A stretch of 64,000 bases of DNA from Streptomyces sp. NBC_01283 (GTDB taxonomy: Bacteria > Actinomycetota > Actinomycetes > Streptomycetales > Streptomycetaceae), in the NCBI RefSeq assembly GCF_041435335.1, contig NZ_CP108430.1, forward strand, positions 3,578,501-3,642,500, given 5' to 3'. Every line of letters starts with the position of its first letter. Positions within the stretch are counted from its first letter, which is position 1. The notes beneath the pieces were generated by a model. That model had not been told where the DNA came from and made no database searches. It was given only the letters and a program-made list of their open reading frames with translations. Positions 1 to 64,000 of this stretch are shown here, in pieces. The translations under genes were made by a program, and so were the position numbers.

Positions 1-378
1 CTCGGTGACGGCGAAGGCGGCCCCGAGGGAAGCGCCGAAGCCATCGAGCTCCTGCTGCAGGACACCGGACTCCCCATCGGCGGCCCCATCGTGGAGAGCT
101 CCCGCAACCCGAGCCTGCCCGTCAGCCTCCTCGTCGAGGCGGGCCAGGCCGTGCTGAACATGCCGTACCTCAACGCCCAGTGCGTCGTACCGCCGGAGTG
201 GCTCGCCGCCGTGGGCGAGCGGGGCCACGCCTACTTCATGTTCACCACGCGCCCCTGGCCCGAGGCCAAGCCCGGCGTCCCCCTCACCGACGAGGCCCTC
301 GCAGCGTTCGCGGGCTCCGAGGAGACCATGACCCGGGCCGCGCACTGCCTGCTCACCGCGAAGAGGCTGCGCGGCTAG
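1..378 (+). CDS. DUF5949-like protein, C-terminal part
   Basis: The frame is open from the first base, so the gene starts upstream of the window; 125 residues and the TAG stop are visible. The text resembles the C-terminal half of the DUF5949 family, small Streptomyces proteins of unknown function. Visible family-like stretches are VLNMPYLNAQCVVPPEW and AHCLLTAKRLRG at the very end. There is no signal peptide or membrane segment in the visible part. A downstream in-frame GTG at 91 could be mistaken for a start, but the reading frame continues before it with the same character. The family assignment is from memory of the pattern. No function is known to me. Confidence 0.6.
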   Translation, partial: LGDGEGGPEGSAEAIELLLQDTGLPIGGPIVESSRNPSLPVSLLVEAGQAVLNMPYLNAQCVVPPEWLAAVGERGHAYFMFTTRPWPEAKPGVPLTDEALAAFAGSEETMTRAAHCLLTAKRLRG

Positions 379-480
379 GAGCAGGGGGCGCCGCCGGGAC
401 CCGCGAAACGGCTGGGGCCCGCCGGTCGGGACGAACCGGCGGACCCCAGTACCCGTGACGCGGTGGCTCAGCGCTCCGCG

Positions 481-693
481 TCAGAGCAGGCCGAGGCCCA
501 GGTCAGCGTCCAGCAGGTGGTGGTCGTGGTCGTGGTGGTGGTGGTGGTCGCCCCAGCAGCCGCCGTGGTCGCACGGGTGCGAGGCCGTCTTCTGCGTCGG
601 AACCTCCGCTGCCTGAGCGGAAGTTGAGAGCGGGATCGCCACGGCGAAGGTGAGCATGGCGGTCGCGGCGGCACGACGAAGCGTGATCTTCAT
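481..693 (-). CDS. small secreted histidine-rich peptide
   Basis: A 70-residue preprotein. The ATG at 693 is chosen because GAGGAG lies just upstream and the product opens with a clear signal peptide: basic MKITLRR, a hydrophobic core, and a probable AQA cleavage site near residue 27. The mature part of about 43 residues has two cysteines (HPCDHGGC) followed by a run of His and Asp (about eleven His in 20 residues), then an acidic Leu-rich tail. Such a tail should bind Zn, Cu or Ni; this is inference from composition. It sits next to a VKOR disulfide protein and a copper tyrosinase pair, so a role in extracellular copper handling is possible but unproven. I do not recognise the family. Confidence 0.7.
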   Translation of the reverse strand: MKITLRRAAATAMLTFAVAIPLSTSAQAAEVPTQKTASHPCDHGGCWGDHHHHHDHDHHLLDADLGLGLL

Positions 694-827
694 GGGGGAT
701 CTCCTCGATCCGTTGGGGACGCGACCGACGCTAATCAGCCCCACAGACCCTGTCCTGCCGAGAGATGCACAACTACTGCAAAAGGGTGCCGGGCCCGCCG
801 CCGGTGAACCCAGTGAGGACCGCATCG

Positions 828-1478
828 ATGCACACCACGACGTCTCTCCCCGAGGCCCGTAAGCCCGAAGCACCCTTAGGGCACGTGGACCCGCCATCCG
901 GTGGCACCGGCGGGAGCCGTGCGTTCGCACTGCTCCTGGTGATCACGGGTGCCGCGGGGCTGCTCGCGGCGTGGGTCATCACGCTGGACAAGTTCAAGCT
1001 CCTGGAGGACCCGAACTTCTCGCCGGCCTGCAGCCTCAATCCGGTGGTCTCCTGCGGCAACATCATGAAGAGCGAGCAGGCGGCGGCCTTCGGGTTCCCC
1101 AACCCGATGCTGGGTATCGCCGCGTACGCCGTCGTGATGTGCGTCGGCATGAGCCTGCTGGGCGGGGCGCGTTTCCCGCGCTGGTACTACCTGACGCTGA
1201 ACGCGGGCACGCTCTTCGGGGTCGGCTTCTGCACCTGGCTCCAGTACCAGTCGCTGTACGAGATCAACTCGCTGTGCCTGTGGTGCTGCCTCGCCTGGGT
1301 CGCCACGATCACCATGTTCTGGTACGTGACCTCGTTCAACGTCCGTAACGGCCTGCTGCCCGCGCCCTCCGGACTGCGTACGTTCCTCTCCGAGTTCACC
1401 TGGGTGTTCCCGGTGCTGCACGTCGGCATCGTCGGAATGCTGATCCTCACGCGCTGGTGGGACTTCTGGACCAGCTGA
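828..1478 (+). CDS. vitamin K epoxide reductase (VKOR) family membrane protein
   Basis: A 216-residue multi-pass membrane protein. VKOR homologues in actinobacteria reoxidise a DsbA-type thiol oxidase and pass electrons to quinone, driving disulfide formation outside the cytoplasm. The family's cysteine pairs are present: C68 and C76 in the first extracytoplasmic loop (CSLNPVVSC) and the CLWC motif at C150/C153 in the last core helix, followed by an extra C154. Four to five hydrophobic helices are visible between residues 33 and 208. There is no fused thioredoxin domain. The start at 828 is preceded by GAGG at a good distance; the frame is open from 765 but without a better site. melC1 follows 38 bases later, so co-transcription with the tyrosinase genes is possible. 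Confidence 0.85.
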   Translation: MHTTTSLPEARKPEAPLGHVDPPSGGTGGSRAFALLLVITGAAGLLAAWVITLDKFKLLEDPNFSPACSLNPVVSCGNIMKSEQAAAFGFPNPMLGIAAYAVVMCVGMSLLGGARFPRWYYLTLNAGTLFGVGFCTWLQYQSLYEINSLCLWCCLAWVATITMFWYVTSFNVRNGLLPAPSGLRTFLSEFTWVFPVLHVGIVGMLILTRWWDFWTS

Positions 1479-1516
1479 CACCCCCGTAAGGCAGCACGCA
1501 CAAGGAGACATCACCA

Positions 1517-1933
1517 GTGAGCGAAGGAGCAGCGGGCAGCGCGCCGGCCGGAGGGCGGTTCACGCGCCGGGCCACGATGCGCAACCTCATCGCGGTGGCC
1601 GTGGCCGCCGTGACGGCACAGACCGCCCTTCAGTGGTGGACCCGGCAGCCGGCCAAGGAGCCGCCGGCCGACGCCGTCGGTGACGGCTCGTTCGACGAGA
1701 TGTACGCGGGCCGCCACATCCGCGGGGCGAGAGCCGCCGCGGGACATCAACACGCGGGCGCCGGCTGGGACATCACCGTCGACGGGCGTCCGCTCCATCT
1801 CATGCGGCGCGCGGACGGCGGCTATCTGAGCATGATCGACCACTACCAGTCGTATCCGACGCCCCTCATCGCCACCCGCGGAGCGGTCGACGAACTCGGC
1901 CGCGGCCGGCAGCTGCGCGGCAGGAACGCCTGA
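1517..1933 (+). CDS. melC1: tyrosinase copper chaperone/cofactor MelC1
   Basis: A 138-residue protein encoded directly upstream of a tyrosinase. MelC1 proteins bind apotyrosinase, help load copper and take the complex through the membrane. The N-terminus has a twin-arginine-like signal (RFTRRATMRNL, residues 14-24) followed by a hydrophobic stretch. Histidines H67, H77, H79 and H94 are candidate copper ligands, and the conserved family block around YPTPLIATRGAVDELG is present near residues 113-128. The GTG start at 1517 has AAGGAG nine bases upstream. melC2 follows after 44 bases with its own ribosome site, so the two form an operon. Assignment is secure from order and motif. Confidence 0.9.
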   Translation: MSEGAAGSAPAGGRFTRRATMRNLIAVAVAAVTAQTALQWWTRQPAKEPPADAVGDGSFDEMYAGRHIRGARAAAGHQHAGAGWDITVDGRPLHLMRRADGGYLSMIDHYQSYPTPLIATRGAVDELGRGRQLRGRNA

Positions 1934-1977
1934 GCGCTGCCCCGCACCGCACACCCGGACGGCAGGAGCGAACCGAA

Positions 1978-2850
1978 GTGGTCTACACGCGCAAGAACCA
2001 GGCCCGGCTCACCAGCGCCGAGAAGCGGCGCTTCGTCAACGCGGTGCTCGAACTCAAACGCAGCGGCGAGTACGACGAGTTCGTGCGGGTCCACATCGAG
2101 CACTACGTGTCCGACGGGGACGACGGACTGCGGGTGGCCCACATGACGCCCTCGTTCCTGCCCTGGCACCGCAGGTTCCTCCTGGACTTCGAGCGGTCAC
2201 TGCGGCGGGTGGACCCCTCGGTGTCCGTCCCGTACTGGGACTGGACGGCGGACAGGACGGCGGGCGCATCGCTCTGGGGCAGCGGGCTCATGGGCGGCAA
2301 CGGGCGGCGCTCCGACCGGCAGGTCATGACCGGGCCCTTCGCCCGCGGGAACGGGACCTGGATCATCAGGGAAGGGGAGACGGACGGCGACTTCCTCATG
2401 CGCGACTTCGGCCGGCCGCAGAACCCGATCGAACTGCCGACCGAGGCGACGCTGGCCTGGGCGATGCGCGACCCCGTGTACGACACGGAACCCTGGGACT
2501 CCACCTCGTCCGGCGGCTTCCGCAACAAGCTGGAGGGGTGGACGTCCGGCACCGGCAACGACAAGTGGCGCAACCACAACCTCGTCCACCGCTGGGTCGG
2601 CGGCCACATGCTCGGCGGTGCGTCGGTCAACGACCCCGTCTTCTGGCTGAACCACGCCTTCGTGGACCTGCTGTGGGACCGCTGGCAGGCACGGCATCCC
2701 CGCTCCGCGCCCTACCTGCCCGAGAAGCCCCCGCGGGCCGGGCACGGCCCGCTGCACGGCCGCATCTGCGCCCGCTACGAGGGGATGCCGCCGTGGGACG
2801 TGCAGCCGGACGAGCTGATCGGCCATCGGGGCATCTACCGCTACGCGTGA
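1978..2850 (+). CDS. melC2: tyrosinase MelC2
   Basis: A 290-residue type 3 copper monophenol monooxygenase that oxidises tyrosine to DOPAquinone for melanin. The CuA ligands are H39, H55 and H64 (the last in PSFLPWHRRF); the CuB ligands are H200 and H204 in HNLVHRWVGG and H226 in FWLNHAF. All six are intact, so the enzyme should be active. Length matches Streptomyces tyrosinases of about 270-290 residues. It has no signal peptide of its own, in keeping with export together with MelC1. The GTG start at 1978 is preceded by AGGAG nine bases away. A strong hairpin terminates transcription immediately after the stop. Confidence 0.95.
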   Translation: MVYTRKNQARLTSAEKRRFVNAVLELKRSGEYDEFVRVHIEHYVSDGDDGLRVAHMTPSFLPWHRRFLLDFERSLRRVDPSVSVPYWDWTADRTAGASLWGSGLMGGNGRRSDRQVMTGPFARGNGTWIIREGETDGDFLMRDFGRPQNPIELPTEATLAWAMRDPVYDTEPWDSTSSGGFRNKLEGWTSGTGNDKWRNHNLVHRWVGGHMLGGASVNDPVFWLNHAFVDLLWDRWQARHPRSAPYLPEKPPRAGHGPLHGRICARYEGMPPWDVQPDELIGHRGIYRYA

Positions 2851-2853
2851 AAA

Positions 2854-2884
2854 AGCCCCCGGCGGTCATGGACCGCCGGGGGCT
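2854..2884. terminator. bidirectional terminator between melC2 and chaplin
   Basis: A perfect 14-bp stem, AGCCCCCGGCGGTC pairing with its complement across a 3-base loop. It lies between the stops of two convergent genes, so it can serve both. Confidence 0.85.
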
Positions 2885-2895
2885 CACACACGGGG

Positions 2896-3189
2896 TCAGC
2901 CGCCGTAGCCGCCGTGGCCGCCGTGGTTGCCGTGGCCGCCGTGGCCGCCGTCGGCGTTGACGCACGTGTTGCCGAACGCCGGGTTCAGCAGCCCGATGAC
3001 GTCCACAGTGTTGCCGCACACGTTGACCGGGACGTGGACCGGGACCTGGACGAGGTTGCCCGAAAGGACGCCGGGCGAGCCCACGGCCGCACCCTCGGCG
3101 CCCGCGTCCGCCATGGCCATGCCGGTGCCACTGAGCACCACGGCGCCCGTGCCGAGGGCGACAGCGGCTGCCTTCGCGATGCGAGACAT
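2896..3189 (-). CDS. short chaplin with glycine/histidine tail
   Basis: A 97-residue preprotein. Chaplins are secreted amphipathic proteins that self-assemble into amyloid-like surface films for aerial growth. The product has a signal peptide (cleavage near AMA-DAG, about residue 27) and one chaplin domain with the two conserved cysteines C58 and C76 in PVNVCGNTVDVIGLLNPAFG and GNTCVN. It lacks the sortase signal of the long chaplins. The ATG at 3189 is preceded by AAAGGAG. After the chaplin domain it carries an unusual 17-residue Gly/His-rich tail (GGHGGHGNHGGHGGYGG) that most short chaplins lack. A chaplin beside a melC pair is a known Streptomyces arrangement. Confidence 0.92.
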   Translation of the reverse strand: MSRIAKAAAVALGTGAVVLSGTGMAMADAGAEGAAVGSPGVLSGNLVQVPVHVPVNVCGNTVDVIGLLNPAFGNTCVNADGGHGGHGNHGGHGGYGG

Positions 3190-3348
3190 CACGTTCTCCT
3201 TTGAATTGACGAGTACCGCCGCATGTACGCGGCCGTACTGTCCCTTCAACGGCGTCATCGACCACAGGTAACGGCACCGATCGGTACATCATTGGTGAAA
3301 ACGGCCGGGCGCCCGTGTCCAGCGCTGTTCCGAGCCGTTGCGCATCAC
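3190..3348. promoter_or_regulatory. intergenic region between chaplin and small secreted gene
   Basis: A 159-base divergent intergenic region that must hold the chaplin promoter and probably that of the small secreted gene. It is locally AT-richer than its surroundings, as seen in the stretch 3261-3300. I cannot assign -35/-10 boxes with confidence. Confidence 0.4.
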
Positions 3349-3612
3349 ATGATCTCAACACGACGCATGGCCGCCGCCCTGGCTCTCGCCGCCGGCGCCA
3401 CCGCCCTGGCCGCGCCCGCCGCGAGCGCCGCCCCCATCTCCCCCACCGCCACGCTCGACTCGCTGGCCGCGTCCTCGATCCCCGAGGACCGGCGCGCCGA
3501 GGTGCCGACCGTCACCCAGCAGCTCAACGGTCTCAACAACCTGTACGAGCTGCAGCAGCTGCACCAGCTGACCGACCTGGCCGCGCCCGTAACGGGTCTG
3601 CTCAACGCTTAG
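3349..3612 (+). CDS. small secreted protein, unknown function
   Basis: An 87-residue preprotein with a typical signal peptide: basic ISTRRM, an Ala/Leu core, and AASAAP cleavage near residue 28. The mature part of about 59 residues is rich in Leu, Gln and Asn with a short heptad-like segment (LNNLYELQQLHQLTDL) that could form an amphipathic helix. There are no cysteines. The ATG at 3349 has no clear ribosome site, so it may be leaderless or start at the ATG at 3367. It is divergent from the chaplin. I do not recognise a family; a cell-surface role is only suggested by position. Confidence 0.65.
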   Translation: MISTRRMAAALALAAGATALAAPAASAAPISPTATLDSLAASSIPEDRRAEVPTVTQQLNGLNNLYELQQLHQLTDLAAPVTGLLNA

Positions 3613-3631
3613 TACCGGTCACGCACGAACG

Positions 3632-3670
3632 GAGGCGGGGTCGGGTCCTTCCAGGGCCCGGCCCCGCCTC
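3632..3670. terminator. bidirectional terminator
   Basis: A 17-bp stem with two G-U pairs (GAGGCGGGGTCGGGTCC opposite its near complement) and a 5-base loop between two convergent genes. Confidence 0.8.
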
Positions 3671-4694
3671 ACGGCATGGTGGCCACGACCGACGCGTACG
3701 AGAGACCCGCGCCGTAGCCGAGCAGCAGGGCCGTGTCGCCGGGCTTCGCCTCGCCCGACGCGAGTACCGCGTCCATGGCGAGCGGAATGGAAGCGCCCGA
3801 GGTATTGCCGGAGGTCACGATGTCCTTGGCCACCCGCACGCCGTCCGGCAGGCCGATGCGCTTCGCCATCGCGTCGATGATGCGGACGTTGGCCTGGTGC
3901 GGGATGAAGACGTCGAGGTCGGCGGGGGTGATGCCCGCGGCCTCCAGTGCCTGTGCGGCGACCTCGGCCATCTCGTAGACGGCCCAGCGGAAGACCCGCT
4001 GCCCTTCCTGCCGCATCCACGGGAACTCCTCGCCGGGCGCGCCCCTGAGCACGTCCCACGGGGCCGTCTGCTCGATGGCGTCCGCCTGGGAACCGTCAGC
4101 TCCCCAGACCGCCGGGCCGATGGCGGGCGTCTCGGAGGGACCGATCACCACGGCGCCCGCTCCGTCCCCGAAGATGAAGGCGGTCGAGCGGTCCTTGAGG
4201 TTCAGCAGATCGGTCATCCGCTCCACGCCGACCACCAGGACATGGCCGCCGCGACTGCGGACCGCGTCCGCCGCGAGCACCACGCCGTGCACGAACCCGG
4301 CACAGCCCGCCGACACGTCGAAGGCCGCCGCTCCCCGGGCGCCGACGCGGTGGGCGATGTCCGTCGCGACGGCCGGAGTCTGCTTGAGGTAGGTGAAGGT
4401 CGCGGCGATGACGCAGGTGATGTCGGCCGGAGTGATGCCCGCCGCCGCGATGGCCTTGGCCCCGGCCTCCTCGGCCATCACCGCCAGGGTCTCGTCGGGG
4501 CCGGCCCAGCGCCGGGTGTGGATGCCCGTGCGGGCGCGGATCCATTCGTCCGACGAGTCGATCTGGCGGGACGCCTCTTCGTTGTCGACGATCCGTCGCG
4601 GGCGGTACGTCCCCACGCCCATGATCCGTGCGAAGCGGGCGCCCTGTGACGTGCTCAGGGTCGGACTCGCCGTCGGGCTCGGTGTCGGGCTCAT
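3669..4694 (-). CDS. 3-oxoacyl-ACP synthase III (FabH-like)
   Basis: A 341-residue KAS III with the complete catalytic triad: C131 in VSAGCAGFVHG, H266 in IPHQAN and N297 in SGNTSGASIP. Enzymes of this type condense an acyl-CoA starter with malonyl-ACP, or act in related acyl transfers in secondary metabolism. It is translationally coupled to the upstream DUF6875 gene (ATGA overlap at 4691-4694). It has a low-complexity Ser/Thr/Pro N-terminus of about 18 residues that housekeeping FabH lacks. No acyltransferase or fabD/fabF neighbours are present, so it is a dedicated cluster enzyme rather than the fatty acid synthase copy. Its place in the pathway is inferred. Confidence 0.9.
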   Translation of the reverse strand: MSPTPSPTASPTLSTSQGARFARIMGVGTYRPRRIVDNEEASRQIDSSDEWIRARTGIHTRRWAGPDETLAVMAEEAGAKAIAAAGITPADITCVIAATFTYLKQTPAVATDIAHRVGARGAAAFDVSAGCAGFVHGVVLAADAVRSRGGHVLVVGVERMTDLLNLKDRSTAFIFGDGAGAVVIGPSETPAIGPAVWGADGSQADAIEQTAPWDVLRGAPGEEFPWMRQEGQRVFRWAVYEMAEVAAQALEAAGITPADLDVFIPHQANVRIIDAMAKRIGLPDGVRVAKDIVTSGNTSGASIPLAMDAVLASGEAKPGDTALLLGYGAGLSYASVVATMP

Positions 4695-5353
4695 GCGGTG
4701 CCCCACTTGTCCCGGGCCTCGGCGAAGGCCTCGGCGAACATCGGGTCGGCCACCGAGCCCCGTTCGTGCCTGCCTCCGTACCGCTCCTCGTAGGCGGCGA
4801 ACCACTCGGGGTCCGAGTCGAGGAACAGGACGTCGTGGAAGGCCATCCAGCGCATGGCCAGCATCGGCACCGGCGAGCGCGACACCTCGAACTCCGGGTT
4901 GCGCGCGGCGCGTTCGTCGCAGGCCGGGTGGAACTGCGCCAGCATCAGGCCACGGCCCACCAGCTCGGGCTTGGCGAGCGTGTGTGCCTCGTCGAGCAGG
5001 CGGTGGCTGCCCTCGGGGAGTCCCGTGAGGACCAGGACGAGGGTGTGCAGGACGCGGTTGCGGCCCTCCCAGCGCGTGGCCTCGAAGGCCTCGGCCATCC
5101 GGCGCACGAGCTCGACCATTCCTTCGGCGTCGACGTCCGGGTCGACCGGCCACTCCTCGATGCGGAAACTCTGCGCCTTCATCGAGGATTCGACGAACGG
5201 GCAGACGGCGCCCTCCCGGTTGATACGCTCGTGCGGCCGCATGATGAACTCTTCTATCCACTGCCGCCCCCGTTCCAGAGGCGGTGCGGCCGAGCGGTCC
5301 GGTGTGTCCGCCCTCCCGTACTGCGGAGTGACGGCCGATGCCGACGGGCTCAT
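4691..5353 (-). CDS. DUF6875-like protein
   Basis: A 220-residue soluble protein. The block AVCPFVESSMKAQSFRIEEW (about residues 49-68) matches my recollection of the DUF6875 family, which occurs in actinobacterial secondary-metabolite clusters and has no known reaction. The remainder is a mixed alpha/beta domain with conserved-looking FHPACDER and WMAFHDVLFL segments. Cysteines C51 and C144 and several His could be functional. The ATG at 5353 has GGAGGG upstream. It is the first gene of a two-gene unit with the KAS III downstream, joined by ATGA overlap, which suggests the two proteins act together. The family call is tentative. Confidence 0.6.
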   Translation of the reverse strand: MSPSASAVTPQYGRADTPDRSAAPPLERGRQWIEEFIMRPHERINREGAVCPFVESSMKAQSFRIEEWPVDPDVDAEGMVELVRRMAEAFEATRWEGRNRVLHTLVLVLTGLPEGSHRLLDEAHTLAKPELVGRGLMLAQFHPACDERAARNPEFEVSRSPVPMLAMRWMAFHDVLFLDSDPEWFAAYEERYGGRHERGSVADPMFAEAFAEARDKWGTA

Positions 5354-5527
5354 GAGGGTTCCCTCCGTGATTCAGGACGCACTGAACCGCCACCCGGACT
5401 CGCGTGACGCAGAGGGGTGTCGAGGTCGCCGTGCGACCAGCGGTTCAGCTCGTACGGTTGTGGTCTTGGCCGGTCAACTCTCGTCAGGGTGTGGCGTGTT
5501 CAGGGGCGCGTGACGGGCCGGCGGATC
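5354..5527. promoter_or_regulatory. intergenic region upstream of DUF6875-KAS III unit
   Basis: A 174-base gap between the hemerythrin stop and the start of the leftward DUF6875 gene. There is no convincing hairpin or gene. It probably holds a promoter for the two-gene unit, since it is far longer than the other gaps in this arm. Confidence 0.4.
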
Positions 5528-6169
5528 TCAGTAGTTGTCGCCGAAGGCAGCGCGCTGCCGCTTCTCCAGCCAGCCGCTGAACAGCCGCCCGATCGGCGCC
5601 GCCGCGACGCCGCCCTGCTCCCCCGGTCCGGCCACGGAGAGGAGCCAGGCCGGCATGAAGCGCAGCGTCCAGCCGGGGGCCGTCTTGCGCATGTGGGTCG
5701 CGAAGCCCTTCCAGATCTGCTTGCCGAGGGCCGGGGCGAGCCGGCCGAGCAGCTCGCGCTCCTCGTCGCCCGCGTGTCCGGCGAGCTGTTCGCGCACCTC
5801 CTTTGTGCGTGTGGCCAGTTCCGCCGCGACCGCGGGGTCCGTGCCGAGTCGTCTGCTCGTCTCGTGCCAGGTGTGCAGGACCTTCGCCAGCTCTTCGTGC
5901 TCGGCGGTCATGAGGGCCAAGGCCTCCTGGTCCGCGCCCAGTTCACGCAGCCGGGGCCAGAGGAAGTCGTCCTCGCCCTCGTGGTGGTGCTCGATCACCT
6001 GGAACAGCTTGTCCACGTAGTCCAGGAGGGCGGCGGCCTGTGCGGCATCGGGCGTACGGGCCAGCTGCTCGGCGCTGCGGGCGACGCGGTCGAGGTCGCG
6101 CACCATGGCACGGTGGGCCAGCAGCATCGTCTGGTGGCCCGAGGGCAGGTGGGCGATGGACTCGGTCAT
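5528..6169 (-). CDS. hemerythrin HHE-domain protein
   Basis: A 213-residue protein with the hemerythrin HHE cation-binding four-helix fold. Candidate di-iron ligands are visible in order: H12 (SGHQTM), H19, H61-H63 with E64 and E66 (EHHHEGEDDF), H90/E91, H99 and H131/E135. Family members bind O2, NO or peroxide or sense iron. The start ATG at 6169 has AAGGAG upstream. It is the last gene of the long leftward arm, 64 bases after the acyl-CoA dehydrogenase gene. It may simply be a passenger, or it may protect or assist the oxygen-dependent desaturase and oxidase. I cannot choose from the sequence. Confidence 0.8.
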   Translation of the reverse strand: MTESIAHLPSGHQTMLLAHRAMVRDLDRVARSAEQLARTPDAAQAAALLDYVDKLFQVIEHHHEGEDDFLWPRLRELGADQEALALMTAEHEELAKVLHTWHETSRRLGTDPAVAAELATRTKEVREQLAGHAGDEERELLGRLAPALGKQIWKGFATHMRKTAPGWTLRFMPAWLLSVAGPGEQGGVAAAPIGRLFSGWLEKRQRAAFGDNY

Positions 6170-6233
6170 GAATGACGCTCCTTACAGGTCGACGGCGGGC
6201 TGTTCAGGTGTCCGCCCGCCGGGTACTCCGGGT

Positions 6234-8072
6234 TCACCAGGCCTCGTCCGGCACGGTCATGAGCACCGTGTCCGTGCACTCCGCGACGGAACGTTCCGCG
6301 GTCAGCAGCGGAAGCACCTCCTGGGCGAAGAACCTGGCTGTTGCGATCTTGCCTCGGTAGAAGGCCGCATCGGGGGCGTTCAGGCCATCCGGCCGCTCCG
6401 CCAGCCTCGACTCGGCCACCGCGGCCTGGCGGAGCAGGAGCCAGCCGACGAGCACGTCGCCCGCCGCCATCAGGAGCCTGGTCGTGTTCCGCCCCACCTG
6501 GTACATCGCCGTGGATTCCTCGAAGGACCGCAGCAGGTGTCCGCCCATGACGTCGACGACGGCCCGAAGTTGCGTGACGGCGTCGGCCAACTGGGCGTGT
6601 GCTGCGGCGAGTTCCCCGTCCGTCACGGCGGCGGCGGTCTTCTCCACCTCGGTCAGGAGCGCTCCGAGCGCGGCACCCTGGTCCTTCGCGACCTTGCGGA
6701 AGAAGAAGTCGAGGCCCTGGATCGCCGTGGTCCCCTCGTACAGCGTGTCGATCTTGGTGTCGCGGATGTACTGCTCCAGCGGGAAGTCCTTGAGATAGCC
6801 GGCGCCGCCGAAGATCTGGAGGGCGTGGCCCAGCTGCTCGCAGGCGCGCTCCGAGCTGTAGCCCTTGACGATGGGGAGCAGCAGGTCGTTGAGCGCCTTC
6901 GCCTCCTCGTCCGTTCCGCCCGCGGCCTCGGCCTCGGCGATCCGGTCCTGCACCGTCGCGGTGTGCAGGACCAGGGCGCGCAGCCCTTCGGCGTACCCCT
7001 TCTGCAGGAGCAGGGAGCGCCGGACCTCGGGGTGGCGGGTGATGGGGACCTTCGGCGCCGACTTGTCCCCGAAGGCCGCGAGATCCGTGCCCTGCAGGCG
7101 TTCCTTGGCGTACGCGACCGCGTTCAGATAACCGGTGGAGAGGGTGGCCGCCGACTTGGTGCCGACGATCATCCGGGCCTGCTCGATGACCTGGAACATC
7201 TGCCGTATGCCGTCGTGGACGTCGCCGAGGAGCACGCCGACGGCGGGCCGCTCGGCTCCGAAGGTGAGCTCGCAGGTGGCCGAGGACTTCAGGCCCATCT
7301 TCTCTTCGAGCGAGGTGGCGAACACGCCGTTGCGCTCGCCGAGCCGACCCGTCGTGGCGTCGGCGACATGGAACTTCGGCACCAGGAAGAGGGAGAGGCC
7401 CTTCGTTCCCGGTTTGTGGCCCTCGGGTCTGGCGAGCACGAAGTGGACGATGTTCTCGGCCAGGTCGTGCTCGCCGGAGGTGATGAACCGCTTGACCCCC
7501 TCGATGTGCCAGCTGCCGTCCGGCTGCTGGACCGCCTTGGTCCGGCAGGCCCCCACGTCGCTGCCCGCGTCCGGCTCGGTGAGCACCATGGTGGCGCCCC
7601 ACTGCCGGTCGACCATGAGGCGGGCGAGCCCGCGCTGTTCCGGGGTGCCGAGCCGGTCGAGGATCTTCGCGAAGCCCGCGAGTCCTTGGTAGAGGTAGAG
7701 CGACGGGTTGGCGCCGAGTGCGAGCTCGGCGACGGCCCAGCGCAGCGACGGCGGCACGTCGGCGCCGCCCAGGGAGGAGGGCAGGTCGAGCAGGTGCCAG
7801 CCGGACTCCATCCAGGTGCCGTACGCCTGCTTGAAGGAGTCGGGCAGCGTGACCGAACGGGTCGCCGGGTCGTAGCGGGGCGGGGTGCGGTCGGCCTCGA
7901 CGAAGGGGCCCGCCAGTTCGTGCACGGCGAGCCGCTCCACCTCGGCCAGGATGCCGCGCGCGGTGTCACGGCCCGTCGCCTCGAAGGCGCCCCTGCCGTA
8001 CGTCCGCTCGCAGCCGAGGACCTCGAAGAGGTTGAACTCCAGGTCCCGCAGGTTCGACTTGTAGTGGCTCAT
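6234..8072 (-). CDS. acyl-CoA dehydrogenase (long form)
   Basis: A 612-residue flavoprotein of the long acyl-CoA dehydrogenase type (FadE5-like, about 600 residues) with the N-terminal, middle beta and C-terminal helical domains plus an extra C-terminal helical region. The FAD/substrate motif VLTEPDAGSDVGA lies near residue 165 and the catalytic glutamate is in LYEGTTAIQG near residue 450. It introduces an alpha,beta double bond into an acyl thioester. It is 43 bases downstream of the aminotransferase gene in the long leftward operon. In this setting it may desaturate an ACP- or CoA-bound acyl chain before reduction and amination, as TamP is thought to do for tambjamine. That parallel is inference. 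Confidence 0.9.
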   Translation of the reverse strand: MSHYKSNLRDLEFNLFEVLGCERTYGRGAFEATGRDTARGILAEVERLAVHELAGPFVEADRTPPRYDPATRSVTLPDSFKQAYGTWMESGWHLLDLPSSLGGADVPPSLRWAVAELALGANPSLYLYQGLAGFAKILDRLGTPEQRGLARLMVDRQWGATMVLTEPDAGSDVGACRTKAVQQPDGSWHIEGVKRFITSGEHDLAENIVHFVLARPEGHKPGTKGLSLFLVPKFHVADATTGRLGERNGVFATSLEEKMGLKSSATCELTFGAERPAVGVLLGDVHDGIRQMFQVIEQARMIVGTKSAATLSTGYLNAVAYAKERLQGTDLAAFGDKSAPKVPITRHPEVRRSLLLQKGYAEGLRALVLHTATVQDRIAEAEAAGGTDEEAKALNDLLLPIVKGYSSERACEQLGHALQIFGGAGYLKDFPLEQYIRDTKIDTLYEGTTAIQGLDFFFRKVAKDQGAALGALLTEVEKTAAAVTDGELAAAHAQLADAVTQLRAVVDVMGGHLLRSFEESTAMYQVGRNTTRLLMAAGDVLVGWLLLRQAAVAESRLAERPDGLNAPDAAFYRGKIATARFFAQEVLPLLTAERSVAECTDTVLMTVPDEAW

Positions 8073-8115
8073 GACGCGCTCCCTCGCTCCTTCTCGGCGA
8101 TCGTGGGCCGGTGGG

Positions 8116-9222
8116 TCAGTGGTGTTCGAGCAGGGCGGTGAGCGCCGTGGCGAGGCGCTCCACCTCGTCGACGGTCCCGACGGAGATCCGCAGGTAGCCG
8201 GGGAGCCCGAGCACGTCGAGGTTGCGCACGAAGATGCGGTGCTCGGCGGCGAGCCGGGCCGCGAACGCCACGCTGTCGCCGGGGGCCGTCCCCTCCCCCG
8301 GCGCCCCCGGCACCTTCACCATCACGAAGTTGGTGACGGACGGGGCGTGTTCGATGTTCAGGTTGTCCAGGGACTTGCAGAGAAGCTCCCTGGCCTGGGC
8401 GTTGTCCGCGCGTACCCGTTCGATGTGCTCGGGCTGTTCGAGGGCGCGCAGCACGGCCCGCTGAGCGGGACGGTTGACGTTGAAGGGCAGGGCGCCCGCG
8501 ACGGCGTTGATCCGTCCGATGAGGTCCTGGGGGCCGATGACGAGCCCCACGCGGACCGAGGCGAGTCCCCATGCCTTGGAGAAGGTGCGGGTCACCAGGA
8601 TGCGGCGGCCCTTGCGCACCTCGTCGAGGGCGAACTCGTGGGCCTGGCCCGCGAAGTCCATGTACGCCTCGTCGAAGACGAGGACCGTCCCGCTGCGCTC
8701 CGCCGCGTCGATGAGCCGCGTCACGCCCGCCCGGTCGAGCACCGCCCCGGTGGGGTTGAGCGGGTTGCAGACGAAGGCGAGTTCGGCCCCCTGCTCCATC
8801 GCGGCCACGACCCCCTCGACCGGGATCGACGCGTCCCGCAGCGGCACGGTGCGCGCCCGCGCCCCGACGGCCGCGGCGGACACCACGTAACCGGGGAAGG
8901 TGGTGGCGGTGGTGACGACCGAGGCGCCGGGCTCGCGCAGGAACGCCATCGAGGTGACGAGGACCAGTTCGTCGGTGCCGTTGCCGACCGCGATCATGTC
9001 GGGGGTGACCCCGAAGTGGCCGGCGAGCCTGGCGCGGAGTTCGGCGCACTCGCTGTCGGGGTAGCGGTTGAGGTAGCTCGCCGCCTCCGCCCGCACGGCG
9101 TCGACGGTTCCGGGCGGCGGGCCGTACGGGTTCTCGTTGAGGTGCAGTCGCAGATGGTCCTCCCTGCCGACGATCTCGGTGTCGGCGAAGAAGCCCGGCG
9201 GTGGAGCCTGGACCTGGGGCAT
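8116..9222 (-). CDS. class I/II aminotransferase, HisC-like
   Basis: A 368-residue PLP enzyme of the histidinol-phosphate aminotransferase group. Key positions are visible: N-terminal HLNENPYGPP (27-36), N153-G159 NPLNPTG, D184 and Y187 in FDEAYMDF, and the PLP lysine K216 in TRTFSKAWGL. The ATG at 9222 is preceded by AAGGGA. HisC itself normally sits in a his operon; here the neighbours are lipid genes, so a specialised substrate such as an aldehyde or keto acyl chain is likely. Together with the thioester-reductase-like gene at 14498-15514 it could make a long-chain amine. Substrate is not readable from the sequence. Confidence 0.88.
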   Translation of the reverse strand: MPQVQAPPPGFFADTEIVGREDHLRLHLNENPYGPPPGTVDAVRAEAASYLNRYPDSECAELRARLAGHFGVTPDMIAVGNGTDELVLVTSMAFLREPGASVVTTATTFPGYVVSAAAVGARARTVPLRDASIPVEGVVAAMEQGAELAFVCNPLNPTGAVLDRAGVTRLIDAAERSGTVLVFDEAYMDFAGQAHEFALDEVRKGRRILVTRTFSKAWGLASVRVGLVIGPQDLIGRINAVAGALPFNVNRPAQRAVLRALEQPEHIERVRADNAQARELLCKSLDNLNIEHAPSVTNFVMVKVPGAPGEGTAPGDSVAFAARLAAEHRIFVRNLDVLGLPGYLRISVGTVDEVERLATALTALLEHH

Positions 9223-9278
9223 GGTGGATCCCTTCTCGTACGGTGTCGCCGGGCAGGCCGCCCGACCGGCCTCTCGGG

Positions 9279-10928
9279 TCAGCCCAGTTGGACGCGGGCT
9301 ATCGTCTGCAGCTGGCCGGCGTCGCCGCCGAGCAGGGCCCGGCAGCGGAACCGCTGGATCTTGCCGCTGGGCGTCCTGGGCAGATGGCCGCGCTCCACGA
9401 AGACGCACTCGGAGAGCGCGATGCCCGACTTCTCCCTGGCCACGGCGGCGGCCTGGTCGGCGATGAGCGCGAAGTCGGCGCTCTTGCGCGTGGGTTCGAG
9501 GAGCAGGACCAGCTTGGAGACGCCGCCGCCGGCCATGTCGACGAGTGCCGAGCAGCCCTTGCGGACCGGCCCCATCGCCTCCACCGCCGATTCGATCTCA
9601 CTGGTGTAGACGTTGCGTCCGCCCACCGAGATCAGGTCGTCGGCCCGGCCGACGAAGTACACCTCGCCGTCGTGGACGAAGCCCAGGTCACCGGTGTGCA
9701 GGAGGCCGTCGTGGAAGCGCTCCGCGGTGCGCTCGGCGTCGTTGAGGTAGCCGGAGGCCAGACTCGGCGAGTCGACGCGGAGCTCGGAGACACGCTCCGG
9801 GTCCTTGGTGGTCACCGTGACGCCGGGCAGCGGCGGCCCGTTGGAGACGAGCCGGGTGGCGCCCGGCGCGTCCTCGGGGACCTCGACGATCCGGCCGTCG
9901 AGCAGCGCGGGCCCGTCGAAGCTGCGGGTGACGGGGACCGCGCCCAGCGGGGTGCAGGAGACCGCGAGGGTCGCCTCGGCCATTCCGTACGCGGGCATGA
10001 ACGCCGTGGCCTTCAGGCCCGAGGGGCCGAACGCGGCGACGGTGGCCTCCAGGGTCTCCCAGTCGACCCGTTCGGCGCCCACCACGCAGACGTTCAGGGC
10101 GAGTTGCCTGGGCAGCTGGTTGCGGCCCTGGGCGCGGGCGGCCAGGTGCAGGGCGGTGTTGGTGCCCGCGGTCATGGTCGCGCCGTACTCGGACATGTCG
10201 CGGAACCAGGTGCGCGGTGCCATGCCGAACCGCTCGGGCGACGACAGGACGAAGTCGTAGTCGAACGCCCAGGCGTGCAGCATGGTGCCGAAGATGCCCA
10301 TGTCGTGCGAGAGCGGCAGCCAGGAGGCGATCGTCTCGGCGCCGGGGCGCCCGCCGGTCATCTCGTGCAGCATGTGCAGATGGGTGCCGATGGCCCTGGT
10401 GCTGAGCTCGCAGCCCTTGGGCAGGCTGGTGCTGCCCGACGAGTACTGGATGAAGGCGGTCTCCTCGGCGCCCGGCGGCGACGGGTCGAAGCCCTGGTCG
10501 CTGTACAGGGACGTCCAGTTGAGCACCGGGAGCCGCGCCGCGAGCTCGACGGGGACGAGCGGCGCCAGGCCCTCGTCGATGAGGAGCACCGTGGGGCCGA
10601 GGCGTTCGGTGAGCACGCCGAGCTGGGCCCCGTACTCCTGCGGGCTCTGGCCGCGGGCGGGCAGCGGGAAGGAGGCGACGGCCCCGCCGGCCAGCCAGAT
10701 CGCGAGGAGTCCGCGCAGGGTGTGCGCCGAGTTGGTCAGGACGGTGGCGACCCGGCTGCCGGGCCGCACGCCGGCGGCGCGGAGGGTCGCGGCCATGCCG
10801 TGGGCGTCGGCGACGACCTCGCTCCACGGCATGTGCCCGAAGCCTTCGTCCTCCTGCCAGTGGTGCAGGACTCCGTGGGAATCGTCGCGCAGGAGGAGGT
10901 CCCAGAGTCCGGTGCCGGTGGTTGCCAT
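9279..10928 (-). CDS. fatty acyl-AMP ligase
   Basis: A 549-residue adenylate-forming enzyme. The P-loop-like A3 motif IQYSSGSTSLPKG lies near residue 175, the A5-type motif PAYGMAEATL near 340, HTGDLGFVHDGEVYFVGR near 425, and the A10 lysine is intact in TPSGKIQR near 520. The pattern SSGST together with a long insertion after the adenylation core fits FAAL proteins, which adenylate a fatty acid and load it on an ACP rather than on CoA. The likely partner is the ACP encoded at 17727-17975 in the same arm. The start at 10928 lies two bases after the desaturase stop, so the two are coupled. FAAL versus CoA ligase cannot be fully settled by eye. Confidence 0.87.
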   Translation of the reverse strand: MATTGTGLWDLLLRDDSHGVLHHWQEDEGFGHMPWSEVVADAHGMAATLRAAGVRPGSRVATVLTNSAHTLRGLLAIWLAGGAVASFPLPARGQSPQEYGAQLGVLTERLGPTVLLIDEGLAPLVPVELAARLPVLNWTSLYSDQGFDPSPPGAEETAFIQYSSGSTSLPKGCELSTRAIGTHLHMLHEMTGGRPGAETIASWLPLSHDMGIFGTMLHAWAFDYDFVLSSPERFGMAPRTWFRDMSEYGATMTAGTNTALHLAARAQGRNQLPRQLALNVCVVGAERVDWETLEATVAAFGPSGLKATAFMPAYGMAEATLAVSCTPLGAVPVTRSFDGPALLDGRIVEVPEDAPGATRLVSNGPPLPGVTVTTKDPERVSELRVDSPSLASGYLNDAERTAERFHDGLLHTGDLGFVHDGEVYFVGRADDLISVGGRNVYTSEIESAVEAMGPVRKGCSALVDMAGGGVSKLVLLLEPTRKSADFALIADQAAAVAREKSGIALSECVFVERGHLPRTPSGKIQRFRCRALLGGDAGQLQTIARVQLG

Positions 10929-10930
10929 GG

Positions 10931-11941
10931 TCACTCCACGTCCACGAGGGAAAGGTCGGAGCCGCCGCGTGAACGGTCCGCCATGGGGGCGATCTTCTGC
11001 TGGCTGACCAGCAGTTCCTCCTGGCTGAGCTTGCTGCCGCTGACCCGGCTCACACCGGCCTCGCGCATCGTCATCCGCTCGGTGTCGATCCGGATGACCT
11101 TCCAGGCGAGGCGGGTGGTCTCCAGGCTCCAGATGAAGATCGCGGAGAGGTCGACCTCGTACCACTTCATGCCGTGCCGTGCGGAGCGCGGGAACGCGTG
11201 GTGGTTGTTGTGCCAGGCCTCGCCGAAGGAGGGCAGGGCCAGCCAGGCGACGTTCCGCGACTGGTCGGTGGTGGTGAAGCGGCGGCGGCCGAAGACGTGG
11301 CCGACGGAGTTGACCGCGTAGGTCATGTGGTTGATCAGGAAGATGCGGACCAGACCGCCCCAGAGCATGCCCGTGAACAGCGCCTGGACGGAGCCGCCCG
11401 TGATGGCGAAGGCCAGCAGGCCGGGCAGGACGACACCGGCGGCGACGACGGCCACGAAGTTCTCGCTGAGCCAGCGCAGCGGCTTCTCCCTGACCAGGTC
11501 GGGGCAGTAGCGGATCGGGTCGGAGCTGAGGTCCTCGTCGAAGAGCCAGCCCAGGTGGGCATGCCACATGCCGGCGATCGCGCCCTTGAAGCCGGGCTCG
11601 AAGCCCAGGTGTGGGCTGTGCGGGTCGCCTTCCTTGTCGGCGACGCGGTGGTGCTTGCGGTGGTGGGCCGCCCAGATGATCGGCGGTCCCTGTCCGGCGA
11701 GCACCCCGGCCGTGGCGAGGGCGACGCGGATCGGCTTGTACGTCTCGAAGGAGCGGTGGGTCAGCATCCGGTGGTAGCCGGTGGATATGCCGATGCCGGA
11801 GATGACGTACATGACGACCGTGACCAGCACGTCGGTCCAGCCGAATATGTGGTTCCAGGCCAGCACCATGGCGGCGCCGAGTGCGAACAGGGGCACCAGG
11901 GAGGCCGCGAGCATGTACCAGCGGTGTTCCTTGCCGTCCAT
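10931..11941 (-). CDS. fatty acid desaturase, delta-9 type
   Basis: A 336-residue integral membrane di-iron desaturase. The three histidine boxes are complete: HRMLTH near residue 57, HHRKHH near 93, and HNNHHAFPRS near 236. Hydrophobic helices flank boxes one and three. Enzymes of this class put a cis double bond into a saturated acyl chain using O2 and an electron donor. It is followed at once by the FAAL gene and shares an operon with a cyclopropane-synthase-type methyltransferase, which needs exactly such a double bond. That makes a methylene-bridged or methyl-branched chain the likely result (inference). No dedicated ferredoxin gene is seen nearby. Confidence 0.92.
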   Translation of the reverse strand: MDGKEHRWYMLAASLVPLFALGAAMVLAWNHIFGWTDVLVTVVMYVISGIGISTGYHRMLTHRSFETYKPIRVALATAGVLAGQGPPIIWAAHHRKHHRVADKEGDPHSPHLGFEPGFKGAIAGMWHAHLGWLFDEDLSSDPIRYCPDLVREKPLRWLSENFVAVVAAGVVLPGLLAFAITGGSVQALFTGMLWGGLVRIFLINHMTYAVNSVGHVFGRRRFTTTDQSRNVAWLALPSFGEAWHNNHHAFPRSARHGMKWYEVDLSAIFIWSLETTRLAWKVIRIDTERMTMREAGVSRVSGSKLSQEELLVSQQKIAPMADRSRGGSDLSLVDVE

Positions 11942-11994
11942 TTCTTCTCTTCCCCTTGCTGTGGTTGGTCTTCGGCGTCGGGCACCTGAGGGCG

Positions 11995-13473
11995 TCAGAC
12001 GCCCGAGGTGGTCTCCGGGTCGAATTCGGTGCGGAGCGCGGGCAGGACGAGTGAGAGGAGCGCGGCGCAGCCGGTGAGCACCGTCCCGACGAGGAACACG
12101 GTGTGGAAGCTCGTCAGGAGGGCGTCGGGCATGGCCGCGCCGGACGCGATCTCGTCGTCCAGGCGGGTGCTGGCCAGGGTGGCGAGGACGGCGAGGCCGA
12201 TGGCGCCGCCGATCTGCTGGCCGGTGTTGAGGACCCCGGAGGCCGCGCCCGAGTCCGCCTTCGGCACACCGCTGACGGCGGCCACCACCAGCGGCACCAT
12301 CGCCAGGCCGTACCCGGCCGCGCAGAGCAGCAGGGTGGGCAGGATGTCGGAGGCGTACGAGGCCTTGAGCGGGGCGTTGAGCAGCAGGCCGAGGCCGGTG
12401 GTGGCGGAGGCGAGGCCGATCAGGCACAGGACGCGGCTGCCCAGCTTGGGCAGCAGCTGGATCGCGATGCCGGAGAAGACCGCCATGGTGATGCCGAAGG
12501 GCGCCCAGGACACTCCGGCGCGCAGCGGGGACCAGCCCAGGAGGTTCTGCATGTACTGGGTCAGGAAGAAGAAGATCCCGTACAGGCCCGACGCGGCGAG
12601 CAGCATGATCATGTTGGCCGCGGAGATCTGCCGGCTCGCGAAGATCCCGAGGCGGATCAGCGGCTCGGGAGCGCGCTGTTCCCTGATGACGAAGGCAACC
12701 AGGAGCAGGCCGGATCCCACCAGGCCCGCCACGGTGGCGGCGGAGCCCCAGGGGCGGTGGTTGGTGCTGATCACGGTGTAGACGAACAGCAGCAGGCCGC
12801 CGGTGATGAGGACGGCTCCCATGCCGTCCGTCGCGGGCCGCTTCTGGGGGGCGCCGTCCTCGCGGTCGGCGAGCGCCGGCTTCAGGGCGAGGGCGAACAG
12901 GAGCACGCCGACGGGGATGTTGATGAAGAACACCCAGCGCCAGTCGACGAGGTCGGTGATGACCCCGCCGAGCAGTACGCCGGAGACTCCCGAGATCCCG
13001 GTGAGTCCGCCCCAGATGCCCAGGGCCTTGCGGCGCTCCTTCGCCTCGGTGAAGACGGTGATCAGGATGGACAGCGCGGCCGGACTGAGCAGCGCGGCCC
13101 CGAAGCCCTGGGCGCCGCGCGCCACGATCAGCATCTCGGGAGAGTTGGCCAGACCGCAGGCGAGGGAGGCGGCCGTGAAGACCGCGAGGCCGGTGAGGAA
13201 CACCCGCCGCCTGCCGAACAGGTCGGCGCAGCGGCCGCCGAGCACCAGGAAGCCGCCGAACAGCAGCATGTAGGCGTCGACGACCCAGGCCAGCGAGGCC
13301 CGGTCGAAGTCGAGGGTGGTGCGGATGGTCGGCAGCGCCATGGAGACGACCGTGTCGTCGATGATGACCATGAACTGTGCGCCGCAGGTCACCGCGAGCG
13401 CGAGCCCTGCCGCCTTGGTTGCCGCGCCGCCGGGTACGGCTGCCGCGGTGGACGAGGCGGTTCCCCTGCCCAT
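11995..13473 (-). CDS. MFS drug exporter, DHA2 (14-TMS) family
   Basis: A 492-residue membrane protein with about 14 hydrophobic segments. DHA2 hallmarks are present: motif A-like GGRCADLFGRRRVFL near residue 80 and the motif C-like stretch GGLTGISGVSGVLLGGVI in helix 5. It resembles EmrB/QacA-type exporters driven by protons. The position between desaturase and SDR genes, with gaps of about 53 bases on both sides, makes it part of the biosynthetic operon and a probable exporter or self-resistance pump for the product or an intermediate. Confidence 0.92.
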   Translation of the reverse strand: MGRGTASSTAAAVPGGAATKAAGLALAVTCGAQFMVIIDDTVVSMALPTIRTTLDFDRASLAWVVDAYMLLFGGFLVLGGRCADLFGRRRVFLTGLAVFTAASLACGLANSPEMLIVARGAQGFGAALLSPAALSILITVFTEAKERRKALGIWGGLTGISGVSGVLLGGVITDLVDWRWVFFINIPVGVLLFALALKPALADREDGAPQKRPATDGMGAVLITGGLLLFVYTVISTNHRPWGSAATVAGLVGSGLLLVAFVIREQRAPEPLIRLGIFASRQISAANMIMLLAASGLYGIFFFLTQYMQNLLGWSPLRAGVSWAPFGITMAVFSGIAIQLLPKLGSRVLCLIGLASATTGLGLLLNAPLKASYASDILPTLLLCAAGYGLAMVPLVVAAVSGVPKADSGAASGVLNTGQQIGGAIGLAVLATLASTRLDDEIASGAAMPDALLTSFHTVFLVGTVLTGCAALLSLVLPALRTEFDPETTSGV

Positions 13474-13525
13474 ATGCCTTCTCCTGTTCGCCGAGCTGTG
13501 TGGGGGTGTTCCGGTGGGTCGGAGG

Positions 13526-14476
13526 TCAGGAGGCCGCGGCCCGGGCGACGACCCGGTTGAGGCGGTCCATGCGCGTGGCCAGGCTCATCCGGCCCTCCAG
13601 ACGGAAGGCGGGCAGCCGCCTGCCGTCGACGTCGCTGAAGCCGTACTCGTCGGCGAGATCGCCGGTGGAGAGCACCTGGCCCGAGCGGCTCAGGACGTCG
13701 GGGTCCGCGGCGAGCGCGTTGATCGCGCGGCCCACGTACTCGGGTGTGTGGACGACGGCGGCGGGGCCGTCGCCGAGTGCCTCCCAGGCCGCCTCGACCC
13801 GCTCGGTGCGGACGAAGCCCGGGTGCAGGGAGAGGGCGGCGATCTTCTTCTTGCGCAGGTCGGCCGCGAACGCCTTGCTGAGCCGGTCGTTGGCGGACTT
13901 GAAGACGTCGTACGCAGCCTGGCCCAGGTAGGTGTCGCCGTCGGTGAAGCCGATGCCGACGATCAGCCCGGTCCGGCCCTCGCCCCGCTCGAACATCAGC
14001 GGGGTGAGCAGCCGGGTGATGTCGTACTGGGCACGCAGCGAGCCCTCGCACAGTTCGTAGCGCCACATCGGCTGGTCCCAGTACGCGGCGTCGAAGCGTA
14101 CGTCGCTCGAACGCTCGTAACCCGCCCACGCATTGTTCACCAGGAGGTCGAGCTTGCCGTGCTCGGACCGGATGCGGTCCGTGAGCGCCTCGTTGTCCTC
14201 GGTCGACCGGTGGTCGCAGCGCACGGCGATGCCGGTGCCGCCGCGGGCGGTGACCTCGTCGGCGGTGTCGTCGACCGTGCCGGGCAGGCCTTCGGTGCGG
14301 CCCTCGGTGCGGGTGCTCCGTCCGGTGACGTACACCGTCGCGCCGGCGCTGCCGAGGGCGAGGGCGATGCCGCGGCCCACGCCCCGGCTCGCGCCGGTGA
14401 CCACGGCGACGGATCCGTCGAGCCGCGGGGGCTGCCACTCCTCGTTGACGGGGTTCATGGGGTTCGCGGGGTTCAC
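13526..14476 (-). CDS. short-chain dehydrogenase/reductase
   Basis: A 316-residue classical SDR. The nucleotide-binding motif TGASRGVGRGIAL lies near residues 27-39, LVNNAWAGY near 111-119 (the NNAG-like block), and the catalytic pair is in AAYDVFKSAND (Tyr and Lys four apart, near residue 188). Typical SDRs are about 250 residues; this one has an extended C-terminal part. The GTG at 14476 is chosen because AAGGA lies seven bases upstream. It could reduce a beta-keto group or an aldehyde. It lies 21 bases after the thioester-reductase-like gene, in the same operon. Confidence 0.85.
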   Translation of the reverse strand: MNPANPMNPVNEEWQPPRLDGSVAVVTGASRGVGRGIALALGSAGATVYVTGRSTRTEGRTEGLPGTVDDTADEVTARGGTGIAVRCDHRSTEDNEALTDRIRSEHGKLDLLVNNAWAGYERSSDVRFDAAYWDQPMWRYELCEGSLRAQYDITRLLTPLMFERGEGRTGLIVGIGFTDGDTYLGQAAYDVFKSANDRLSKAFAADLRKKKIAALSLHPGFVRTERVEAAWEALGDGPAAVVHTPEYVGRAINALAADPDVLSRSGQVLSTGDLADEYGFSDVDGRRLPAFRLEGRMSLATRMDRLNRVVARAAAS

Positions 14477-14497
14477 GGTTGCGTCCTTCCTGACTCT

Positions 14498-15514
14498 CTA
14501 GCTGAGGTGGGCGGAGGCGTATTCGAGCGTCCGCTGGTAGGCGTCCGTGTCGTGGACGAAGGGGACGCCGTAGCGCTCGCGCAGTTCCGGCATCGACGTG
14601 GGCAGGACTCCGCCGCCGCAGCGCGTCACCTCGCTGACGTCCCGCAGGACGGAGAGGTAGGAGCGGGCCAGCGGAGGCAGCCGGCGCAGCACCTCGGGGT
14701 CCAGGGCATCGGGGTCGGTGACCGGGGGCGGAGTGAGGGTGCGGCCCAGGCCCGCCGCGTGCTTGGCGCACACGCCGATGGCCGCCTCCATGTCCATGGC
14801 CTCGTCGCCGTACGTCACCCAGAACTCGCCGCTGGTGTCCCCGAGTTCGACGGCCGCGAGCACCGCCTTGGCGAGCAGGTCCTGCGGCACGATGTCGATG
14901 CGGTTGCCCTCGTGCACGGGGATGAAGGGCGCCCGGCCGCGGCAGATCCAGTCGGACATCAGCTGCACGATCTGACCGCGCGAGGTCCAGCCCGTCTGCG
15001 AGTCGCCGATCAGGTTGGTCGGCCGGAACACGGTGTGCGGCAGGCCGCTGTCGCGCAGGAGCTGCTCCGAACGGAGCTTGGACCGTACGTAGTTGGTGGT
15101 GACGTTGGTGTCGCTGAGCCGGTGCGGCGCGGTCGACGAGAGCGCGGCCACGAACGCGGTGCTCATGAAGTGGACGGTGGCGCCGGAGAGTTCGGCGAAC
15201 TCGATGACCCGGCGGGTGCCGTCCACGTTCACCGGCTTGTAGCGCTCGTCGGGCAGCCCCCACTCGGTGAGGCCCGCCGAGTGGATGACGGTGTCCACGT
15301 CCCGGACCAGCGCGCGGTAGCTGTCCTCGTCGAGACCGAAGCGCGGCTGCGCCAGGTCGGCGTCGAGCACGTGCTCGGTCCCCGCGGGCAGGGCGGCGCC
15401 GCCGGGCCTCGCCATGGAGATCAGCCGGACCGGGCGGCCCGGCGCCTCCTGGAGGATGGCGCGGCCCACGACGCCGGACGCGCCGGTGAGCAGGACGGTG
15501 CGTTGCTCGCTCAT
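14498..15514 (-). CDS. NAD(P)-dependent thioester-reductase-like protein (extended SDR)
   Basis: A 338-residue extended SDR. It shows TGASGVVGRAIL near residue 11, HSAGLTEW near 85, MSTAFVAA near 117 and the catalytic NYVRSKLRSEQLL near 140, followed by VFRPTNLIGDSQTG near 162. The last two blocks closely recall the R domains that release chains from carrier proteins as aldehydes (carboxylic acid reductases, NRPS terminal reductases). I infer that it may reduce an acyl-ACP to the aldehyde. A 3-beta-hydroxysteroid-dehydrogenase or epimerase-type role is the alternative. The ATG at 15514 overlaps the FAD-oxidoreductase stop (ATGA). Confidence 0.72.
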   Translation of the reverse strand: MSEQRTVLLTGASGVVGRAILQEAPGRPVRLISMARPGGAALPAGTEHVLDADLAQPRFGLDEDSYRALVRDVDTVIHSAGLTEWGLPDERYKPVNVDGTRRVIEFAELSGATVHFMSTAFVAALSSTAPHRLSDTNVTTNYVRSKLRSEQLLRDSGLPHTVFRPTNLIGDSQTGWTSRGQIVQLMSDWICRGRAPFIPVHEGNRIDIVPQDLLAKAVLAAVELGDTSGEFWVTYGDEAMDMEAAIGVCAKHAAGLGRTLTPPPVTDPDALDPEVLRRLPPLARSYLSVLRDVSEVTRCGGGVLPTSMPELRERYGVPFVHDTDAYQRTLEYASAHLS

Positions 15515-16836
15515 GCCCGGGACTCCTTCCACTCCATCAGCCGTGTGGTGGCGCGGGCCCCGACGTAGAGGAACGGCTCGGGCGGGAAGTCCCGCTGCTT
15601 GCGGTGCTTGTCGTCCACGTAGAGGAGCCGCGAGTACTCGGAGTCCTTGCCGAGGACGAGGTCGCGCAGGACCTTGCCGCCGGTGTGCGTGGCGGCGATG
15701 CCGTTGCCGTTGAATCCGTAGCCGTAGAAGACGTTGCCGCCGGGCAGCGACCCGAAGTGCGGGGCGTAGTCACGCGTGACGTCGACGGTGCCGCCGTACG
15801 TGTAGGTGAACTTGACGTCCCTCCACATGGGGAAGAACCGCGCGAACTCCTTGTGCAGCTCGCGGTAGGCCCGCTGGTCGTTCATGCGGCGCCGGCGCAT
15901 GTCGCGGCCGAAGAAGTACAGGGCGGGGCCGCCCGCCCACATCAGGCGGTTGTCCGCGGTGAACCGGGCGCACGTCAGGAAGGTCTTCGCCTCGACGAGA
16001 CCCTCACGGCCCGCCCAGGCGATCCGGCCGAGCTGCTCGTCGGTGAGCGGTTCGCTCACCATCGCGTAGCTCCAGATGGGCACGGTCTTGTTGCGGAACT
16101 TCTCGAAGGTGAACTGGTGCGCGTTGGCCGCGATGATCACCTTGTCGGCGGTGATCCGGCCGCCGGGCGTGACGACCGTGGGCCGCACCCCGGGGTCGAC
16201 GCGCAGGACCGGGGTGTTCTCGTAGACGGTCACCCCGCGCTCCTTGACCACCCGGGCGATGCCACGGGCCAGGCGGAACGGGTTGATCAGGGCGCCACCG
16301 GTCCGCATGGCGCCCAGGATGGCGGGCGAACCGATCAGTTCCCGTGCCTGCGGGCCCGAGAGGAGCTCGGGCTGCTCGCGGCCCGCGATCGTGGTGGCGA
16401 GCTCCCGGTCCGCGCGCAGGCGGCGCAGCTGCGCCTGATCGGTGGCGACCATCAGGTAGTCGTTGGCCTCGTACTCCGCGTCGATCTTGTTGCGGCGCGT
16501 GAAGCGGCCGATCTCCAGGATGGAACGCCCGACGGCCTGCGAGGCCTCCAGTGCGCGGCGGGTGCCGAACTCCTCGACCAGGGCCTGGATGTCCTTGCCG
16601 ATGGTGGGCGTGACGAAGCCGTCCGCGCGGCCCGAGGCGCCGTAGCCCGAGTGCTTGGCCTCGACGATGCGGATGTCGAGCGCGGGCTCGGCCTCCTTGA
16701 GGAAGTGCGCGGCCCACAGGCCGGTGTAGCCGCCGCCGACGATGGCGACATCGCAGTCGACGTCGTCCCGCAGCGGGGGCTCGGGCGTGACGGATTCCGT
16801 CTCGTGCCAGTAGACGACGTTCTTCCGCGTGCTCAC
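15511..16836 (-). CDS. FAD-dependent oxidoreductase, DAO/amine oxidase type
   Basis: A 441-residue flavoprotein of the DadA/PuuB-like DAO family. The FAD site is visible as CDVAIVGGGYTGLWAAHFL near residues 28-46 and the second part as GYGFNGNGIAATH near 378. Relatives oxidise amines or amino acids with O2. The start GTG directly follows the stop of the methyltransferase gene (TGA-GTG). Placed between a cyclopropane-synthase-type gene and the reductase gene, it might oxidise an amine product. It is not of the same family as the FAD reductases that make 10-methylstearate, despite the superficially similar pairing with a methyltransferase. Confidence 0.82.
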   Translation of the reverse strand: MSTRKNVVYWHETESVTPEPPLRDDVDCDVAIVGGGYTGLWAAHFLKEAEPALDIRIVEAKHSGYGASGRADGFVTPTIGKDIQALVEEFGTRRALEASQAVGRSILEIGRFTRRNKIDAEYEANDYLMVATDQAQLRRLRADRELATTIAGREQPELLSGPQARELIGSPAILGAMRTGGALINPFRLARGIARVVKERGVTVYENTPVLRVDPGVRPTVVTPGGRITADKVIIAANAHQFTFEKFRNKTVPIWSYAMVSEPLTDEQLGRIAWAGREGLVEAKTFLTCARFTADNRLMWAGGPALYFFGRDMRRRRMNDQRAYRELHKEFARFFPMWRDVKFTYTYGGTVDVTRDYAPHFGSLPGGNVFYGYGFNGNGIAATHTGGKVLRDLVLGKDSEYSRLLYVDDKHRKQRDFPPEPFLYVGARATTRLMEWKESRA

Positions 16837-17730
16837 TCAACGCCCCTTTTCGAGAATGATCCTCGCGAGGCCCAGGTGGCGGTTCTTGAAGTGCCGCACG
16901 CTCGCGCCGAGATAGTTCTCGTAATTGACGACGTTGTCCTCGCCCGAGATGCGTACGGCCGCTTCCCTGTTCTCCTGGAGGCGCCGCAGCCATTCCGCAC
17001 AGGTCCGGCTGTAGTGGTCCGGGTCATTGCGCAGGGACACCACGTCGAAGAGCTTTTCGCTGGATTCGATGACCTCGGAGAGAGCCGGGATCTCGGATTC
17101 CGGGAAAATGGTCTCGATGATGAACATGAGCTCACGCACGGTGGCCTTGTCCATCACGGTGTTGTTGCCCTTGATGTTGGTCTGCAGGGCGATGCGGCCG
17201 TGCGAGGGCAGCCACTCGTAGCAGCGCTCGAAGAACTCGCGGTAGGCCGCGATGCGTTCGGCCCTGGAGAGCCCCGTCCTGGCGAAGTGCTCGAACGCGC
17301 CGATCGAGATGATCGCGTCGTAGCCCTCCGCCGGCTCGTGGTTCAGCCAGTTCTCCACCCGGATCTCGCTGCGCGCGATCCCGGACGCCCTGACCAGTTC
17401 GGCCTGGCTGTCGCTGAGGGTGAGCCCCGTCGCGTGCTGCACGCCGTAGATCCCGGTGAGGCGCTTGAGGAGGCTTCCCCAGCCGCAGCCCACGTCCAGT
17501 ACCCGGCCGGCGCCCGCCGCCCTGGCCCCCTCGATGAGGTAGTCCAGCTTGCGGGCCTGCGCCGCCTCCAAGTCATCCTGAAGACCGGCGAGTTCGGCGC
17601 CCGACTCGTCCCACAGCGCGCAGGTGTAGGTGAGCGAACCGTCCAGCCACAGGCCGTAGAAGTCGTTGGAGACGTCGTAATGGTGCCTGATCGCCTCGGC
17701 CGTGGCGCCCTGGTAGGCGGCGGTGCTCAT
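16837..17730 (-). CDS. cyclopropane-fatty-acyl synthase-type SAM methyltransferase
   Basis: A 297-residue class I methyltransferase of the CFA/mycolic cyclopropane synthase family. The N-terminal HHYDVSNDFYGLWL (16-29) is the family signature, the SAM site VLDVGCGWGSLL lies near residue 77, and SIGAFEHF near 143 holds the catalytic-loop residues. It is shorter than E. coli Cfa (382 residues), which has an extra N-terminal domain, and so resembles the mycobacterial enzymes. It transfers a methylene or methyl from SAM to a cis double bond, here most likely the one made by the cluster's own desaturase. The ATG overlaps the ACP stop (ATGA), arguing for an ACP-linked substrate. Confidence 0.9.
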   Translation of the reverse strand: MSTAAYQGATAEAIRHHYDVSNDFYGLWLDGSLTYTCALWDESGAELAGLQDDLEAAQARKLDYLIEGARAAGAGRVLDVGCGWGSLLKRLTGIYGVQHATGLTLSDSQAELVRASGIARSEIRVENWLNHEPAEGYDAIISIGAFEHFARTGLSRAERIAAYREFFERCYEWLPSHGRIALQTNIKGNNTVMDKATVRELMFIIETIFPESEIPALSEVIESSEKLFDVVSLRNDPDHYSRTCAEWLRRLQENREAAVRISGEDNVVNYENYLGASVRHFKNRHLGLARIILEKGR

Positions 17731-17975
17731 GCGGCGGCGGCCGTCTGGGTGGACTCGACCAGCTTGACCAGGTCGCCGACGGTCTTCACGTTCGCCGCCT
17801 GGCTCGGGTCGAGCTCGATCTCCGCGTCGTCCTCGACGGTGTAGACGATGTCGGCGATCTGCAGGCTGGAGAGACCCACCGAGTCGAAGGCCGTGTCGGC
17901 ACCGAGCGTGAGGCCCGACGCCTTGTTGCCGAGCTTCTTCGCTATGAGGGCGCAGACGGTTTCAACGGTGATCAC
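17727..17975 (-). CDS. acyl carrier protein
   Basis: An 82-residue four-helix carrier protein. The phosphopantetheine serine is in VGLSSLQIAD (the GLDSL motif with Asp replaced by Ser). The acidic helix VEDDAEIELD follows. The GTG at 17975 is preceded by AAGGA nine bases upstream. As first gene of the long leftward arm, coupled to the methyltransferase, it is the probable carrier for the acyl chain activated by the FAAL and modified by the desaturase and methyltransferase. The cluster also encodes a phosphopantetheinyl transferase to activate it. Confidence 0.93.
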   Translation of the reverse strand: MITVETVCALIAKKLGNKASGLTLGADTAFDSVGLSSLQIADIVYTVEDDAEIELDPSQAANVKTVGDLVKLVESTQTAAAA

Positions 17976-18181
17976 GATCGTTGTTCCTTCCGGTCGTTGC
18001 GTGGCGCGGTGAGCGATTGACCAGAACCTAACTTCGGGCCCCTCCACGGGACATGACAGAGCCGTATGGCAGATCCCTGCCATGCCATGGCCGCGGCGGG
18101 CTGACAGGGATGTGCCACTTGCCCGTGGTGGACCTCAAGACCTGCAATGGATGGACCACCGCCTGGAAAGAGGGACGGTCC
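17976..18181. promoter_or_regulatory. divergent promoter region between the two lipid arms
   Basis: A 206-base gap that must carry promoters for both the leftward ACP operon and the rightward ThDP operon. It contains an inverted repeat ATGGCAG-ATCC-CTGCCAT at 18066-18083 and a second overlapping pairing of ATCCCTG (18073-18079) with CAGGGAT (18105-18111). Either could be an operator for the cluster regulator. I cannot place -35/-10 boxes safely. Confidence 0.55.
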
Positions 18182-19957
18182 ATGAGAAACCAATTCCGCG
18201 TGGTCGACTTCATCGTCGACTTTCTTCGCCGACAGGACGTCGGGCACGTATTCGGAGTCGGTGGCGCCAATATCGAAGACCTCTACGACGCGATGGAGCA
18301 CGCGGAATCCGGCCCGCTCGGCGTGGTCGCCAAACACGAGTTCTCGGCGGCCACCATGGCGGACGGATATCACCGTGCCTCCCAGCGCCTGCCGGTGATG
18401 GCCGCCACGTCGGGCGCCGGGGCCATGAACCTGGTCCCCGGGATAGCCGAACTCAGGGCCTCCTTCGTGCCCGCCCTCGTCCTGATCGGGCAGCCGCCCA
18501 CCTCACTGGACGGGCGCGGTTCCTTCCAGGAGACCAGCGGGCTCGCCGGATCCATCGACGCGCAGCGGCTGTTCGGCGAGATCGCCGTGCACTGCGTACG
18601 CGTCGAGGACCCGGAGTCCATCACCGACGCGCTGCCGCGTGCCCTCGCGGCGGCCCTTGACCCGGCCGCGCCGGGGCCCGCCGTGCTCCTGCTGCCCAAG
18701 GACGTGCAGCAGGCCGTACTGCCCCCCTGGGACGCCCCCGGTCCGCCGGAGCTCATCCCCTCCGAGCTCTCCTCCGCGGCCGAACGCGACCGGGCCGTCG
18801 GCCTGTTGCGCTCGGCCGGGGAGCGGCAGGGCGTGGTGGTGATCGCCGGTGAGGCGGTGGCGAGGGCGGACGCCCGGCCGCAGCTGGCCCGGCTCGTCCG
18901 GGCGCTGGGGGCACGGGTCGCCGTGGCCCCGGACGCCAAGGACGTCTTCGACGACCGCGATCCGCGTCATCTGGGCATCGCCGGGGTGATCGGCACCGCG
19001 GACGTGCAGGAGGCCCTGGAGCAGGCGTCCGCCGTGGTGCTCGCCGGCACCCGGCTGCCGCAGATGGCGGGCGCCGGACTGCACGACCACCTCAAGGGCT
19101 CGCCCGTGGTCTGCCTCGATCCGCGGCCGCCGTTCCTGGAGCCGCACGAGGACCTGGTGCGGCTCACCGGGCCGCTGGGCGACGAAATGGCCGTACTGAC
19201 AGAGGAGTTGATGGCCAGGAACGCAGCGGACGAGACACCGGCAGCCGGACCGGGAGCCGGACCGGGAGCTGTCGGGCGTGAACTTCCAGTCCCCGCAGCC
19301 GGGTTGACTCCACCGCCTCCCGACCTCTCACCCTCGGGCCCGCTGGACATGCGTACCGCCGCGACCGTCGTCGGCGCCGCGCTGCCCGAAGGGGCCACCG
19401 TGGTGAGCGATGCGGGCAACACCGGCGCCACCGTCATCCATCACGTCGGCGTGCCCGTCGACGGCCGGTTCATCGTCGCCATGGGCATGGGCGGCATGGG
19501 CCACAGCTTCGGGGCCGGCATCGGCGCCGCCTTCGCGACCGGCAGACGCACCTGCGTGTTCGCCGGTGACGGGGCCTTCTTCATGCACGGCATGGAGGTG
19601 CACACCGCGGTCGAGCACCGGCTTCCCGTCACGTTCGTGATCTTCAACAACAACTCGCACGGCATGTGCCACACCCGTGAGCAGCTCTTCTTCTCCGGTG
19701 ACTACACCTACAACCTCTTCCGCCCGGCGCGGATCGGCGAAGGCGCCGCCGCGATGTTCCCCGGCCTCGACGCGGTGACCGCCACGACCCCGGACGAGCT
19801 GCGCACCGCGCTCGCCCGGGCCGAGGCCACCCGGTCTCCCTCGCTGATCTGCGTCGACGTCGACCCCACCGAAATGCCTCCGTTCCGCCCCTTCCAGCAG
19901 CACGCCATGGCCGTCGGCAAGAGCCGGCCCATCAACCAAGGAGTCGTACCAGGATGA
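18182..19957 (+). CDS. thiamine-diphosphate-dependent enzyme, acetolactate-synthase-like
   Basis: A 591-residue ThDP enzyme with the usual order PYR domain (about 1-180), central domain (200-345), a Pro/Gly-rich linker, and PP domain (about 395-575). The catalytic glutamate is E53 in VAKHEFSAATMADGY. The ThDP/Mg motif starts at GDG 462-464 and ends at FNNNSHGM. Such enzymes decarboxylate a 2-keto acid and join the acyl anion to an aldehyde, keto acid or thioester. In Xenorhabdus xenocyloin synthesis a ThDP enzyme works with KAS III-like partners, a useful comparison because a KAS III-like gene lies two genes downstream. The actual substrates are unknown. ATG at 18182 has GAGGG seven bases upstream. 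Confidence 0.85.
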   Translation: MRNQFRVVDFIVDFLRRQDVGHVFGVGGANIEDLYDAMEHAESGPLGVVAKHEFSAATMADGYHRASQRLPVMAATSGAGAMNLVPGIAELRASFVPALVLIGQPPTSLDGRGSFQETSGLAGSIDAQRLFGEIAVHCVRVEDPESITDALPRALAAALDPAAPGPAVLLLPKDVQQAVLPPWDAPGPPELIPSELSSAAERDRAVGLLRSAGERQGVVVIAGEAVARADARPQLARLVRALGARVAVAPDAKDVFDDRDPRHLGIAGVIGTADVQEALEQASAVVLAGTRLPQMAGAGLHDHLKGSPVVCLDPRPPFLEPHEDLVRLTGPLGDEMAVLTEELMARNAADETPAAGPGAGPGAVGRELPVPAAGLTPPPPDLSPSGPLDMRTAATVVGAALPEGATVVSDAGNTGATVIHHVGVPVDGRFIVAMGMGGMGHSFGAGIGAAFATGRRTCVFAGDGAFFMHGMEVHTAVEHRLPVTFVIFNNNSHGMCHTREQLFFSGDYTYNLFRPARIGEGAAAMFPGLDAVTATTPDELRTALARAEATRSPSLICVDVDPTEMPPFRPFQQHAMAVGKSRPINQGVVPG

Positions 19958-20625
19958 CCACCGCCCTCACGCACACGGACACCACCGCCGGATACGTCGC
20001 GCCGGAGCCGATCCCCGCCGACCTCAAGGACGTCCCCGGGCTGCTCCGCTGGGAGACCACGCCGCGCGAGGAAGCCCTCGCGCAGGCCGCGCAGATGACC
20101 AAGGAGTCGTTCACGTACGACGAGGTGTACGGCAAGTTCGTCACCGTCCACCAGTACATCGACGCGCCGCCGCAGGACGTCTACGACTACCTCACCAACG
20201 AGCGCAACCTCAACGAGTACACCTACAGCACCCGTGACTTCGCGCCCACCGACACCCCCGGCCTCTACCAGGGCCGCGACACCCTCCTCGACGACGAGAC
20301 CAAGATCTTCCTGCGGATCGACGGCGACCCGCGCGCCCTCACCGTCGACATGAAGTGCGCCTGGGACCAGGGCGAGGAGCTGTGGATGGTCTACATCCAC
20401 CGGATCATCGACGCGCAGACCGTCCTGAACAAGCCCGGCTCCGTGGTCATCTGGACCAACTGCCGCCACCCGTACTACGACAAGAACCCGCACCCCGAGC
20501 TGGCGTCGAGCCCCGAGCGCCCGTGGGTCGGCGACATGTGGAACCTCTTCTACGCCGGTCACCAGATAGAGATCGACAACATGAAGAAGATCCTGGAGCT
20601 GCGCAACGGCAGCACCGGCGCATGA
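19954..20625 (+). CDS. SRPBCC-fold protein, possible cyclase/aromatase
   Basis: A 223-residue protein of the START/SRPBCC (Bet v1-like) superfamily. The typical start of the fold is VHQYIDAPPQDVYDYLTNERNLNEY (read as two blocks near residues 65-90), and a long C-terminal helix follows GHQIEIDNMKKIL. Family members bind hydrophobic ligands; in polyketide clusters they act as aromatases or cyclases. It overlaps the ThDP gene stop and the KAS III-like start (ATGA at both ends), so the three proteins are made together in fixed ratio. There is no aromatic PKS here, so an aromatase role is only a guess. Confidence 0.75.
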   Translation: MTTALTHTDTTAGYVAPEPIPADLKDVPGLLRWETTPREEALAQAAQMTKESFTYDEVYGKFVTVHQYIDAPPQDVYDYLTNERNLNEYTYSTRDFAPTDTPGLYQGRDTLLDDETKIFLRIDGDPRALTVDMKCAWDQGEELWMVYIHRIIDAQTVLNKPGSVVIWTNCRHPYYDKNPHPELASSPERPWVGDMWNLFYAGHQIEIDNMKKILELRNGSTGA

Positions 20626-21647
20626 GAGCCGTCAGTCTGCTCGAACTCGCCTCCTACCTGCCCGGGGAACCGGTCGGCACGGAGTACTTCCTCCAGCATC
20701 AGGAAGCTTCCGGCGAGTTGGCCGGGCACACGATGTTCAAGGCGCCGCGCACCCGGCACCAGGTGTCCAGGGACGAGACGCCCGCGGACATGATGGAGAA
20801 GGCCGGTCTCGTCCTGCGGGAGCGGATCGGGGACGACGCCCTGCGCGCCGTCGACGTGGTGATCACCAACTCGCTGCTTCCCGAGGTGCCGTTCACCGGG
20901 CCGGGGGCGGAAGTCGCCCACCGGCTCGGCGTCAAGGCCGACTGGGTGCTCGACGCCCACAACGGCGGCTGCGCGTCCTTCGTGCATCTGCTGCGGCTTG
21001 CCCGTGCGCTGATCGGCTCGGGCCAGGCCAGGTCGGCGCTGCTCTTCAACGTGCAGAACAGCGCGGGCCCGGTGATGACCCAGCCCGACGTGCGCGGGCT
21101 CCCCGAGGCCGTCATCCCCGGTGACGGCTGCGGCGCCGCCTATGTGGCGGCGTCCGACGAGTCGCCGATCCTCGGCATCGAGGTCGCCAACCACGGCGAA
21201 TACACCCGGGACTGCGGCCTCGCGCTGCACGACGGGCGCAAGTACTGGGAGGCGGGCACCAGTCAGATGCACGTCGGGTTCACGCCCGACAAGGTCTCCG
21301 ACATCGTCGAGCGCGGCAACCGTCTGGTGCCGGAAGTGGTGGGCCGGGTCTGCGAGTCGCTCGACCTCAAGACCGACGACCTGGATCTGCTGATCACCAA
21401 CCAGCCCAACCGGATGTTCCTGAAGCAGTGGCAGGAGCGGCTCTCCATCGGCCCCGACCGCCATCTGGACACCTTCGACCGGTTCGGCAACCTCTTCGGC
21501 GCGGCCGTCCCCATCACCCTCGACCACGGCATCCGCGAGGGCCGGGTCAAGGACGGCAGCCTGCTGATGCTGGCGGGCTTCGCCCACGCCGGTGACTTCG
21601 CGGGAGCCGCCGCCGTGCACTGGCGGGCGGGAGGCACGCGGGGGTGA
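20622..21647 (+). CDS. KAS III-like protein with altered catalytic triad
   Basis: A 341-residue thiolase-fold protein aligned along its length with FabH. The nucleophile C117 is kept (AHNGGCASFVHLL) and so is the third residue N290 (RFGNLFGAAVP). The motif normally reading HQAN is NQPN here, so the catalytic His is Asn260. Loss of this His usually weakens decarboxylation of malonyl donors, so the protein may act as an acyltransferase, catalyse C-O or C-N bond formation, or condense without decarboxylation. It is coupled to the SRPBCC gene by ATGA overlap. The canonical KAS III of this cluster is at 3669-4694. Confidence 0.83.
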   Translation: MRAVSLLELASYLPGEPVGTEYFLQHQEASGELAGHTMFKAPRTRHQVSRDETPADMMEKAGLVLRERIGDDALRAVDVVITNSLLPEVPFTGPGAEVAHRLGVKADWVLDAHNGGCASFVHLLRLARALIGSGQARSALLFNVQNSAGPVMTQPDVRGLPEAVIPGDGCGAAYVAASDESPILGIEVANHGEYTRDCGLALHDGRKYWEAGTSQMHVGFTPDKVSDIVERGNRLVPEVVGRVCESLDLKTDDLDLLITNQPNRMFLKQWQERLSIGPDRHLDTFDRFGNLFGAAVPITLDHGIREGRVKDGSLLMLAGFAHAGDFAGAAAVHWRAGGTRG

Positions 21648-21733
21648 CCCACGGGCCCCCGGGGGCGGCGGTTCGCGCCGCCCCCGGTCGTCCCGCAGAT
21701 CACGGCAGCTCGCCTGACCCACGAGGAGAGTCC

Positions 21734-22930
21734 ATGACCCGCCCCAAAGCCGTCGTCATCGGTGCCGGCATCGGCGGCCTGACCACCGCCCTCGCCCTGC
21801 ACCGGCGCGGCTGGGACATCACCGTCCTGGAACGCGCCCCCACCCTGGCACCGATCGGTGCCGCCCTGACCCTGGCCCCCAACGCACAGCGCGCGCTCGC
21901 CGCCCTCGACCTCGGCGACGAGATCACCGCCCTCGCGGCGTGGCAGGGCGACGGCCTGATGTGCGATCCGCGGGGCCGCACGCTGACCCGCACGAACAGC
22001 TCGGCCGTCGCCGCCCGGTTCGGCGGACCCCTGGTCGTGCTGCGCCGCAGCGACCTGGTCGACCTGATCGTCGAGCGGCTGCCCGAAGGCGTCCTGCACA
22101 CCGGCGAAGCGGCCTACCTCGCGGATGCGGGCTCCGCCGACCGCACGGCACACGTCAGCACTCCCCGAGGCGTGTACGAGGCGGATCTCGTCGTCGCCGC
22201 CGACGGCGTCCACTCCAAGACGCGCGGCATCCTGTTCCCCGCCCACCCGGGACCCGCCTACGGCGGCTGGACCGTCTGGCGCATCCTCGCACCGATGCCA
22301 GGACCCGGCTTCGTGCCGCACGAGTCCTGGGGCGGCGGCCTCGTATGGGGCAGCCTCGTCCGGGACCCGGACAGCGTGTTCATCTACGCCTGCGCCGCGA
22401 CCGAGGCGGGCGGCCGGTCCCCCGACGGCGAGAAGGCCGAACTGCTCAGGCGCTTCGGCGACTGGCACGACCCCATACCGGCCCTGATCGACTCGGTCGG
22501 CGAGGACGAGATCCTGCGCCACGACGTCCACCACATGGACGTGCCGCTCGACTCGTTCCACCGGGGCCGCACCGCGCTCCTCGGGGACGCGGCCCACGCC
22601 ATGGTGCCGACCCTGGGGCAGGGCGCCAACATGGCGATCGAGGACGCCGTGGTCCTCGCCCATCACGCCCTGCCGGGCGGAAATCCCCTGCCCGCCCTCG
22701 CCGCCTACGACCGCGATCGCAGGCCGCGTACGACCGCGATGGTGCGGCGCGCGGAACGCATCCTGAAGCTGACGTCACTGCGCTCCCGGGCGGCCGTCTC
22801 GATGCGCGACGCGGTGTTCAGGGCCGCCTCGAAGGCCATCCCCGGCCTGCTCCTGCGCGGCTTCGACGGAATCGCCGACTGGCATCCGCCGACCGCGCGG
22901 ATCCCGGTGGCCGAGCGCCACCCCCTGTGA
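21734..22930 (+). CDS. FAD-dependent aromatic-hydroxylase-type monooxygenase
   Basis: A 398-residue class A flavin monooxygenase. The GXGXXG motif is G10-G15 in VVIGAGIGGLTTALAL, the DG motif is in VVAADGVHSKTR near residue 155, and the GD motif is in LLGDAAHAMVPTLGQGAN near 284. These use NAD(P)H and O2 to hydroxylate or epoxidise. The ATG at 21734 is preceded by GAGGAGAG; the frame is open from a GTG overlapping the previous stop, but that N-terminus would not fit the fold. It is the last gene of the rightward arm. Confidence 0.88.
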   Translation: MTRPKAVVIGAGIGGLTTALALHRRGWDITVLERAPTLAPIGAALTLAPNAQRALAALDLGDEITALAAWQGDGLMCDPRGRTLTRTNSSAVAARFGGPLVVLRRSDLVDLIVERLPEGVLHTGEAAYLADAGSADRTAHVSTPRGVYEADLVVAADGVHSKTRGILFPAHPGPAYGGWTVWRILAPMPGPGFVPHESWGGGLVWGSLVRDPDSVFIYACAATEAGGRSPDGEKAELLRRFGDWHDPIPALIDSVGEDEILRHDVHHMDVPLDSFHRGRTALLGDAAHAMVPTLGQGANMAIEDAVVLAHHALPGGNPLPALAAYDRDRRPRTTAMVRRAERILKLTSLRSRAAVSMRDAVFRAASKAIPGLLLRGFDGIADWHPPTARIPVAERHPL

Positions 22931-22969
22931 CCCGGGCGGCCCGCCGGCCGTCCGTCTGCTCAACCCCTG

Positions 22970-22989
22970 CGCGGTGTCACCACACCGCG
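22970..22989. terminator. small hairpin after the monooxygenase gene
   Basis: An 8-bp perfect stem CGCGGTGT/ACACCGCG with a 4-base loop, 40 bases after the stop. It may end the rightward arm or act in the leader of the next gene; there is no T-tract. Confidence 0.45.
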
Positions 22990-23023
22990 ATGTCAACACA
23001 CCCGCAACAGAAGGAAATTGACT

Positions 23024-23518
23024 GTGCGTCACACCATCAAGGCCAGCACCGTTGCCACCGCCGTCCTGTTCGCAGGCGGCATCGCTCTCGCCACCCCCTC
23101 CGCCGCGGCCCCCACCGCCACCCAGACCGTGACGGCGTCGTACGACTGCGGCAGCTACGGCGTGTCCGACCTGACGATCGAGGCGTCGGCCGCGAACGGC
23201 ACCGGCTCCGTCAAGATCTCCACCAGCGGCGGCCTGGCCCCGGTCGACATCCCGGCGAACTCGATCACCGCCACGCTGCGCCTTGAGCGGGCGGGCGGCG
23301 GCACGGTGGACTTCACCGGCACCGCCAACGACGCGGCCGCCGCCGGGCAGCCGGTGACCATCGGCGCGCTGACCGGTGCGGTGTCCGCGGGCGACAGCCT
23401 CGACTCCTACATCCCGGCCGCGGGTTCCTCCGACGTCTCGCTGAGCCTGAACATCCTGGGCACGGACAACACCTGCAAGGCCGTCTCGAAGCAGACGCCG
23501 GGCCCGATCGTCTTCTGA
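23024..23518 (+). CDS. secreted protein, unknown function
   Basis: A 164-residue preprotein with a signal peptide (cleavage near AAAPTA, about residue 28). The mature part looks all-beta, rich in Ala, Thr, Ser and Gly, with two cysteines (one in ASYDCGSYG and one in NTCKAVS) that probably form a disulfide joining the ends. The GTG at 23024 has AAGGA about eight bases upstream; the TTG at 23018 is less likely. It lies between the monooxygenase and the phosphopantetheinyl transferase genes but has its own leader. I do not recognise a family. It is likely a passenger rather than a pathway enzyme. Confidence 0.75.
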   Translation: MRHTIKASTVATAVLFAGGIALATPSAAAPTATQTVTASYDCGSYGVSDLTIEASAANGTGSVKISTSGGLAPVDIPANSITATLRLERAGGGTVDFTGTANDAAAAGQPVTIGALTGAVSAGDSLDSYIPAAGSSDVSLSLNILGTDNTCKAVSKQTPGPIVF

Positions 23519-23560
23519 CCTGACCTGACCTGACCTGACCCAGCTGACCCAGCTGACCTT
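23519..23560. repeat. CTGAC tandem repeat and CAGCTGACC pair
   Basis: Just after the secreted-protein stop there are four to five CTGAC units followed by two CAGCTGACC units. It is a simple non-coding tandem repeat. Confidence 0.8.
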
Positions 23561-23563
23561 TGG

Positions 23564-23591
23564 GGGCCTGACTGTGCGCACAGTCAGGCCC
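23564..23591. terminator. bidirectional terminator
   Basis: A perfect 28-base palindrome (GGGCCTGACTGTGC and its complement) between convergent genes. It covers the last codons of the phosphopantetheinyl transferase gene. Confidence 0.8.
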
Positions 23592-24354
23592 TCACGGCTG
23601 CCGCCCGCGCCGCGTCGCTCCGGTGCACCACGACGGGTGCCGTGTCGGCCGCCGGACGGGCCAGCGCGGCCAGGCAGTCCACCCCGACCGCCCCGACCCG
23701 CACATCACGCACCGCCCAGCGCTCCGGGCCGCCTCCGGCAGCACCACCACTGCCCGCCGCCCGCTCCACGACCGCCGAGTCCTGCCACGGCCGTACCGCG
23801 ACGGCCGCGAGATCCGTCCCGAGCCCGACGCCCCAGGCCTTGGCCACGGCCTCCTTCCGCACCCAGCAGCGCATCAGCGCCTCGTCCCGCTCCACGCCCT
23901 CCCGGGCGGCGGCGACATGGACCCGCTCCTCAGGCGTGAGGGCACGGCGGGCCACCGCAGGCGCCTCGGGTGCGCTCCGGCGCTCCAGGTCGACGCCGAC
24001 GGGCACCCCGTACGAGAGGGCGAGCATCCACCACTCCCCGGAGCGCGACACGCTCGTCCGCCACTCGGTGCGCGGCAGGCGGACGTAGGGAGGGCCGTGG
24101 CGGTCGCTCCCGCATCCCGGGCATCGCGCGACACCCCAGACCACCCCGGACGGCTCGACGTCGAGCCACCCCGCGACCGTGCGCCGGACCGCGGCGCGGG
24201 CACCCGCGTACCGGGCCCGCGTCACCTCGTCCCGGAACCGTTCGAACCGGCGCGTCTCCCGCTCGTCCAGGAGCGCCACGTCCCGCTCGGCCACGGCGTC
24301 GGGCACCCGCCCGGCCCAGATGTGGACGCCCGCGCGCCCGGCCCCGGCCCTCAC
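23584..24354 (-). CDS. 4'-phosphopantetheinyl transferase
   Basis: A 256-residue Sfp-superfamily enzyme that transfers the phosphopantetheine arm from CoA to carrier proteins. The two diagnostic Mg/CoA motifs are present: VGVDLER near residue 137 and CWVRKEAVAKAWGVGLG near 180. The GTG at 24354 overlaps the regulator stop (GTGA), which fixes the start. A CPGC pair near residue 88 is unusual and may bind a metal. Its presence argues that the cluster depends on carrier proteins, namely the ACP at 17727-17975. It is the last gene of a regulator-PPTase unit. Confidence 0.9.
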   Translation of the reverse strand: MRAGAGRAGVHIWAGRVPDAVAERDVALLDERETRRFERFRDEVTRARYAGARAAVRRTVAGWLDVEPSGVVWGVARCPGCGSDRHGPPYVRLPRTEWRTSVSRSGEWWMLALSYGVPVGVDLERRSAPEAPAVARRALTPEERVHVAAAREGVERDEALMRCWVRKEAVAKAWGVGLGTDLAAVAVRPWQDSAVVERAAGSGGAAGGGPERWAVRDVRVGAVGVDCLAALARPAADTAPVVVHRSDAARAAAVRA

Positions 24355-26711
24355 CCGACCTGCTGGATGGCGCGTACGACATGTACCCGTGAGCCGCATT
24401 CCAGCTTCTGCATCACCACACGCAGGTGGTTGGTGACGGTCCACTCCGAGATGCCGAGCTGCCTGCCGATCTGCCGGTTGGTCATGCCCTCGGCGACGAG
24501 CAGCGCGACCTCGTGCTGCCGTGGCGTCAGTCCGTGCGGGGCGGCGGCCCCGGTCTGCGGGGACCGCTCCCCCTGCGGCGGCTGCTTGGGTGCGGGCGCG
24601 AACAGCCCCGCGATCAGGGCGCTGTGCGGCGAGACCTGGCGGGCGTCGAGCCGCATCCTGCGCAGCACGGCGGGATCGAGGCCCTGGTGCAGCCGGTCGG
24701 CCACCGCCCGCAGCGCGACGCCCTCCTCGGAGACCAGCGAGTGCTGGCGGCGCAGGGCCTCGGCGTGCGCGAGGACCTGGGCCAGCGCCTCCCTGTGCTC
24801 CTCGTTGCCGGGCCCCACGGCGACGGTCACCATCGTCTCCAGGGCCTCGGCCGCCTCCGCGGGACCGCTGCTGCCCATCAGGAGCCTGATCGACTCACGC
24901 ACGTTCACGTACGCCTCCGGGGCGCGGCCGAGCAGCCGGCGCACCCGGGCGAGCGCGTTGAGCAGGGCGGCGCGGACCACGACCGGGGACCACGGGTCGC
25001 GCCAGAAGTCGACCGCCCCGGGCTCCGGCTCGACGGGCGTGCACGGCAGTTCGGCCAGCGCCCGCAGTGCGGGGCGTTCCGCGTCCGGGTCGCCGTGTCC
25101 GGCCCGCAGGAGCGACTGTGACCGCCGGGCCAGGGCCGCGCCGTACACGTCCCCCACGGCGTCGAGTTCCTTGAGCGCGGATTCCAGCAGCGCGGCCGCG
25201 CCCGCCGTCTCGCCCCTGCGGCGCAGCAGCTCCCCGGTGTGCGCCGCCACCCGCGCCCGTACGGCGGGGAGTCCGGCGGCGGCGACGGCCGCCCGGTCGA
25301 GGGCCGCCTCTGCCCGTGGGCGCTCGTCGCGGCCGAGGGCCCAGCGGGCCACGGCCATCAGCGCCTCGGCGGCCAGCTCCCCGTCGGGGCAGGCGGCGGC
25401 GGAGGCCTCCATGGCGTCCGCCGCGTCGAGGTCGAGCCCGTGGCCGAGCAGCGGGCCCTCCAGTGCGGTCAGCATGCGCAGTACGCCCGCGTGGTCGCCG
25501 CGCGAGCAGAGATGGCCCGTGGCCTTGCGCAGGTCGGGCAGCCTGGCCTCGACGGCGGCGAGGAGCTGGCCCATGTCGCGGCCCGAGCGGAGCCCGTCCG
25601 CGAGCCCGGCGGCGAAGGCCGTGCAGTGCGCCGCGTGCCGGTCGTGGGCCCGGGCCAGCGCCTCCGGATCGCCCGCGAGGCCCTGGTGGTAGTGGGCGCG
25701 CGCCATGAGCGGCAGCCGGAACTCCGGCTCGCCGTCCGGGCCGCGCCCGCTGAGCAGCAGGCTCTGGTGGACCAGGGACTCGATACCGGCCACCGCGTCC
25801 GCCTGACCGGCGCCGGCCGCCCTGCGCACCTCCGCCAGGCCCACCGGCGCCTCGAACACGGCGAGCGTGCGCAGGAGTTCACGGTCGGCGGTGCTCAGCC
25901 CGTGCGCCGCCCAGCCGAGAGCGCTGCTGATGCCGTCGTGCCGGGCGGAGGTGTCCCGCAGCCTGCGCCGGCCGATGGGCTCGCCCTTGCCCAGCCTGTG
26001 CAGGACGGCCTGGGGGCCCTCGGTGCCGACGGCCTCCGCGGCCAGCTCGATGGCCAGCGGAATGCCGTCGAGCTCCCGGCAGAGGTCCGTCACCGCCGAC
26101 TGCGCCTGGGCGCCGTCGAGTCCGGCGCGGTACCGGGGGCTCACGTGATCGGTGAAGAGCTCCTCGGCCGGTGAGCCCACGCCCGTGGGCAGCGGCTCCG
26201 TCACCAGGACGCGTTCGGCCCTTATGTCGAGGGACACCCGGCTCGTGACCAGGATCTTCAGCCGCGGGCAGGCCCTGAGCAGGGCGGAGATGTCCAGGGC
26301 CACGTGCGCGGCCACCGGGTCGCAGTTGTCGAGGACGAGCAGCGCCTGCCGGGTGCCGATCCGCTCCGCGGCGGCCCCGGCCGTCTCGGCGCCCACACTG
26401 GACCAGACCGCTCCGGCCCCGTCCGATTCGGCGAGGTCCGTCCAGAGCAGGGGCGCGCCACCGGCCCGGGTGCGCGCGATCAGCGCCGCGTGGGCCACGT
26501 GGCTCTTGCCCACTCCGGCGGGCCCGGTCAGCGTGATGAGACGCTCTTGGGGCTGGGCCAGCAGCCGGGCCAGGAGGGCCAGTTCGCCCTCCCGGCCACG
26601 GAGTCTGCCGAACCCATGGCCCATCAGGCGGTCGGTCTGCGCTTCCGCCGCCACGCCGCCACCCGGCACTGCCGGGATCACGACCTCGTACTCCCGCTCT
26701 GGTGCGAACAT
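24351..26711 (-). CDS. large ATP-binding LuxR-family regulator
   Basis: A 786-residue regulator. An N-terminal AAA/NB-ARC-like ATPase has Walker A GPAGVGKS at residues 63-70 and a Walker B-like LLVLDNCDP near 140; a long helical repeat region follows; a LuxR-type helix-turn-helix ends the protein (LTPRQHEVALLVAEGMTNRQ near 720). The ATG at 26711 has GGGAG upstream. Regulators of this kind often control adjacent antibiotic clusters. Located centrally between the lipid and peptide halves, it is the best candidate for a pathway-specific activator of both. It lacks the usual length of 900 or more of true LAL proteins. Confidence 0.85.
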   Translation of the reverse strand: MFAPEREYEVVIPAVPGGGVAAEAQTDRLMGHGFGRLRGREGELALLARLLAQPQERLITLTGPAGVGKSHVAHAALIARTRAGGAPLLWTDLAESDGAGAVWSSVGAETAGAAAERIGTRQALLVLDNCDPVAAHVALDISALLRACPRLKILVTSRVSLDIRAERVLVTEPLPTGVGSPAEELFTDHVSPRYRAGLDGAQAQSAVTDLCRELDGIPLAIELAAEAVGTEGPQAVLHRLGKGEPIGRRRLRDTSARHDGISSALGWAAHGLSTADRELLRTLAVFEAPVGLAEVRRAAGAGQADAVAGIESLVHQSLLLSGRGPDGEPEFRLPLMARAHYHQGLAGDPEALARAHDRHAAHCTAFAAGLADGLRSGRDMGQLLAAVEARLPDLRKATGHLCSRGDHAGVLRMLTALEGPLLGHGLDLDAADAMEASAAACPDGELAAEALMAVARWALGRDERPRAEAALDRAAVAAAGLPAVRARVAAHTGELLRRRGETAGAAALLESALKELDAVGDVYGAALARRSQSLLRAGHGDPDAERPALRALAELPCTPVEPEPGAVDFWRDPWSPVVVRAALLNALARVRRLLGRAPEAYVNVRESIRLLMGSSGPAEAAEALETMVTVAVGPGNEEHREALAQVLAHAEALRRQHSLVSEEGVALRAVADRLHQGLDPAVLRRMRLDARQVSPHSALIAGLFAPAPKQPPQGERSPQTGAAAPHGLTPRQHEVALLVAEGMTNRQIGRQLGISEWTVTNHLRVVMQKLECGSRVHVVRAIQQVG

Positions 26712-26763
26712 GTCCGCTCTCCCTCGTGTGGTTCCCCGCAACCCCAACCGGTGAGTCCGTGTC

Positions 26764-29007
26764 TCAGGCCCTGCTCACCGCCTCCTCACGCCCGGTCCGC
26801 CCGCCGCTCCCCGAGTCCCCGGCGTCCCCGGAGTTCCCGGAACCCGGTTCCGGGGTGTCGTCCGAGGTCTCCATGCGGTCGAGCCGCAGCGCTGCGTGCA
26901 GTCGGCGCAACGGGCCGGGCGCCCACCAGTTGGCGCCGCCGAGCAGCGTCATCAGGGCGGGCACGAGAAGCGCGCGGACGACCGTGGCGTCGAGGATGAC
27001 CGCGAACGCGGTGCCCAGCCCGAGCTCCTTGACGAAGACGAGACGCGAGAGCGCGAGAGCGCCCACGGCCACGCAGAACAGCAGCGCCGCCGACGTCACG
27101 ATGCGTCCGGTGCGGGCCAGGCCCTCGGCCACCGCCGTGCGGTCGTCCAGGCCGGCGGCCCGCGCCTCCTTGATCCGGCCGAGCAGGAAGACGTTGTAGT
27201 CCGTGGAGAGTCCGAAGGCGAGTGCGAAGACAAGGACCGGAGTGGTGGACTCGATGCCGCTCTGTGCCGTGAAGCCGAGGTTCCCGTCCTGGAAGACCCA
27301 GACGAGGAAGCCGAGCGCGGCCCCGGTGGACAGGGTGTTCATCAGGAGCGCCTTGAACGGCAGGACCACCGAGCCGGTGAAGGCGAAGAGCAGCAGCAGG
27401 GTCACCAGGGCGAGTACGCCGATGGCCAGCGGCAGCCGGTCACGGATGCCGTCCTTCTGCGAGAGGAAGTCGGCGGTCTGCCCGGTGAACCGTACGGGCG
27501 TGGGCGCGTCGAGCGACCTGACCTCGTCGGCGGCGTCCTTGGCGGCCGTGCCGAGCGGCTCCCCCTCCAGTACGGCGTCGATCTCCCAGTGCCCGGCGTC
27601 CAGGCGTACCGGCTTCGCGACCGCCTCGACGCCCGGCACCTCCGCGATCTCCTTCGCGTACGCGCCGAGCCGGCCGCCGTCGGAGGTGTCGGCGACGACC
27701 CGTAGCGGCGAGGTGGCGGGCTCGGCGAAGTCGTCCTGCAGAGCCGCCGAGACCTTCCCCGCGCTGATGCCGGTGGGCAGCGCCGACGCGTCCGCGCCGG
27801 TGAAGCGGATGCCGAGCACCGGTGAGGCGAGCGCGAGGAGCAGCGCGGTGGCGGCGACCGCGACGACGACGGGCCTGCGCATCACGAGCTGCGCGATCCG
27901 CCGCCAGCGCCTGACGGCGGGGTCGCCGGACCCCTCGGTCCCTTCGGTCCGCGTGACGCGCTGCCAGCGCCGCGGGGCGAGGGAGTTGACGCGATCGCCG
28001 AGCAGCGCGAGCACGGCGGGCAGGGCGAGGAGCGCGAAGAGCACCGCCGCGAGCGACGTGATCACGCCCGCCATGCCCATGGACTGGAGGTACGGCTGGG
28101 GGAAGACGAGCAGCGCGGCGAGCGCGGCGGCCACGGTGAGACCGCTGAACAGCACGGTGCGTCCCGCGGTCTCCATGGTGCGGCGCAGCGCGAGCGCCCC
28201 GGCGCCGTGCTGCGCGAGCTCGTCGCGGTAGCGGGAGACGATCAGCAGGCCGAAGTCGACGGCGAGCCCGAGCGCGAGCGCGAAGGCCAGGTTGAGCGCA
28301 CCGGTGGAGACGTTGTCGAAGAGGGTGACCAGGCGCAGCCCCGCCATGGTGAGCAGCAGCGTGAGGATCGCGCCCATGACCGGAAGGAGCGCCGCGACCA
28401 GGCCGCGGAAGACGAGGAAGAGCAGGACGAGCACGACCGGCAGGGCGATGCCCTCGGCCATCGAGAGGTCCTTGGTGGTGACCTCGCCGACCTGCACCAT
28501 GCCGATGGTCGGCCCGCCCAGGTGGGCGTGGCCGCGCAGCGCGGGGTCGGCGTCGATCGCCTCCCGCAACGCCTTCTCGGCGTCCTTGGTCTCCTTGTCC
28601 TTCATCGGCCCGACCGCGCCGACGAGGACGGTGGAGCGTGCGTCCCTGGAGATCAGGGCCGGGTCCCCGGCCGACTTGTAGTCGATGACCCGCTTCACCT
28701 CGGGCCGGTCCTTGAGGAGGGCGATGCCCGCCGTCACTGCCTTCGGCCGCGGTCCGCCGGGCTCGATGGCCTCGTCCGTGCGGATCAGGAGCGCGTATCC
28801 CTGCTGGGGGTCGATGCCGGTGGCGTCCTGGATGACCTTGCGGGCCACGGTGTGCGACCCGGTCGGGTCGTCGTAGTCGGCGAGGCCGTTGGTCACCTTG
28901 CTCTGCAGGGTGCCGCCGAAGAGGGCGGCGAGCACGGCGAGGCCGATGACCAGGTACAGGGTCAGCCTCCGCTTCGCGTGGAGGGCGGAGCCCAGGGCAG
29001 AGAACAT
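26764..29007 (-). CDS. MMPL-family (RND-type) membrane transporter
   Basis: A 747-residue protein with two repeats of a large extracytoplasmic domain followed by six-helix bundles, the MMPL layout. The family motif region VDFGLLIVSRYRDEL near residue 254 and its second-half counterpart STDYNVFLLGRIKEA near 600 supply the buried Asp residues used for proton coupling. MMPL proteins move lipids and lipid-like metabolites. It has its own start region, set off by a terminator from the TauD operon upstream. In this cluster it is the likely exporter of a lipidated product, alongside the DHA2 pump. Confidence 0.92.
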   Translation of the reverse strand: MFSALGSALHAKRRLTLYLVIGLAVLAALFGGTLQSKVTNGLADYDDPTGSHTVARKVIQDATGIDPQQGYALLIRTDEAIEPGGPRPKAVTAGIALLKDRPEVKRVIDYKSAGDPALISRDARSTVLVGAVGPMKDKETKDAEKALREAIDADPALRGHAHLGGPTIGMVQVGEVTTKDLSMAEGIALPVVLVLLFLVFRGLVAALLPVMGAILTLLLTMAGLRLVTLFDNVSTGALNLAFALALGLAVDFGLLIVSRYRDELAQHGAGALALRRTMETAGRTVLFSGLTVAAALAALLVFPQPYLQSMGMAGVITSLAAVLFALLALPAVLALLGDRVNSLAPRRWQRVTRTEGTEGSGDPAVRRWRRIAQLVMRRPVVVAVAATALLLALASPVLGIRFTGADASALPTGISAGKVSAALQDDFAEPATSPLRVVADTSDGGRLGAYAKEIAEVPGVEAVAKPVRLDAGHWEIDAVLEGEPLGTAAKDAADEVRSLDAPTPVRFTGQTADFLSQKDGIRDRLPLAIGVLALVTLLLLFAFTGSVVLPFKALLMNTLSTGAALGFLVWVFQDGNLGFTAQSGIESTTPVLVFALAFGLSTDYNVFLLGRIKEARAAGLDDRTAVAEGLARTGRIVTSAALLFCVAVGALALSRLVFVKELGLGTAFAVILDATVVRALLVPALMTLLGGANWWAPGPLRRLHAALRLDRMETSDDTPEPGSGNSGDAGDSGSGGRTGREEAVSRA

Positions 29008-29039
29008 GCGTGATCACCTTCGGAGTTCGGGAGTACGGG

Positions 29040-29078
29040 GGCGGAGGCCGGCGCCGGGGGGTGGTTCCGGCCTCCGCC
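29040..29078. terminator. terminator of the peptide-side leftward operon
   Basis: A 12-bp perfect stem GGCGGAGGCCGG/CCGGCCTCCGCC with a 15-base loop, after the TauD gene and before the MMPL start. Confidence 0.75.
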
Positions 29079-29110
29079 GGTAGGGTGCGCCGCCGCTCGG
29101 GCGGCGCGGA

Positions 29111-30013
29111 TCAGGCGGCCACGGGCTCCACGAAGCTCAGCGCGTTGTAGATGGTCCGCCGCGGGTCGGTGATCGCCCTGCGGCCGTGCATCACCCGGGT
29201 GTTGTCGATGACCGCGACGTCACCGTCGGCCCACTCCAGGTTCTCGGTGAGCGCGCCGGTGGTCTCGGTGACGGCGGCGAGCAGCTCCTCGGGGAGCTCA
29301 TGGCCGTCCGCGAAGGTGATGCGCGGCTTCTCGTAGTTGAAGGACGGGCCGAGGATGCTGTTGGCGAAGGAGATCCGCTCGCCGAACAGCGTCGGTCCGG
29401 CCGCCGGCGTGCGGAACGAGTAGCGCACCCCGCCGTCCGCCTCGGGCGTCACCTCGGTGCCGGGCAGCGTCGCGGCGAGGCCGACGAGTTCGTCCACGGA
29501 GATCTCCTCGGCGTGCCTGCCCGTGAGGTGGTGGGCCATGGCGCGCCACTGGGGCTCGGCGACGTGCCTGCTGTAGACGATGTCCTGGCCGAGGAACGCC
29601 GTGCGTACGGGCTCTTCGAGCTTCTCCCACACCCGGTAGCCGTCGCAGACCGTGGTCTGGGAGCCGGACGTGGCCGCCTTCTCGCAGAAGAACCAGGCGA
29701 GGTGGGAGCGGAAGGGGCTGTTGCCGTTCTCCGTGTGCAGGCCGACCTCGTCGAGGCCCGCGTCGACCTTCTGCGCGACCTCCGAGTAGAAGTCGCGGGC
29801 CGGGTCGAGGGTGGTGGAGGTGGAGGTGCGCTGCACCAGGCAGGTGAACGAGGCCATGTCGGCGCCGAAGCCGCGCAGCAGCAGGAAGCCCGCCTCGGCC
29901 AGCAGGTCGAGCAGTTCCTTGGGCTCGACGCCGGACAGGGCGCCCGGCTCGGCGGGCGTCACGAGCAGGCCGCCGCCGGTGCCGTACGGGGTGGTGGTCA
30001 GGGCCGTGCTCAT
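29111..30013 (-). CDS. TauD/clavaminate-synthase-like Fe(II)/2-oxoglutarate oxygenase
   Basis: A 300-residue non-haem iron oxygenase. The iron triad is H93 and E95 (GLHTENGNSPF) with H276 (DNTRVMHGRRA), and Arg residues 285/286 are placed to bind 2-oxoglutarate. The family carries out hydroxylation, desaturation, cyclisation and, in isonitrile lipopeptide clusters (ScoE type), oxidative decarboxylation to an isonitrile. The latter clusters also pair it with an acyl ligase and a thioesterase as here, but the CapA-like ScoD partner is missing. The ATG at 30013 overlaps the AMP-ligase stop (ATGA). Exact chemistry cannot be read from sequence. Confidence 0.88.
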   Translation of the reverse strand: MSTALTTTPYGTGGGLLVTPAEPGALSGVEPKELLDLLAEAGFLLLRGFGADMASFTCLVQRTSTSTTLDPARDFYSEVAQKVDAGLDEVGLHTENGNSPFRSHLAWFFCEKAATSGSQTTVCDGYRVWEKLEEPVRTAFLGQDIVYSRHVAEPQWRAMAHHLTGRHAEEISVDELVGLAATLPGTEVTPEADGGVRYSFRTPAAGPTLFGERISFANSILGPSFNYEKPRITFADGHELPEELLAAVTETTGALTENLEWADGDVAVIDNTRVMHGRRAITDPRRTIYNALSFVEPVAA

Positions 30014-31635
30014 GCGGTGATCTCCTCGGGTGCGGTGCGGGTCAGCAGGTCTCGGACGGCGTCCCTGCGGGGGCGTCCGGTCACGGTGAAGAAGGTGGTG
30101 TACTCCGGGTCGTCCTCGGCCATGAGGCGTACGGAGGTGGCCCGTTCGATGGCGGAGAGGCGGCCGGTGCCGAACTCCTCGATCTGGCGGCGGGCCTCCG
30201 CGCGGTCCGTGCCGGCGCCGATCACGAAGAGGCCGCGTACCTCGTCCAGGCCGTCCGCGACGATGGCCGCCTCGCGCACGAAGCCGAGTTCGCGGTAGCG
30301 GGCCTCGACCCACTCGGGGGACAGATTGCGTCCCGCGGCCGTGATGACCAGGCTCTTCTTGCGGCCGGTGATCCGGATGTAGCCGTCGTCGTCGATGGTG
30401 GCGAGGTCGCCGGTGTGCAGCCACCCCTGCTCGTCGACGACCACGCTGGAGGGGTCCTCCTGGGTGTATCCGGCGAACAACGACGTGCTCTGGATGAGCA
30501 GTTCACCGTCCTGCGCCAGCCGCGCCCGTACGTGGTCGAGCGGCCGGCCCACCGTGCCGAACCGGAACTGCCCGGGGAAGTTCCAGGCCACGACCGAGCT
30601 GTTCTCGCTCAGCCCGTACCCCTCGTACAGGGGGATCCCGAACGCTTCGAGGCGCTTGAGCACGTCGATCGAGACGGGCGCGCCGCCGCAGGCGATGAAG
30701 ACGGGGCCGGTGTGGCCGAAGAGCCGGAGCCTGCGCCGGGCCAGGTCCTCCGTGGGGTTCTGTTCGCACAGGGCGAGCAGCAGGCCCGCGACGGTGGGCG
30801 GTACGACCATGGCGGTGGGCTGCGCCTGGCGGAGCAGCGACAGCATCCGCGGGCCCGCGTCGGCGACCGTGCCGATCAGGGCGGTGCCCGGCGGCAGGAA
30901 GGTGACGCTGCCGCCGTTCAGGAAGGGCATGTAGAGGCCGGCGACCTGTTCGATGAGCAGGCTCAGCGGCACCACGGAGAGATAGCGGGCGAAGACCGCG
31001 TCGTCGACCCGGCCGCCGAGCGAGGCGAGCAGTGCCTCGACTCCGTGCAGCCTGACCTGCACGCCCTTGGGCGCGGAGGTCGTGCCCGAGGTGTGCACCA
31101 CCTTGATGACGGTGTCCCCGGCCGCTTCCGCCTCCGCGATCTCCTCGGCGAGCGGAGGGAGTTGGGCGCTCGCGGCGGCCTCGATGAGCCCCGGCAGGTC
31201 GATCGTGACGACCGCGCAGTCCGCGGGCAGTACCCGGGCGCCCGCGGCGGCGGCCTGCTCCAGCCACTGCCCGCCCCGCGCGTCGACCAGGCAGACGTCG
31301 GCGCCGGCCAGCAGCGAGGCGGCCTGTTCGGAGGTGAAGGCCATGGGGACCGGGATCTCCACGGCCCGCGCGAACAGGGCGGCGAGGTCGGCGACGACCC
31401 ACTGCGCTGAGTTGTCGGCGAGCAGCCCCACCCGTACGGGGCGGCCGAGCGCCTCCGCGCGGCGGCGCAGGTCGGCGGCGAACACCCGCGCGGCGCCGAT
31501 GAGTTCACGGTAGGTGTGGCGGATGCCGGGCCCTCCGGTGGAGGAGAGGACCTCGACCATGGCCGCGTCGCTCTCGGCGCGCTTCAGGAACCCGGCCGCC
31601 AGGGATGCGGTGTCCGGCATGACATCAGGCAGCAC
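30010..31635 (-). CDS. acyl-adenylate/acyl-CoA ligase-like AMP-binding protein
   Basis: A 541-residue ANL-superfamily enzyme. It has VVHTSGTTSAPKG near residue 181, YEGYGLSENS near 338, and HTGDLATIDDDGYIRITGRKK near 406. The C-terminal motif that usually carries the catalytic A10 Lys reads TVTGRPRRD, so this residue seems to be Arg; half-reaction activity (adenylation) may be reduced. The GTG at 31635 is preferred over the ATG at 31620 because GGAG lies seven bases upstream; it overlaps the end of the preceding gene by 11 bases. It probably activates an acyl chain for transfer to the peptide or a carrier (inference). Confidence 0.85.
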   Translation of the reverse strand: MLPDVMPDTASLAAGFLKRAESDAAMVEVLSSTGGPGIRHTYRELIGAARVFAADLRRRAEALGRPVRVGLLADNSAQWVVADLAALFARAVEIPVPMAFTSEQAASLLAGADVCLVDARGGQWLEQAAAAGARVLPADCAVVTIDLPGLIEAAASAQLPPLAEEIAEAEAAGDTVIKVVHTSGTTSAPKGVQVRLHGVEALLASLGGRVDDAVFARYLSVVPLSLLIEQVAGLYMPFLNGGSVTFLPPGTALIGTVADAGPRMLSLLRQAQPTAMVVPPTVAGLLLALCEQNPTEDLARRRLRLFGHTGPVFIACGGAPVSIDVLKRLEAFGIPLYEGYGLSENSSVVAWNFPGQFRFGTVGRPLDHVRARLAQDGELLIQSTSLFAGYTQEDPSSVVVDEQGWLHTGDLATIDDDGYIRITGRKKSLVITAAGRNLSPEWVEARYRELGFVREAAIVADGLDEVRGLFVIGAGTDRAEARRQIEEFGTGRLSAIERATSVRLMAEDDPEYTTFFTVTGRPRRDAVRDLLTRTAPEEITA

Positions 31636-32272
31636 GGGTCAGCTCCGTTCGGTTCCGGGAGAGCAGGCGGATGTCGACGGAGTCGAGTGCGTAGCGTTCG
31701 ACCCCCGTGACCAGCTGCTGGGAGTGCTCGGCCAGGCGGCCCCAGCGGACCGCGGGCCGCTGGTCGTAGAAGGTTCCCCAGCGGGCCAGTTCCTCGGCGC
31801 CCAGGCGGGTGCCGTCGGCGTCGCACAGCCGGTGGGTGATGAGGCCGAGGCGCTTCGCGAGCGCCGCGGACCGGTTGGTCATCGTCATGGCGGCGTACGA
31901 CCGGCCCAGACAGGCCTGGATCAGCGGAAGCGCGCGGTAGATCTCCGCGCCCGCCAGGTTCGCGACCGAGGCGACGCTGCCGAGCTGGACGATCTGGTGC
32001 CGCCGCACGTCCTGTCCCGCCGCCTCGCGCAGCGCGTCCTCGAGTGGTTCGTCCAGGTACCGCTCCAGGAAGACCGGTCCGTTCTCCGGGAAGGAGATCC
32101 CGATGCAGGCCTCCACCTCGTCGGGGCCGCCGTCCTGCCGTCCTACGTACGCGATGAACTGATCCGGATCCGGGGTCACCTGGGCCCCGAAACTCGTCCC
32201 GAACACCTTGCTGACCAGCGATGCGGATTCCAGCCAGACCGGCGTCCCCCGCCGGGCGATCACTATCTTCAC
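31625..32272 (-). CDS. thermostable hemolysin family protein, possible acyltransferase
   Basis: A 215-residue protein resembling the thermostable hemolysin family (named after Vibrio proteins). As I recall, that family belongs to the N-acetyltransferase-like fold group. Blocks seen are ACIGISFPENGPVFLERYLDEPLE near 66-89, QIVQLGSVASVANLAG near 105-120, and MTNRSAALAKRLGLI near 145. The GTG at 32272 is chosen because AAGGA lies nine bases upstream; the frame is open to 32326 but overlaps the thioesterase gene. It has no signal peptide, so a secreted toxin is unlikely. Between an AMP-ligase and a thioesterase gene, a GNAT-like acyltransferase role is a reasonable inference. Confidence 0.72.
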   Translation of the reverse strand: MKIVIARRGTPVWLESASLVSKVFGTSFGAQVTPDPDQFIAYVGRQDGGPDEVEACIGISFPENGPVFLERYLDEPLEDALREAAGQDVRRHQIVQLGSVASVANLAGAEIYRALPLIQACLGRSYAAMTMTNRSAALAKRLGLITHRLCDADGTRLGAEELARWGTFYDQRPAVRWGRLAEHSQQLVTGVERYALDSVDIRLLSRNRTELTRAA

Positions 32273-32297
32273 GTTCCGTGTTCCTTTCGAGAATGGA

Positions 32298-33098
32298 TTA
32301 CTCGGCCGGTACGGCACCGAACTCACGCAGCACCACGGCGAGTTCTTCCAGCAAGGCGCTTTCCTGGGAGCGGACGAAGAAGTGTCCGCCCGGCATCGTG
32401 CGCAGCTCGGCCCCCCTGCTTCCGTGCTCCGACCAGGCGGCCATCTTGTGGACCGGTACCAGCCGGTCCTGCTCCCCCACGAACAGGCGCAGAGGCACCC
32501 GCAGCGGTTCGATCTCGTTCTCTTTCACCACCCCCGAGCAGAGCTTGAGATCGTCCCGGACCAGTGGCATGAACCGCTGACGGAATCTGCGCCGGGCGGC
32601 CAGCTCGGGCGGAATTCCGCCCAGTCCGGCCAGGCTCGTGGCCAGTTCCTCGTCGTCCGCCGCCGGGTCCAGGATCCGGTTGGGCGGTATGTGGGGTGCG
32701 CGGTGGGAGCTGAGGACGAGCGCCCGCGGCAGTGCGGCACCCCGCCGCTGTCTGCGCAGGGTCAGTGCGTGGGCGATGAACGCCCCCATGCTGTGTCCGT
32801 AGAGCAGGTGGGGGCGCGACAACGCGTCGTCCAGCTGCTCGTCCATCTCCTCCACCAGCGCGTCCAGGTCGGTGAACCGCGTCTCGTGGGCGCGCTCCTC
32901 ACGGCCCGGCGGCTGCACCGGCCGCACCTGGACTCCCGCGCCGCGCACATCGAGCTCCCGCTGCCACCGTGCGTAGGAGGACGCGCCGCCGCCCGCACAG
33001 GGCAGGCAGAACAGAGTCGGCCCCGCGGCGGCGGCGGTGCGTGCCGGCTGCGGCAGATACGGCGTCTCGGTGACCCTCATGGACACCGAAGATTCCAT
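32298..33098 (-). CDS. type II thioesterase
   Basis: An alpha/beta hydrolase of about 266 residues of the RifR/GrsT type II thioesterase family. It shows TLFCLPCAGGGASSYARW near the start, PPGREER, the nucleophile motif YGHSMGAFIAH, the catalytic Asp region LRLFVGEQDRLVP and the His in MPGGHFFV. It removes wrong or stalled acyl groups from carrier proteins or releases products. The start is uncertain: ATG at 33098, ATG at 33080 and GTG at 33176 are all in frame and none has a good ribosome site. It is the first gene of the four-gene leftward operon, divergent from the precursor peptide. Confidence 0.88.
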   Translation of the reverse strand: MESSVSMRVTETPYLPQPARTAAAAGPTLFCLPCAGGGASSYARWQRELDVRGAGVQVRPVQPPGREERAHETRFTDLDALVEEMDEQLDDALSRPHLLYGHSMGAFIAHALTLRRQRRGAALPRALVLSSHRAPHIPPNRILDPAADDEELATSLAGLGGIPPELAARRRFRQRFMPLVRDDLKLCSGVVKENEIEPLRVPLRLFVGEQDRLVPVHKMAAWSEHGSRGAELRTMPGGHFFVRSQESALLEELAVVLREFGAVPAE

Positions 33099-33424
33099 TC
33101 GGGCAGGGGCTGGAAACAGTGGGTGCGTACCGGCGTTCGGGGTGGGTTTCTCTGCCCCGGGATGTGACCACGTCACACCCGTGAAGAAATCACAACGCCG
33201 GAATCGAATCCTCCAGAAGACCGCCTGCCATTCGGCGGAGCAAAGGTGAAGGGAAGTTTCCGATTACCGCGGTGCCGCTGGGGCCGGCGGGGGGTGAAAT
33301 ACGAAGGTGACGCATGGGAAAGTCTCACCCCCCACTGATGAGCCCTTCACTTTCTGCGGGCGCTTCCCCGTATGAGGATCCTGTCAACGGAGAACGCCTC
33401 CCCAGACCGAAAAGGAACGTGCTG
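33099..33424. promoter_or_regulatory. divergent promoter region of the peptide locus
   Basis: A 326-base region between the thioesterase and precursor genes, with local AT-rich stretches (33181-33260). It should hold both promoters. It contains a 9-bp inverted repeat GGGGGGTGA (33289-33297) and TCACCCCCC (33325-33333) around a 27-base loop, which could be an attenuator or a binding site for the regulators. Confidence 0.5.
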
Positions 33425-33604
33425 ATGATCGAGATCATTGCCGGCGCACTCACGCTCCCCACCACCGCGGACAGCCACACCTCCGCGCGTCCCGCACTCG
33501 TCGTGGACCACCTCGACGCGGGCGCCGACGACTCGGTGGCGCTGTTCACCTTCTGCACCCTCATGCCCGGCACGAGCACGGTCAACGAGCTCTCCCACGC
33601 ATGA
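33425..33604 (+). CDS. candidate azoline-peptide (RiPP) precursor
   Basis: A 59-residue peptide. The ATG at 33425 is preceded by AAAAGGA eight bases upstream, and its stop overlaps the ATG of the fused cyclodehydratase gene (ATGA), so the two are translationally coupled. The N-terminal 40 residues look like a leader, with the hydrophobic/acidic segment ALVVDHLDAGADDSVAL expected for docking to a recognition element. The C-terminal core is FTFCTLMPGTSTVNELSHA: one Cys (C44) and hydroxyl residues T42, T45, T50, S51, T52, S57 that could become thiazoline or (methyl)oxazolines. There is no obvious Gly-Gly or Ala-rich cleavage site and no dedicated protease. The precursor call rests on position, coupling and residue make-up. 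Confidence 0.8.
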   Translation: MIEIIAGALTLPTTADSHTSARPALVVDHLDAGADDSVALFTFCTLMPGTSTVNELSHA

Positions 33605-35895
33605 CGGTCACGGGGGAAGAGACCGCGTTCGTAGAGTTCAAGAGCCACCTGCGCTGCGCGGTCGTCCCCGGAGAAGCGGCCTATCTGGTATCGCACTCCG
33701 GGATCACGGCCCTGCGCGGGGCGCAGGCGGAGGCGCTGGCCCCGCTGCTCGACGGGACCCGCACCCCGGCCGCCATCGCCCGCGCCGCCGCTTCCTCCCT
33801 GACCTCCGAGGAGGTCGGCGACGCGCTGCGGGTCCTCGCCGACGCCGGGCTGCTCCGCTTCCAGCGGCAGCCCGGCAGATCCCCGGCCGACCGGGCCGCG
33901 GAGGCCTACTGGGACCTCGCGGGCCTCGACGGTGCCCGTGCCACCGAGGAGGCGGCACGGGCGGCCGTGCGGATCGTGGTGCTCGCCGGGAGCGCGGACC
34001 CGGCGGCCGAGGTCCCGGTCCGCGAGGCCTGTGCGGCCTCGGGCCTGCGGATCACGGAATCGGCGGATGAGGCCTGCCTCAGCCTCGTCCTGTGCGACGA
34101 CTACCTCTCTCCCGGCCTGCGCGAGGTGGACGCCGAGCACCGGGCTACGGGGCGCCCCTGGCTCCTCGTACGCCTGGGCGGTCCCGAGCCGTGGTTCGGG
34201 CCGGTGTTCCGCCCGGACGACGGGCCCTGCTGGTCGTGTCTGGCGACCCGGCTGCGCGGCCACCGCACCACCGAACTGCCCCTGCAGCGCGCGCTGCGCC
34301 TGGACCACCCGGTGGCCAGACCGGCCGCGGACCTGCCCACCGGGCGGGCGCTGGCCGTACAGGCCGCGGTCCTGGAGGCGGTCAAGTGGGCCAGCGGCCT
34401 TCGCAGTCCGGAACAGAGCACCGTACGCACCCTGAACACCCTCACGCTGCAGACCGCCACCCACCCGGTTTCCCGCCTCCCGCAGTGCGCGGAGTGCGGC
34501 GACCCGGCGCTCATGAGCGAGCGCGGCTGGCGGCCCACGGAACCGCGCAGCCGCCCGAAGTCGGCGGACGGCACGGGCGGCGGCCACCGCGCACTCGGCA
34601 CCGCGCGGATGCTGCAGCGCTACGGCCACCTGGTCGGCCCGGTCACGGGCGTGGTGAAGGAGATCCGCCGGGCTCCCGGCTCCCCCGACTTCACCCAGGC
34701 CTATGTGTCGGGCCAGAACCTCGCCATGGAGGCCAGCACCCTGTCCGGACTGCGCGCCGGGCTCCGTTCGCTCAGCGGCGGCAAGGGCCTGACCGCCGAG
34801 GAGGCGAAGGTCAGCGCGCTCGGCGAGGCCATCGAGCGGTACAGCGGGACCCGGCGCGGCGACGAGGCAGTGGTGCGCGACACCTTCCGCGGCCTCGGCG
34901 AGGTGGCCCTGCACCCCAACTCCTGCCAGCTGTACGACGACCGGCAGTTCCGCGACCGGTCCCACTGGAACGCGGCCCGCTCGCCCTTCACCCACGTACC
35001 GGAACGCTTCGAAGAGAACCGCCCCGTCGACTGGACCCCCCTGTGGTCCCTGGCCACGGGCACGCACCGGCTTCTTCCGACGAGCATGCTGTACTTCCCC
35101 AGCGACACGGTGGCCGCGCACGAGCCGATCGCCGACTCGAACGGCAACGCGGCGGGCAGCAGCTTCGAGGACGCCGTGCTCCAGGGCTTCCTGGAGCTGG
35201 TCGAACGCGACGCCGTGGCCCTGTGGTGGTACAACCGCACGCGCCAGCCGGGCATCGACCTGCGGTCCTTCGCCGAGCCCTACATCGACCAACTGAGCGA
35301 TGGGTACCGCCGGTTGAACCGCGAGATCTGGGCGCTCGACCTCACGGCCGACCTCGGCATCCCCGTCGTCGCGGCCTTCTCCCGGCGCACCGACAAACCG
35401 TCCGAGGACATCATCTTCGGCTTCGGCGCCCACCTCGATCCCCGCATCGCACTGCGCCGGGCGCTGACCGAGATGGGGCAGCTCCTCCCCGCCGTCTCCG
35501 GCGCGCGTCCCGACGGCTCGGGCTACCGCGTCGACCAGCCGGAAGCCATGCACTGGTGGCTGCGCGAGACGACGGCCAGCCAGACCTACGTGACGCCCGC
35601 AACCGACGCGTCACCCCGCGCGCCCCACTCCTGGTCCTACACCGCGCGGGGCGACCTGCGGGACGACCTCTCGGCGGCCACCGGCCTGCTCGCCTCGCAC
35701 GGCATGGATCTGCTCGTACTCGACCAGACCCGCCCCGACATCGGGCTCCCCGTGGTCAAGGTCGTCGTTCCCGGACTGAGGCACTTCTGGGCGCGATACG
35801 CACCCGGACGCCTCTACGACGTGCCCGTCGCACTCGGCAGGCTCGCGGAACCGACGCCGTACGAGGAACTCAACCCGATCCCGCTGTTCGTCTGA
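33601..35895 (+). CDS. fused azoline cyclodehydratase (ThiF-like C domain + YcaO D domain)
   Basis: A 764-residue protein that should bind the precursor leader and turn Cys/Ser/Thr into azolines with ATP. Residues 1-90 look like a winged-helix recognition element (EALAPLLDGTRTPAAIARAA). Residues 110-320 form a ThiF/E1-like domain with two CxxC pairs, C210/C213 (CWSC) and C296/C299 (CAEC), the zinc tetrad of TruD/LynD-type proteins. From about 330 a YcaO domain has the ATP/Mg motifs SALGEAIERYSG near 405 and LELVERDAVALWWYNRT near 530. It ends in ELNPIPLFV, matching the proline-rich C-terminus of azoline-forming YcaO proteins. No dehydrogenase gene with an FMN domain follows. Confidence 0.93.
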   Translation: MTVTGEETAFVEFKSHLRCAVVPGEAAYLVSHSGITALRGAQAEALAPLLDGTRTPAAIARAAASSLTSEEVGDALRVLADAGLLRFQRQPGRSPADRAAEAYWDLAGLDGARATEEAARAAVRIVVLAGSADPAAEVPVREACAASGLRITESADEACLSLVLCDDYLSPGLREVDAEHRATGRPWLLVRLGGPEPWFGPVFRPDDGPCWSCLATRLRGHRTTELPLQRALRLDHPVARPAADLPTGRALAVQAAVLEAVKWASGLRSPEQSTVRTLNTLTLQTATHPVSRLPQCAECGDPALMSERGWRPTEPRSRPKSADGTGGGHRALGTARMLQRYGHLVGPVTGVVKEIRRAPGSPDFTQAYVSGQNLAMEASTLSGLRAGLRSLSGGKGLTAEEAKVSALGEAIERYSGTRRGDEAVVRDTFRGLGEVALHPNSCQLYDDRQFRDRSHWNAARSPFTHVPERFEENRPVDWTPLWSLATGTHRLLPTSMLYFPSDTVAAHEPIADSNGNAAGSSFEDAVLQGFLELVERDAVALWWYNRTRQPGIDLRSFAEPYIDQLSDGYRRLNREIWALDLTADLGIPVVAAFSRRTDKPSEDIIFGFGAHLDPRIALRRALTEMGQLLPAVSGARPDGSGYRVDQPEAMHWWLRETTASQTYVTPATDASPRAPHSWSYTARGDLRDDLSAATGLLASHGMDLLVLDQTRPDIGLPVVKVVVPGLRHFWARYAPGRLYDVPVALGRLAEPTPYEELNPIPLFV

Positions 35896-35919
35896 CACGG
35901 GAACTCATGAGTTCCCGTG
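35896..35919. promoter_or_regulatory. perfect 24-bp palindrome after the cyclodehydratase gene
   Basis: CACGGGAACTCA followed directly by its reverse complement, starting one base after the stop codon. With no loop and no T-tract it is at least as likely an operator as a terminator. It sits upstream of the kinase-regulator pair. Confidence 0.65.
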
Positions 35920-36165
35920 GGGACATCTGACAGGACGTCTAACAGGAGAGGCATTTCTCCGGACGACGCACCACGCAAAGTCCTAGCCCTTCTCCACGAG
36001 TTCATGCGAAAGCACGGTTTTTCCCGGAAGGGACTGATGCGCAGCCATCCCACGTAAGGTCTGCTGGACGAGCGTTGTGGCCGAATACCGCGGGCCCGGG
36101 GTTCGGGGGCGCCCGCGAGGACGCGCTCTCGTACGCTCTCCTGGCAGAAGAGGAGCACTTCGAGG

Positions 36166-37407
36166 ATGCACAGCGACACCAAGGACACGTCTGACGTGAC
36201 CGGTTCCCGATGGAGCCCTCGGCCCGCCCCCCGGCTGGCCCACGTCATCCTGTTGGCGGCGCTCATCTGCTATCTCGGCATCACCGCGATCAATCTGCTG
36301 AGCCAAGGGCCTTCGACGCCCGAACTCATCACCGGTCTCGTCACGCTCTCCGCCGTATTCGGCCTGCAACTCCTGCATTCAAGGCCCGGAGCCGACCGCG
36401 CCGCACCCTGGTCGAAGGCCGCGACCCTGGGCGCGCAGGCCCTGCTGACCTATCTGCCCCTGGCCTTCTTCGGCATCCTGTGGGGGGCGATGGCGGGCTT
36501 CCTCGGCGGATCGCTGCTGCTCCTGCTGCCGCCCCGGGCGGCCTGGCCGCTCTACGGGGTGACCGGGCTGAGCCTGCTGATCCCGGGGATCATCGGCGGA
36601 ATGTCCGTGGTCGACCTCGTCTACATGTGCCAGAGCACCCTGCTCACCGGCCTGGTGGTCTACGGCCTGTCCCGGCTCTCGTCCCTCGTCGAGGAGGTGT
36701 ACGCCGCCCGCGCCGAGATAGCCAGGATGGCGGTCGCCAGCGAACGCCTGCGGCTTGCAAGGGACTTGCACGACCTCCTGGGCTACAGCATCTCGGCGAT
36801 CGTGCTCAAGAGCGAGCTCCTGCAGCGGCTGGTCCGGGCCCAGCACCCCCGCGCCGACCAGGAGGTGGAGGAGGTCCTCGCCATCTCCCGGCAGGCGCTG
36901 AGCGACGTGCGCCGGGTGGCCCGCAGCTACCGCGACATGTCGCTCGTCTCCGAGGTCTCGTCGGCCAAGTCGGTGCTCGACGCCGCGGAGGTCGAGGTCG
37001 AGGTGGTCCTCGCCCCGGCCATCGAGAAGATCAGTTCGCAGGCCGGCACGGCGCTCGCCACCGTCCTGCGCGAGGGCGTCACCAATCTGCTGCGCCACAG
37101 CAAGGCTTCGCACTGCAACATCACCGCGGTGGTCGACGACGGAACGGCACGGCTCACCATCATCAACGACGGTGTGGTGGAGAACTATCACGATCCCTCG
37201 CCGGACAGCGGAAACGGCCTCGGCAACCTGAAACAGCGGCTCGACGAGCTCGGCGGGCGGCTGATCACCGAACGCGAGAAGGAGATACCCCCGGCCTGCG
37301 GGGGCTGGTTCCGGCTCGTCGCCGAGTTGCCCGCGCAGGCCGTCGGCCGAAACAGTGCGGAACAATCCCAGAAAATCGGGCGAATAAATCCGAATGGCGT
37401 GTTCTAG
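36166..37407 (+). CDS. sensor histidine kinase, DesK/NarX-like
   Basis: A 413-residue kinase. Five to six hydrophobic helices fill residues 24-175, with no large external sensor domain, so it probably senses within the membrane. A coiled linker leads to the HisKA_3 dimerisation box ASERLRLARDLHDLLGYSI with the phospho-acceptor His in DLHDLLG near residue 202. The ATPase domain shows LREGVTNLLRHSKASHCNI (N box) and GNGLGNLKQRLDELGG (G box). The ATG at 36166 has AGGAG ten bases upstream. The paired regulator follows after 69 bases. A lipid-sensing role would suit the cluster but is inference. Confidence 0.9.
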   Translation: MHSDTKDTSDVTGSRWSPRPAPRLAHVILLAALICYLGITAINLLSQGPSTPELITGLVTLSAVFGLQLLHSRPGADRAAPWSKAATLGAQALLTYLPLAFFGILWGAMAGFLGGSLLLLLPPRAAWPLYGVTGLSLLIPGIIGGMSVVDLVYMCQSTLLTGLVVYGLSRLSSLVEEVYAARAEIARMAVASERLRLARDLHDLLGYSISAIVLKSELLQRLVRAQHPRADQEVEEVLAISRQALSDVRRVARSYRDMSLVSEVSSAKSVLDAAEVEVEVVLAPAIEKISSQAGTALATVLREGVTNLLRHSKASHCNITAVVDDGTARLTIINDGVVENYHDPSPDSGNGLGNLKQRLDELGGRLITEREKEIPPACGGWFRLVAELPAQAVGRNSAEQSQKIGRINPNGVF

Positions 37408-37476
37408 TCGGCTGATAACATGTGGCCGCGAGCAACAACGGGGGTTCGCGATACGGGTAATCATGGGGGGCTATCG

Positions 37477-38082
37477 ATGATCCGTGTAATGCTCGCTGAG
37501 GATATGCAGATGCTGAGAGGCGCATTGGTCGCCTTGTTGAATCTCGAACATGACCTGGATGTCGTGGCCAGCGTGGAACGCGGCGACGAGATTCTCTCCA
37601 CGGCCCGCGAGTTCCAGCCTGACGTCGCCATCATCGACATCGATCTTCCGGGCCTCGACGGCCTGAGCGCGGCGGAACAACTGCACGAACGGCTGCCGCA
37701 GTGCCGCACCTTGATCCTCACCAGCCTCGGCCGCCCCGGCACACTGCGCCGCGCGATGTCCGCCAAGGTCTCCGGATACCTGCTCAAGGACGCCCCGCCG
37801 CAGGAACTCGCCCAGGCGGTAAGGAAAGTGGCGGCGGGCCAGCGGGTCATCGACTCCGAACTGGCGCTGGCCGCGTGGGGCAGCGCGGACAGCCCGCTCA
37901 CCTCCCGCGAGACCGAGGTGCTGCGCCTCACGTCACAGGGTTCGGACGCCGGCGAGATAGCGAAGCGGCTGCGCCTGTCGGTGGGGACCGTACGGAACTA
38001 TCTGACCACCGTGGTGACCAAGCTCAACGCCCGCAACAGGGTGGACGCGATCCGCATCGCGAATGACTCCGGGTGGCTGTGA
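37477..38082 (+). CDS. NarL/FixJ-family response regulator
   Basis: A 201-residue regulator. The receiver domain (1-118) has acidic E8/D9, phospho-acceptor D54 in AIIDIDLPG, T83 region LILTSLGRPG and K103 region YLLKDAPP. The LuxR-type DNA-binding domain covers about 140-200 (LTSRETEVLRLTSQGSDAGE). The ATG at 37477 follows a G-rich ribosome site. It is the partner of the kinase just upstream and lies between the cyclodehydratase and the SagB-N-like gene, so it probably controls the peptide locus. Confidence 0.92.
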   Translation: MIRVMLAEDMQMLRGALVALLNLEHDLDVVASVERGDEILSTAREFQPDVAIIDIDLPGLDGLSAAEQLHERLPQCRTLILTSLGRPGTLRRAMSAKVSGYLLKDAPPQELAQAVRKVAAGQRVIDSELALAAWGSADSPLTSRETEVLRLTSQGSDAGEIAKRLRLSVGTVRNYLTTVVTKLNARNRVDAIRIANDSGWL

Positions 38083-38122
38083 GGCCGCGCTCCACCATGA
38101 GCGGTATCGGGAAGCGGTGTCC

Positions 38123-38140
38123 GGGGGCCGTCAGGCCCCT
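38123..38140. terminator. weak hairpin between convergent genes
   Basis: A 6-bp GC stem (GGGGCC/GGCCCC) with a GTCA loop overlapping the stop of the minus-strand gene. Weak but well placed between the response regulator and the next gene. Confidence 0.45.
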
Positions 38141-38787
38141 GGCTGGGCAGCCACTCCCGCCGCCGCGAGGTAGCACAGGATGCCCTCCGTCACGTCGGCG
38201 GGCAGCGGCAGCACGGCGGTGATGGCCCGCAGCGTCACGGGACGGGCGAGGGCGAGGGCGAAGACCATCATGGCCTCCTGCCGGTGGATGACCAGGCGGT
38301 GCGAGGCCGTACGGGACTCAAAGACGGCCGTGAGCGGGTCGAACGCGAAGGAGAGGCCGAGGAAGAGCCGGATGGGTTCCAACTGATCCAGGGGTACGAC
38401 GGTCAGGGAGGCCCCGCTCGCCTCGGGCAGGGGCGCGAACGAGAGCAGCGGACTGCTCAGTCCGTCGAGCGCGAGGGTGCGGACCAGCAGGTGGGGAAAG
38501 CGCCCGAACACCGGCCGCATCATGACGTAGACCTTCGCGTCCCGGTCCCGGCCCCCTTCGCCGTCGTCCAGCAGCGCGTTGCCGAGCAGCACCGGACCCA
38601 GTTGCATGCGCCGGAGTACTTCGAGGACGGTCGGCTCCGGGCACGCCAGGCGGGCGGTGCCCTGGTCCCAGGTGAGCACCAGGGACCCCGTGACCGCGTC
38701 GGACTCGACCTCCACGTCCTCGCGCAACGACCAGAGATGCCGGAGCCGTCCACCAGGCAGCTCCAGCAGGTCGATCGTGGCCTCCAT
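38131..38787 (-). CDS. protein resembling the N-terminal part of SagB-type dehydrogenases
   Basis: A 218-residue cytoplasmic protein. It starts with a winged-helix-like section (LWSLREDVEVESDAVTGSLV, residues 18-37) and ends with a second one, in which HRQEAMMVFALALARPVTL (about residue 169 on) runs on through PLPADVTEGILCYLAAAGVA (about 194-213). This arrangement recalls the region that precedes the FMN nitroreductase domain in actinobacterial SagB-like azoline dehydrogenases and related RiPP recognition proteins. No flavin domain follows. The ATG at 38787 has GAGGAG upstream. It could be a stand-alone recognition or scaffold protein for the peptide pathway, or unrelated. The resemblance is by eye only. 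Confidence 0.45.
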   Translation of the reverse strand: MEATIDLLELPGGRLRHLWSLREDVEVESDAVTGSLVLTWDQGTARLACPEPTVLEVLRRMQLGPVLLGNALLDDGEGGRDRDAKVYVMMRPVFGRFPHLLVRTLALDGLSSPLLSFAPLPEASGASLTVVPLDQLEPIRLFLGLSFAFDPLTAVFESRTASHRLVIHRQEAMMVFALALARPVTLRAITAVLPLPADVTEGILCYLAAAGVAAQPGA

Positions 38788-39016
38788 GCGCGCGCTCCTC
38801 GCAGTGTCTGAGTGTGTCCACTCTGAAGGCGCGCGAAGGAGTCCCGACAGTCATGAACTCATGCCGGGGACTGTGATCCCTTCACGGGTTCGGGCCCCGG
38901 CATCGTCTGCCGGCTGCGGGGGGGCGGGGATATTCCGGTGACGGCGGAGGCACGGCTGCCTAGACTCGCAAGCCAAGTGATCGGTCAACCGATCAGTCGA
39001 GGGAGAGGACCGGGCC
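38788..39016. promoter_or_regulatory. intergenic region with operator-like repeat
   Basis: A 229-base divergent gap between the SagB-N-like gene and the small leader ORF of the EF-G gene. A possible -10 box TAGACT lies at about 38961-38966, a short way upstream of the inverted repeat at 38978. The rest shows nothing distinct. Confidence 0.4.
38978..38995. promoter_or_regulatory. 18-bp inverted repeat, TetR-operator-like
   Basis: TGATCGGT-CA-ACCGATCA: two perfect 8-bp arms with a 2-base centre. This symmetry is common for TetR-family operators. No TetR gene lies within the window near it. Confidence 0.6.
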
Positions 39017-39133
39017 ATGCGTCACCGCACAGCTGCCCGCGCTCCCCGGACCCGGTTCGACGTGATCCTGGTGTCTTCGCGCGTGCGGTGCCGGCTGCGC
39101 GGCCGTCACCGAGTGTCCGCGGCGACCACCTGA
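39017..39133 (+). CDS. short leader-peptide ORF upstream of the EF-G gene
   Basis: A 38-codon ORF ([14 protein letters not shown] at the N-terminus, Arg-rich, with a single Cys in [11 protein letters not shown]) preceded by GGGAGAGGA. It ends 154 bases before the EF-G start. Its basic character and single Cys recall the short Arg/Cys leader peptides found upstream of some actinobacterial genes. It could act as an attenuator that senses translation stress. Too short for firm support. Confidence 0.4.
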
Positions 39134-39287
39134 CCCACCTGACCACCTGACCCACTGCCGTCCGGCTCTCCCCTGCCGGCTCCTGCCTGCTCGCTCCTGC
39201 CTGCGGGCTCCTGGAACAGTCACGTGGAACAGTCCCGCCCGGAAATCGCGCTGCCCCGCCCCGCAAGACACCGAAAGGCCCAGGGCC

Positions 39288-41432
39288 ATGCGCACCAACA
39301 CCCACACCACCAGCAGGACCACCACCAACACCGCACGCCCGCAGGCCCGTTCATCGGCCGACGTACGGAACCTCGGCATCCTCGCCCACGTCGACGCGGG
39401 CAAGACGACCGTCACCGAACGGATCCTGTTCCTGACCGGCGCCACCCACAAGCGGGGCGAGGTCCACGACGGCACGACCGTCACCGACTTCGACGCGCAG
39501 GAACGCGACCGCGGGATCACCATCTTCGCCGCGGCGGTCAGCTGCTCCTGGGACGGCCACCGGATCAACCTGATCGACACCCCGGGTCACGTCGACTTCG
39601 CCGACGAGGTGGAGCGTTCGCTGCGGGTGCTCGACGGCGCGGTCGCGGTGTTCGACGCCGTCGCGGGCGTGGAACCGCAGAGCGAGTCGGTGTGGCGGCA
39701 GGCCGACCGGTACGCGGTGCCGCGGATCGCGTTCGTCAACAAGCTGGACCGGGCGGGCGCCGACCTCGACACGGCTGTCGCGTCCATCAGGGAGCGCCTG
39801 CACACGGTTCCGCTGGTGGTGCAGCTGCCGGTCGGGCAGGAGGACGGGTTCACCGGGGTCGTGGACCTGCTGGGCATGCGTGCGCTGATCTGGCACGCGG
39901 GCAACGACACGTACGAGGTGACGCCGGTCCCCGAGACCCTGCGCGACGAGGCGCACCGGCGCAGGCACGCGCTGGAGGAGACGGTGGCGGAGCTGCACGC
40001 GACGGCGATGGAGGAGTACTGCACGGCATCGGCACTCTCCACCCCCACGCTGGCGGCGGCGCTGCGCGACCTCACCCTCAGCGGTGAGGGCGTGGTGGTG
40101 CTGTGCGGGTCCGCCTACCGCAACCGCGGAATCGAGCCGCTGCTCGAAGCGGTCGTGTCCTACCTGCCGTCGCCGACGGACGTTCCCGCGGTGCGCGGGA
40201 CCCTGGGCGACACCGTGCAGGAGCGGCCCGCCGACCCCGCGGCGCCGTTCGCGGGCCTGGCGTTCAAGGTGAACGCGACGGCGACGGGACGGCTGACGTA
40301 CGTGCGTGTGTATTCAGGGACGATCACGAAGGGAGAGACAGTGATGGACGCGGGCACGGGCCGCACCGAACGCATCGGCCGGATCCTGCGCGTGCAGGCC
40401 GACCGCCACGCGGAACTGGACCGGGCGACGACCGGGGACATCGTGGCCGTGGTGGGCCTGAAGACGGCCCGCGCCGGCACCACGCTGTGCTCCCCCGCGG
40501 CGCCGCTGGTCCTCGAACCTCCCGCGGTGGCCGCGTCGGTGGTCTCCGTGGCGGTCGAGGCGCGCAGGAGCGTGGACAGCGGCCGGCTGTCGTCTGCGCT
40601 GGCACGCCTCGTCGAGGAAGATCCTTCGCTGGCGGTACGGGTCGACCGCGAGACGGGCCAGACGGTCCTTTCCGGCATGGGCGAACTGCACCTGGAGGTC
40701 GCGGCGGAGAAGATCCGCCGGGCTCACGGCATCGAGGTCGGCGTCGGCCGCCCGCAGGTGTCGTACCGCGAGACGGTCGTGCGTGGGGTGTCGGGTCTGG
40801 TGTACCGGCACGTCAAACAGGACGGCGGGGCAGGCCAGTTCGCGCACGTGGTCCTGGACGTCGACCCACTGGAGGCACAGCCGGGCACGACAGACACCTT
40901 CGCGGCCGACACCTTCGCCTTCGCCGCCACGGTCACCGGGGGCCGGGTGCCGCAGGAGTACATCCGGGCGGTGGAGGCCGGCTGCCGGGACGCTCTCGCC
41001 GAGGGCCCCCTCGGCGGGCATCCGGTGACGGGTCTGCGCGTCACGCTCACCGACGGGGCGACCCACTCCAAGGACTCCTCGGAGATGGCGTTCCGGACGG
41101 CGGGCAGGTTCGCCCTGCGTACGGCACTTCGGGCGGCGCGGATGGAACTCCTGGAACCGGTGGTGGAGTTGACGGCGACACTGCCGGAGGACGCGGTGGG
41201 CGGAGTGCTCGGTGACCTGGCGGCACGTCGCGGCCGGGTCACGGATTCGGCCACCCGCTCCGGCACGGCCACGGTCACGGTCACGGTCACGGCGACGGTG
41301 CCGCTGTCCGAGCTGTTCGGCTACGCGTCACGTCTGCGCAGCCGTACGCAGGGCCGGGGCACGTTCACCACCCGGCCGCTGGGCTACGCGGCGGTCCCGG
41401 CGGGCGTCGCGGCCGGGGTGCTCGCCCGGTAG
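39288..41432 (+). CDS. fusB: elongation factor G paralogue (FusB type)
   Basis: A 714-residue translational GTPase. G motifs are complete: AHVDAGKTT (33-41), RGIT in the switch region, DTPGHVDF near 99 and NKLDRAG near 151. Domains II to V follow, with the domain IV segment [14 protein letters not shown] near 510 typical of EF-G. It has an extra N-terminal Thr/Arg-rich tail of about 25 residues. It is not in a str operon with rpsL, rpsG or tuf, so it is a secondary copy of the kind found in many Streptomyces. EF-G paralogues and TetM-like relatives can protect ribosomes; self-protection for the adjacent cluster is possible but unproven. Confidence 0.85.
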
Positions 41433-41435
41433 GCA

Positions 41436-41472
41436 GAAGCGGGGTCACGCCCCCACGGCATGACCCCGCTTC
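41436..41472. terminator. bidirectional terminator
   Basis: A perfect 12-bp stem GAAGCGGGGTCA/TGACCCCGCTTC with a 13-base loop between two convergent genes. Confidence 0.85.
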
Positions 41473-41488
41473 GACGCCACCTCCGCCG

Positions 41489-44473
41489 TTACCGGAGGGA
41501 GAAACTCCGGGCGGCGGACTTCTTGGCGCCTCCTCCATTGATCACGAACTGCGAGCCGGGCTCGATCAGGATGTTCCCGTCCCGCGAGTCGGTGATCGTC
41601 ACGTCCGTGAGCGTCGCGCTGCCGCGTGCGCCGCCCATGGCGAGGATGCCGGAGCCGTTGTTGGACTTGGAGATCGTCACGTCGGAGATCGTCACGTCCG
41701 GCATGGCACCGCCACCCGTCTTGAACTGGATGCCGTCGTACGTCGAGTCATGGATGTCGGTGTCGCGGATCGTGACGCCGGGGATGGAAGGACCCTGCGC
41801 GAACAGCGTGATGGCGCCGAATTCCTGGTCCTCGTTCCAGAACGCGCCGCCGGTGCGGTAGAGCCCGTTGTTCGCGATCAGCGTCTCCCCGGTGAAGGGG
41901 ATCGGGTCGTGGTCGGTCGCGAGCATGATGCCGGGGTAGTTCATGGTGTCGTACACGAGGTTGTTCTCGATCTTGTTGCCGTAACCGCCGTACACCGCGA
42001 TGCCGTTGGCCCGCCAGGGCAGCTGCACCGTGTTGTTGCGGAAGACGTTGTCGTGACCGGCGTCCACCGACGTGTCCTTGACGTACTTGCTGGCCCACAC
42101 GGCGAGCGCGTCGTCACCGGTGTTGCGGAACGAGGAGTTGAAGACGGTCGAATTGCGGGTGCCGTTGGTGAAGTTGATGCCGTCGGCGTACGTGTTGCGT
42201 ATCCGCATCCCGCTGAACTCCAGGCCGTCGCCGGGGCCCCACAGCTCGGGGATGTTGCTGTAGTCGCGGCCGACCCAGGTGCCGACGTTGGCGTGCTCGA
42301 TCCATACGTCGTCGATCTTCGTGTTCTTGCCGAAGCGGCCGTTGAGACCGACGCCGCCCTCCGCGTTGCCGTCGCCGCCGCGGATGGTGCCCGAGCCGAA
42401 GATGGCGATGCCGGAGATCTTGGTGTTGTCGTCGATGTCGAAGCCGAAGTTGCCCTCGTGCGGATGGTTGATGCCGCCCGCGTCCTGCGGCGGGGTCAGC
42501 GTGTAGAGCTGCGAGTGCCACATGCCCGCACCGCGGATCGTGACGTCACGGATGCCCACCTGGTTGAACTGGCCGCGGTTCAGCGGGTCGTCGGTGAGGA
42601 TCTTCTGCTCCTGGCGCCACTGTCCCGCCGGGATCCACACGCAGGCGATGTCGCCGTTCTGGTCGGCCGTCACGGCGCGCTGGATCGCGGCCGTGTCGTC
42701 GATGCCGTCGTTCGGGATCGCTCCGTACGTGGTGATCGAGGTGCACTCGGCGGGCTTGCTAGCCGCGGGGGCCACCTGCTCCAGATCGACCAGGTCGACG
42801 ATGTAGAACGCGGCGTCGTCACCGGCGTCGCGCTGCAGCTTGAACTTGGTGCCCTGCGGATACGTCTGCGCGAGCAGTGCGTGCGACTCGTCGAAGAGCC
42901 GCCGCGCGTCGCCGCCCGGGGTGTTGGTCAGACCCTCGGGCTGATCGGTGTTGCCGTACAGCCAGCTGTGCTTGGAGGAGAGATTCAGCTTCTGCACGAA
43001 CTTGCCGTCCGCGTAGAGGCTGAGGGTCTTCTCCTGGCCGCCGCCGCCCGGCGCGTCGGGGATGGAGTTGCGTACGACGATGGAGTTGGACGCGCTCGTC
43101 GAGGTGAACTCCACATACTGGCCAGCGGAATTGAGGCGCACCGACTTGCGTCCCGAGGACTCCGATGCGTAGTTGGTGTGACCGAAGGTGCGTTCCGCGT
43201 CGGCCTCCAGGAGGGTGCCCTCGTACCGGGCGTCCTCCGCCTCGTACTCGACGTAAGGGACGGCCGCCCCGCGCCCGACGACGATGGAGCGCGCGAAGAC
43301 GTTGTTGTTCTCGTTGGTCTCGGCGACGGCGTTCGTGGCATCCGCGGTCGCGGTGAGCGTGGCACCGCCGCTGGCGGCGGTCCAGCTGCCGCTGATGTTC
43401 ACGGTGGCCGTCTCACCCGCGGCGATGGCCGGAGTCGTGCCGTTGAGCGTGGTGCCGCCCACCGTCAGCCGGGCCACCGATCCCGCGCTCACGCCGCTGG
43501 TACCGCGGTTGTGGACCTTCGCCGCGAAGGTGACCTTCGCGCCGACGGCGGGGTTGGCCGGGCTGGACGTGATCCCGGTGACCTCCAGGTCGGGCCCGGG
43601 AGCCTGACCGACCGTCAACTTGCTTTCCGCAGTACGGCTGTTGTTGTCGTCGTTCTGCTCGTCGATCGTGTCGGTCGGGTCGACCACCGCGGACACGGTG
43701 TAACTCCCCTGTGCCCGCTTGCCGATGCCGACCTTGACGACGGCCGACTCCCCGGCGCCGAGCGCGGGCACCGGAGCACTGCCCGCGACGGTGCCGCCGA
43801 GACTGACGTTCACCGTGGTCGCGGCGGCTGCCGCGCTGCCGGTGTTGCGTACCGTCGCGTTCACGTTGATCGTGTCGCTCTCGGAGGGCTGCGCGGGATC
43901 CCAGGTGAGGTTCGAGACGGTCAGGTCGGGGTTGGGGGCCGGGGTCCCCATGACCTGGAACTCGGCGGCCTGGGCGCCGTATCCGGAGCTGTTGCCGAAG
44001 ATCTTCAGCTGTACGTCGGCGTACCGGCCGCTGACCGGGATCGTCACGGAGTTCTGATTCCCGGACGGGTTGAACGAGTAATCGGCCCGCGCCTTCACGG
44101 ACTTGAAGTCCTGGGCGGCCTGCTCACGCCCGAGCACCTCGATGCTCTGCGTGCGGGTCGACCAGGCGGCGTCGGGGTTGAGCTTGACGACGACCGAGGC
44201 GAGGTCTGCGTTGGCGCCGAGCTTCACCGTCAGCGTCGACGGATGGCCGCTCGACTCCCAGTAGGTGCTGGTGCTGTTGTCGTTGGCGTTCGTGGCGAAG
44301 TAGTTCTGCGTCGACGAGGACGCCTCGATCGGCTTGTTCAGGGCGAGGTTCACGGGCTCGGCGGCGGGCCGCGCGGTGGCCGCGCCGGAGCCGAGGGGCA
44401 CAATGCCGAGGGCTATCAGTCCAGCACTGAGCAGGGCGGGGATCAGCCGCCGGCTGCGTTGCTTCCGTCTCAT
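41489..44473 (-). CDS. secreted multidomain beta-helix glycanase-like protein
   Basis: A 994-residue exported protein. After a signal peptide (about 1-38) come a discoidin/F5-8C carbohydrate-binding domain (about 40-175), two CARDB-type beta-sandwich repeats (about 182-290 and 293-395), a CBM6/35-like domain starting VEYEAEDARYEG (about 408-560), and a right-handed parallel beta-helix from ITTYGAIPNDGIDDTAAIQ (about 575) to the end. The beta-helix with aspartate clusters such as FRNTGDDALAVWAS resembles mycodextranase/alpha-1,3-glucanase (GH87) enzymes. It probably degrades fungal or bacterial glucan. The ATG at 44473 has GAGG upstream. An IS110-type element begins 42 bases upstream and may cut the gene off from its promoter. 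Confidence 0.82.
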   Translation of the reverse strand: MRRKQRSRRLIPALLSAGLIALGIVPLGSGAATARPAAEPVNLALNKPIEASSSTQNYFATNANDNSTSTYWESSGHPSTLTVKLGANADLASVVVKLNPDAAWSTRTQSIEVLGREQAAQDFKSVKARADYSFNPSGNQNSVTIPVSGRYADVQLKIFGNSSGYGAQAAEFQVMGTPAPNPDLTVSNLTWDPAQPSESDTINVNATVRNTGSAAAAATTVNVSLGGTVAGSAPVPALGAGESAVVKVGIGKRAQGSYTVSAVVDPTDTIDEQNDDNNSRTAESKLTVGQAPGPDLEVTGITSSPANPAVGAKVTFAAKVHNRGTSGVSAGSVARLTVGGTTLNGTTPAIAAGETATVNISGSWTAASGGATLTATADATNAVAETNENNNVFARSIVVGRGAAVPYVEYEAEDARYEGTLLEADAERTFGHTNYASESSGRKSVRLNSAGQYVEFTSTSASNSIVVRNSIPDAPGGGGQEKTLSLYADGKFVQKLNLSSKHSWLYGNTDQPEGLTNTPGGDARRLFDESHALLAQTYPQGTKFKLQRDAGDDAAFYIVDLVDLEQVAPAASKPAECTSITTYGAIPNDGIDDTAAIQRAVTADQNGDIACVWIPAGQWRQEQKILTDDPLNRGQFNQVGIRDVTIRGAGMWHSQLYTLTPPQDAGGINHPHEGNFGFDIDDNTKISGIAIFGSGTIRGGDGNAEGGVGLNGRFGKNTKIDDVWIEHANVGTWVGRDYSNIPELWGPGDGLEFSGMRIRNTYADGINFTNGTRNSTVFNSSFRNTGDDALAVWASKYVKDTSVDAGHDNVFRNNTVQLPWRANGIAVYGGYGNKIENNLVYDTMNYPGIMLATDHDPIPFTGETLIANNGLYRTGGAFWNEDQEFGAITLFAQGPSIPGVTIRDTDIHDSTYDGIQFKTGGGAMPDVTISDVTISKSNNGSGILAMGGARGSATLTDVTITDSRDGNILIEPGSQFVINGGGAKKSAARSFSLR

Positions 44474-44515
44474 GGCGTCGTCCTCTGTTCCACGGGGGTG
44501 CCTCTATGTCTTTCG

Positions 44516-45718
44516 TCAAGCGAGGCGTGGGGTGCGGGGTTCGTAGAAGGTGCCGTCGCGGAGCATCGCGAACAGCACGTTGATCCGTTGCCGGGCGAGC
44601 CGGAGGAGGGCTTGTGTGTGGGTCTTTCCTCTGGCCCGGCATTTGTCGTAGTAGGCGCGGGAGGCGGGATCGTGCAGGGCGGCGAACGCGGACAGGAACA
44701 TCGCCCGTTTGAGTTGCCGGTTGCCGCCTCGGGGGGCGTGTTCGCCGTGGATCGATGTCCCGGATGACTTGGTCGTGGGGGCGAGGCCGGCGTAGGAGGC
44801 CAGGTGGGCGGCGGTGGGGAAGCCGGTGCCGTCGCCGACGGTGACCAGCAAGGTGGCGGCGGTCCTGACCGCGACCCCCGGAATCGAGGTCAGGACCGCG
44901 GAAAGAGGGTGAGCCTCCAGCAGCTGTCCGATCTGCGCTTCCAGAGCTCGTCGTTGCTCGTGGACAGCCGTGAGCGAACGGGCCAGGGAGGGGATCACGA
45001 CGTCGAGGGTGCCGGTGCCCGGGACCACGACGGTCTGCTCGTCGAGCGCGTCGAAGACCTCGTCGATCAGCCGCTGGGCCATGCGCGGAGCCTTGGGCCG
45101 GATCACCTCAACGAGCCTGCGGCGGCCGGCTTTCCGCAACGCGGCCGGGGACCCGTAGCGTTCCAGCAGCCAGGTCACGGCCTGGTGGTCCAGGCGCGGG
45201 CCAAGGACGCGCTCCAGGCTGGGGTGGAACTGGGTGAGCAGGCCGCGTATCCGGTTGGAGGTGCGGGTCGCCTCGGCCGCCAGGTCCTGATCGAAGCCCA
45301 CCAGCACGGTCAGCTCGGCGGTGATCTCGTCGGTCAGTTCCAACGAGCGCAGGGTGTGTGGCATGGTCCGGGCCGCGTCCGCGATCACCGCGGCGTCCTT
45401 GGCGTCGGTTTTCGCCTCGCCGGGGTAGAGGTCGGCGATGCGTCGCATCGACAGACCGGGCAGGTAGGCGACCTTGCAGCCGGCGTCCCGGGCGACGGTC
45501 AGGGGCAGGGCGCCGATGGAGGCGGGCTGGTCCACGATCACCAGGACGGTGTCGAACTTGGCGGTCAGCTTGTCGAAGACGGCCCGCAGTTTCGGCTCGC
45601 TGTTGGGCAGCTGCTTGTCGAAGACCTTCTTCCCGGCCGGGGTGAGGCCGTGCCCGTGATGGGCGCTCTTGCCGACGTCCAGACCCAGGAAGACGCCCAC
45701 GTCGTCGATGTTGTCCAA
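44516..45718 (-). mobile_element. IS110-family transposase (IS element)
   Basis: A 400-residue transposase with an N-terminal RuvC-like DEDD domain, first Asp in VFLGLDVGKSAHHGH and later KTDAKDAAVIADAAR, and the C-terminal transposase-20 domain LTSIPGVAVRTAATLL with the Ser region ASYAGLAPTTKSSGTS. The TTG at 45718 is preferred because AGGGAGGA lies four bases upstream and the product then starts at the family's natural point; the open frame to 45865 is without motif. IS110 elements lack classical terminal inverted repeats, so exact ends cannot be set by eye. The gene is intact. Confidence 0.9.
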
Positions 45719-46370
45719 CCCATCCTCCCTAACGAGGTTCGTGCGGTGCTGGCCAGGGCGTTGGCGTCGTATGCGCGCATCCACGTTATGCAGACCTGCC
45801 GCCCGCGAACGGCCGGGCATTGCGCCAGGCCAGGCGGTGGTCGGACCTCTCATCAGCGTCTCCAACGGCGCCTCTCGGGCCCGGTGACACCACCCCCCAG
45901 GTCATCGGTTCGACAGGGGGCAACAGTCATGCCGGGCCCGGAGGCCAGCGGTCCCATTGCGGAACCGCGAAGAAGATAACGGGGCGGGGGAACTGGGAGT
46001 ACTGGAGGAACTGGGAGTGCCGGGGGAACTGGGAGTACTGGGGGAAGTTCCTGACGTGAACTCACGACGCGCATGGGTCTATGCGGAATTTTCTGAGTCC
46101 AGTCGATTTTTTGCACTTGCAGGACCACAGATTTGCCCCACGCCTCAGGAATGTCAACGCTTCACGCACACCATGTAACTCCTGTACACAGCAAGGGTGT
46201 TCACCGTGCGCCGCAGCACCGCCGGGGCCCGGGGCGACATGCGCCTGGCCAGCGGATGGTTTGCACGGAGCGAGGAGCGTGAGGGCCGGCACCCAGGCAA
46301 GCGAACTTCTTGCTCGAATTCATCAAGATCTTGCGTCCCCCGTGGCACCGGTTGTCCGGGGCCACGTGGG
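45719..46370. other. gene-poor region between IS110 and response regulator
   Basis: About 650 bases with no convincing gene. It holds the upstream part of the IS element, three tandem 18-bp repeats (45989-46042), and an AT-rich stretch near 46080-46170 that is unlike the surroundings. Short open frames here lack ribosome sites and family features. Confidence 0.6.
45989..46042. repeat. three tandem 18-bp repeats
   Basis: Three copies of GGAACTGGGAGTACTGGA with a few substitutions in copies two and three, exact period 18. Confidence 0.85.
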
Positions 46371-47030
46371 TCAGCCTCGCCCCTCCACCAGCCCCGACTC
46401 CCACGCCCAGGCGGCGATCTCCACGCGGTTGCGGGCGGTCAACTTGGTCTGCACGTTGGCGAGATGGGTCTTCACCGTGCCCACCGAGATGGTCAGTTCG
46501 GTGGCGATCTCGGCGTTGGTGAGGCCTCTGGCCACCAGCCGCACCAGATCCTCCTCCCGCACGGAGAGCGCGGTGTGCGGCTGCCGGTGCGGGGTGGGCA
46601 CCGCGCTGTTGAGGCGTTGCAGCAACCGGACCGTGATGGCCGGGCTCACCAGCGCCTCGCCCGAGGCGGCAGCCCTGATCGCCTCGACGAGGAGGGCGGG
46701 TCCTGAGTCCTTGATCAGGAACCCGGAAGCGCCCTCGCCCAGGGCTCGTTGGACGTACTCGTCGTCGTCGAACGTCGTCACCACGACGACCTTCGGCGGG
46801 TTCACGGTGCCGGGGCGGGTCAGCCTGCGCAGTGCCTCCAGCCCGTCCATGCGGGGCATCCGGATGTCCATGAGCACCACGTCGGGCCGGTGGCGCTGGG
46901 TGAGTTCCACGGCATGCACGCCGTCCACGGCCTCCGCGACGACGTCGATGTCGTCCTCCGCGGCCAGGATCATCGCGAACCCGGCGCGGACCATGGCCTG
47001 GTCGTCGGCGATGAGCACTCGGATCGTCAC
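46371..47030 (-). CDS. NarL/FixJ-family response regulator
   Basis: A 219-residue regulator. Receiver residues D9/D10 (IADDQ), phospho-acceptor D55 (VVLMDIRMPR), and K107 region FLIKDSG are intact; the LuxR-type DNA-binding domain has LSVREEDLVRLVARGLTNAE near 155. The GTG at 47030 overlaps the kinase stop (GTGA). It is paired with the kinase upstream and lies back-to-back with an ABC exporter, which it probably controls. Confidence 0.92.
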   Translation of the reverse strand: MTIRVLIADDQAMVRAGFAMILAAEDDIDVVAEAVDGVHAVELTQRHRPDVVLMDIRMPRMDGLEALRRLTRPGTVNPPKVVVVTTFDDDEYVQRALGEGASGFLIKDSGPALLVEAIRAAASGEALVSPAITVRLLQRLNSAVPTPHRQPHTALSVREEDLVRLVARGLTNAEIATELTISVGTVKTHLANVQTKLTARNRVEIAAWAWESGLVEGRG

Positions 47031-48355
47031 GAGGACACCGTCCCTGTCGAGGACGCCGATGACGTCCGGTTTGTCTGGGCTCCCTGGGATTCCGGTGGCA
47101 CCGGTGTCATGGGGAGCGTCGCCTCGACGCCCCAGCCGCCTGCCGTCACCGGGCCCGCCTGGACGCTTCCGCCGATCAGGCCCACCCGCTCGGCCAGCCC
47201 CTTCAGCCCGAAACCGCTGCCGGAGACGTGCCGCGGCCGTCCGTCGTCGGTGACCCGTACGGCGACCCGGTCTCCCGAGCGGTCCACGCGCACCCGCACC
47301 TCGGTGCATCCGTGGGCGTGCTTGCGTACGTTGGTGAGGGCCTCCATCACCACCCGGTGGGCGGTGGTGGTCACTTCCACCGGCAGGTCGTCGAAGCTCC
47401 CTTGCAGATCGAGCCGGGCCCGGGCGCCACCGACCGCCGAGAACTCCTCGACGAGCGAACGCACTTCGTCGATGCCGGCCAGCGGCGTCAGCGCCACTTC
47501 CCCGTCGGCGTCGCGCAGCATCCCCACCATGTGGCGCATGGAGGTCAGCGCCTCCGAGCCCGCCTGCTCGATCCGCTGCAGCGCGGGCGGCACGAGCTCG
47601 GGCTTCCGGCCGGCCATCACCTGGGCTCCCTGTGCCTGTACGACGATGCCGGTCACGTGGTGGGCGACGAAGTCGTGCAGGTCCCTGGCGAACTCCGTCC
47701 GCTGCTCCAGCCTGAGAGCCGCCGCCTGTCGCCGCCGGTCCACCAGGAGCAGACGTATCCCGAGGCCGATGCCCAATGCGGTGACCGCGGCCAGGGCGTA
47801 GATCAGCGCCATGATGACCATGTTCTGCCGTACCGAGATCGACACCGGCCGCAGCACGATCGCCATGAACAGCAGGGGGACGGCCACCGTCGCCCAGGAC
47901 GGCTTCCCTCGTCGGGCGACGACCAGCACGAGCCACACCAGTGCGGCCGGTTCGGCGAGTCCGAACGCCTGCGAGGCGACCCGCATCTCCAGGTGCAGCC
48001 ATACCGAGAGGCAGAGCGACACCACCGCGAGTACGCAGGCGACGCCCGGCAGTGCCCGGCTGCCGAGCCGGGGCGAGGCCATGACGACACCGATGGCCAC
48101 CAGGACGCCGATCAGCTTGGCGGGGCCGTGCCTCTCGATCCAGTAGGCACCGCCCAACGTGTCCAGCACGACCAGGCCGAACAGACCGCAGACGAGCAGG
48201 GCCCAGATCTGGACGGGCAGGGCCTGCAGGGCGCGCCCCTTGCCACGAGTGGCCGCGGCCATGGCTGTGCTCGCGGCCGGGGATGTGCCCAGGTGTGTCG
48301 CCGCGGGCGGGGCCGCTTCGTGCGCCGTCTCCGCCGCGTCCGTCATCTCTCTCAC
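47027..48355 (-). CDS. sensor histidine kinase, NarX/DesK-like
   Basis: A 442-residue kinase. Five to six hydrophobic helices cover about 50-215 without a large external domain. The dimerisation box has RTEFARDLHDFVAHHVTGI with the phospho-His in DLHDFVAHH; the ATPase domain has MEALTNVRKHAHGCTE (N box) and GSGFGLKGLAERVGLIGG (G box). The GTG at 48355 is chosen because GGAGG lies seven bases upstream; the ATG three codons later is an alternative. It resembles kinases that control antibiotic- or envelope-stress-induced ABC exporters, matching the divergent exporter genes. Confidence 0.9.
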   Translation of the reverse strand: MREMTDAAETAHEAAPPAATHLGTSPAASTAMAAATRGKGRALQALPVQIWALLVCGLFGLVVLDTLGGAYWIERHGPAKLIGVLVAIGVVMASPRLGSRALPGVACVLAVVSLCLSVWLHLEMRVASQAFGLAEPAALVWLVLVVARRGKPSWATVAVPLLFMAIVLRPVSISVRQNMVIMALIYALAAVTALGIGLGIRLLLVDRRRQAAALRLEQRTEFARDLHDFVAHHVTGIVVQAQGAQVMAGRKPELVPPALQRIEQAGSEALTSMRHMVGMLRDADGEVALTPLAGIDEVRSLVEEFSAVGGARARLDLQGSFDDLPVEVTTTAHRVVMEALTNVRKHAHGCTEVRVRVDRSGDRVAVRVTDDGRPRHVSGSGFGLKGLAERVGLIGGSVQAGPVTAGGWGVEATLPMTPVPPESQGAQTNRTSSASSTGTVSS

Positions 48356-48770
48356 CGTCGTCCCTCCGCGGACCGGCCGAAAGTCGGAGCCGGCCGCACA
48401 AGATCTGCCTTTCGCCCGATCCGCCGCGGGACGCGGCGGAGAAGAGTGGTGTCCACCGGGGCGGCGGTCGGGGCGGCAATCGCCTTCCGCCACGCGGTCT
48501 CACCACACGGGTTTCACCACACAGGGAGCATGTCATGATCACGGCCGACCTCACCCCGGCGGGGAACCCCGCAGGTGCTGGAGCCCGCCCCGGGGGACTG
48601 CTCCCCGCCCCGGGATGCCGGAGCGTCGGCCGGGGCGACGGAACAGCCGGGCACCGCTCGCAGCCGCGCCCCGCGGGAAGACCGAGACCGTGACCGTGAC
48701 CGCCCCGGTCACCCCCTCCCGTCTCCCCTCCGCGCTCCCCCCCTCCTCTCCCCACGTACAGGAGCCACCC
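48356..48770. promoter_or_regulatory. divergent region between kinase and ABC exporter
   Basis: A 415-base gap. It should hold both promoters. It contains the small ORF reported separately and, near 48695-48715, an inverted repeat GTGACCG/CGGTCAC that may be a regulator site. Confidence 0.45.
48536..48693 (+). CDS. possible small ORF upstream of ABC exporter
   Basis: A 52-codon ORF starting MITADLTPAGNPAGAG with a good ribosome site (GGGAG six bases upstream). The product is low-complexity, rich in Gly, Pro, Ala and Arg, and fits no family I know. It may be a leader or chance. Confidence 0.25.
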
Positions 48771-49769
48771 ATGGACCACGGCCACTCAGCGATGCACCAC
48801 GGAAACGGAATGGGGTTCGGGCCCCCGCCCTCCCTCGGAGCATCGGCGATCGAGGCCCACGGACTCGGCAAGAGGTACCGGCGCGGCTGGGCACTGCGGG
48901 ACGTCTCCTTCCGGCTGCCCGCCGGGCGGGTGTGCGGCCTCGTCGGCCCCAACGGCGCGGGCAAGAGCACCCTGATGAGCCTGGCCACCAACATGATCCA
49001 GCCGACGGCCGGCGCCCTGCGGGTGTTCGGCGCCGTACCGGGGTCGAGGGAGGCGGTCCTGCGCACCGCGTTCCTGTCCCAGGAGAAGCCGCTGTTCCGG
49101 CGCTTCACCGTCGCCGAGACCCTGCGCCTCGGCCGCGAACTCAACCCCCGCTGGGACCAGGGTGTCGCGGAAGGCATCGTCAACGCGGGCGGGGTGCCGA
49201 TGCAGGCAAAGATCGGGACCCTGTCCGGCGGGCAGCGCACCCGAGTGGCCTTCGCCCTGGCCTTCGGGAAGCGCCCCGATCTGCTCATCCTCGACGAGCC
49301 GATGTCCGATCTGGACCCGCTGGTCCGCCGCGAGCTCATGACGACGCTCAAGACGGAGGCAGCCCAGCACGGCACGACGGTACTGGTGTCGTCGCACATG
49401 CTCGCCGAGCTCCAGCACATCTGCGACTACCTCGTCGTCGTCGCGAACGGCGGTCTGCGGCTGGCGGGCGAGGTGAACGAACTGCGCGCCGCACACGCCC
49501 TGTTCGCCGTCCCGACGGCCGCCACGTCCCCCGCCCTCGCCCCCCACCGGGTCATCGAGTCCCGCAACGACGAGGGACGTCCGGGTGTCCTGGTACGTCT
49601 CGGCACACCCGTCCAGTACGGCGGGCAGGCCGAGCCGCCCACCCTGGAGGAGCTTCTCCTGGCCTATCTGCGGTCGCCCGACGCGCCTCCGCTGATCGCC
49701 CCCAGCGCCCAGGCGGGCGACATCCACGACATCATCGCCCGCGACCAGCAGAAGACGGTGACCGCATGA
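48771..49769 (+). CDS. ABC transporter ATP-binding protein
   Basis: A 332-residue ATPase. Walker A is GPNGAGKS near residue 59-66, the Q loop lies in FLSQEKPLF, the signature is LSGGQRTRVA near 153, Walker B LLILDEPMSDLDP near 175, and the H loop VSSHMLAEL near 205. A His/Met-rich N-terminal extension (MDHGHSAMHHGNGMG) precedes the domain, an odd feature that could bind copper or zinc. The ATG at 48771 has AGGAG six bases upstream. Coupled to the permease gene by ATGA overlap. It belongs to the two-gene drug/peptide exporter type. Confidence 0.92.
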   Translation: MDHGHSAMHHGNGMGFGPPPSLGASAIEAHGLGKRYRRGWALRDVSFRLPAGRVCGLVGPNGAGKSTLMSLATNMIQPTAGALRVFGAVPGSREAVLRTAFLSQEKPLFRRFTVAETLRLGRELNPRWDQGVAEGIVNAGGVPMQAKIGTLSGGQRTRVAFALAFGKRPDLLILDEPMSDLDPLVRRELMTTLKTEAAQHGTTVLVSSHMLAELQHICDYLVVVANGGLRLAGEVNELRAAHALFAVPTAATSPALAPHRVIESRNDEGRPGVLVRLGTPVQYGGQAEPPTLEELLLAYLRSPDAPPLIAPSAQAGDIHDIIARDQQKTVTA

Positions 49770-50809
49770 GCACGCTCACTCAGGCCCCGGCCCCCACGGC
49801 ACCCGAAGGCCACCCGCAGCAGGGTCGGAGCCCCCGACGCCTGATCCCCAGGCTCGGCGGTACGACGTGGCTCGTCTGGCGCCAGCACCGCGCCGCGTTC
49901 TGGACCATCATCGCCGTCACCCTCCTGTCCGTGGCCGCCATGGTCTTCCTGCGCGGGCAGATGATGGACTACCTGCGCACCCTGGACCCGTCCGAGAAGA
50001 AGCCCGGCGGTCTGCCGCCCGGTTTCGAGCCGTTCGGCGAGCGTCTCTTCGACGCCGGAAGCTATCTGGGCTACCTCCCCGTCCTGGCGGGTGTCCTCCT
50101 CGGCGCCCCGCTCGTCGCGGGCGACCTGGAGACCGGCACGGCCAAGCTGGTGACGTCGCAGTCCGTCAGCAGGCTCCGGTGGATCACCACGAAGCTCGCC
50201 GTGCCCGCCGCACTGATCGCGCTGTCCACCGGCGTGCTCTCCGCCGTCTACAACTGGTGGTGGAGCCCGGTCAGGATGAGTGCCCAGCAGATGGAATGGA
50301 CCAGCGGCGTGATCTTCGACGTCACCGGAGCCATGCCGGTGGCCTACGCCCTGCTGACCTTCACCGTGGGCGTGGCGGTCGGCATGGTCCTGCGCCGCAC
50401 GCTGGTGTCGATGGTGGTCACGCTCGGCATCGTCGTGGCGATCGGGCTCGTCTGGGACCGGTTCCGGGTGAACCTGGGACACGTCATGACGGTCAGCACC
50501 GACAAGGGCGTCGGCCCCGGCGCCAAGCAGCCGGAACTGCCCGCCCAGGCCGTGCAGCAGGGCCAGGGCACCGACTTCATCACCAGCTCCGGAGACCGCC
50601 TGGACTGGATGACGTGCCTCGACAAGATGGACGACGCAAAGGCACACACCGCCTGCCTGGAGTCCAAGCACGTCGTCGGCTGGTCGATGGACTACCTCCC
50701 CATCGACCAGATGCACACGATGCAGTGGCTCGGCACAGCCATCATGCTCACCCTCACCGCAGCCGTCACCGCATTCACCGTCCTCTGGTGCCGCAAGCGC
50801 CTCCTGTAA
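49766..50809 (+). CDS. ABC transporter permease
   Basis: A 347-residue membrane protein with about six hydrophobic helices: one near residue 45, four in the middle, and one close to the C-terminus. A large extracytoplasmic loop (about 235-310) holds two Cys (TCLDKMDD, TACLESKH). It resembles ABC-2 type permeases with a large loop between helices 5 and 6. Together with the upstream ATPase it forms an exporter, likely induced by the divergent two-component system. Substrate unknown. Confidence 0.87.
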   Translation: MSTLTQAPAPTAPEGHPQQGRSPRRLIPRLGGTTWLVWRQHRAAFWTIIAVTLLSVAAMVFLRGQMMDYLRTLDPSEKKPGGLPPGFEPFGERLFDAGSYLGYLPVLAGVLLGAPLVAGDLETGTAKLVTSQSVSRLRWITTKLAVPAALIALSTGVLSAVYNWWWSPVRMSAQQMEWTSGVIFDVTGAMPVAYALLTFTVGVAVGMVLRRTLVSMVVTLGIVVAIGLVWDRFRVNLGHVMTVSTDKGVGPGAKQPELPAQAVQQGQGTDFITSSGDRLDWMTCLDKMDDAKAHTACLESKHVVGWSMDYLPIDQMHTMQWLGTAIMLTLTAAVTAFTVLWCRKRLL

Positions 50810-50828
50810 GACACCCCAGAGCAACAGA

Positions 50829-50860
50829 AAGGGGCCGACTCCCAAAGGAGCCGGCCCCTT
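50829..50860. terminator. terminator of the ABC operon
   Basis: A 14-bp stem AAGGGGCCGACTCC with one G-U pair and a 4-base loop, ending in TT. Confidence 0.8.
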
Positions 50861-50915
50861 GAGCTCCGGGAATCGACGCTCCCCCCGTGACGGCCACAAT
50901 CGCTAGGGTTGTCCC

Positions 50916-51497
50916 ATGACCGCACTGCCCGACTGGATGCGCCCGCCTGGCGCGGAAGGCTGGTTCGCGGAGGACCTGGACCGCCTCCCCGAGGCACCCC
51001 GCCACACCGAGCTGATCGATGGCGCCCTCGTCTTCATGATGTCGCCCCAGAGGTGATGGCGTGGCCACCTCGTCACCATGCTCACGGTCGCACTCATGGA
51101 GCAGGTGCCCGCCGACACCAGAGTCAGCCGCGAGATGACCATCAAGCTCGACCCGCGCAACCGCCCCGAGCCGGACCTACTGGTGACGACGGCCGACTTC
51201 GACGGCGACCGCACCTGGTTCGCGCCGCAAGACGTCCAGCTCGTCATCGAGGTCGTCTCCCCCGAGTCCGCCCATCGCGATCGCACAGTAAAGCTCCGCA
51301 AGTACGCGGACGCCGGCATCCCGCACTACTGGTGCATCGAGGACGAGGACGGGGCACCCGCCGTACACGTCTACGAGCTCGACGAACCCACCGGCGCCTA
51401 CGCACCCGCCGGCATCTTCCGGGGCACCCTCCAGCGCCCGGTGCCTTTCGAGATCAGCCTGGACCTCGACAAGCTCACACCGCCCCGAAGCAGCTGA
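50916..51497 (+). pseudogene. Uma2-family nuclease gene with in-frame stop
   Basis: Reading from the ATG at 50916, the family start (LIDGALVFMMSPQR) is followed by TGA at 51054-51056; the same frame then runs on through VALMEQVPADTRVSREM, RNRPEPDLLVTTADFDGD, VQLVIEVVSPESAHRDRTVK and KYADAGIPHYWCIEDE to 51497. Intact family members usually read SPQRRWHGHL at the break, so a CGA to TGA change is the simplest explanation. The PD-(D/E)XK-type residues (D, E and K in the blocks above) are otherwise kept. The reading frame is not shifted. A shorter protein from the ATG at 51078 would lack the N-terminus. Confidence 0.85.
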
Positions 51498-51529
51498 AAA
51501 GTCAGCCCCGATCCGACACGGGATCACAG

Positions 51530-51561
51530 AAGGGGTCGGACTCCTCGGAGTCCGACCCCTT
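51530..51561. terminator. bidirectional terminator
   Basis: A perfect 15-bp stem AAGGGGTCGGACTCC with a 2-base loop between the Uma2 pseudogene and ychF. Confidence 0.85.
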
Positions 51562-51609
51562 CCGCATGGCACATTCGACGACATCATCCAACGTGCGGCG
51601 ACACCTCGA

Positions 51610-52698
51610 CTACACGTTGAACCGGAACTCCACCACGTCCCCGTCCTGCATCACATACTCCTTGCCCTCCATGCGCGCCTTGCCCTTCGCGCGGGCCTCG
51701 GCGACCGAGCCCGTTTCGACCAGGTCCTCGAAGGAGATGACCTCGGCCTTGATGAAGCCCTTCTGGAAGTCCGTGTGGATCACGCCCGCGGCCTCGGGGG
51801 CCGTGGCGCCCTGGGGGATCGTCCAGGCGCGGGATTCCTTGGGGCCGGCGGTGAGGTACGTCTGGAGGCCGAGGGTGCGGAAGCCCACGTGGGCGAGGGT
51901 GGCGAGGCCCGGCTCCTCCTGGCCCACCGACTGGAGGAGTTCGAGGGCCTCGTCCTCCTCCAGCTCCACGAGCTCCGACTCCAGCTTCGCGTTGAGGAAG
52001 ATCGCCTCCGCGGGGGCGACCAGGGCGCTCTGCGCGGCCTTGAACTCGTCGTCCGTCAGCTCGTCCTCGTCCACGTTGAAGACGTAGAGGAACGGCTTGG
52101 TGGTGAGGAGGTGCAGGTCGTGGAGGAGTTCTTCCTTGCCCGAGCCCTGGACGATGCCTGCCGAGAAGAGGGTGTCGCCCTTCTCCAGGATCGCCTGGGC
52201 CTCCTCGACCGCCTTCACCTTCGGGGCGACGTCCTTCTTGATGCGCGATTCCTTCTGGAGGCGCGGGAGGACCTTCTCGATCGTCTGGAGGTCCGCGAGG
52301 ATCAGCTCCGTGTTGATCGTCTCGATGTCGTCCTTGGGCGAGACCTTGCCGTCCACGTGCACGACGTTCTCGTCCTTGAAGGCACGGATGACCTGGCAGA
52401 TCGCGTCCGACTCGCGGATGTTCGCGAGGAACTTGTTGCCCAGGCCCTCACCCTCGCTCGCGCCGCGCACGATGCCCGCGATGTCGACGAAGTCGACCGT
52501 CGCCGGGAGGACCTTCTGCGAGGAAAAGATCTCGGCCAACTTGGTGAGGCGGGGGTCGGGGACGCCGACCACGCCGACATTCGGCTCGATCGTGGCGAAC
52601 GGGTAGTTGGCCGCCAGCACGTCGTTCTTGGTCAGGGCGTTGAACAGGGTCGACTTGCCGACATTCGGCAGACCGACGATTCCGATCGTGAGCGACAC
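51610..52698 (-). CDS. ychF: redox-regulated ATPase/GTPase YchF
   Basis: A 362-residue Obg-like P-loop protein found in nearly all bacteria. G1 is GLPNVGKST (9-17), G3 DIAGIVRGAS near 72, and the NxxE-type G4 VFNVDEDEL near 209 that gives the subfamily ATP preference. A coiled-coil section lies in the middle and the C-terminal TGS domain ends in VMQDGDVVEFRFNV. It binds ribosomes and responds to oxidative stress. It is transcribed alone, with a 197-base upstream gap to the divergent DUF6542 gene. Normal length. Confidence 0.95.
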   Translation of the reverse strand: MSLTIGIVGLPNVGKSTLFNALTKNDVLAANYPFATIEPNVGVVGVPDPRLTKLAEIFSSQKVLPATVDFVDIAGIVRGASEGEGLGNKFLANIRESDAICQVIRAFKDENVVHVDGKVSPKDDIETINTELILADLQTIEKVLPRLQKESRIKKDVAPKVKAVEEAQAILEKGDTLFSAGIVQGSGKEELLHDLHLLTTKPFLYVFNVDEDELTDDEFKAAQSALVAPAEAIFLNAKLESELVELEEDEALELLQSVGQEEPGLATLAHVGFRTLGLQTYLTAGPKESRAWTIPQGATAPEAAGVIHTDFQKGFIKAEVISFEDLVETGSVAEARAKGKARMEGKEYVMQDGDVVEFRFNV

Positions 52699-52895
52699 GT
52701 TGCGACTTCCCGTACGTGAGTGCTGTGGGTGGACGGCCCGGAGGGCCGGAGCGACCGTAGGGCGATCCCCCAGTCTACGGCGTGCGGGCCCCGCCCTCGT
52801 CGGCGTATCGCTCCCCTGTCGAACGCATGGCCAAGGTCGGCCAAAGGGCGTGTCCCAGGCAGGATTATCGGTACGGCTCGACCTAGGTTGGTCCG

Positions 52896-53540
52896 GTGGA
52901 GCAACACAGGACGCGTCCCCCCCAGCCTCCGGCCCGGCCGCGACGCACCGCGCCCCTGCCCCCGCAGGGCAGGCCCGGCGACGGCGCGGCGGTCTACCGC
53001 GCCACGTCCCGCCCCCGCCGCCCCCTCCCGCCCTTCGTACGCAAACTGCGCGCGCTGCCCCTCTACCGCACGCTGCGCGGCATGCCGAACCCGCGTCTCA
53101 CGGGGCTCGGCAGCGGTCTCTTCTGTTCCGCGGCGATGTTCCTGCTCGCCTGTCTGCTGTGGCTGCTCTTCGGGAGTTCGGGCGTCGCGTACGGCGTGCT
53201 CTTCCTGCCCGTGAGCGTGCTGACCGCGTTCTGGGTGCGGCCCGCCGACCTGGTGACCGCTCCGGTGGCCGTGCCGATCGCCTTCGCCGTCGGCCTCGTG
53301 CCGATCTCCGGGGGCAACGGCGGCGGCTTCGGCGGCCACTTCATGGGGCTGATCACGTCGCTCGCGCTGCACGCGGGCTGGCTGTACGCCGGGACGCTCG
53401 CCGCCGGTCTGATCGTCACCGTGCGCCGCATCAAGCTCATGGGACAGCGGCGCCGGGCGCGGGCCGCGTCCTCCGCCCCGACCGGGCCCCGGCCCCGGCC
53501 CCGGCCCCAGGGAGCCAAGAGGCGCATGCCCACCGCGTAG
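52896..53540 (+). CDS. DUF6542-like membrane protein
   Basis: A 214-residue protein: Pro/Arg-rich cytoplasmic N-terminus (1-65), three to four hydrophobic helices between about 68 and 168 separated by a Gly-rich stretch (SGGNGGGFGGHF), and a basic Pro/Arg C-terminus. The GTG at 52896 lacks a strong ribosome site. The pattern matches what I remember as DUF6542 proteins of Streptomyces next to ychF. Function unknown. Confidence 0.7.
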   Translation: MEQHRTRPPQPPARPRRTAPLPPQGRPGDGAAVYRATSRPRRPLPPFVRKLRALPLYRTLRGMPNPRLTGLGSGLFCSAAMFLLACLLWLLFGSSGVAYGVLFLPVSVLTAFWVRPADLVTAPVAVPIAFAVGLVPISGGNGGGFGGHFMGLITSLALHAGWLYAGTLAAGLIVTVRRIKLMGQRRRARAASSAPTGPRPRPRPQGAKRRMPTA

Positions 53541-53549
53541 GAGGCATGC

Positions 53550-53569
53550 GCCACGAACAACGGCGTGGC
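53550..53569. terminator. weak convergent hairpin
   Basis: A 6-bp stem GCCACG/CGTGGC with an 8-base loop in the 47-base gap between two convergent genes. Confidence 0.4.
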
Positions 53570-53587
53570 CCTACACCTCGTCCACCG

Positions 53588-54331
53588 CTACACCTTGTCC
53601 GCCGCCGCCATCGCCGCGCCCACGATCCCCGCGTTGTTCTGCAGCTCAGCGGGGACCAGATCCGCCCGGATGCCCTTGATCAGCGGCAGGAACTTGTGGG
53701 ACTTGCGGCTCACGCCGCCGCCGATGATGAACAGCTCGGGCGAGAACAGCATCTCCACGTGCGCCAGATACTTCTGCACGCGGTGCGCCCAGTGCTCCCA
53801 GTCGAGGTCCTCGTCCTCCTTGGCCTTGGACGACGCCTTCTTCTCCGCGTCGTGTCCGTGCAGCTCCAGGTGGCCGAGCTCGGTGTTCGGGACGAGCCGG
53901 CCGCCGGTGAAGAGGGCACTGCCGATGCCCGTGCCGAGGGTCAGCAGGATGACCGTGCCCGTACGGCCGCGGCCCGCGCCGAAGTGCATCTCGGCCACGC
54001 CCGCCGCGTCCGCGTCGTTCAGGACGGTGACGGGGACGCCGCCGAGGCGGTCCGAGACCAGGCCCTGGATGTCCGTGCCGATCCAGCTCTTGTCCACGTT
54101 GGCCGCCGTGCGCGCCGTGCCGCCGGTCATCACGCCGGGGAACGTGGCGCCGACGGGGCCCGTCCACCCGAAGTGCTCGACGACCTCCTGCACCTTGTCG
54201 GCCACGCCGTCGGGCGTGGCCGGTTGCGGGGTCAGTACCTTGTGCCGCTCTTTTGCCAGGTCTCCACGGTTCAGGTCAACGGGAGCGCCCTTGATCCCTG
54301 ATCCGCCGATGTCCACACCGAAGATCTGCAT
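53588..54331 (-). CDS. ppgK: polyphosphate glucokinase
   Basis: A 247-residue ROK-family sugar kinase that phosphorylates glucose with polyphosphate (or ATP). Visible motifs: phosphate-1 [13 protein letters not shown] at the start, [14 protein letters not shown] near 107 with the catalytic Asp, and the phosphate-2 [12 protein letters not shown] near 132. The C-terminal [14 protein letters not shown] near 205 is typical of actinobacterial PpgK. The ATG at 54331 is chosen over the in-frame GTG at 54340. ispH follows upstream on the same strand after 35 bases, giving a likely operon. Confidence 0.93.
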
Positions 54332-54366
54332 GAGACCCACCGTACGGCCAGCGCCTGAGCTCCGCG

Positions 54367-55350
54367 TTACTTCTGGGACAGCTCCGCGGCCTCGGCGCGC
54401 AGGTCACGGCGGAGCTCCTTCGGCAGCGAGAAGGTGATCGACTCGTCGGCCGTCTTCACCGTCTCCACGTCGCCGTAGCCCCGCTCGGCCAGCCACTCGA
54501 TGACGCCGTCCACCAGGACGTCCGGCACGGAGGCGCCCGAGGTGAGGCCGACCGTGGTCACGCCCTCCAGCCAGGCCTCGTCGATCTCGTCGGCGCCGTC
54601 GACCAGGTGCGAGGCGGGGGCGCCCGCGTCCAGGGCGACCTCGACCATGCGGATCGAGTTCGAGGAGTTCTTGGAGCCGACGACGATGACCAGCTCGGCG
54701 TCCTCCGCCAGCTTCTTCACCGCGATCTGGCGGTTCTGCGTGGCGTAGCAGATGTCGTCGCTGGGCGGGGAGATCAGGCCCGGGAACTTGACCTTGAGGG
54801 CGTCGACCGTCTCCATGGTCTCGTCGACGGAAAGCGTGGTCTGGGAGAGCCAGACGACCTTGTCCGGGTCGCGGACCTCGACGTTCGCGACGTCGTCGGG
54901 GCCGTCGACCAGCGTGATGTGGTCGGGCGCCTCACCGGACGTGCCGATGACCTCCTCGTGGCCCTCGTGGCCGATCAGGAGGATGTCGAAGTCGTCCTTG
55001 GCGAACCGGACGGCTTCCTTGTGGACCTTCGTGACCAGGGGGCACGTCGCGTCGATCGTCGCCAGTTTCCGCTCGGCGGCCTCCGCGTGGACCGTCGGCG
55101 CCACTCCGTGCGCGGAGAACATGACGATGGAGCCCTCGGGAACCTCCGCCGTCTGGTCGACGAAGATGGCCCCCTTCTTCTCCAGGGTCTGCACCACGTA
55201 CTTGTTGTGGACGATCTCGTGGCGTACGTAGATCGGGGCCCCGTACTGCTCAAGGGCCTTCTCGACGGCGATCACGGCACGGTCCACACCCGCGCAATAG
55301 CCGCGGGGGGCGGCGAGCAGGACTCGGCGGGCAGGAGTCGAAGCAGTCAT
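54367..55350 (-). CDS. ispH: 4-hydroxy-3-methylbut-2-enyl diphosphate reductase
   Basis: A 327-residue [4Fe-4S] enzyme, last step of the non-mevalonate (MEP) isoprenoid pathway. The three cluster cysteines are in [22 protein letters not shown] and [10 protein letters not shown]; the catalytic glutamate lies in [13 protein letters not shown] context and H residues in YVRHEIVHN and FSAHGVAP. The ATG at 55350 follows a GGGGGG ribosome site. Length and motifs are canonical. Confidence 0.96.
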
Positions 55351-55435
55351 GCCCCCCATCGTAAGGCCGAGCCCAGCGCGTCAAAGATCGGCTTCTTGGG
55401 GAGACTGGAGGCCTGCGTTCACTTACGGAGGCACG

Positions 55436-56827
55436 ATGTCCGGTTACTCCGGCAACTCAGAGGCGACGACCGGTGCCCACCCCGGCACCGCCGCGGAGGG
55501 CGACGGGCTGCGGCGCAGTCTCGGCTTCCGTGATCTCGTCGTCTACGGTCTGCTGTTCATCGCCCCGATGGCACCGGTCGGAGTCTTCGGGACGCTCGAC
55601 GCCAAGTCGCACGGCGCCGTGGCGCTGGTCTACATCATCGCCACCATCGCGATGGCGTTCACCGCTTTCAGCTACGCCCAGATGGTGAAGGTCGTCCCCC
55701 AGGCGGGTTCGGTCTTCGCCTACGCGCGCGTGGGGCTCGGGAACGGCCCCGGGTTCATCGCCGGGTGGATGGCGATGCTCGACTATCTCCTCATCCCGGC
55801 GGTCGCCTATCTCTTCTCCGGGATCGCGATGGAGGCGCTCGTGCCCTCCGTCTCCCGGTGGGTGTGGACGGCGATCGCGGTCCTGGTGACGACCGCGCTG
55901 AACCTGTGGGGCGTACGGGCGGCGGCGCGGGTCGGGTTCCTGGTGCTCGCCATGGAGATCGTGGTCCTCCTCGTCTTCGTGGTGTCGGCGATCGTCGTAC
56001 TGGCGCAGGACGGGGCGCGGCGGGACTGGCTGTCGCCGCTGAGCGGGGACGGCTCGCAGGGGGCGTTCGCGCTGGGTGCCGTGGTGGGGGCGGTGTCGGT
56101 GGCGGTGCTCTCGTATCTGGGCTTCGACGCGATCGCCTCGTTCGCGGAGGAGGTGACGGGGGGCTCGGCGAAGGTGGCGCGGGCGGTGCTGTTCTGTCTG
56201 GCGCTCGCGGGCGTCCTCTTCATCGCCCAGACGTATCTGGTGGCGCTCCTGGAGCCGATGTCGTCGGCACAGCTGGCCGCCGAGCCGGCCAAGCAGGGGT
56301 CGGCCTTCTACGATGCGGTCGACTCGGCGGTCGGGGACTGGCTGCACGACCTGGTGGCCGTCAGCAAGGCGATCGGGGCGGCGTTCGCGGCGCTGGCGGG
56401 GCAGGCCGCGGCGGGGCGGCTGCTGTTCGCCATGGCGCGCGACCGGCGGCTGCCGGGGGCCCTGTCGAAGACCGACTCCGGGACACCTCGGGTAGCGCTT
56501 CTGTGTGCGGCCGTGATCACTATGGTCGCCGCGGTGTGGGCGGCTCGGCGTGACGACGGGATGGATCACCTGGTCTCGGTGGTGAATGTGGGGGCCTTGA
56601 CCGCGTTCGTGCTTCTGCACGCGAGTGTCGTGGGGTGGTTCGCCGTGCAGAAGCGGGGCGGGGCGGTCAGTTGGTGGCGGCATGTGCTGGTCCCCGTGCT
56701 CGGGGCCGCCATCACCATCGCGGTGATCGTGGAAGCCGCGGGGTCCGCGCAGGTGGTGGGGGCGATCTGGCTCGTCGTGGGGCTCGTTGTGCTCTTTGGG
56801 CAGCGGGCTCGTCGTGGGGATGCCTAG
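55436..56827 (+). CDS. APC-family amino acid permease
   Basis: A 463-residue transporter with about 12 helices. The APC signature region [19 protein letters not shown] in helix 1 and [18 protein letters not shown] in helix 6 are present. The ATG at 55436 has GGAGG upstream. It lies divergent to ispH with an 85-base promoter region between. Substrate cannot be told from sequence; members near this position in Streptomyces are annotated generally as amino acid permeases. Confidence 0.88.
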
Positions 56828-56828
56828 G

Positions 56829-56845
56829 CCGCCGCTTCGCGGCGG
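56829..56845. terminator. hairpin after permease gene
   Basis: A perfect 7-bp stem CCGCCGC/GCGGCGG with a TTC loop beginning directly after the stop. Confidence 0.6.
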
Positions 56846-56967
56846 ATGTCTCCCGCCCGCCCATCCGAGACTCGGGGTCCAGTCCGCAACGTAGGAGCGG
56901 GAAACGCTCGTCCCCCTCGCCGGGGCGGAAACCCGGCCGTGTCAGAGGGTGCCGATACGCTCGGCGC

Positions 56968-58224
56968 ATGGCTTTGAACACGTCCGCGGATGCTCCGCTG
57001 CCCGTCGGCGAGGTGTCGCGGCTCATCGGCGGGTGGATCGACAGGCTCGGCGCCGTGTGGGTCGAGGGGCAGATCACCCAGCTGTCCCGCAGGCCCGGCG
57101 CCGGAGTGGTCTTCATGACGCTGCGCGACCCCTCGCACGACATCTCCGTCAGCGTCACCTGCTACCGCCAGGTGTTCGACGCCGTCGCGGACGTCGTCTC
57201 CGAGGGCGCCCGGGTCGTCGTCCACGCCAAGCCCGAGTGGTACGCGCCCCGGGGGCAGCTGTCCCTGCGGGCCGTGGAGATAAAGCCCGTCGGCGTGGGA
57301 GAGCTGCTCGCGCGGATCGAGCAGTTGAAGAAGAGCCTCGCCGGGGAGGGGCTGTTCGCCGCGGACCGGAAGAAGCCGCTGCCCTTCCTGCCGCAGCTCA
57401 TCGGGCTCGTCACCGGCCGCGCCTCCGCCGCCGAGCGGGACGTCCTGGAGAACGCGCGGCACCGCTGGCCCGCCGTCCGCTTCGAGGTGCGCAACGTCCC
57501 GGTGCAGGGCGTGCACGCCGTGCCGCAGGTCGTCCAGGCCGTGAAGGATCTTGACGCTCTCGACGCCGTCGACGTGATCATCGTGGCGCGCGGCGGCGGC
57601 AGCGTGGAGGACCTGCTGCCGTTCTCGGACGAGCAGCTCGTGCGGGCCGTCGCCTCCTGCCGTACGCCCGTCGTCTCCGCCATCGGGCACGAGCCGGACA
57701 ACCCCCTGCTCGACTACGTGGCGGACCTGCGTGCCTCCACCCCGACCGACGCCGCCAAGAAGGTCGTGCCGGACGTCGGCGAGGAGTACGAGCGCGTGCG
57801 GTGGCTGCGGGACCGGGCCCGGCGCTGCATGGACGCCTTCCTGGATCGCGAGGACCGCGGCCTCGCGCACGCCCTCGCCCGCCCTTCCATGGAGAATCCG
57901 CACCGCATGATCGAGGAGCGTGAGGAGCAGGTGTCGGCGCTCGTCGACCGCAGCCGCCGCACGCTCGGGCATCTCCTCGACCGCGCCGAGTCGGAGCTGA
58001 CGCACACCCACGCGCGCGTGGTGGGCCTCTCCCCCGCCGCGACGCTCCAGCGGGGCTACGCGGTGCTGCAGAAGACGGACGGCGCGGTGGTGCGGGCGGC
58101 GGACGACGTGACCGCCGGCGAGGAGCTGCGGGCCCGGGTCGCCGAGGGCGAGTTCACCGTACGAGCCGTCGAGTCCGCAGAGTCCGCAGAAACCGCTGAA
58201 TCCGCCGTACGAACCGACATTTAG
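56968..58224 (+). CDS. xseA: exodeoxyribonuclease VII large subunit
   Basis: A 418-residue catalytic subunit of the single-strand exonuclease ExoVII. An N-terminal OB fold ([20 protein letters not shown]) is followed by the catalytic core with [32 protein letters not shown] and [25 protein letters not shown] (read in parts), then a coiled-coil region and the C-terminal binding segment. The ATG at 56968 fits the family start. The small subunit gene follows after 10 bases, so both are co-transcribed. Confidence 0.95.
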
Positions 58225-58234
58225 GGTGGGGCAC

Positions 58235-58489
58235 ATGACCAGCAAGACGGACGAGGCCACGGGCCCGGCGGACGCACTCGGCTACGAGCAGGCGCGGGAC
58301 GAGCTCATCGAGGTCGTACGCCGCCTGGAGACGGGCGGCACCACGCTGGAGGAGTCGCTCGCCCTGTGGGAGCGCGGCGAGGAGCTGGCGAAGGTCTGCC
58401 GCCGCTGGCTGGACGGCGCCCGCGCCCGCCTGGACGCGGCCCTGGCCGGGGACGACGGCGACAGCGACCAAGACGGCGACGACGCCTGA
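58235..58489 (+). CDS. xseB: exodeoxyribonuclease VII small subunit
   Basis: An 84-residue helical protein with the family core [19 protein letters not shown] and [18 protein letters not shown]. It forms many-to-one complexes with XseA. The ATG at 58235 follows a G-rich site; the ORF is open to a GTG three codons earlier. The C-terminus is a short acidic tail. Confidence 0.95.
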
Positions 58490-58618
58490 GCCACCCCACC
58501 ATGACCTGGTGCGTTGTGAAGCGGATCACCAACCCCCGGATTTTGTTGAAACTTAAACCGCAACGTCGTACGGTCGGTGAAGCAAGCTGATCCACGCACG
58601 CACCGAGAAGGTTGATCC

Positions 58619-59209
58619 ATGTCTCTCGTCCTTGACCCCGCCGCGCAGGACCTGCTCTTCCGCGAGGCCCGCACCGCGAACTCCTTCACCGATGAGCCGG
58701 TGACCGACGAGCAGGTGCAGGCGATCTACGACCTGGTCAAGTTCGGGCCGACCGCGTTCAACCTGTCGTCGCTGCGCATCACGCTGGTCCGCTCCCCCGA
58801 GGCCCGCGAGCGCCTGGTCCAGCACATGGCCGAGGGCAACCAGCCGAAGACCGCGAGCGCCCCGCTCGTCGCGATCCTCTCCGCGGACAACGAGTTCCAC
58901 GAGGAGCTGCCGGCCCTGTTCCCGCACTTCCCGCAGGCCAAGGACGTCTTCTTCTCGGAGCGCCCGGCCCGTGAAGGTGCCGCGCACCTCAACGCCGCGC
59001 TGCAGGCCGCCTACTTCATCATCGGCGTGCGCGCCGCGGGCCTGGCCGCCGGCCCGATGACCGGCTTCGACGCCGCTGGTGTCCAGAAGGAGTTCCTGGA
59101 CGGCGACCACACCCCGCTGATGGTCATCAACATCGGCAAGCCGGCCGAGAACGCCTGGTTCCCGCGCTCCCCGCGCCTGGAGCTCGACCAGGTCATCGAG
59201 ACCGTCTGA
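58619..59209 (+). CDS. nitroreductase family, malonic semialdehyde reductase-like
   Basis: A 196-residue FMN-dependent protein of the RutE/HadB subgroup. FMN-site blocks are visible: ARTANSFTDEPVTDEQV near 20, FGPTAFNLSSLRITLV near 42, and LAAGPMTGFDAAGVQKEF near 140. Members reduce malonic semialdehyde to 3-hydroxypropionate in E. coli pyrimidine degradation, but there is no rut operon here. Short gap of 129 bases upstream with AT-rich promoter-like sequence near 58540-58560. It belongs to the same superfamily as azoline dehydrogenases but lacks their peptide-binding N-terminus and lies far from the peptide cluster. Confidence 0.88.
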   Translation: MSLVLDPAAQDLLFREARTANSFTDEPVTDEQVQAIYDLVKFGPTAFNLSSLRITLVRSPEARERLVQHMAEGNQPKTASAPLVAILSADNEFHEELPALFPHFPQAKDVFFSERPAREGAAHLNAALQAAYFIIGVRAAGLAAGPMTGFDAAGVQKEFLDGDHTPLMVINIGKPAENAWFPRSPRLELDQVIETV

Positions 59210-59239
59210 GGCACCCCCTGAAGCACCCCCTGATACACC

Positions 59240-59283
59240 CATGAGTGAGGGCCCCGGCGACCGCGCCGGGGCCCTCACTCATG
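59240..59283. terminator. strong bidirectional terminator
   Basis: A 20-bp perfect stem (CATGAGTGAGGGCCCCGGCG and complement) with a 4-base loop between convergent genes. Confidence 0.9.
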
Positions 59284-59312
59284 TCCGGACCTCACACCAT
59301 CAACGCGTCACG

Positions 59313-59840
59313 TCAGGACGTCTTCAGCGCCCGCGCCATCTCCGTCAGGTCCTTGAACGACGCCGTGCCCGCGACCACCGTCGTCGCGCCCTTGTCCTCG
59401 CGCACCAGGGCGTCGTACGTCTGCCCCTCGTAGCGGCGCCAGGTCTTGCCGTCGATCTCCTCGGTGGCCTTCGTCCGCTCGGCCCGCTGCGTGGCCTCTT
59501 CGATGAACTTGGACGGCTTGGCCGTGGACTGCTTGACCACGACGTACTCACCGGACGGGTCGAGGAAGCCCAGGTGCCAGGCGTCGCCCTCGGTGCCGTC
59601 GAACCGCACCGACGTCGGCTTCCACGTCTTGGCCAGGCCCTCGGGGGCGGCCACCGGATAGGCCGCCGCCCGTCGCGCGCTCAGCAGCTCGACCCTGTAG
59701 TCGACGCGCTTGACGGGACTCTTGGAGTCGTCATGCGGGATGAACAGGTACATCGCGCCGGCGACGAGGGCGATCACCGCCATCGACCACAGCATGTTCC
59801 GTACGGTCTGCTTGCCTTGTCTGCCTGCCACGCCCCCCAT
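59313..59840 (-). CDS. DUF4245-like membrane-anchored protein
   Basis: A 175-residue protein with one N-terminal transmembrane helix (about 16-34) and an external domain of about 135 residues. Blocks such as [20 protein letters not shown] and [18 protein letters not shown] match the actinobacterial DUF4245 family. The ATG at 59840 is favoured; one 20 codons earlier (59900) is also possible. It is divergent from glpX. Function unknown. Confidence 0.8.
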
Positions 59841-59994
59841 GGTCTCAGGCCTCGGATGCGGCCTTCCCCCCGGTGGTCCCCAAGCGTCCGATCCGCTCAT
59901 GCGTGGGGCCCTCTGCTCATTTTGTCGGCCTGCGGATAGAGTCGTGCCACACCCTCATCCGGCCGTCGTCGTATCAGCAGAAAGGTGCGCTCCG

Positions 59995-61026
59995 ATGACC
60001 GAGCATCATCTCCCTTCCGAGCTCGAAGTCTCTCCCGAGGCTCCCGACCGCAACCTCGCCCTGGAGCTCGTCCGGGTCACCGAGGCCGCCGCCATGGCCG
60101 CGGGCCGCTGGGTCGGCCGCGGCGACAAGATCGGCGCCGACGGCGCCGCCGTCAGGGCCATGCGGACCCTCGTCTCCACCGTCTCGATGAACGGCGTCGT
60201 CGTCATCGGTGAGGGCGAGAAGGACGAGGCCCCGATGCTCTTCAACGGAGAGCGCATCGGTGACACCACCGGCGCCGAGGTCGACATCGCCGTCGACCCG
60301 ATCGACGGCACGACCCTCTGCGCGAAGGGGATGCCGAACGCCATCGCCGTGCTCGCCGCCGCCGACCGCGGTGCCATGTTCGACCCGTCCGCGGTCTTCT
60401 ACATGGACAAGCTGGTCACGGGCCCCGAGGCCGCGGACTACGTGGACATCAACGCTCCCGCCTCCGTGAACATCCGCCGCGTCGCCAAGGCCAAGGGCCG
60501 TTCACCCGAGGACGTCACGGTCATGATCCTCGACCGCCCCCGTCACGAGGGCATCGTCAAGGAGATCCGGGAGACCGGCGCGCGCATCAAGTTCATCTCG
60601 GACGGCGACGTCGCCGGTTCGATCATGGCCGTGCGCGAGGGCACCGGCGTCGACATGCTCATGGGCATCGGCGGCACCCCGGAAGGCATCATCTCGGCCT
60701 GCGCGATCAAGTGCCTGGGCGGTGTGATCCAGGGCAAGCTGTGGCCGAAGGACGACGCGGAGCGCCAGCGCGCGCTCGACGCGGGCCACGACCTGGACCG
60801 CACGCTGTCGACGACCGACCTGGTCCGCGGGGACAACGTCTTCTTCGTCGCGACCGGCATCACGGACGGCGAGCTGCTCCAGGGCGTGCGCTACGCCGCG
60901 GAGACGGCCTCGACCTCGTCCCTGGTCATGCGCTCCAAGTCGGGCACGATCCGCAAGATCGACTCCGACCACCGGCTCGCGAAGCTGCGCGCCTACAGCG
61001 CCATCGACTTCGACCGCGCCAAGTAG
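59995..61026 (+). CDS. glpX: fructose-1,6-bisphosphatase, class II
   Basis: A 343-residue GlpX-type phosphatase for gluconeogenesis. Metal and substrate motifs are visible: [17 protein letters not shown] near 40, [15 protein letters not shown] near 72-86, [17 protein letters not shown] near 95, and the lithium-sensitive phosphatase pattern [12 protein letters not shown] near 200. The ATG at 59995 follows AAAGG. In actinobacteria this is usually the main fructose bisphosphatase. Neighbouring WhiB and fumarase genes follow the usual Streptomyces order. Confidence 0.96.
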
Positions 61027-61055
61027 GCTGCACCGTCGCGCCAAGTAGGCTGCAC
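61015..61055. repeat. 22-bp-period duplication of the glpX 3' end
   Basis: The 19-base unit CGCGCCAAGTAGGCTGCAC, which carries the glpX stop codon, is repeated after 3 bases (61015-61033 and 61037-61055). Confidence 0.85.
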
Positions 61056-61073
61056 AGCGCGCGAGTTGCGCAC

Positions 61074-61113
61074 GACGGAGGGGGCGCCCCGTGCGGGGGA
61101 CGCCCCCTCTGTC
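61074..61113. terminator. bidirectional terminator between glpX and whiB-type gene
   Basis: A 13-bp stem GACGGAGGGGGCG opposite CGCCCCCTCTGTC with one mismatch and a 14-base loop. Confidence 0.8.
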
Positions 61114-61135
61114 GCTTACGAACGCTTACGAAGGG

Positions 61136-61516
61136 CTATCCCGCGGCGGCGATCGGTCCCGCGGACGTGTGCGCGGCCTTCTTGAGCTCCACCTCGCGCC
61201 TGCGCCGCCTGGCGAGCACCACGCGGCGCTCCGCGGCCGTGAGGCCGCCCCAGACGCCGTACGGCTCGGGCTGGAGCAGGGCGTGCTCCCGGCACTCGAC
61301 CATCACGGGACAGCCGCCGCAGACGCGCTTCGCGGCCTCCTCCCGGGACAGGCGTGAGGCGGTCGGCTCCTTGGACGGGGCGAAGAACAGCCCGGCCTCG
61401 TCTCGGCGGCACACCGCCTCGGTGTGCCATGGCGAGTCCTGGTTCCGATCTCGCACTGGTTCCCGCTGGGCCGGAACGGCGGCGACCTGCAGGGACTGAT
61501 GCGACGGCTGCAGCAC
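61136..61516 (-). CDS. WhiB-family Fe-S regulator
   Basis: A 126-residue WhiB-like protein. The four cluster cysteines are C36, C66, C69 and C75 (C-X29-CXXC-X5-C), followed by the G[V/I]WGG turn GVWGG at 87-91 and a basic C-terminal segment ARRRRREVELKK. Such proteins bind [4Fe-4S] and work with sigma factors. The GTG at 61516 is set by AGGAG seven bases upstream. Its upstream gap of 126 bases contains the inverted repeat GTGCAT-6-ATGCAC (61576-61593), a candidate operator. Confidence 0.95.
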   Translation of the reverse strand: MLQPSHQSLQVAAVPAQREPVRDRNQDSPWHTEAVCRRDEAGLFFAPSKEPTASRLSREEAAKRVCGGCPVMVECREHALLQPEPYGVWGGLTAAERRVVLARRRRREVELKKAAHTSAGPIAAAG

Positions 61517-61575
61517 GGGTCTACTCCTGACGACGGCTTCGCGAGCGAGAGACGATGCAGCAAGCTCTACCCGCT

Positions 61576-61593
61576 GTGCATGCGCCTATGCAC
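61576..61593. promoter_or_regulatory. inverted repeat upstream of whiB-type gene
   Basis: GTGCAT and ATGCAC separated by 6 bases, about 60 bases before the WhiB-type start. Possible operator; short. Confidence 0.4.
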
Positions 61594-61642
61594 TGAGTTC
61601 CGATGTACGGAAGTTCACGCCGTCAGTGACCGGATGTGCCCC

Positions 61643-62323
61643 TTAGTGGCCGAGATGCTTGCGCAGCTGCTTGTGCAGGTCCCGGACGAGCTTGCCCCGC
61701 TTGGGCTTCGCCTCGATGTTGCCCAGGACCGCGAAGCCGTCGACGAAGACGACCGGCGCGTCCCGCTCGGCCGAATCGAGCGTGTCCACCTCGAAGTTGC
61801 CGAGCACGCCCGTGCCGTTGCCCCGCAGCGAGATGTTCTCCGGGACACGGATCTCGACGTTCCCGAAGACGGAGACCGCCCTGATGACGACCTGGCGCTG
61901 CTCGAAGATCGCCTCGCTGAGGTCGATCTCCACGCTGCCGAAGATCGCGTACACGTGCGTACGGCGGCTCACGCGCCAGCGGCCCTTGCGGACGGAGCTG
62001 CTGAAGACCGCGACCAGGTTCTCGTCGGCGACCGGGGGCACCACACCGTCCGAGGGCCGGGAGGGGACGGGCTCGGGCGTCACGGTCGGATACGCGGCGC
62101 CGCTCGGCGCGGGCAAGTCACTGACCAGCGGCTCCAGTTCGCCCATGGTCTTGGCGCGGTAGACCCCGTCGATGCGCTCGCTGTGCTCCTCGGCGGTCAG
62201 CCGCCCTTCGGCGAGGGCCTCGCGGAGGATGTCCGCAGTGCGGTCCCGGTCGGCGTCCGACGCGCGCAGGCCTGCCGGCCGCGGTTCCGGGTGGGTCTGC
62301 TGGGGGCGCTTCTCTAGGTCCAC
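61643..62323 (-). CDS. DUF1707 protein with LiaF-like C-terminal domain
   Basis: A protein of about 226 residues. The N-terminal DUF1707 (SHOCT-like) motif is LRASDADRDRTADILREALA with AEEHSERIDGVYRAKTMGEL; a Pro-rich linker follows; the C-terminal part is a beta-helical repeat (IFGSVEIDLSEA, VFGNVEIRVPEN, VLGNFEVD) like the LiaF/DUF2154 cell-wall-response domain. No membrane helix is seen, unlike some relatives. The GTG at 62323 is the best of three in-frame starts. It likely senses or reports envelope stress; inference from the family. Confidence 0.85.
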   Translation of the reverse strand: MDLEKRPQQTHPEPRPAGLRASDADRDRTADILREALAEGRLTAEEHSERIDGVYRAKTMGELEPLVSDLPAPSGAAYPTVTPEPVPSRPSDGVVPPVADENLVAVFSSSVRKGRWRVSRRTHVYAIFGSVEIDLSEAIFEQRQVVIRAVSVFGNVEIRVPENISLRGNGTGVLGNFEVDTLDSAERDAPVVFVDGFAVLGNIEAKPKRGKLVRDLHKQLRKHLGH

Positions 62324-62341
62324 ACCACTCACCGTACCCAA

Positions 62342-62519
62342 ACGCGATAGATCGCGACTACCCCTGCGGACGACCGAACCCTGCGGACGACCGGCCCTGT
62401 GAACGGCCGAACCCTACTGAGCCTTACCTCACAGACCCGGCCCGCTTCGGGCGTTCTACGCTGGTTGCGCGTCGCCAATGGAGGCCGCGCCGCTGTCTGC
62501 CGAGTGAGGAATGGCCGTA
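62342..62519. promoter_or_regulatory. divergent promoter region of fumarase gene
   Basis: A 178-base gap between the DUF1707 and fumarase starts. It carries two direct copies of CCCTGCGGACGACCG (62362-62376 and 62379-62393). No clear promoter boxes. Confidence 0.45.

Positions 62520-64000
<1,481 letters not shown>

Follow-up and report, generated by a model that had tools for sequence, protein, structure and literature searches.

The nisin NisRK type represents autoinducing RiPPs that carry a two-component system, and in lipolanthines, goadvionins, and selidamides, lipid and RiPP genes are combined in one cluster. Goadsporin, an azole RiPP of Streptomyces, promotes actinomycete secondary metabolism at low concentration, and its clusters encode a fused cyclodehydratase, a B protein, and a dehydratase (PMC4603692). 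The terms "two-component" and "histidine kinase" have zero occurrences in the main text of that paper. Unlike goadsporin, the YcaO module described here includes a kinase-regulator pair and is found within other clusters.

We analyzed a 64,000-nucleotide stretch of DNA from Streptomyces sp. NBC_01283, referred to below as the window, and identified its genes by Pfam and NCBIfam scans of 30 ORFs. An earlier note on this DNA had described 3669..38787 as a possible cluster for a product joining a lipid with an azoline peptide. The gene content of the cluster exceeds chance, and its order is kept in two other species: S. diacarni and S. smyrnaeus (the latter minus four genes) carry both halves in the same order, with lipid-half proteins 70–91% identical to those of the window. 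The window flanks match neither relative, and the unit therefore occupies a different genomic site there. These comparisons support a single syntenic unit of lipid and YcaO halves in three species and at two genomic sites. The limits given in the earlier note were too wide, and 3669–38787 as one unit was rejected. A KASIII gene at 3669 (KASIII-a), orf38, and an EF-G gene have no counterparts in the S. smyrnaeus and S. diacarni clusters, so the conserved cluster spans about 4691–38082; KASIII-a showed a cross-match of only 26% with the second KASIII (KASIII-b). The EF-G gene was also considered for self-resistance and rejected, as it lies outside the conserved unit. Five EF-G-like matches were found in the genome, the next one being 50% identical. 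No Rfam match was obtained in the window at gathering thresholds.

The lipid half (4691..22930), kept in all three species, encodes DUF6875 and hemerythrin-like proteins, an acyl-CoA dehydrogenase-type protein (6234-8072) previously read as a desaturase, a class I/II aminotransferase, a FAAL (9279..10930, minus strand, start approximate), MFS and SDR proteins, a thioester reductase-like NAD protein, a DAO oxidase, a CFA/CMAS-type methyltransferase (16837..17730, minus strand), an ACP, a ThDP enzyme of the acetolactate-synthase superfamily (18053..19957, plus strand), a START-like protein (19954..20625, plus strand), the KASIII-like enzyme KASIII-b (20622..21647, plus strand), and a flavin monooxygenase. 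Apart from the desaturase, the family scans agreed with the lipid genes named in the earlier note, including two of KASIII type; the DUF6875, hemerythrin-like, MFS, SDR, START-like, and flavin oxidase genes had been overlooked. The nearest solved relatives of the ThDP enzyme are BbmA, the closest chain, and CsmA. The START-like protein has no Pfam match and its name is a guess; it served as the lipid-half marker. From these families, the lipid half would separately build an activated, altered fatty acid, which may then be reduced, extended by the ThDP and KASIII enzymes, and aminated.

The genes that follow lie on the minus strand. The scans confirmed a PPTase (23584..24444), a LuxR-family regulator with an N-terminal AAA ATPase region (24351..26747), whose ORF as called overlaps that of the PPTase by 94 bp, and an MMPL protein. 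The MMPL gene forms a block with TauD, AMP ligase, and T_hemolysin-family genes (26764..32326), followed by a thioesterase (32298..33176, likely start near 33080); the TauD, AMP ligase, and thioesterase assignments had likewise been made before. The protein formerly proposed as a GNAT-fold candidate belongs to the T_hemolysin family (PF12261) in Pfam. Its two-sequence AlphaFold model had a mean pLDDT of 37 and was unusable for judging the fold; in a search of PDB sequences, no relative appeared within a cut-off of E = 1, and two designed chains matched at E about 3. The T_hemolysin-family protein is present in the window and S. diacarni clusters and missing from that of S. smyrnaeus, from which the four genes are gone as a single block.

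The YcaO half begins with a 59-residue precursor ORF (33425..33604, plus strand) that has no family match, carries the leader motif LVVDHLD, ends in the C-terminal ALFTFCTLMPGTSTVNELSHA, and lies directly upstream of a fused YcaO cyclodehydratase of LynD/TruD type (33601..35895, plus strand). The latter combines a SagD-family domain (TIGR03604, 282 bits) with a fused leader-binding domain (TIGR03882, 137 bits) and matched LynD at 3.7e-152. The ATP-site residues E409, E412, R413, E532, E535, R536, D537, E624, and Q627 and the Zn cysteines C210, C213, C296, and C299 are invariant in 81 of 81 sequences; at position 405, 49 sequences have S and 32 have G. These features, together with a short precursor with a conserved leader and a ThcOx-type dehydrogenase in 23 of 80 relatives, are shared with LynD/TruD cyanobactin-type and TOMM/azoline RiPPs. 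In contrast to those systems, the single short core is Cys-poor, and the module is accompanied by a kinase, a response regulator, and cluster activators. Pfam scanning of 30 ORFs in the window gave no peptidase, PatA/PatG-type protease/macrocyclase included, which sets the locus apart from the cyanobactins proper. The leader motif was matched by pattern in 53 of 78 loci, with no match in 25. The core diverges among the three syntenic clusters, two of which have Ser/Thr only and no Cys; hence, the peptide core is not kept alongside the lipid enzymes. The YcaO enzyme is predicted to form heterocycles on this core.

Downstream on the plus strand are a HisKA_3 histidine kinase (36166-37407), whose N-terminal part shows three strongly hydrophobic segments in a simple hydropathy analysis and whose sensor region is less conserved than its kinase region (39 vs 55%), and a response regulator with a receiver and a LuxR-type (GerE) DNA-binding domain (37420-38082). 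The minus-strand orf38 (38131-38787) is homologous to the N-terminal domain of ThcOx/SagB-type dehydrogenases and lacks the nitroreductase domain; many relatives of the YcaO module carry the dehydrogenase or just this domain. All three genes were absent from the earlier note, as was the DNA site upstream of the precursor described below. As in NisRK-type RiPPs, precursor, modifying enzyme, histidine kinase, and response regulator are combined in one unit, and a shared site precedes the precursor. Unlike that type, the module has a YcaO enzyme in place of lanthipeptide enzymes, is embedded in clusters for unrelated products, lacks an exporter, protease, or immunity gene that is general among the loci, and includes a kinase that also occurs without the peptide; sensing by this kinase is a prediction.

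The site upstream of the precursor (33290..33356, plus strand; matrix core 33314-33355) consists of tandem RTGA-N5-TCAY-like dyads in 22-bp steps and is referred to as the operator. It scored 17.9, compared to −0.5 for the runner-up in the window. Since sites upstream of precursors were partly obtained by construction at the training step, a held-out test was performed with seeds and training taken solely from locus L037 and later (40 sites), giving a matrix without leakage. The top locus-wide site lay upstream of YcaO in 33 of 35 loci, L022 being excluded as its YcaO gene is at a contig end; an earlier version, in which training sites were placed by an all-loci matrix, gave the same 33/35. 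The training step yielded no site for 5 of 79 loci, although L020 later gave a weak one. Among 33 further YcaO stretches, 26 were new, and the operator was found in 21 of these and not in the other five.

Operator copies also stand at other genes: at 15 of 16 orf38 genes, at two genes read as LysR-type, and near the start of 33 of 44 SARP genes compared to 61 of 885 other genes. Because the loci are related by descent, p-values from such comparisons are too small. SARP sites away from the precursor occur in L053 and L077, in L025 where the site is shared with orf38, and in L007 provided that the ORF starts later. Eighteen response-regulator stretches away from YcaO gave seven sites, six at SARP genes and one at orf38; no site above threshold was found in the other 11, among them 5 of the 11 SARP-bearing stretches. 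The operator is therefore also located at pathway-activator genes (SARPs) beside unrelated clusters. SARPs recognize direct repeats with a spacing of 11 or 22 bp, and the operator might instead be a SARP site; several operator-bearing loci have no SARP in the flanks examined. L009 and L015 have the operator and no kinase or response regulator within 10 kb, with response-regulator relatives elsewhere in the genome.

Two exact RTGA-N5-TCAY dyads are located upstream of the thioesterase operon in the window (33164..33193), and the first of them aligns with a counterpart in each of the two syntenic relatives. In the window, the proposed control of this operon is supported by short dyads, and the total of five exact dyads in 64 kb is within the shuffle range (mean 2.1, maximum 5). 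An operator-like dyad upstream of orf38 (38860..38890, minus strand; exact match at 38873) is below the two-site matrix threshold.

We somewhat favor reading the YcaO half as a portable regulatory cassette rather than as the peptide part of a lipid-peptide hybrid. The cassette would comprise the short precursor, the cyanobactin-type heterocyclase, the membrane histidine kinase, the response regulator, and the tandem-dyad operator. The response regulator is predicted to bind the operator and, once bound, would drive its own precursor-YcaO-kinase operon as well as the pathway activator of the host cluster, a SARP in many relatives and, in the window, the LuxR-type regulator in the divergent thioesterase operon. 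The YcaO-modified peptide is most probably the signal read by the kinase, closing an autoinduction loop, or failing that a small co-regulated output.

The genomic distribution is consistent with a movable module of this composition. In the flanks examined, the histidine kinase was grouped near YcaO in 68 of 80 loci and the response regulator in 70; a looser tblastn rule gave 74 and 75. YcaO modules adjoin type II PKS-like, NRPS-type, sugar, AfsA, and other gene sets. In a sample of 199 Streptomyces genomes, the module YcaO was present in at least 52 and the module-type response regulator in at least 61, and both in at least 45; these counts may be low, as 5 YcaO and 15 response-regulator candidates were scored per genome, and the response-regulator set was chosen by eye with a cut near E 1e-72 (about 57% identity). 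Among the matches listed, 7 of the 52 YcaO genomes lacked a module-type response regulator at this cut-off, and 16 of the 61 response-regulator genomes lacked YcaO, indicating that in those genomes the kinase acts with no such peptide and perhaps senses another cue.

This last observation allows a second explanation, which we consider improbable but the best of the alternatives. The kinase-regulator pair would answer another cue by switching on the lipid (or other) cluster together with a small azoline peptide that has its own activity and is not the kinase ligand. Consistent with such an independent RiPP, the six SARP sites outside YcaO stretches stand in genomes with the kinase-regulator pair and without YcaO, the cores are diverse, and no observation ties the peptide directly to the kinase. 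Against it, precursor and YcaO are situated between operator and kinase in most loci, and the named neighbor families include no protease and no generally shared exporter. Thirty neighbor families occurred in at least 5 of 80 loci, of which 28 were named (all but families 22 and 25); no leader protease was among those 28, and transporters were not general (ABC ATPase, 7/80; MMPL, 8/80; MFS families, 5–7/80 loci). The same finding counts against the favored cassette, whose signal would have to leave the cell.

The hybrid product of the earlier note, in which fatty acyl and peptide would be joined, with the AMP ligase and the T_hemolysin-family protein as possible coupling enzymes, is very unlikely. 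The shared synteny of both halves in three species and at two genomic sites speaks for it, as does the presence elsewhere of a FAAL (19 of 80 loci) or a KS (20 of 80) near YcaO modules. Against this, the halves are independently distributed: the lipid-half marker was found in 19 of the 199 genomes, and, among the matches listed, it co-occurs with YcaO in five, compared to 4.96 expected by chance. In the other four of these genomes, marker and YcaO are on different contigs or 1.8 Mb apart, and two genomes with lipid-half relatives (G051 and G113) gave no YcaO match at E 1e-30. This is the outcome that the earlier note had set as refuting a hybrid, namely that homologues of the halves occur mainly in separate genomes. 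The S. smyrnaeus cluster, the part of that genome searched for the T_hemolysin/AMP-ligase block, keeps YcaO and lacks this block, and the order T_hemolysin-AMP ligase-TauD recurs in all six T_hemolysin genomes, only two of which have YcaO among the matches listed. In contrast to lipolanthines, goadvionins, and selidamides, no acyl-peptide coupling gene is kept with YcaO in all three syntenic clusters, and the halves are separable in evolution; the unconserved peptide core likewise argues against a joint product.

Equally improbable is a free-standing RiPP locus that by chance adjoins a lipid cluster in one lineage: the common flanks of two genomes (G199 and G200), which may thus descend from one event, and the chance-level co-occurrence fit it, but in the window genome the unit has different flanks, the thioesterase-operon dyad has counterparts in all three clusters, and other clusters carry operator sites at their pathway activators.

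Returning to the regulatory cassette, a broader proposal is possible, which we put forward with less confidence. YcaO-modified peptide pheromones may form a widespread class across Streptomyces, in which each cassette would encode its own variable azoline peptide, the co-encoded membrane kinase would read it, and one conserved operator would switch on the SARP, LysR-type, or LuxR-type activator of the host cluster; cassettes reduced to the kinase would act as receivers that lack a signal of their own. Among the titles listed in a literature search, none concerned a YcaO peptide combined with a two-component system within other clusters. If the cassette reading is true, genome miners should be cautious about drawing a hybrid whenever a YcaO peptide sits in a lipid or polyketide cluster. 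Many Streptomyces would then carry a common, sequence-recognizable switch adjoining biosynthetic clusters, possibly including ones that stay silent in culture. In each case, the controlled activator could be read from the operator, and a candidate inducer peptide from the precursor.

We scanned the window (C1:3578501-3642500 of a 9.59-Mb genome in five contigs) with Pfam and NCBIfam models. Nearly all gene names in the earlier note were borne out, and some were corrected. Its list lacked a histidine kinase (HK, 36166-37407), a response regulator (RR, 37420-38082), and orf38 (38131-38787), and these three genes decide the interpretation of the cluster. The genus is very probably Streptomyces, to which most named relatives belong; in the genus sample, G177 had match coordinates identical to those of the S. 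cellulosae genome carrying L015 (G211).

Window proteins were mapped onto the related clusters of S. diacarni and S. smyrnaeus. Both shared the gene order of the window across the span bounded by DUF6875 (4691) and the response regulator (38082). All mapped genes of this span were found in S. diacarni with 57-91% identity, and its precursor was 47% identical to that of the window over three quarters. S. smyrnaeus kept the order, with the MMPL, TauD, AMP ligase, and T_hemolysin-family genes gone as a single block. For the 15 lipid-half proteins, identity to the window was 72-89% in S. smyrnaeus and 70-91% in S. diacarni. Neither cluster contained KASIII-a, orf38, or EF-G. The flanking DNA was common to the two relatives and the window flanks matched neither, indicating that the window genome carries the unit at another site. 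The EF-G gene (39288-41432) adjoins the cluster outside the conserved unit; it is one of five EF-G-like matches in the genome, the next being 50% identical.

The earlier note raised the possibility that the lipid half (4691-22930) and the YcaO half (precursor, 33425-33604; fused YcaO, 33601-35895) yield one hybrid product. The START-like protein (19954-20625) served as the lipid-half marker (E 1e-10); across 199 genomes of the genus, it was present in 19 and YcaO (E 1e-60) in 52. Five genomes including that of the window had both, no excess over the 4.96 expected by chance. When the window genome was left out, 4 of 18 marker genomes had YcaO (4.64 expected, Fisher p 0.73), and in these four the marker and YcaO were 1.8 Mb apart or on separate contigs. 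Among the sampled genomes, G113 (11 syntenic genes, 14-kb contig) and G051 (LuxR, thioesterase, and six lipid genes) carried the closest relatives of the lipid half. No YcaO match at E 1e-30 was found in G113, a draft of about 480 contigs, or in G051. At the remaining 17 marker places, ThDP, START-like, and KASIII-b genes were still together, with no YcaO in the stretch and no close FAAL. The two halves of the cluster are separable. What the earlier note observed was largely real; the hybrid lipid-peptide product is unlikely.

The ThDP/START-like/KASIII sub-cluster (window 18053-21647; loci L085-L101) occurs in about 10% of the sampled genomes (19/199), often with an aminotransferase match and in most cases with neither YcaO nor a close FAAL in the vicinity. 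The T_hemolysin, AMP ligase, and TauD genes (window 29111-32326; L193-L199) occurred together in all six of the 199 genomes with a T_hemolysin match, and thus form a third separable unit. This conserved triad is a putative small pathway. In genome G074 (297-kb contig C2, L193-L195), a YcaO module lies about 33 kb from the triad.

Neighbours were grouped for the best 80 of 163 confirmed YcaO relatives, a set biased to close relatives. These loci included RR in 70, HK in 68, SARP-type regulators in 40, ThcOx-type dehydrogenases in 23, and orf38 in 16. A looser tblastn rule detected HK in 74 and RR in 75, and neither in loci L009, L015, and L081. L009 and L015 have strong operators upstream of YcaO, with HK and RR missing within 10 kb; RR relatives with 71-72% identity are located elsewhere in their genomes. 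The solved structures nearest to YcaO by sequence are LynD and TruD. The ATP-site residues and Zn cysteines checked were invariant in 81/81 sequences, except at position 405 (Ser or Gly). The kinase is of the HisKA_3 type, and its N-terminal part has three strongly hydrophobic segments. Mean pairwise identity was 39% in the sensor region versus 55% in the kinase region.

A predicted operator was identified from word-pair counts in DNA upstream of YcaO. GGTGA-N6-CACTG occurred in 35 of 79 loci and in five or fewer in two shuffled sets. In full, the operator comprises two or three RTGA-N5-TCAY-like dyads repeated every 22 bp. Using a matrix seeded and trained solely on L037 and later loci (40 sites), the locus-wide best match over both strands was upstream of YcaO in 33 of the 35 other loci; in L007 and L014, the second-best match was located there. 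The window operator (33290-33356) scored 17.9, and the next window site −0.5. The all-loci matrix gave 103 merged sites scoring above 10 in the 80 loci; 75 of them preceded YcaO, and 28 lay at other places. The latter included copies at 15 of 16 orf38 genes and at SARP genes away from the precursor in L053, L077, and L025, where orf38 shares the copy. The L007 copy lies within a SARP ORF as called, and we think that this ORF has a later start. Further copies stood at some unnamed genes, at one HTH regulator, ahead of three HK genes, and at two genes in L055 and L060 whose sequences read as LysR-type. A site was near the start of 33/44 SARP genes versus 61/885 other genes, an enrichment inflated by shared descent and because SARPs adjoin the precursor. 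A further set of 33 YcaO stretches contributed 26 new ones, and the site was present in 21 of the 26.

Module-type RR, read from the match list, was present in 61 of the 199 genomes, 45 of which had YcaO. We inspected 18 stretches around YcaO-distant module-type RR (17 from the 16 YcaO-less genomes and a second copy in G181) and saw HK in 17 and SARP in 11. Seven sites were detected, of which six stood at SARPs in five genomes and the seventh at orf38 in G051; the other 11 stretches had none. Hence the kinase and regulator, together with the site and the activator, seem to make up a constant core, to which the peptide-YcaO part is a common yet removable addition. These findings favour a regulatory role for the module and weaken the claim that the peptide is the signal in every case.

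The YcaO neighbours represented several kinds of pathway, with families named from one representative each: KS, ACP, acyltransferase, carboxyltransferase, FAAL, PPTase, and polyketide-cyclase genes; AfsA with MFS and flavin enzymes; an NRPS-type protein with tryptophan dioxygenase; NDP-sugar genes; and P450s. These classes cover part of the loci, many of about L005-L031 being partly annotated. The context groups tracked the YcaO tree (tip order judged by eye, support values unused), so the cassette seems to have plugged into several cluster kinds and kept to each for some time. In four loci, a translation-factor-type GTPase gene (GTP_EFTU and eEF1A_C; L055:7994-9571) lies immediately upstream of the precursor region and is perhaps CysN-like.

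orf38 is a homologue of the N-terminal approximately 200 residues of ThcOx proteins (17/17 queries), and no locus had both orf38 and a ThcOx-type dehydrogenase, pointing to a dehydrogenase of which the N-terminal domain alone is left. This domain stands alone at window 38131-38787 and in 16 loci (e.g., L013:14410-15051), usually with its own predicted operator copy, and also in the YcaO-less genome G051 (L209). It may perhaps serve as a scaffold or regulator.

A pattern search detected an LVIEDL-form leader motif upstream of YcaO in 53 of 78 loci, followed by one Cys in 23, two in 20, three in six, and none in four. The cores differed widely between groups, most clearly among the three syntenic clusters. 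The C-terminal ends there were ALFTFCTLMPGTSTVNELSHA (window), ALFSFTAVPTPFAEPALA (S. smyrnaeus), and ALFTFTATPAPGVEPAFA (S. diacarni); thus, the core varies, whereas the lipid-half enzymes are mostly constant. In contrast to the variable cores of other loci, a QPGTCICW-like core is common to eight (L055, L059, L060, L070, L072, L074, L075, and L078), and this family is a good starting point for chemistry.

In the window, the operator separates the precursor operon from the divergent operon running from thioesterase to LuxR and PPTase. The 64 kb contain five exact RTGA-N5-TCAY dyads, compared with a mean of 2.1 and a maximum of 5 in shuffles. Two precede the thioesterase, one is part of the precursor operator, one precedes orf38, and one sits inside the AMP ligase gene. 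Their placement, not their count, is suggestive, and the first of the two thioesterase dyads aligns with a counterpart in both the S. diacarni and the S. smyrnaeus clusters. Judging from enzyme families, FAAL would put a fatty acid onto ACP, the dehydrogenase and methyltransferase would modify it, the thioester reductase would release an aldehyde, the ThDP/KASIII enzymes would make a C-C bond, and the aminotransferase would supply nitrogen. The formation of tambjamine and prodigiosin side chains follows a similar logic.

No description of this cassette was found in the literature searched. Response-regulator binding, kinase sensing, and heterocycle formation are predictions from sequence. The most plausible reading of the peptide half is a regulatory cassette, which would control the LuxR-type regulator and, via this regulator, the lipid cluster.
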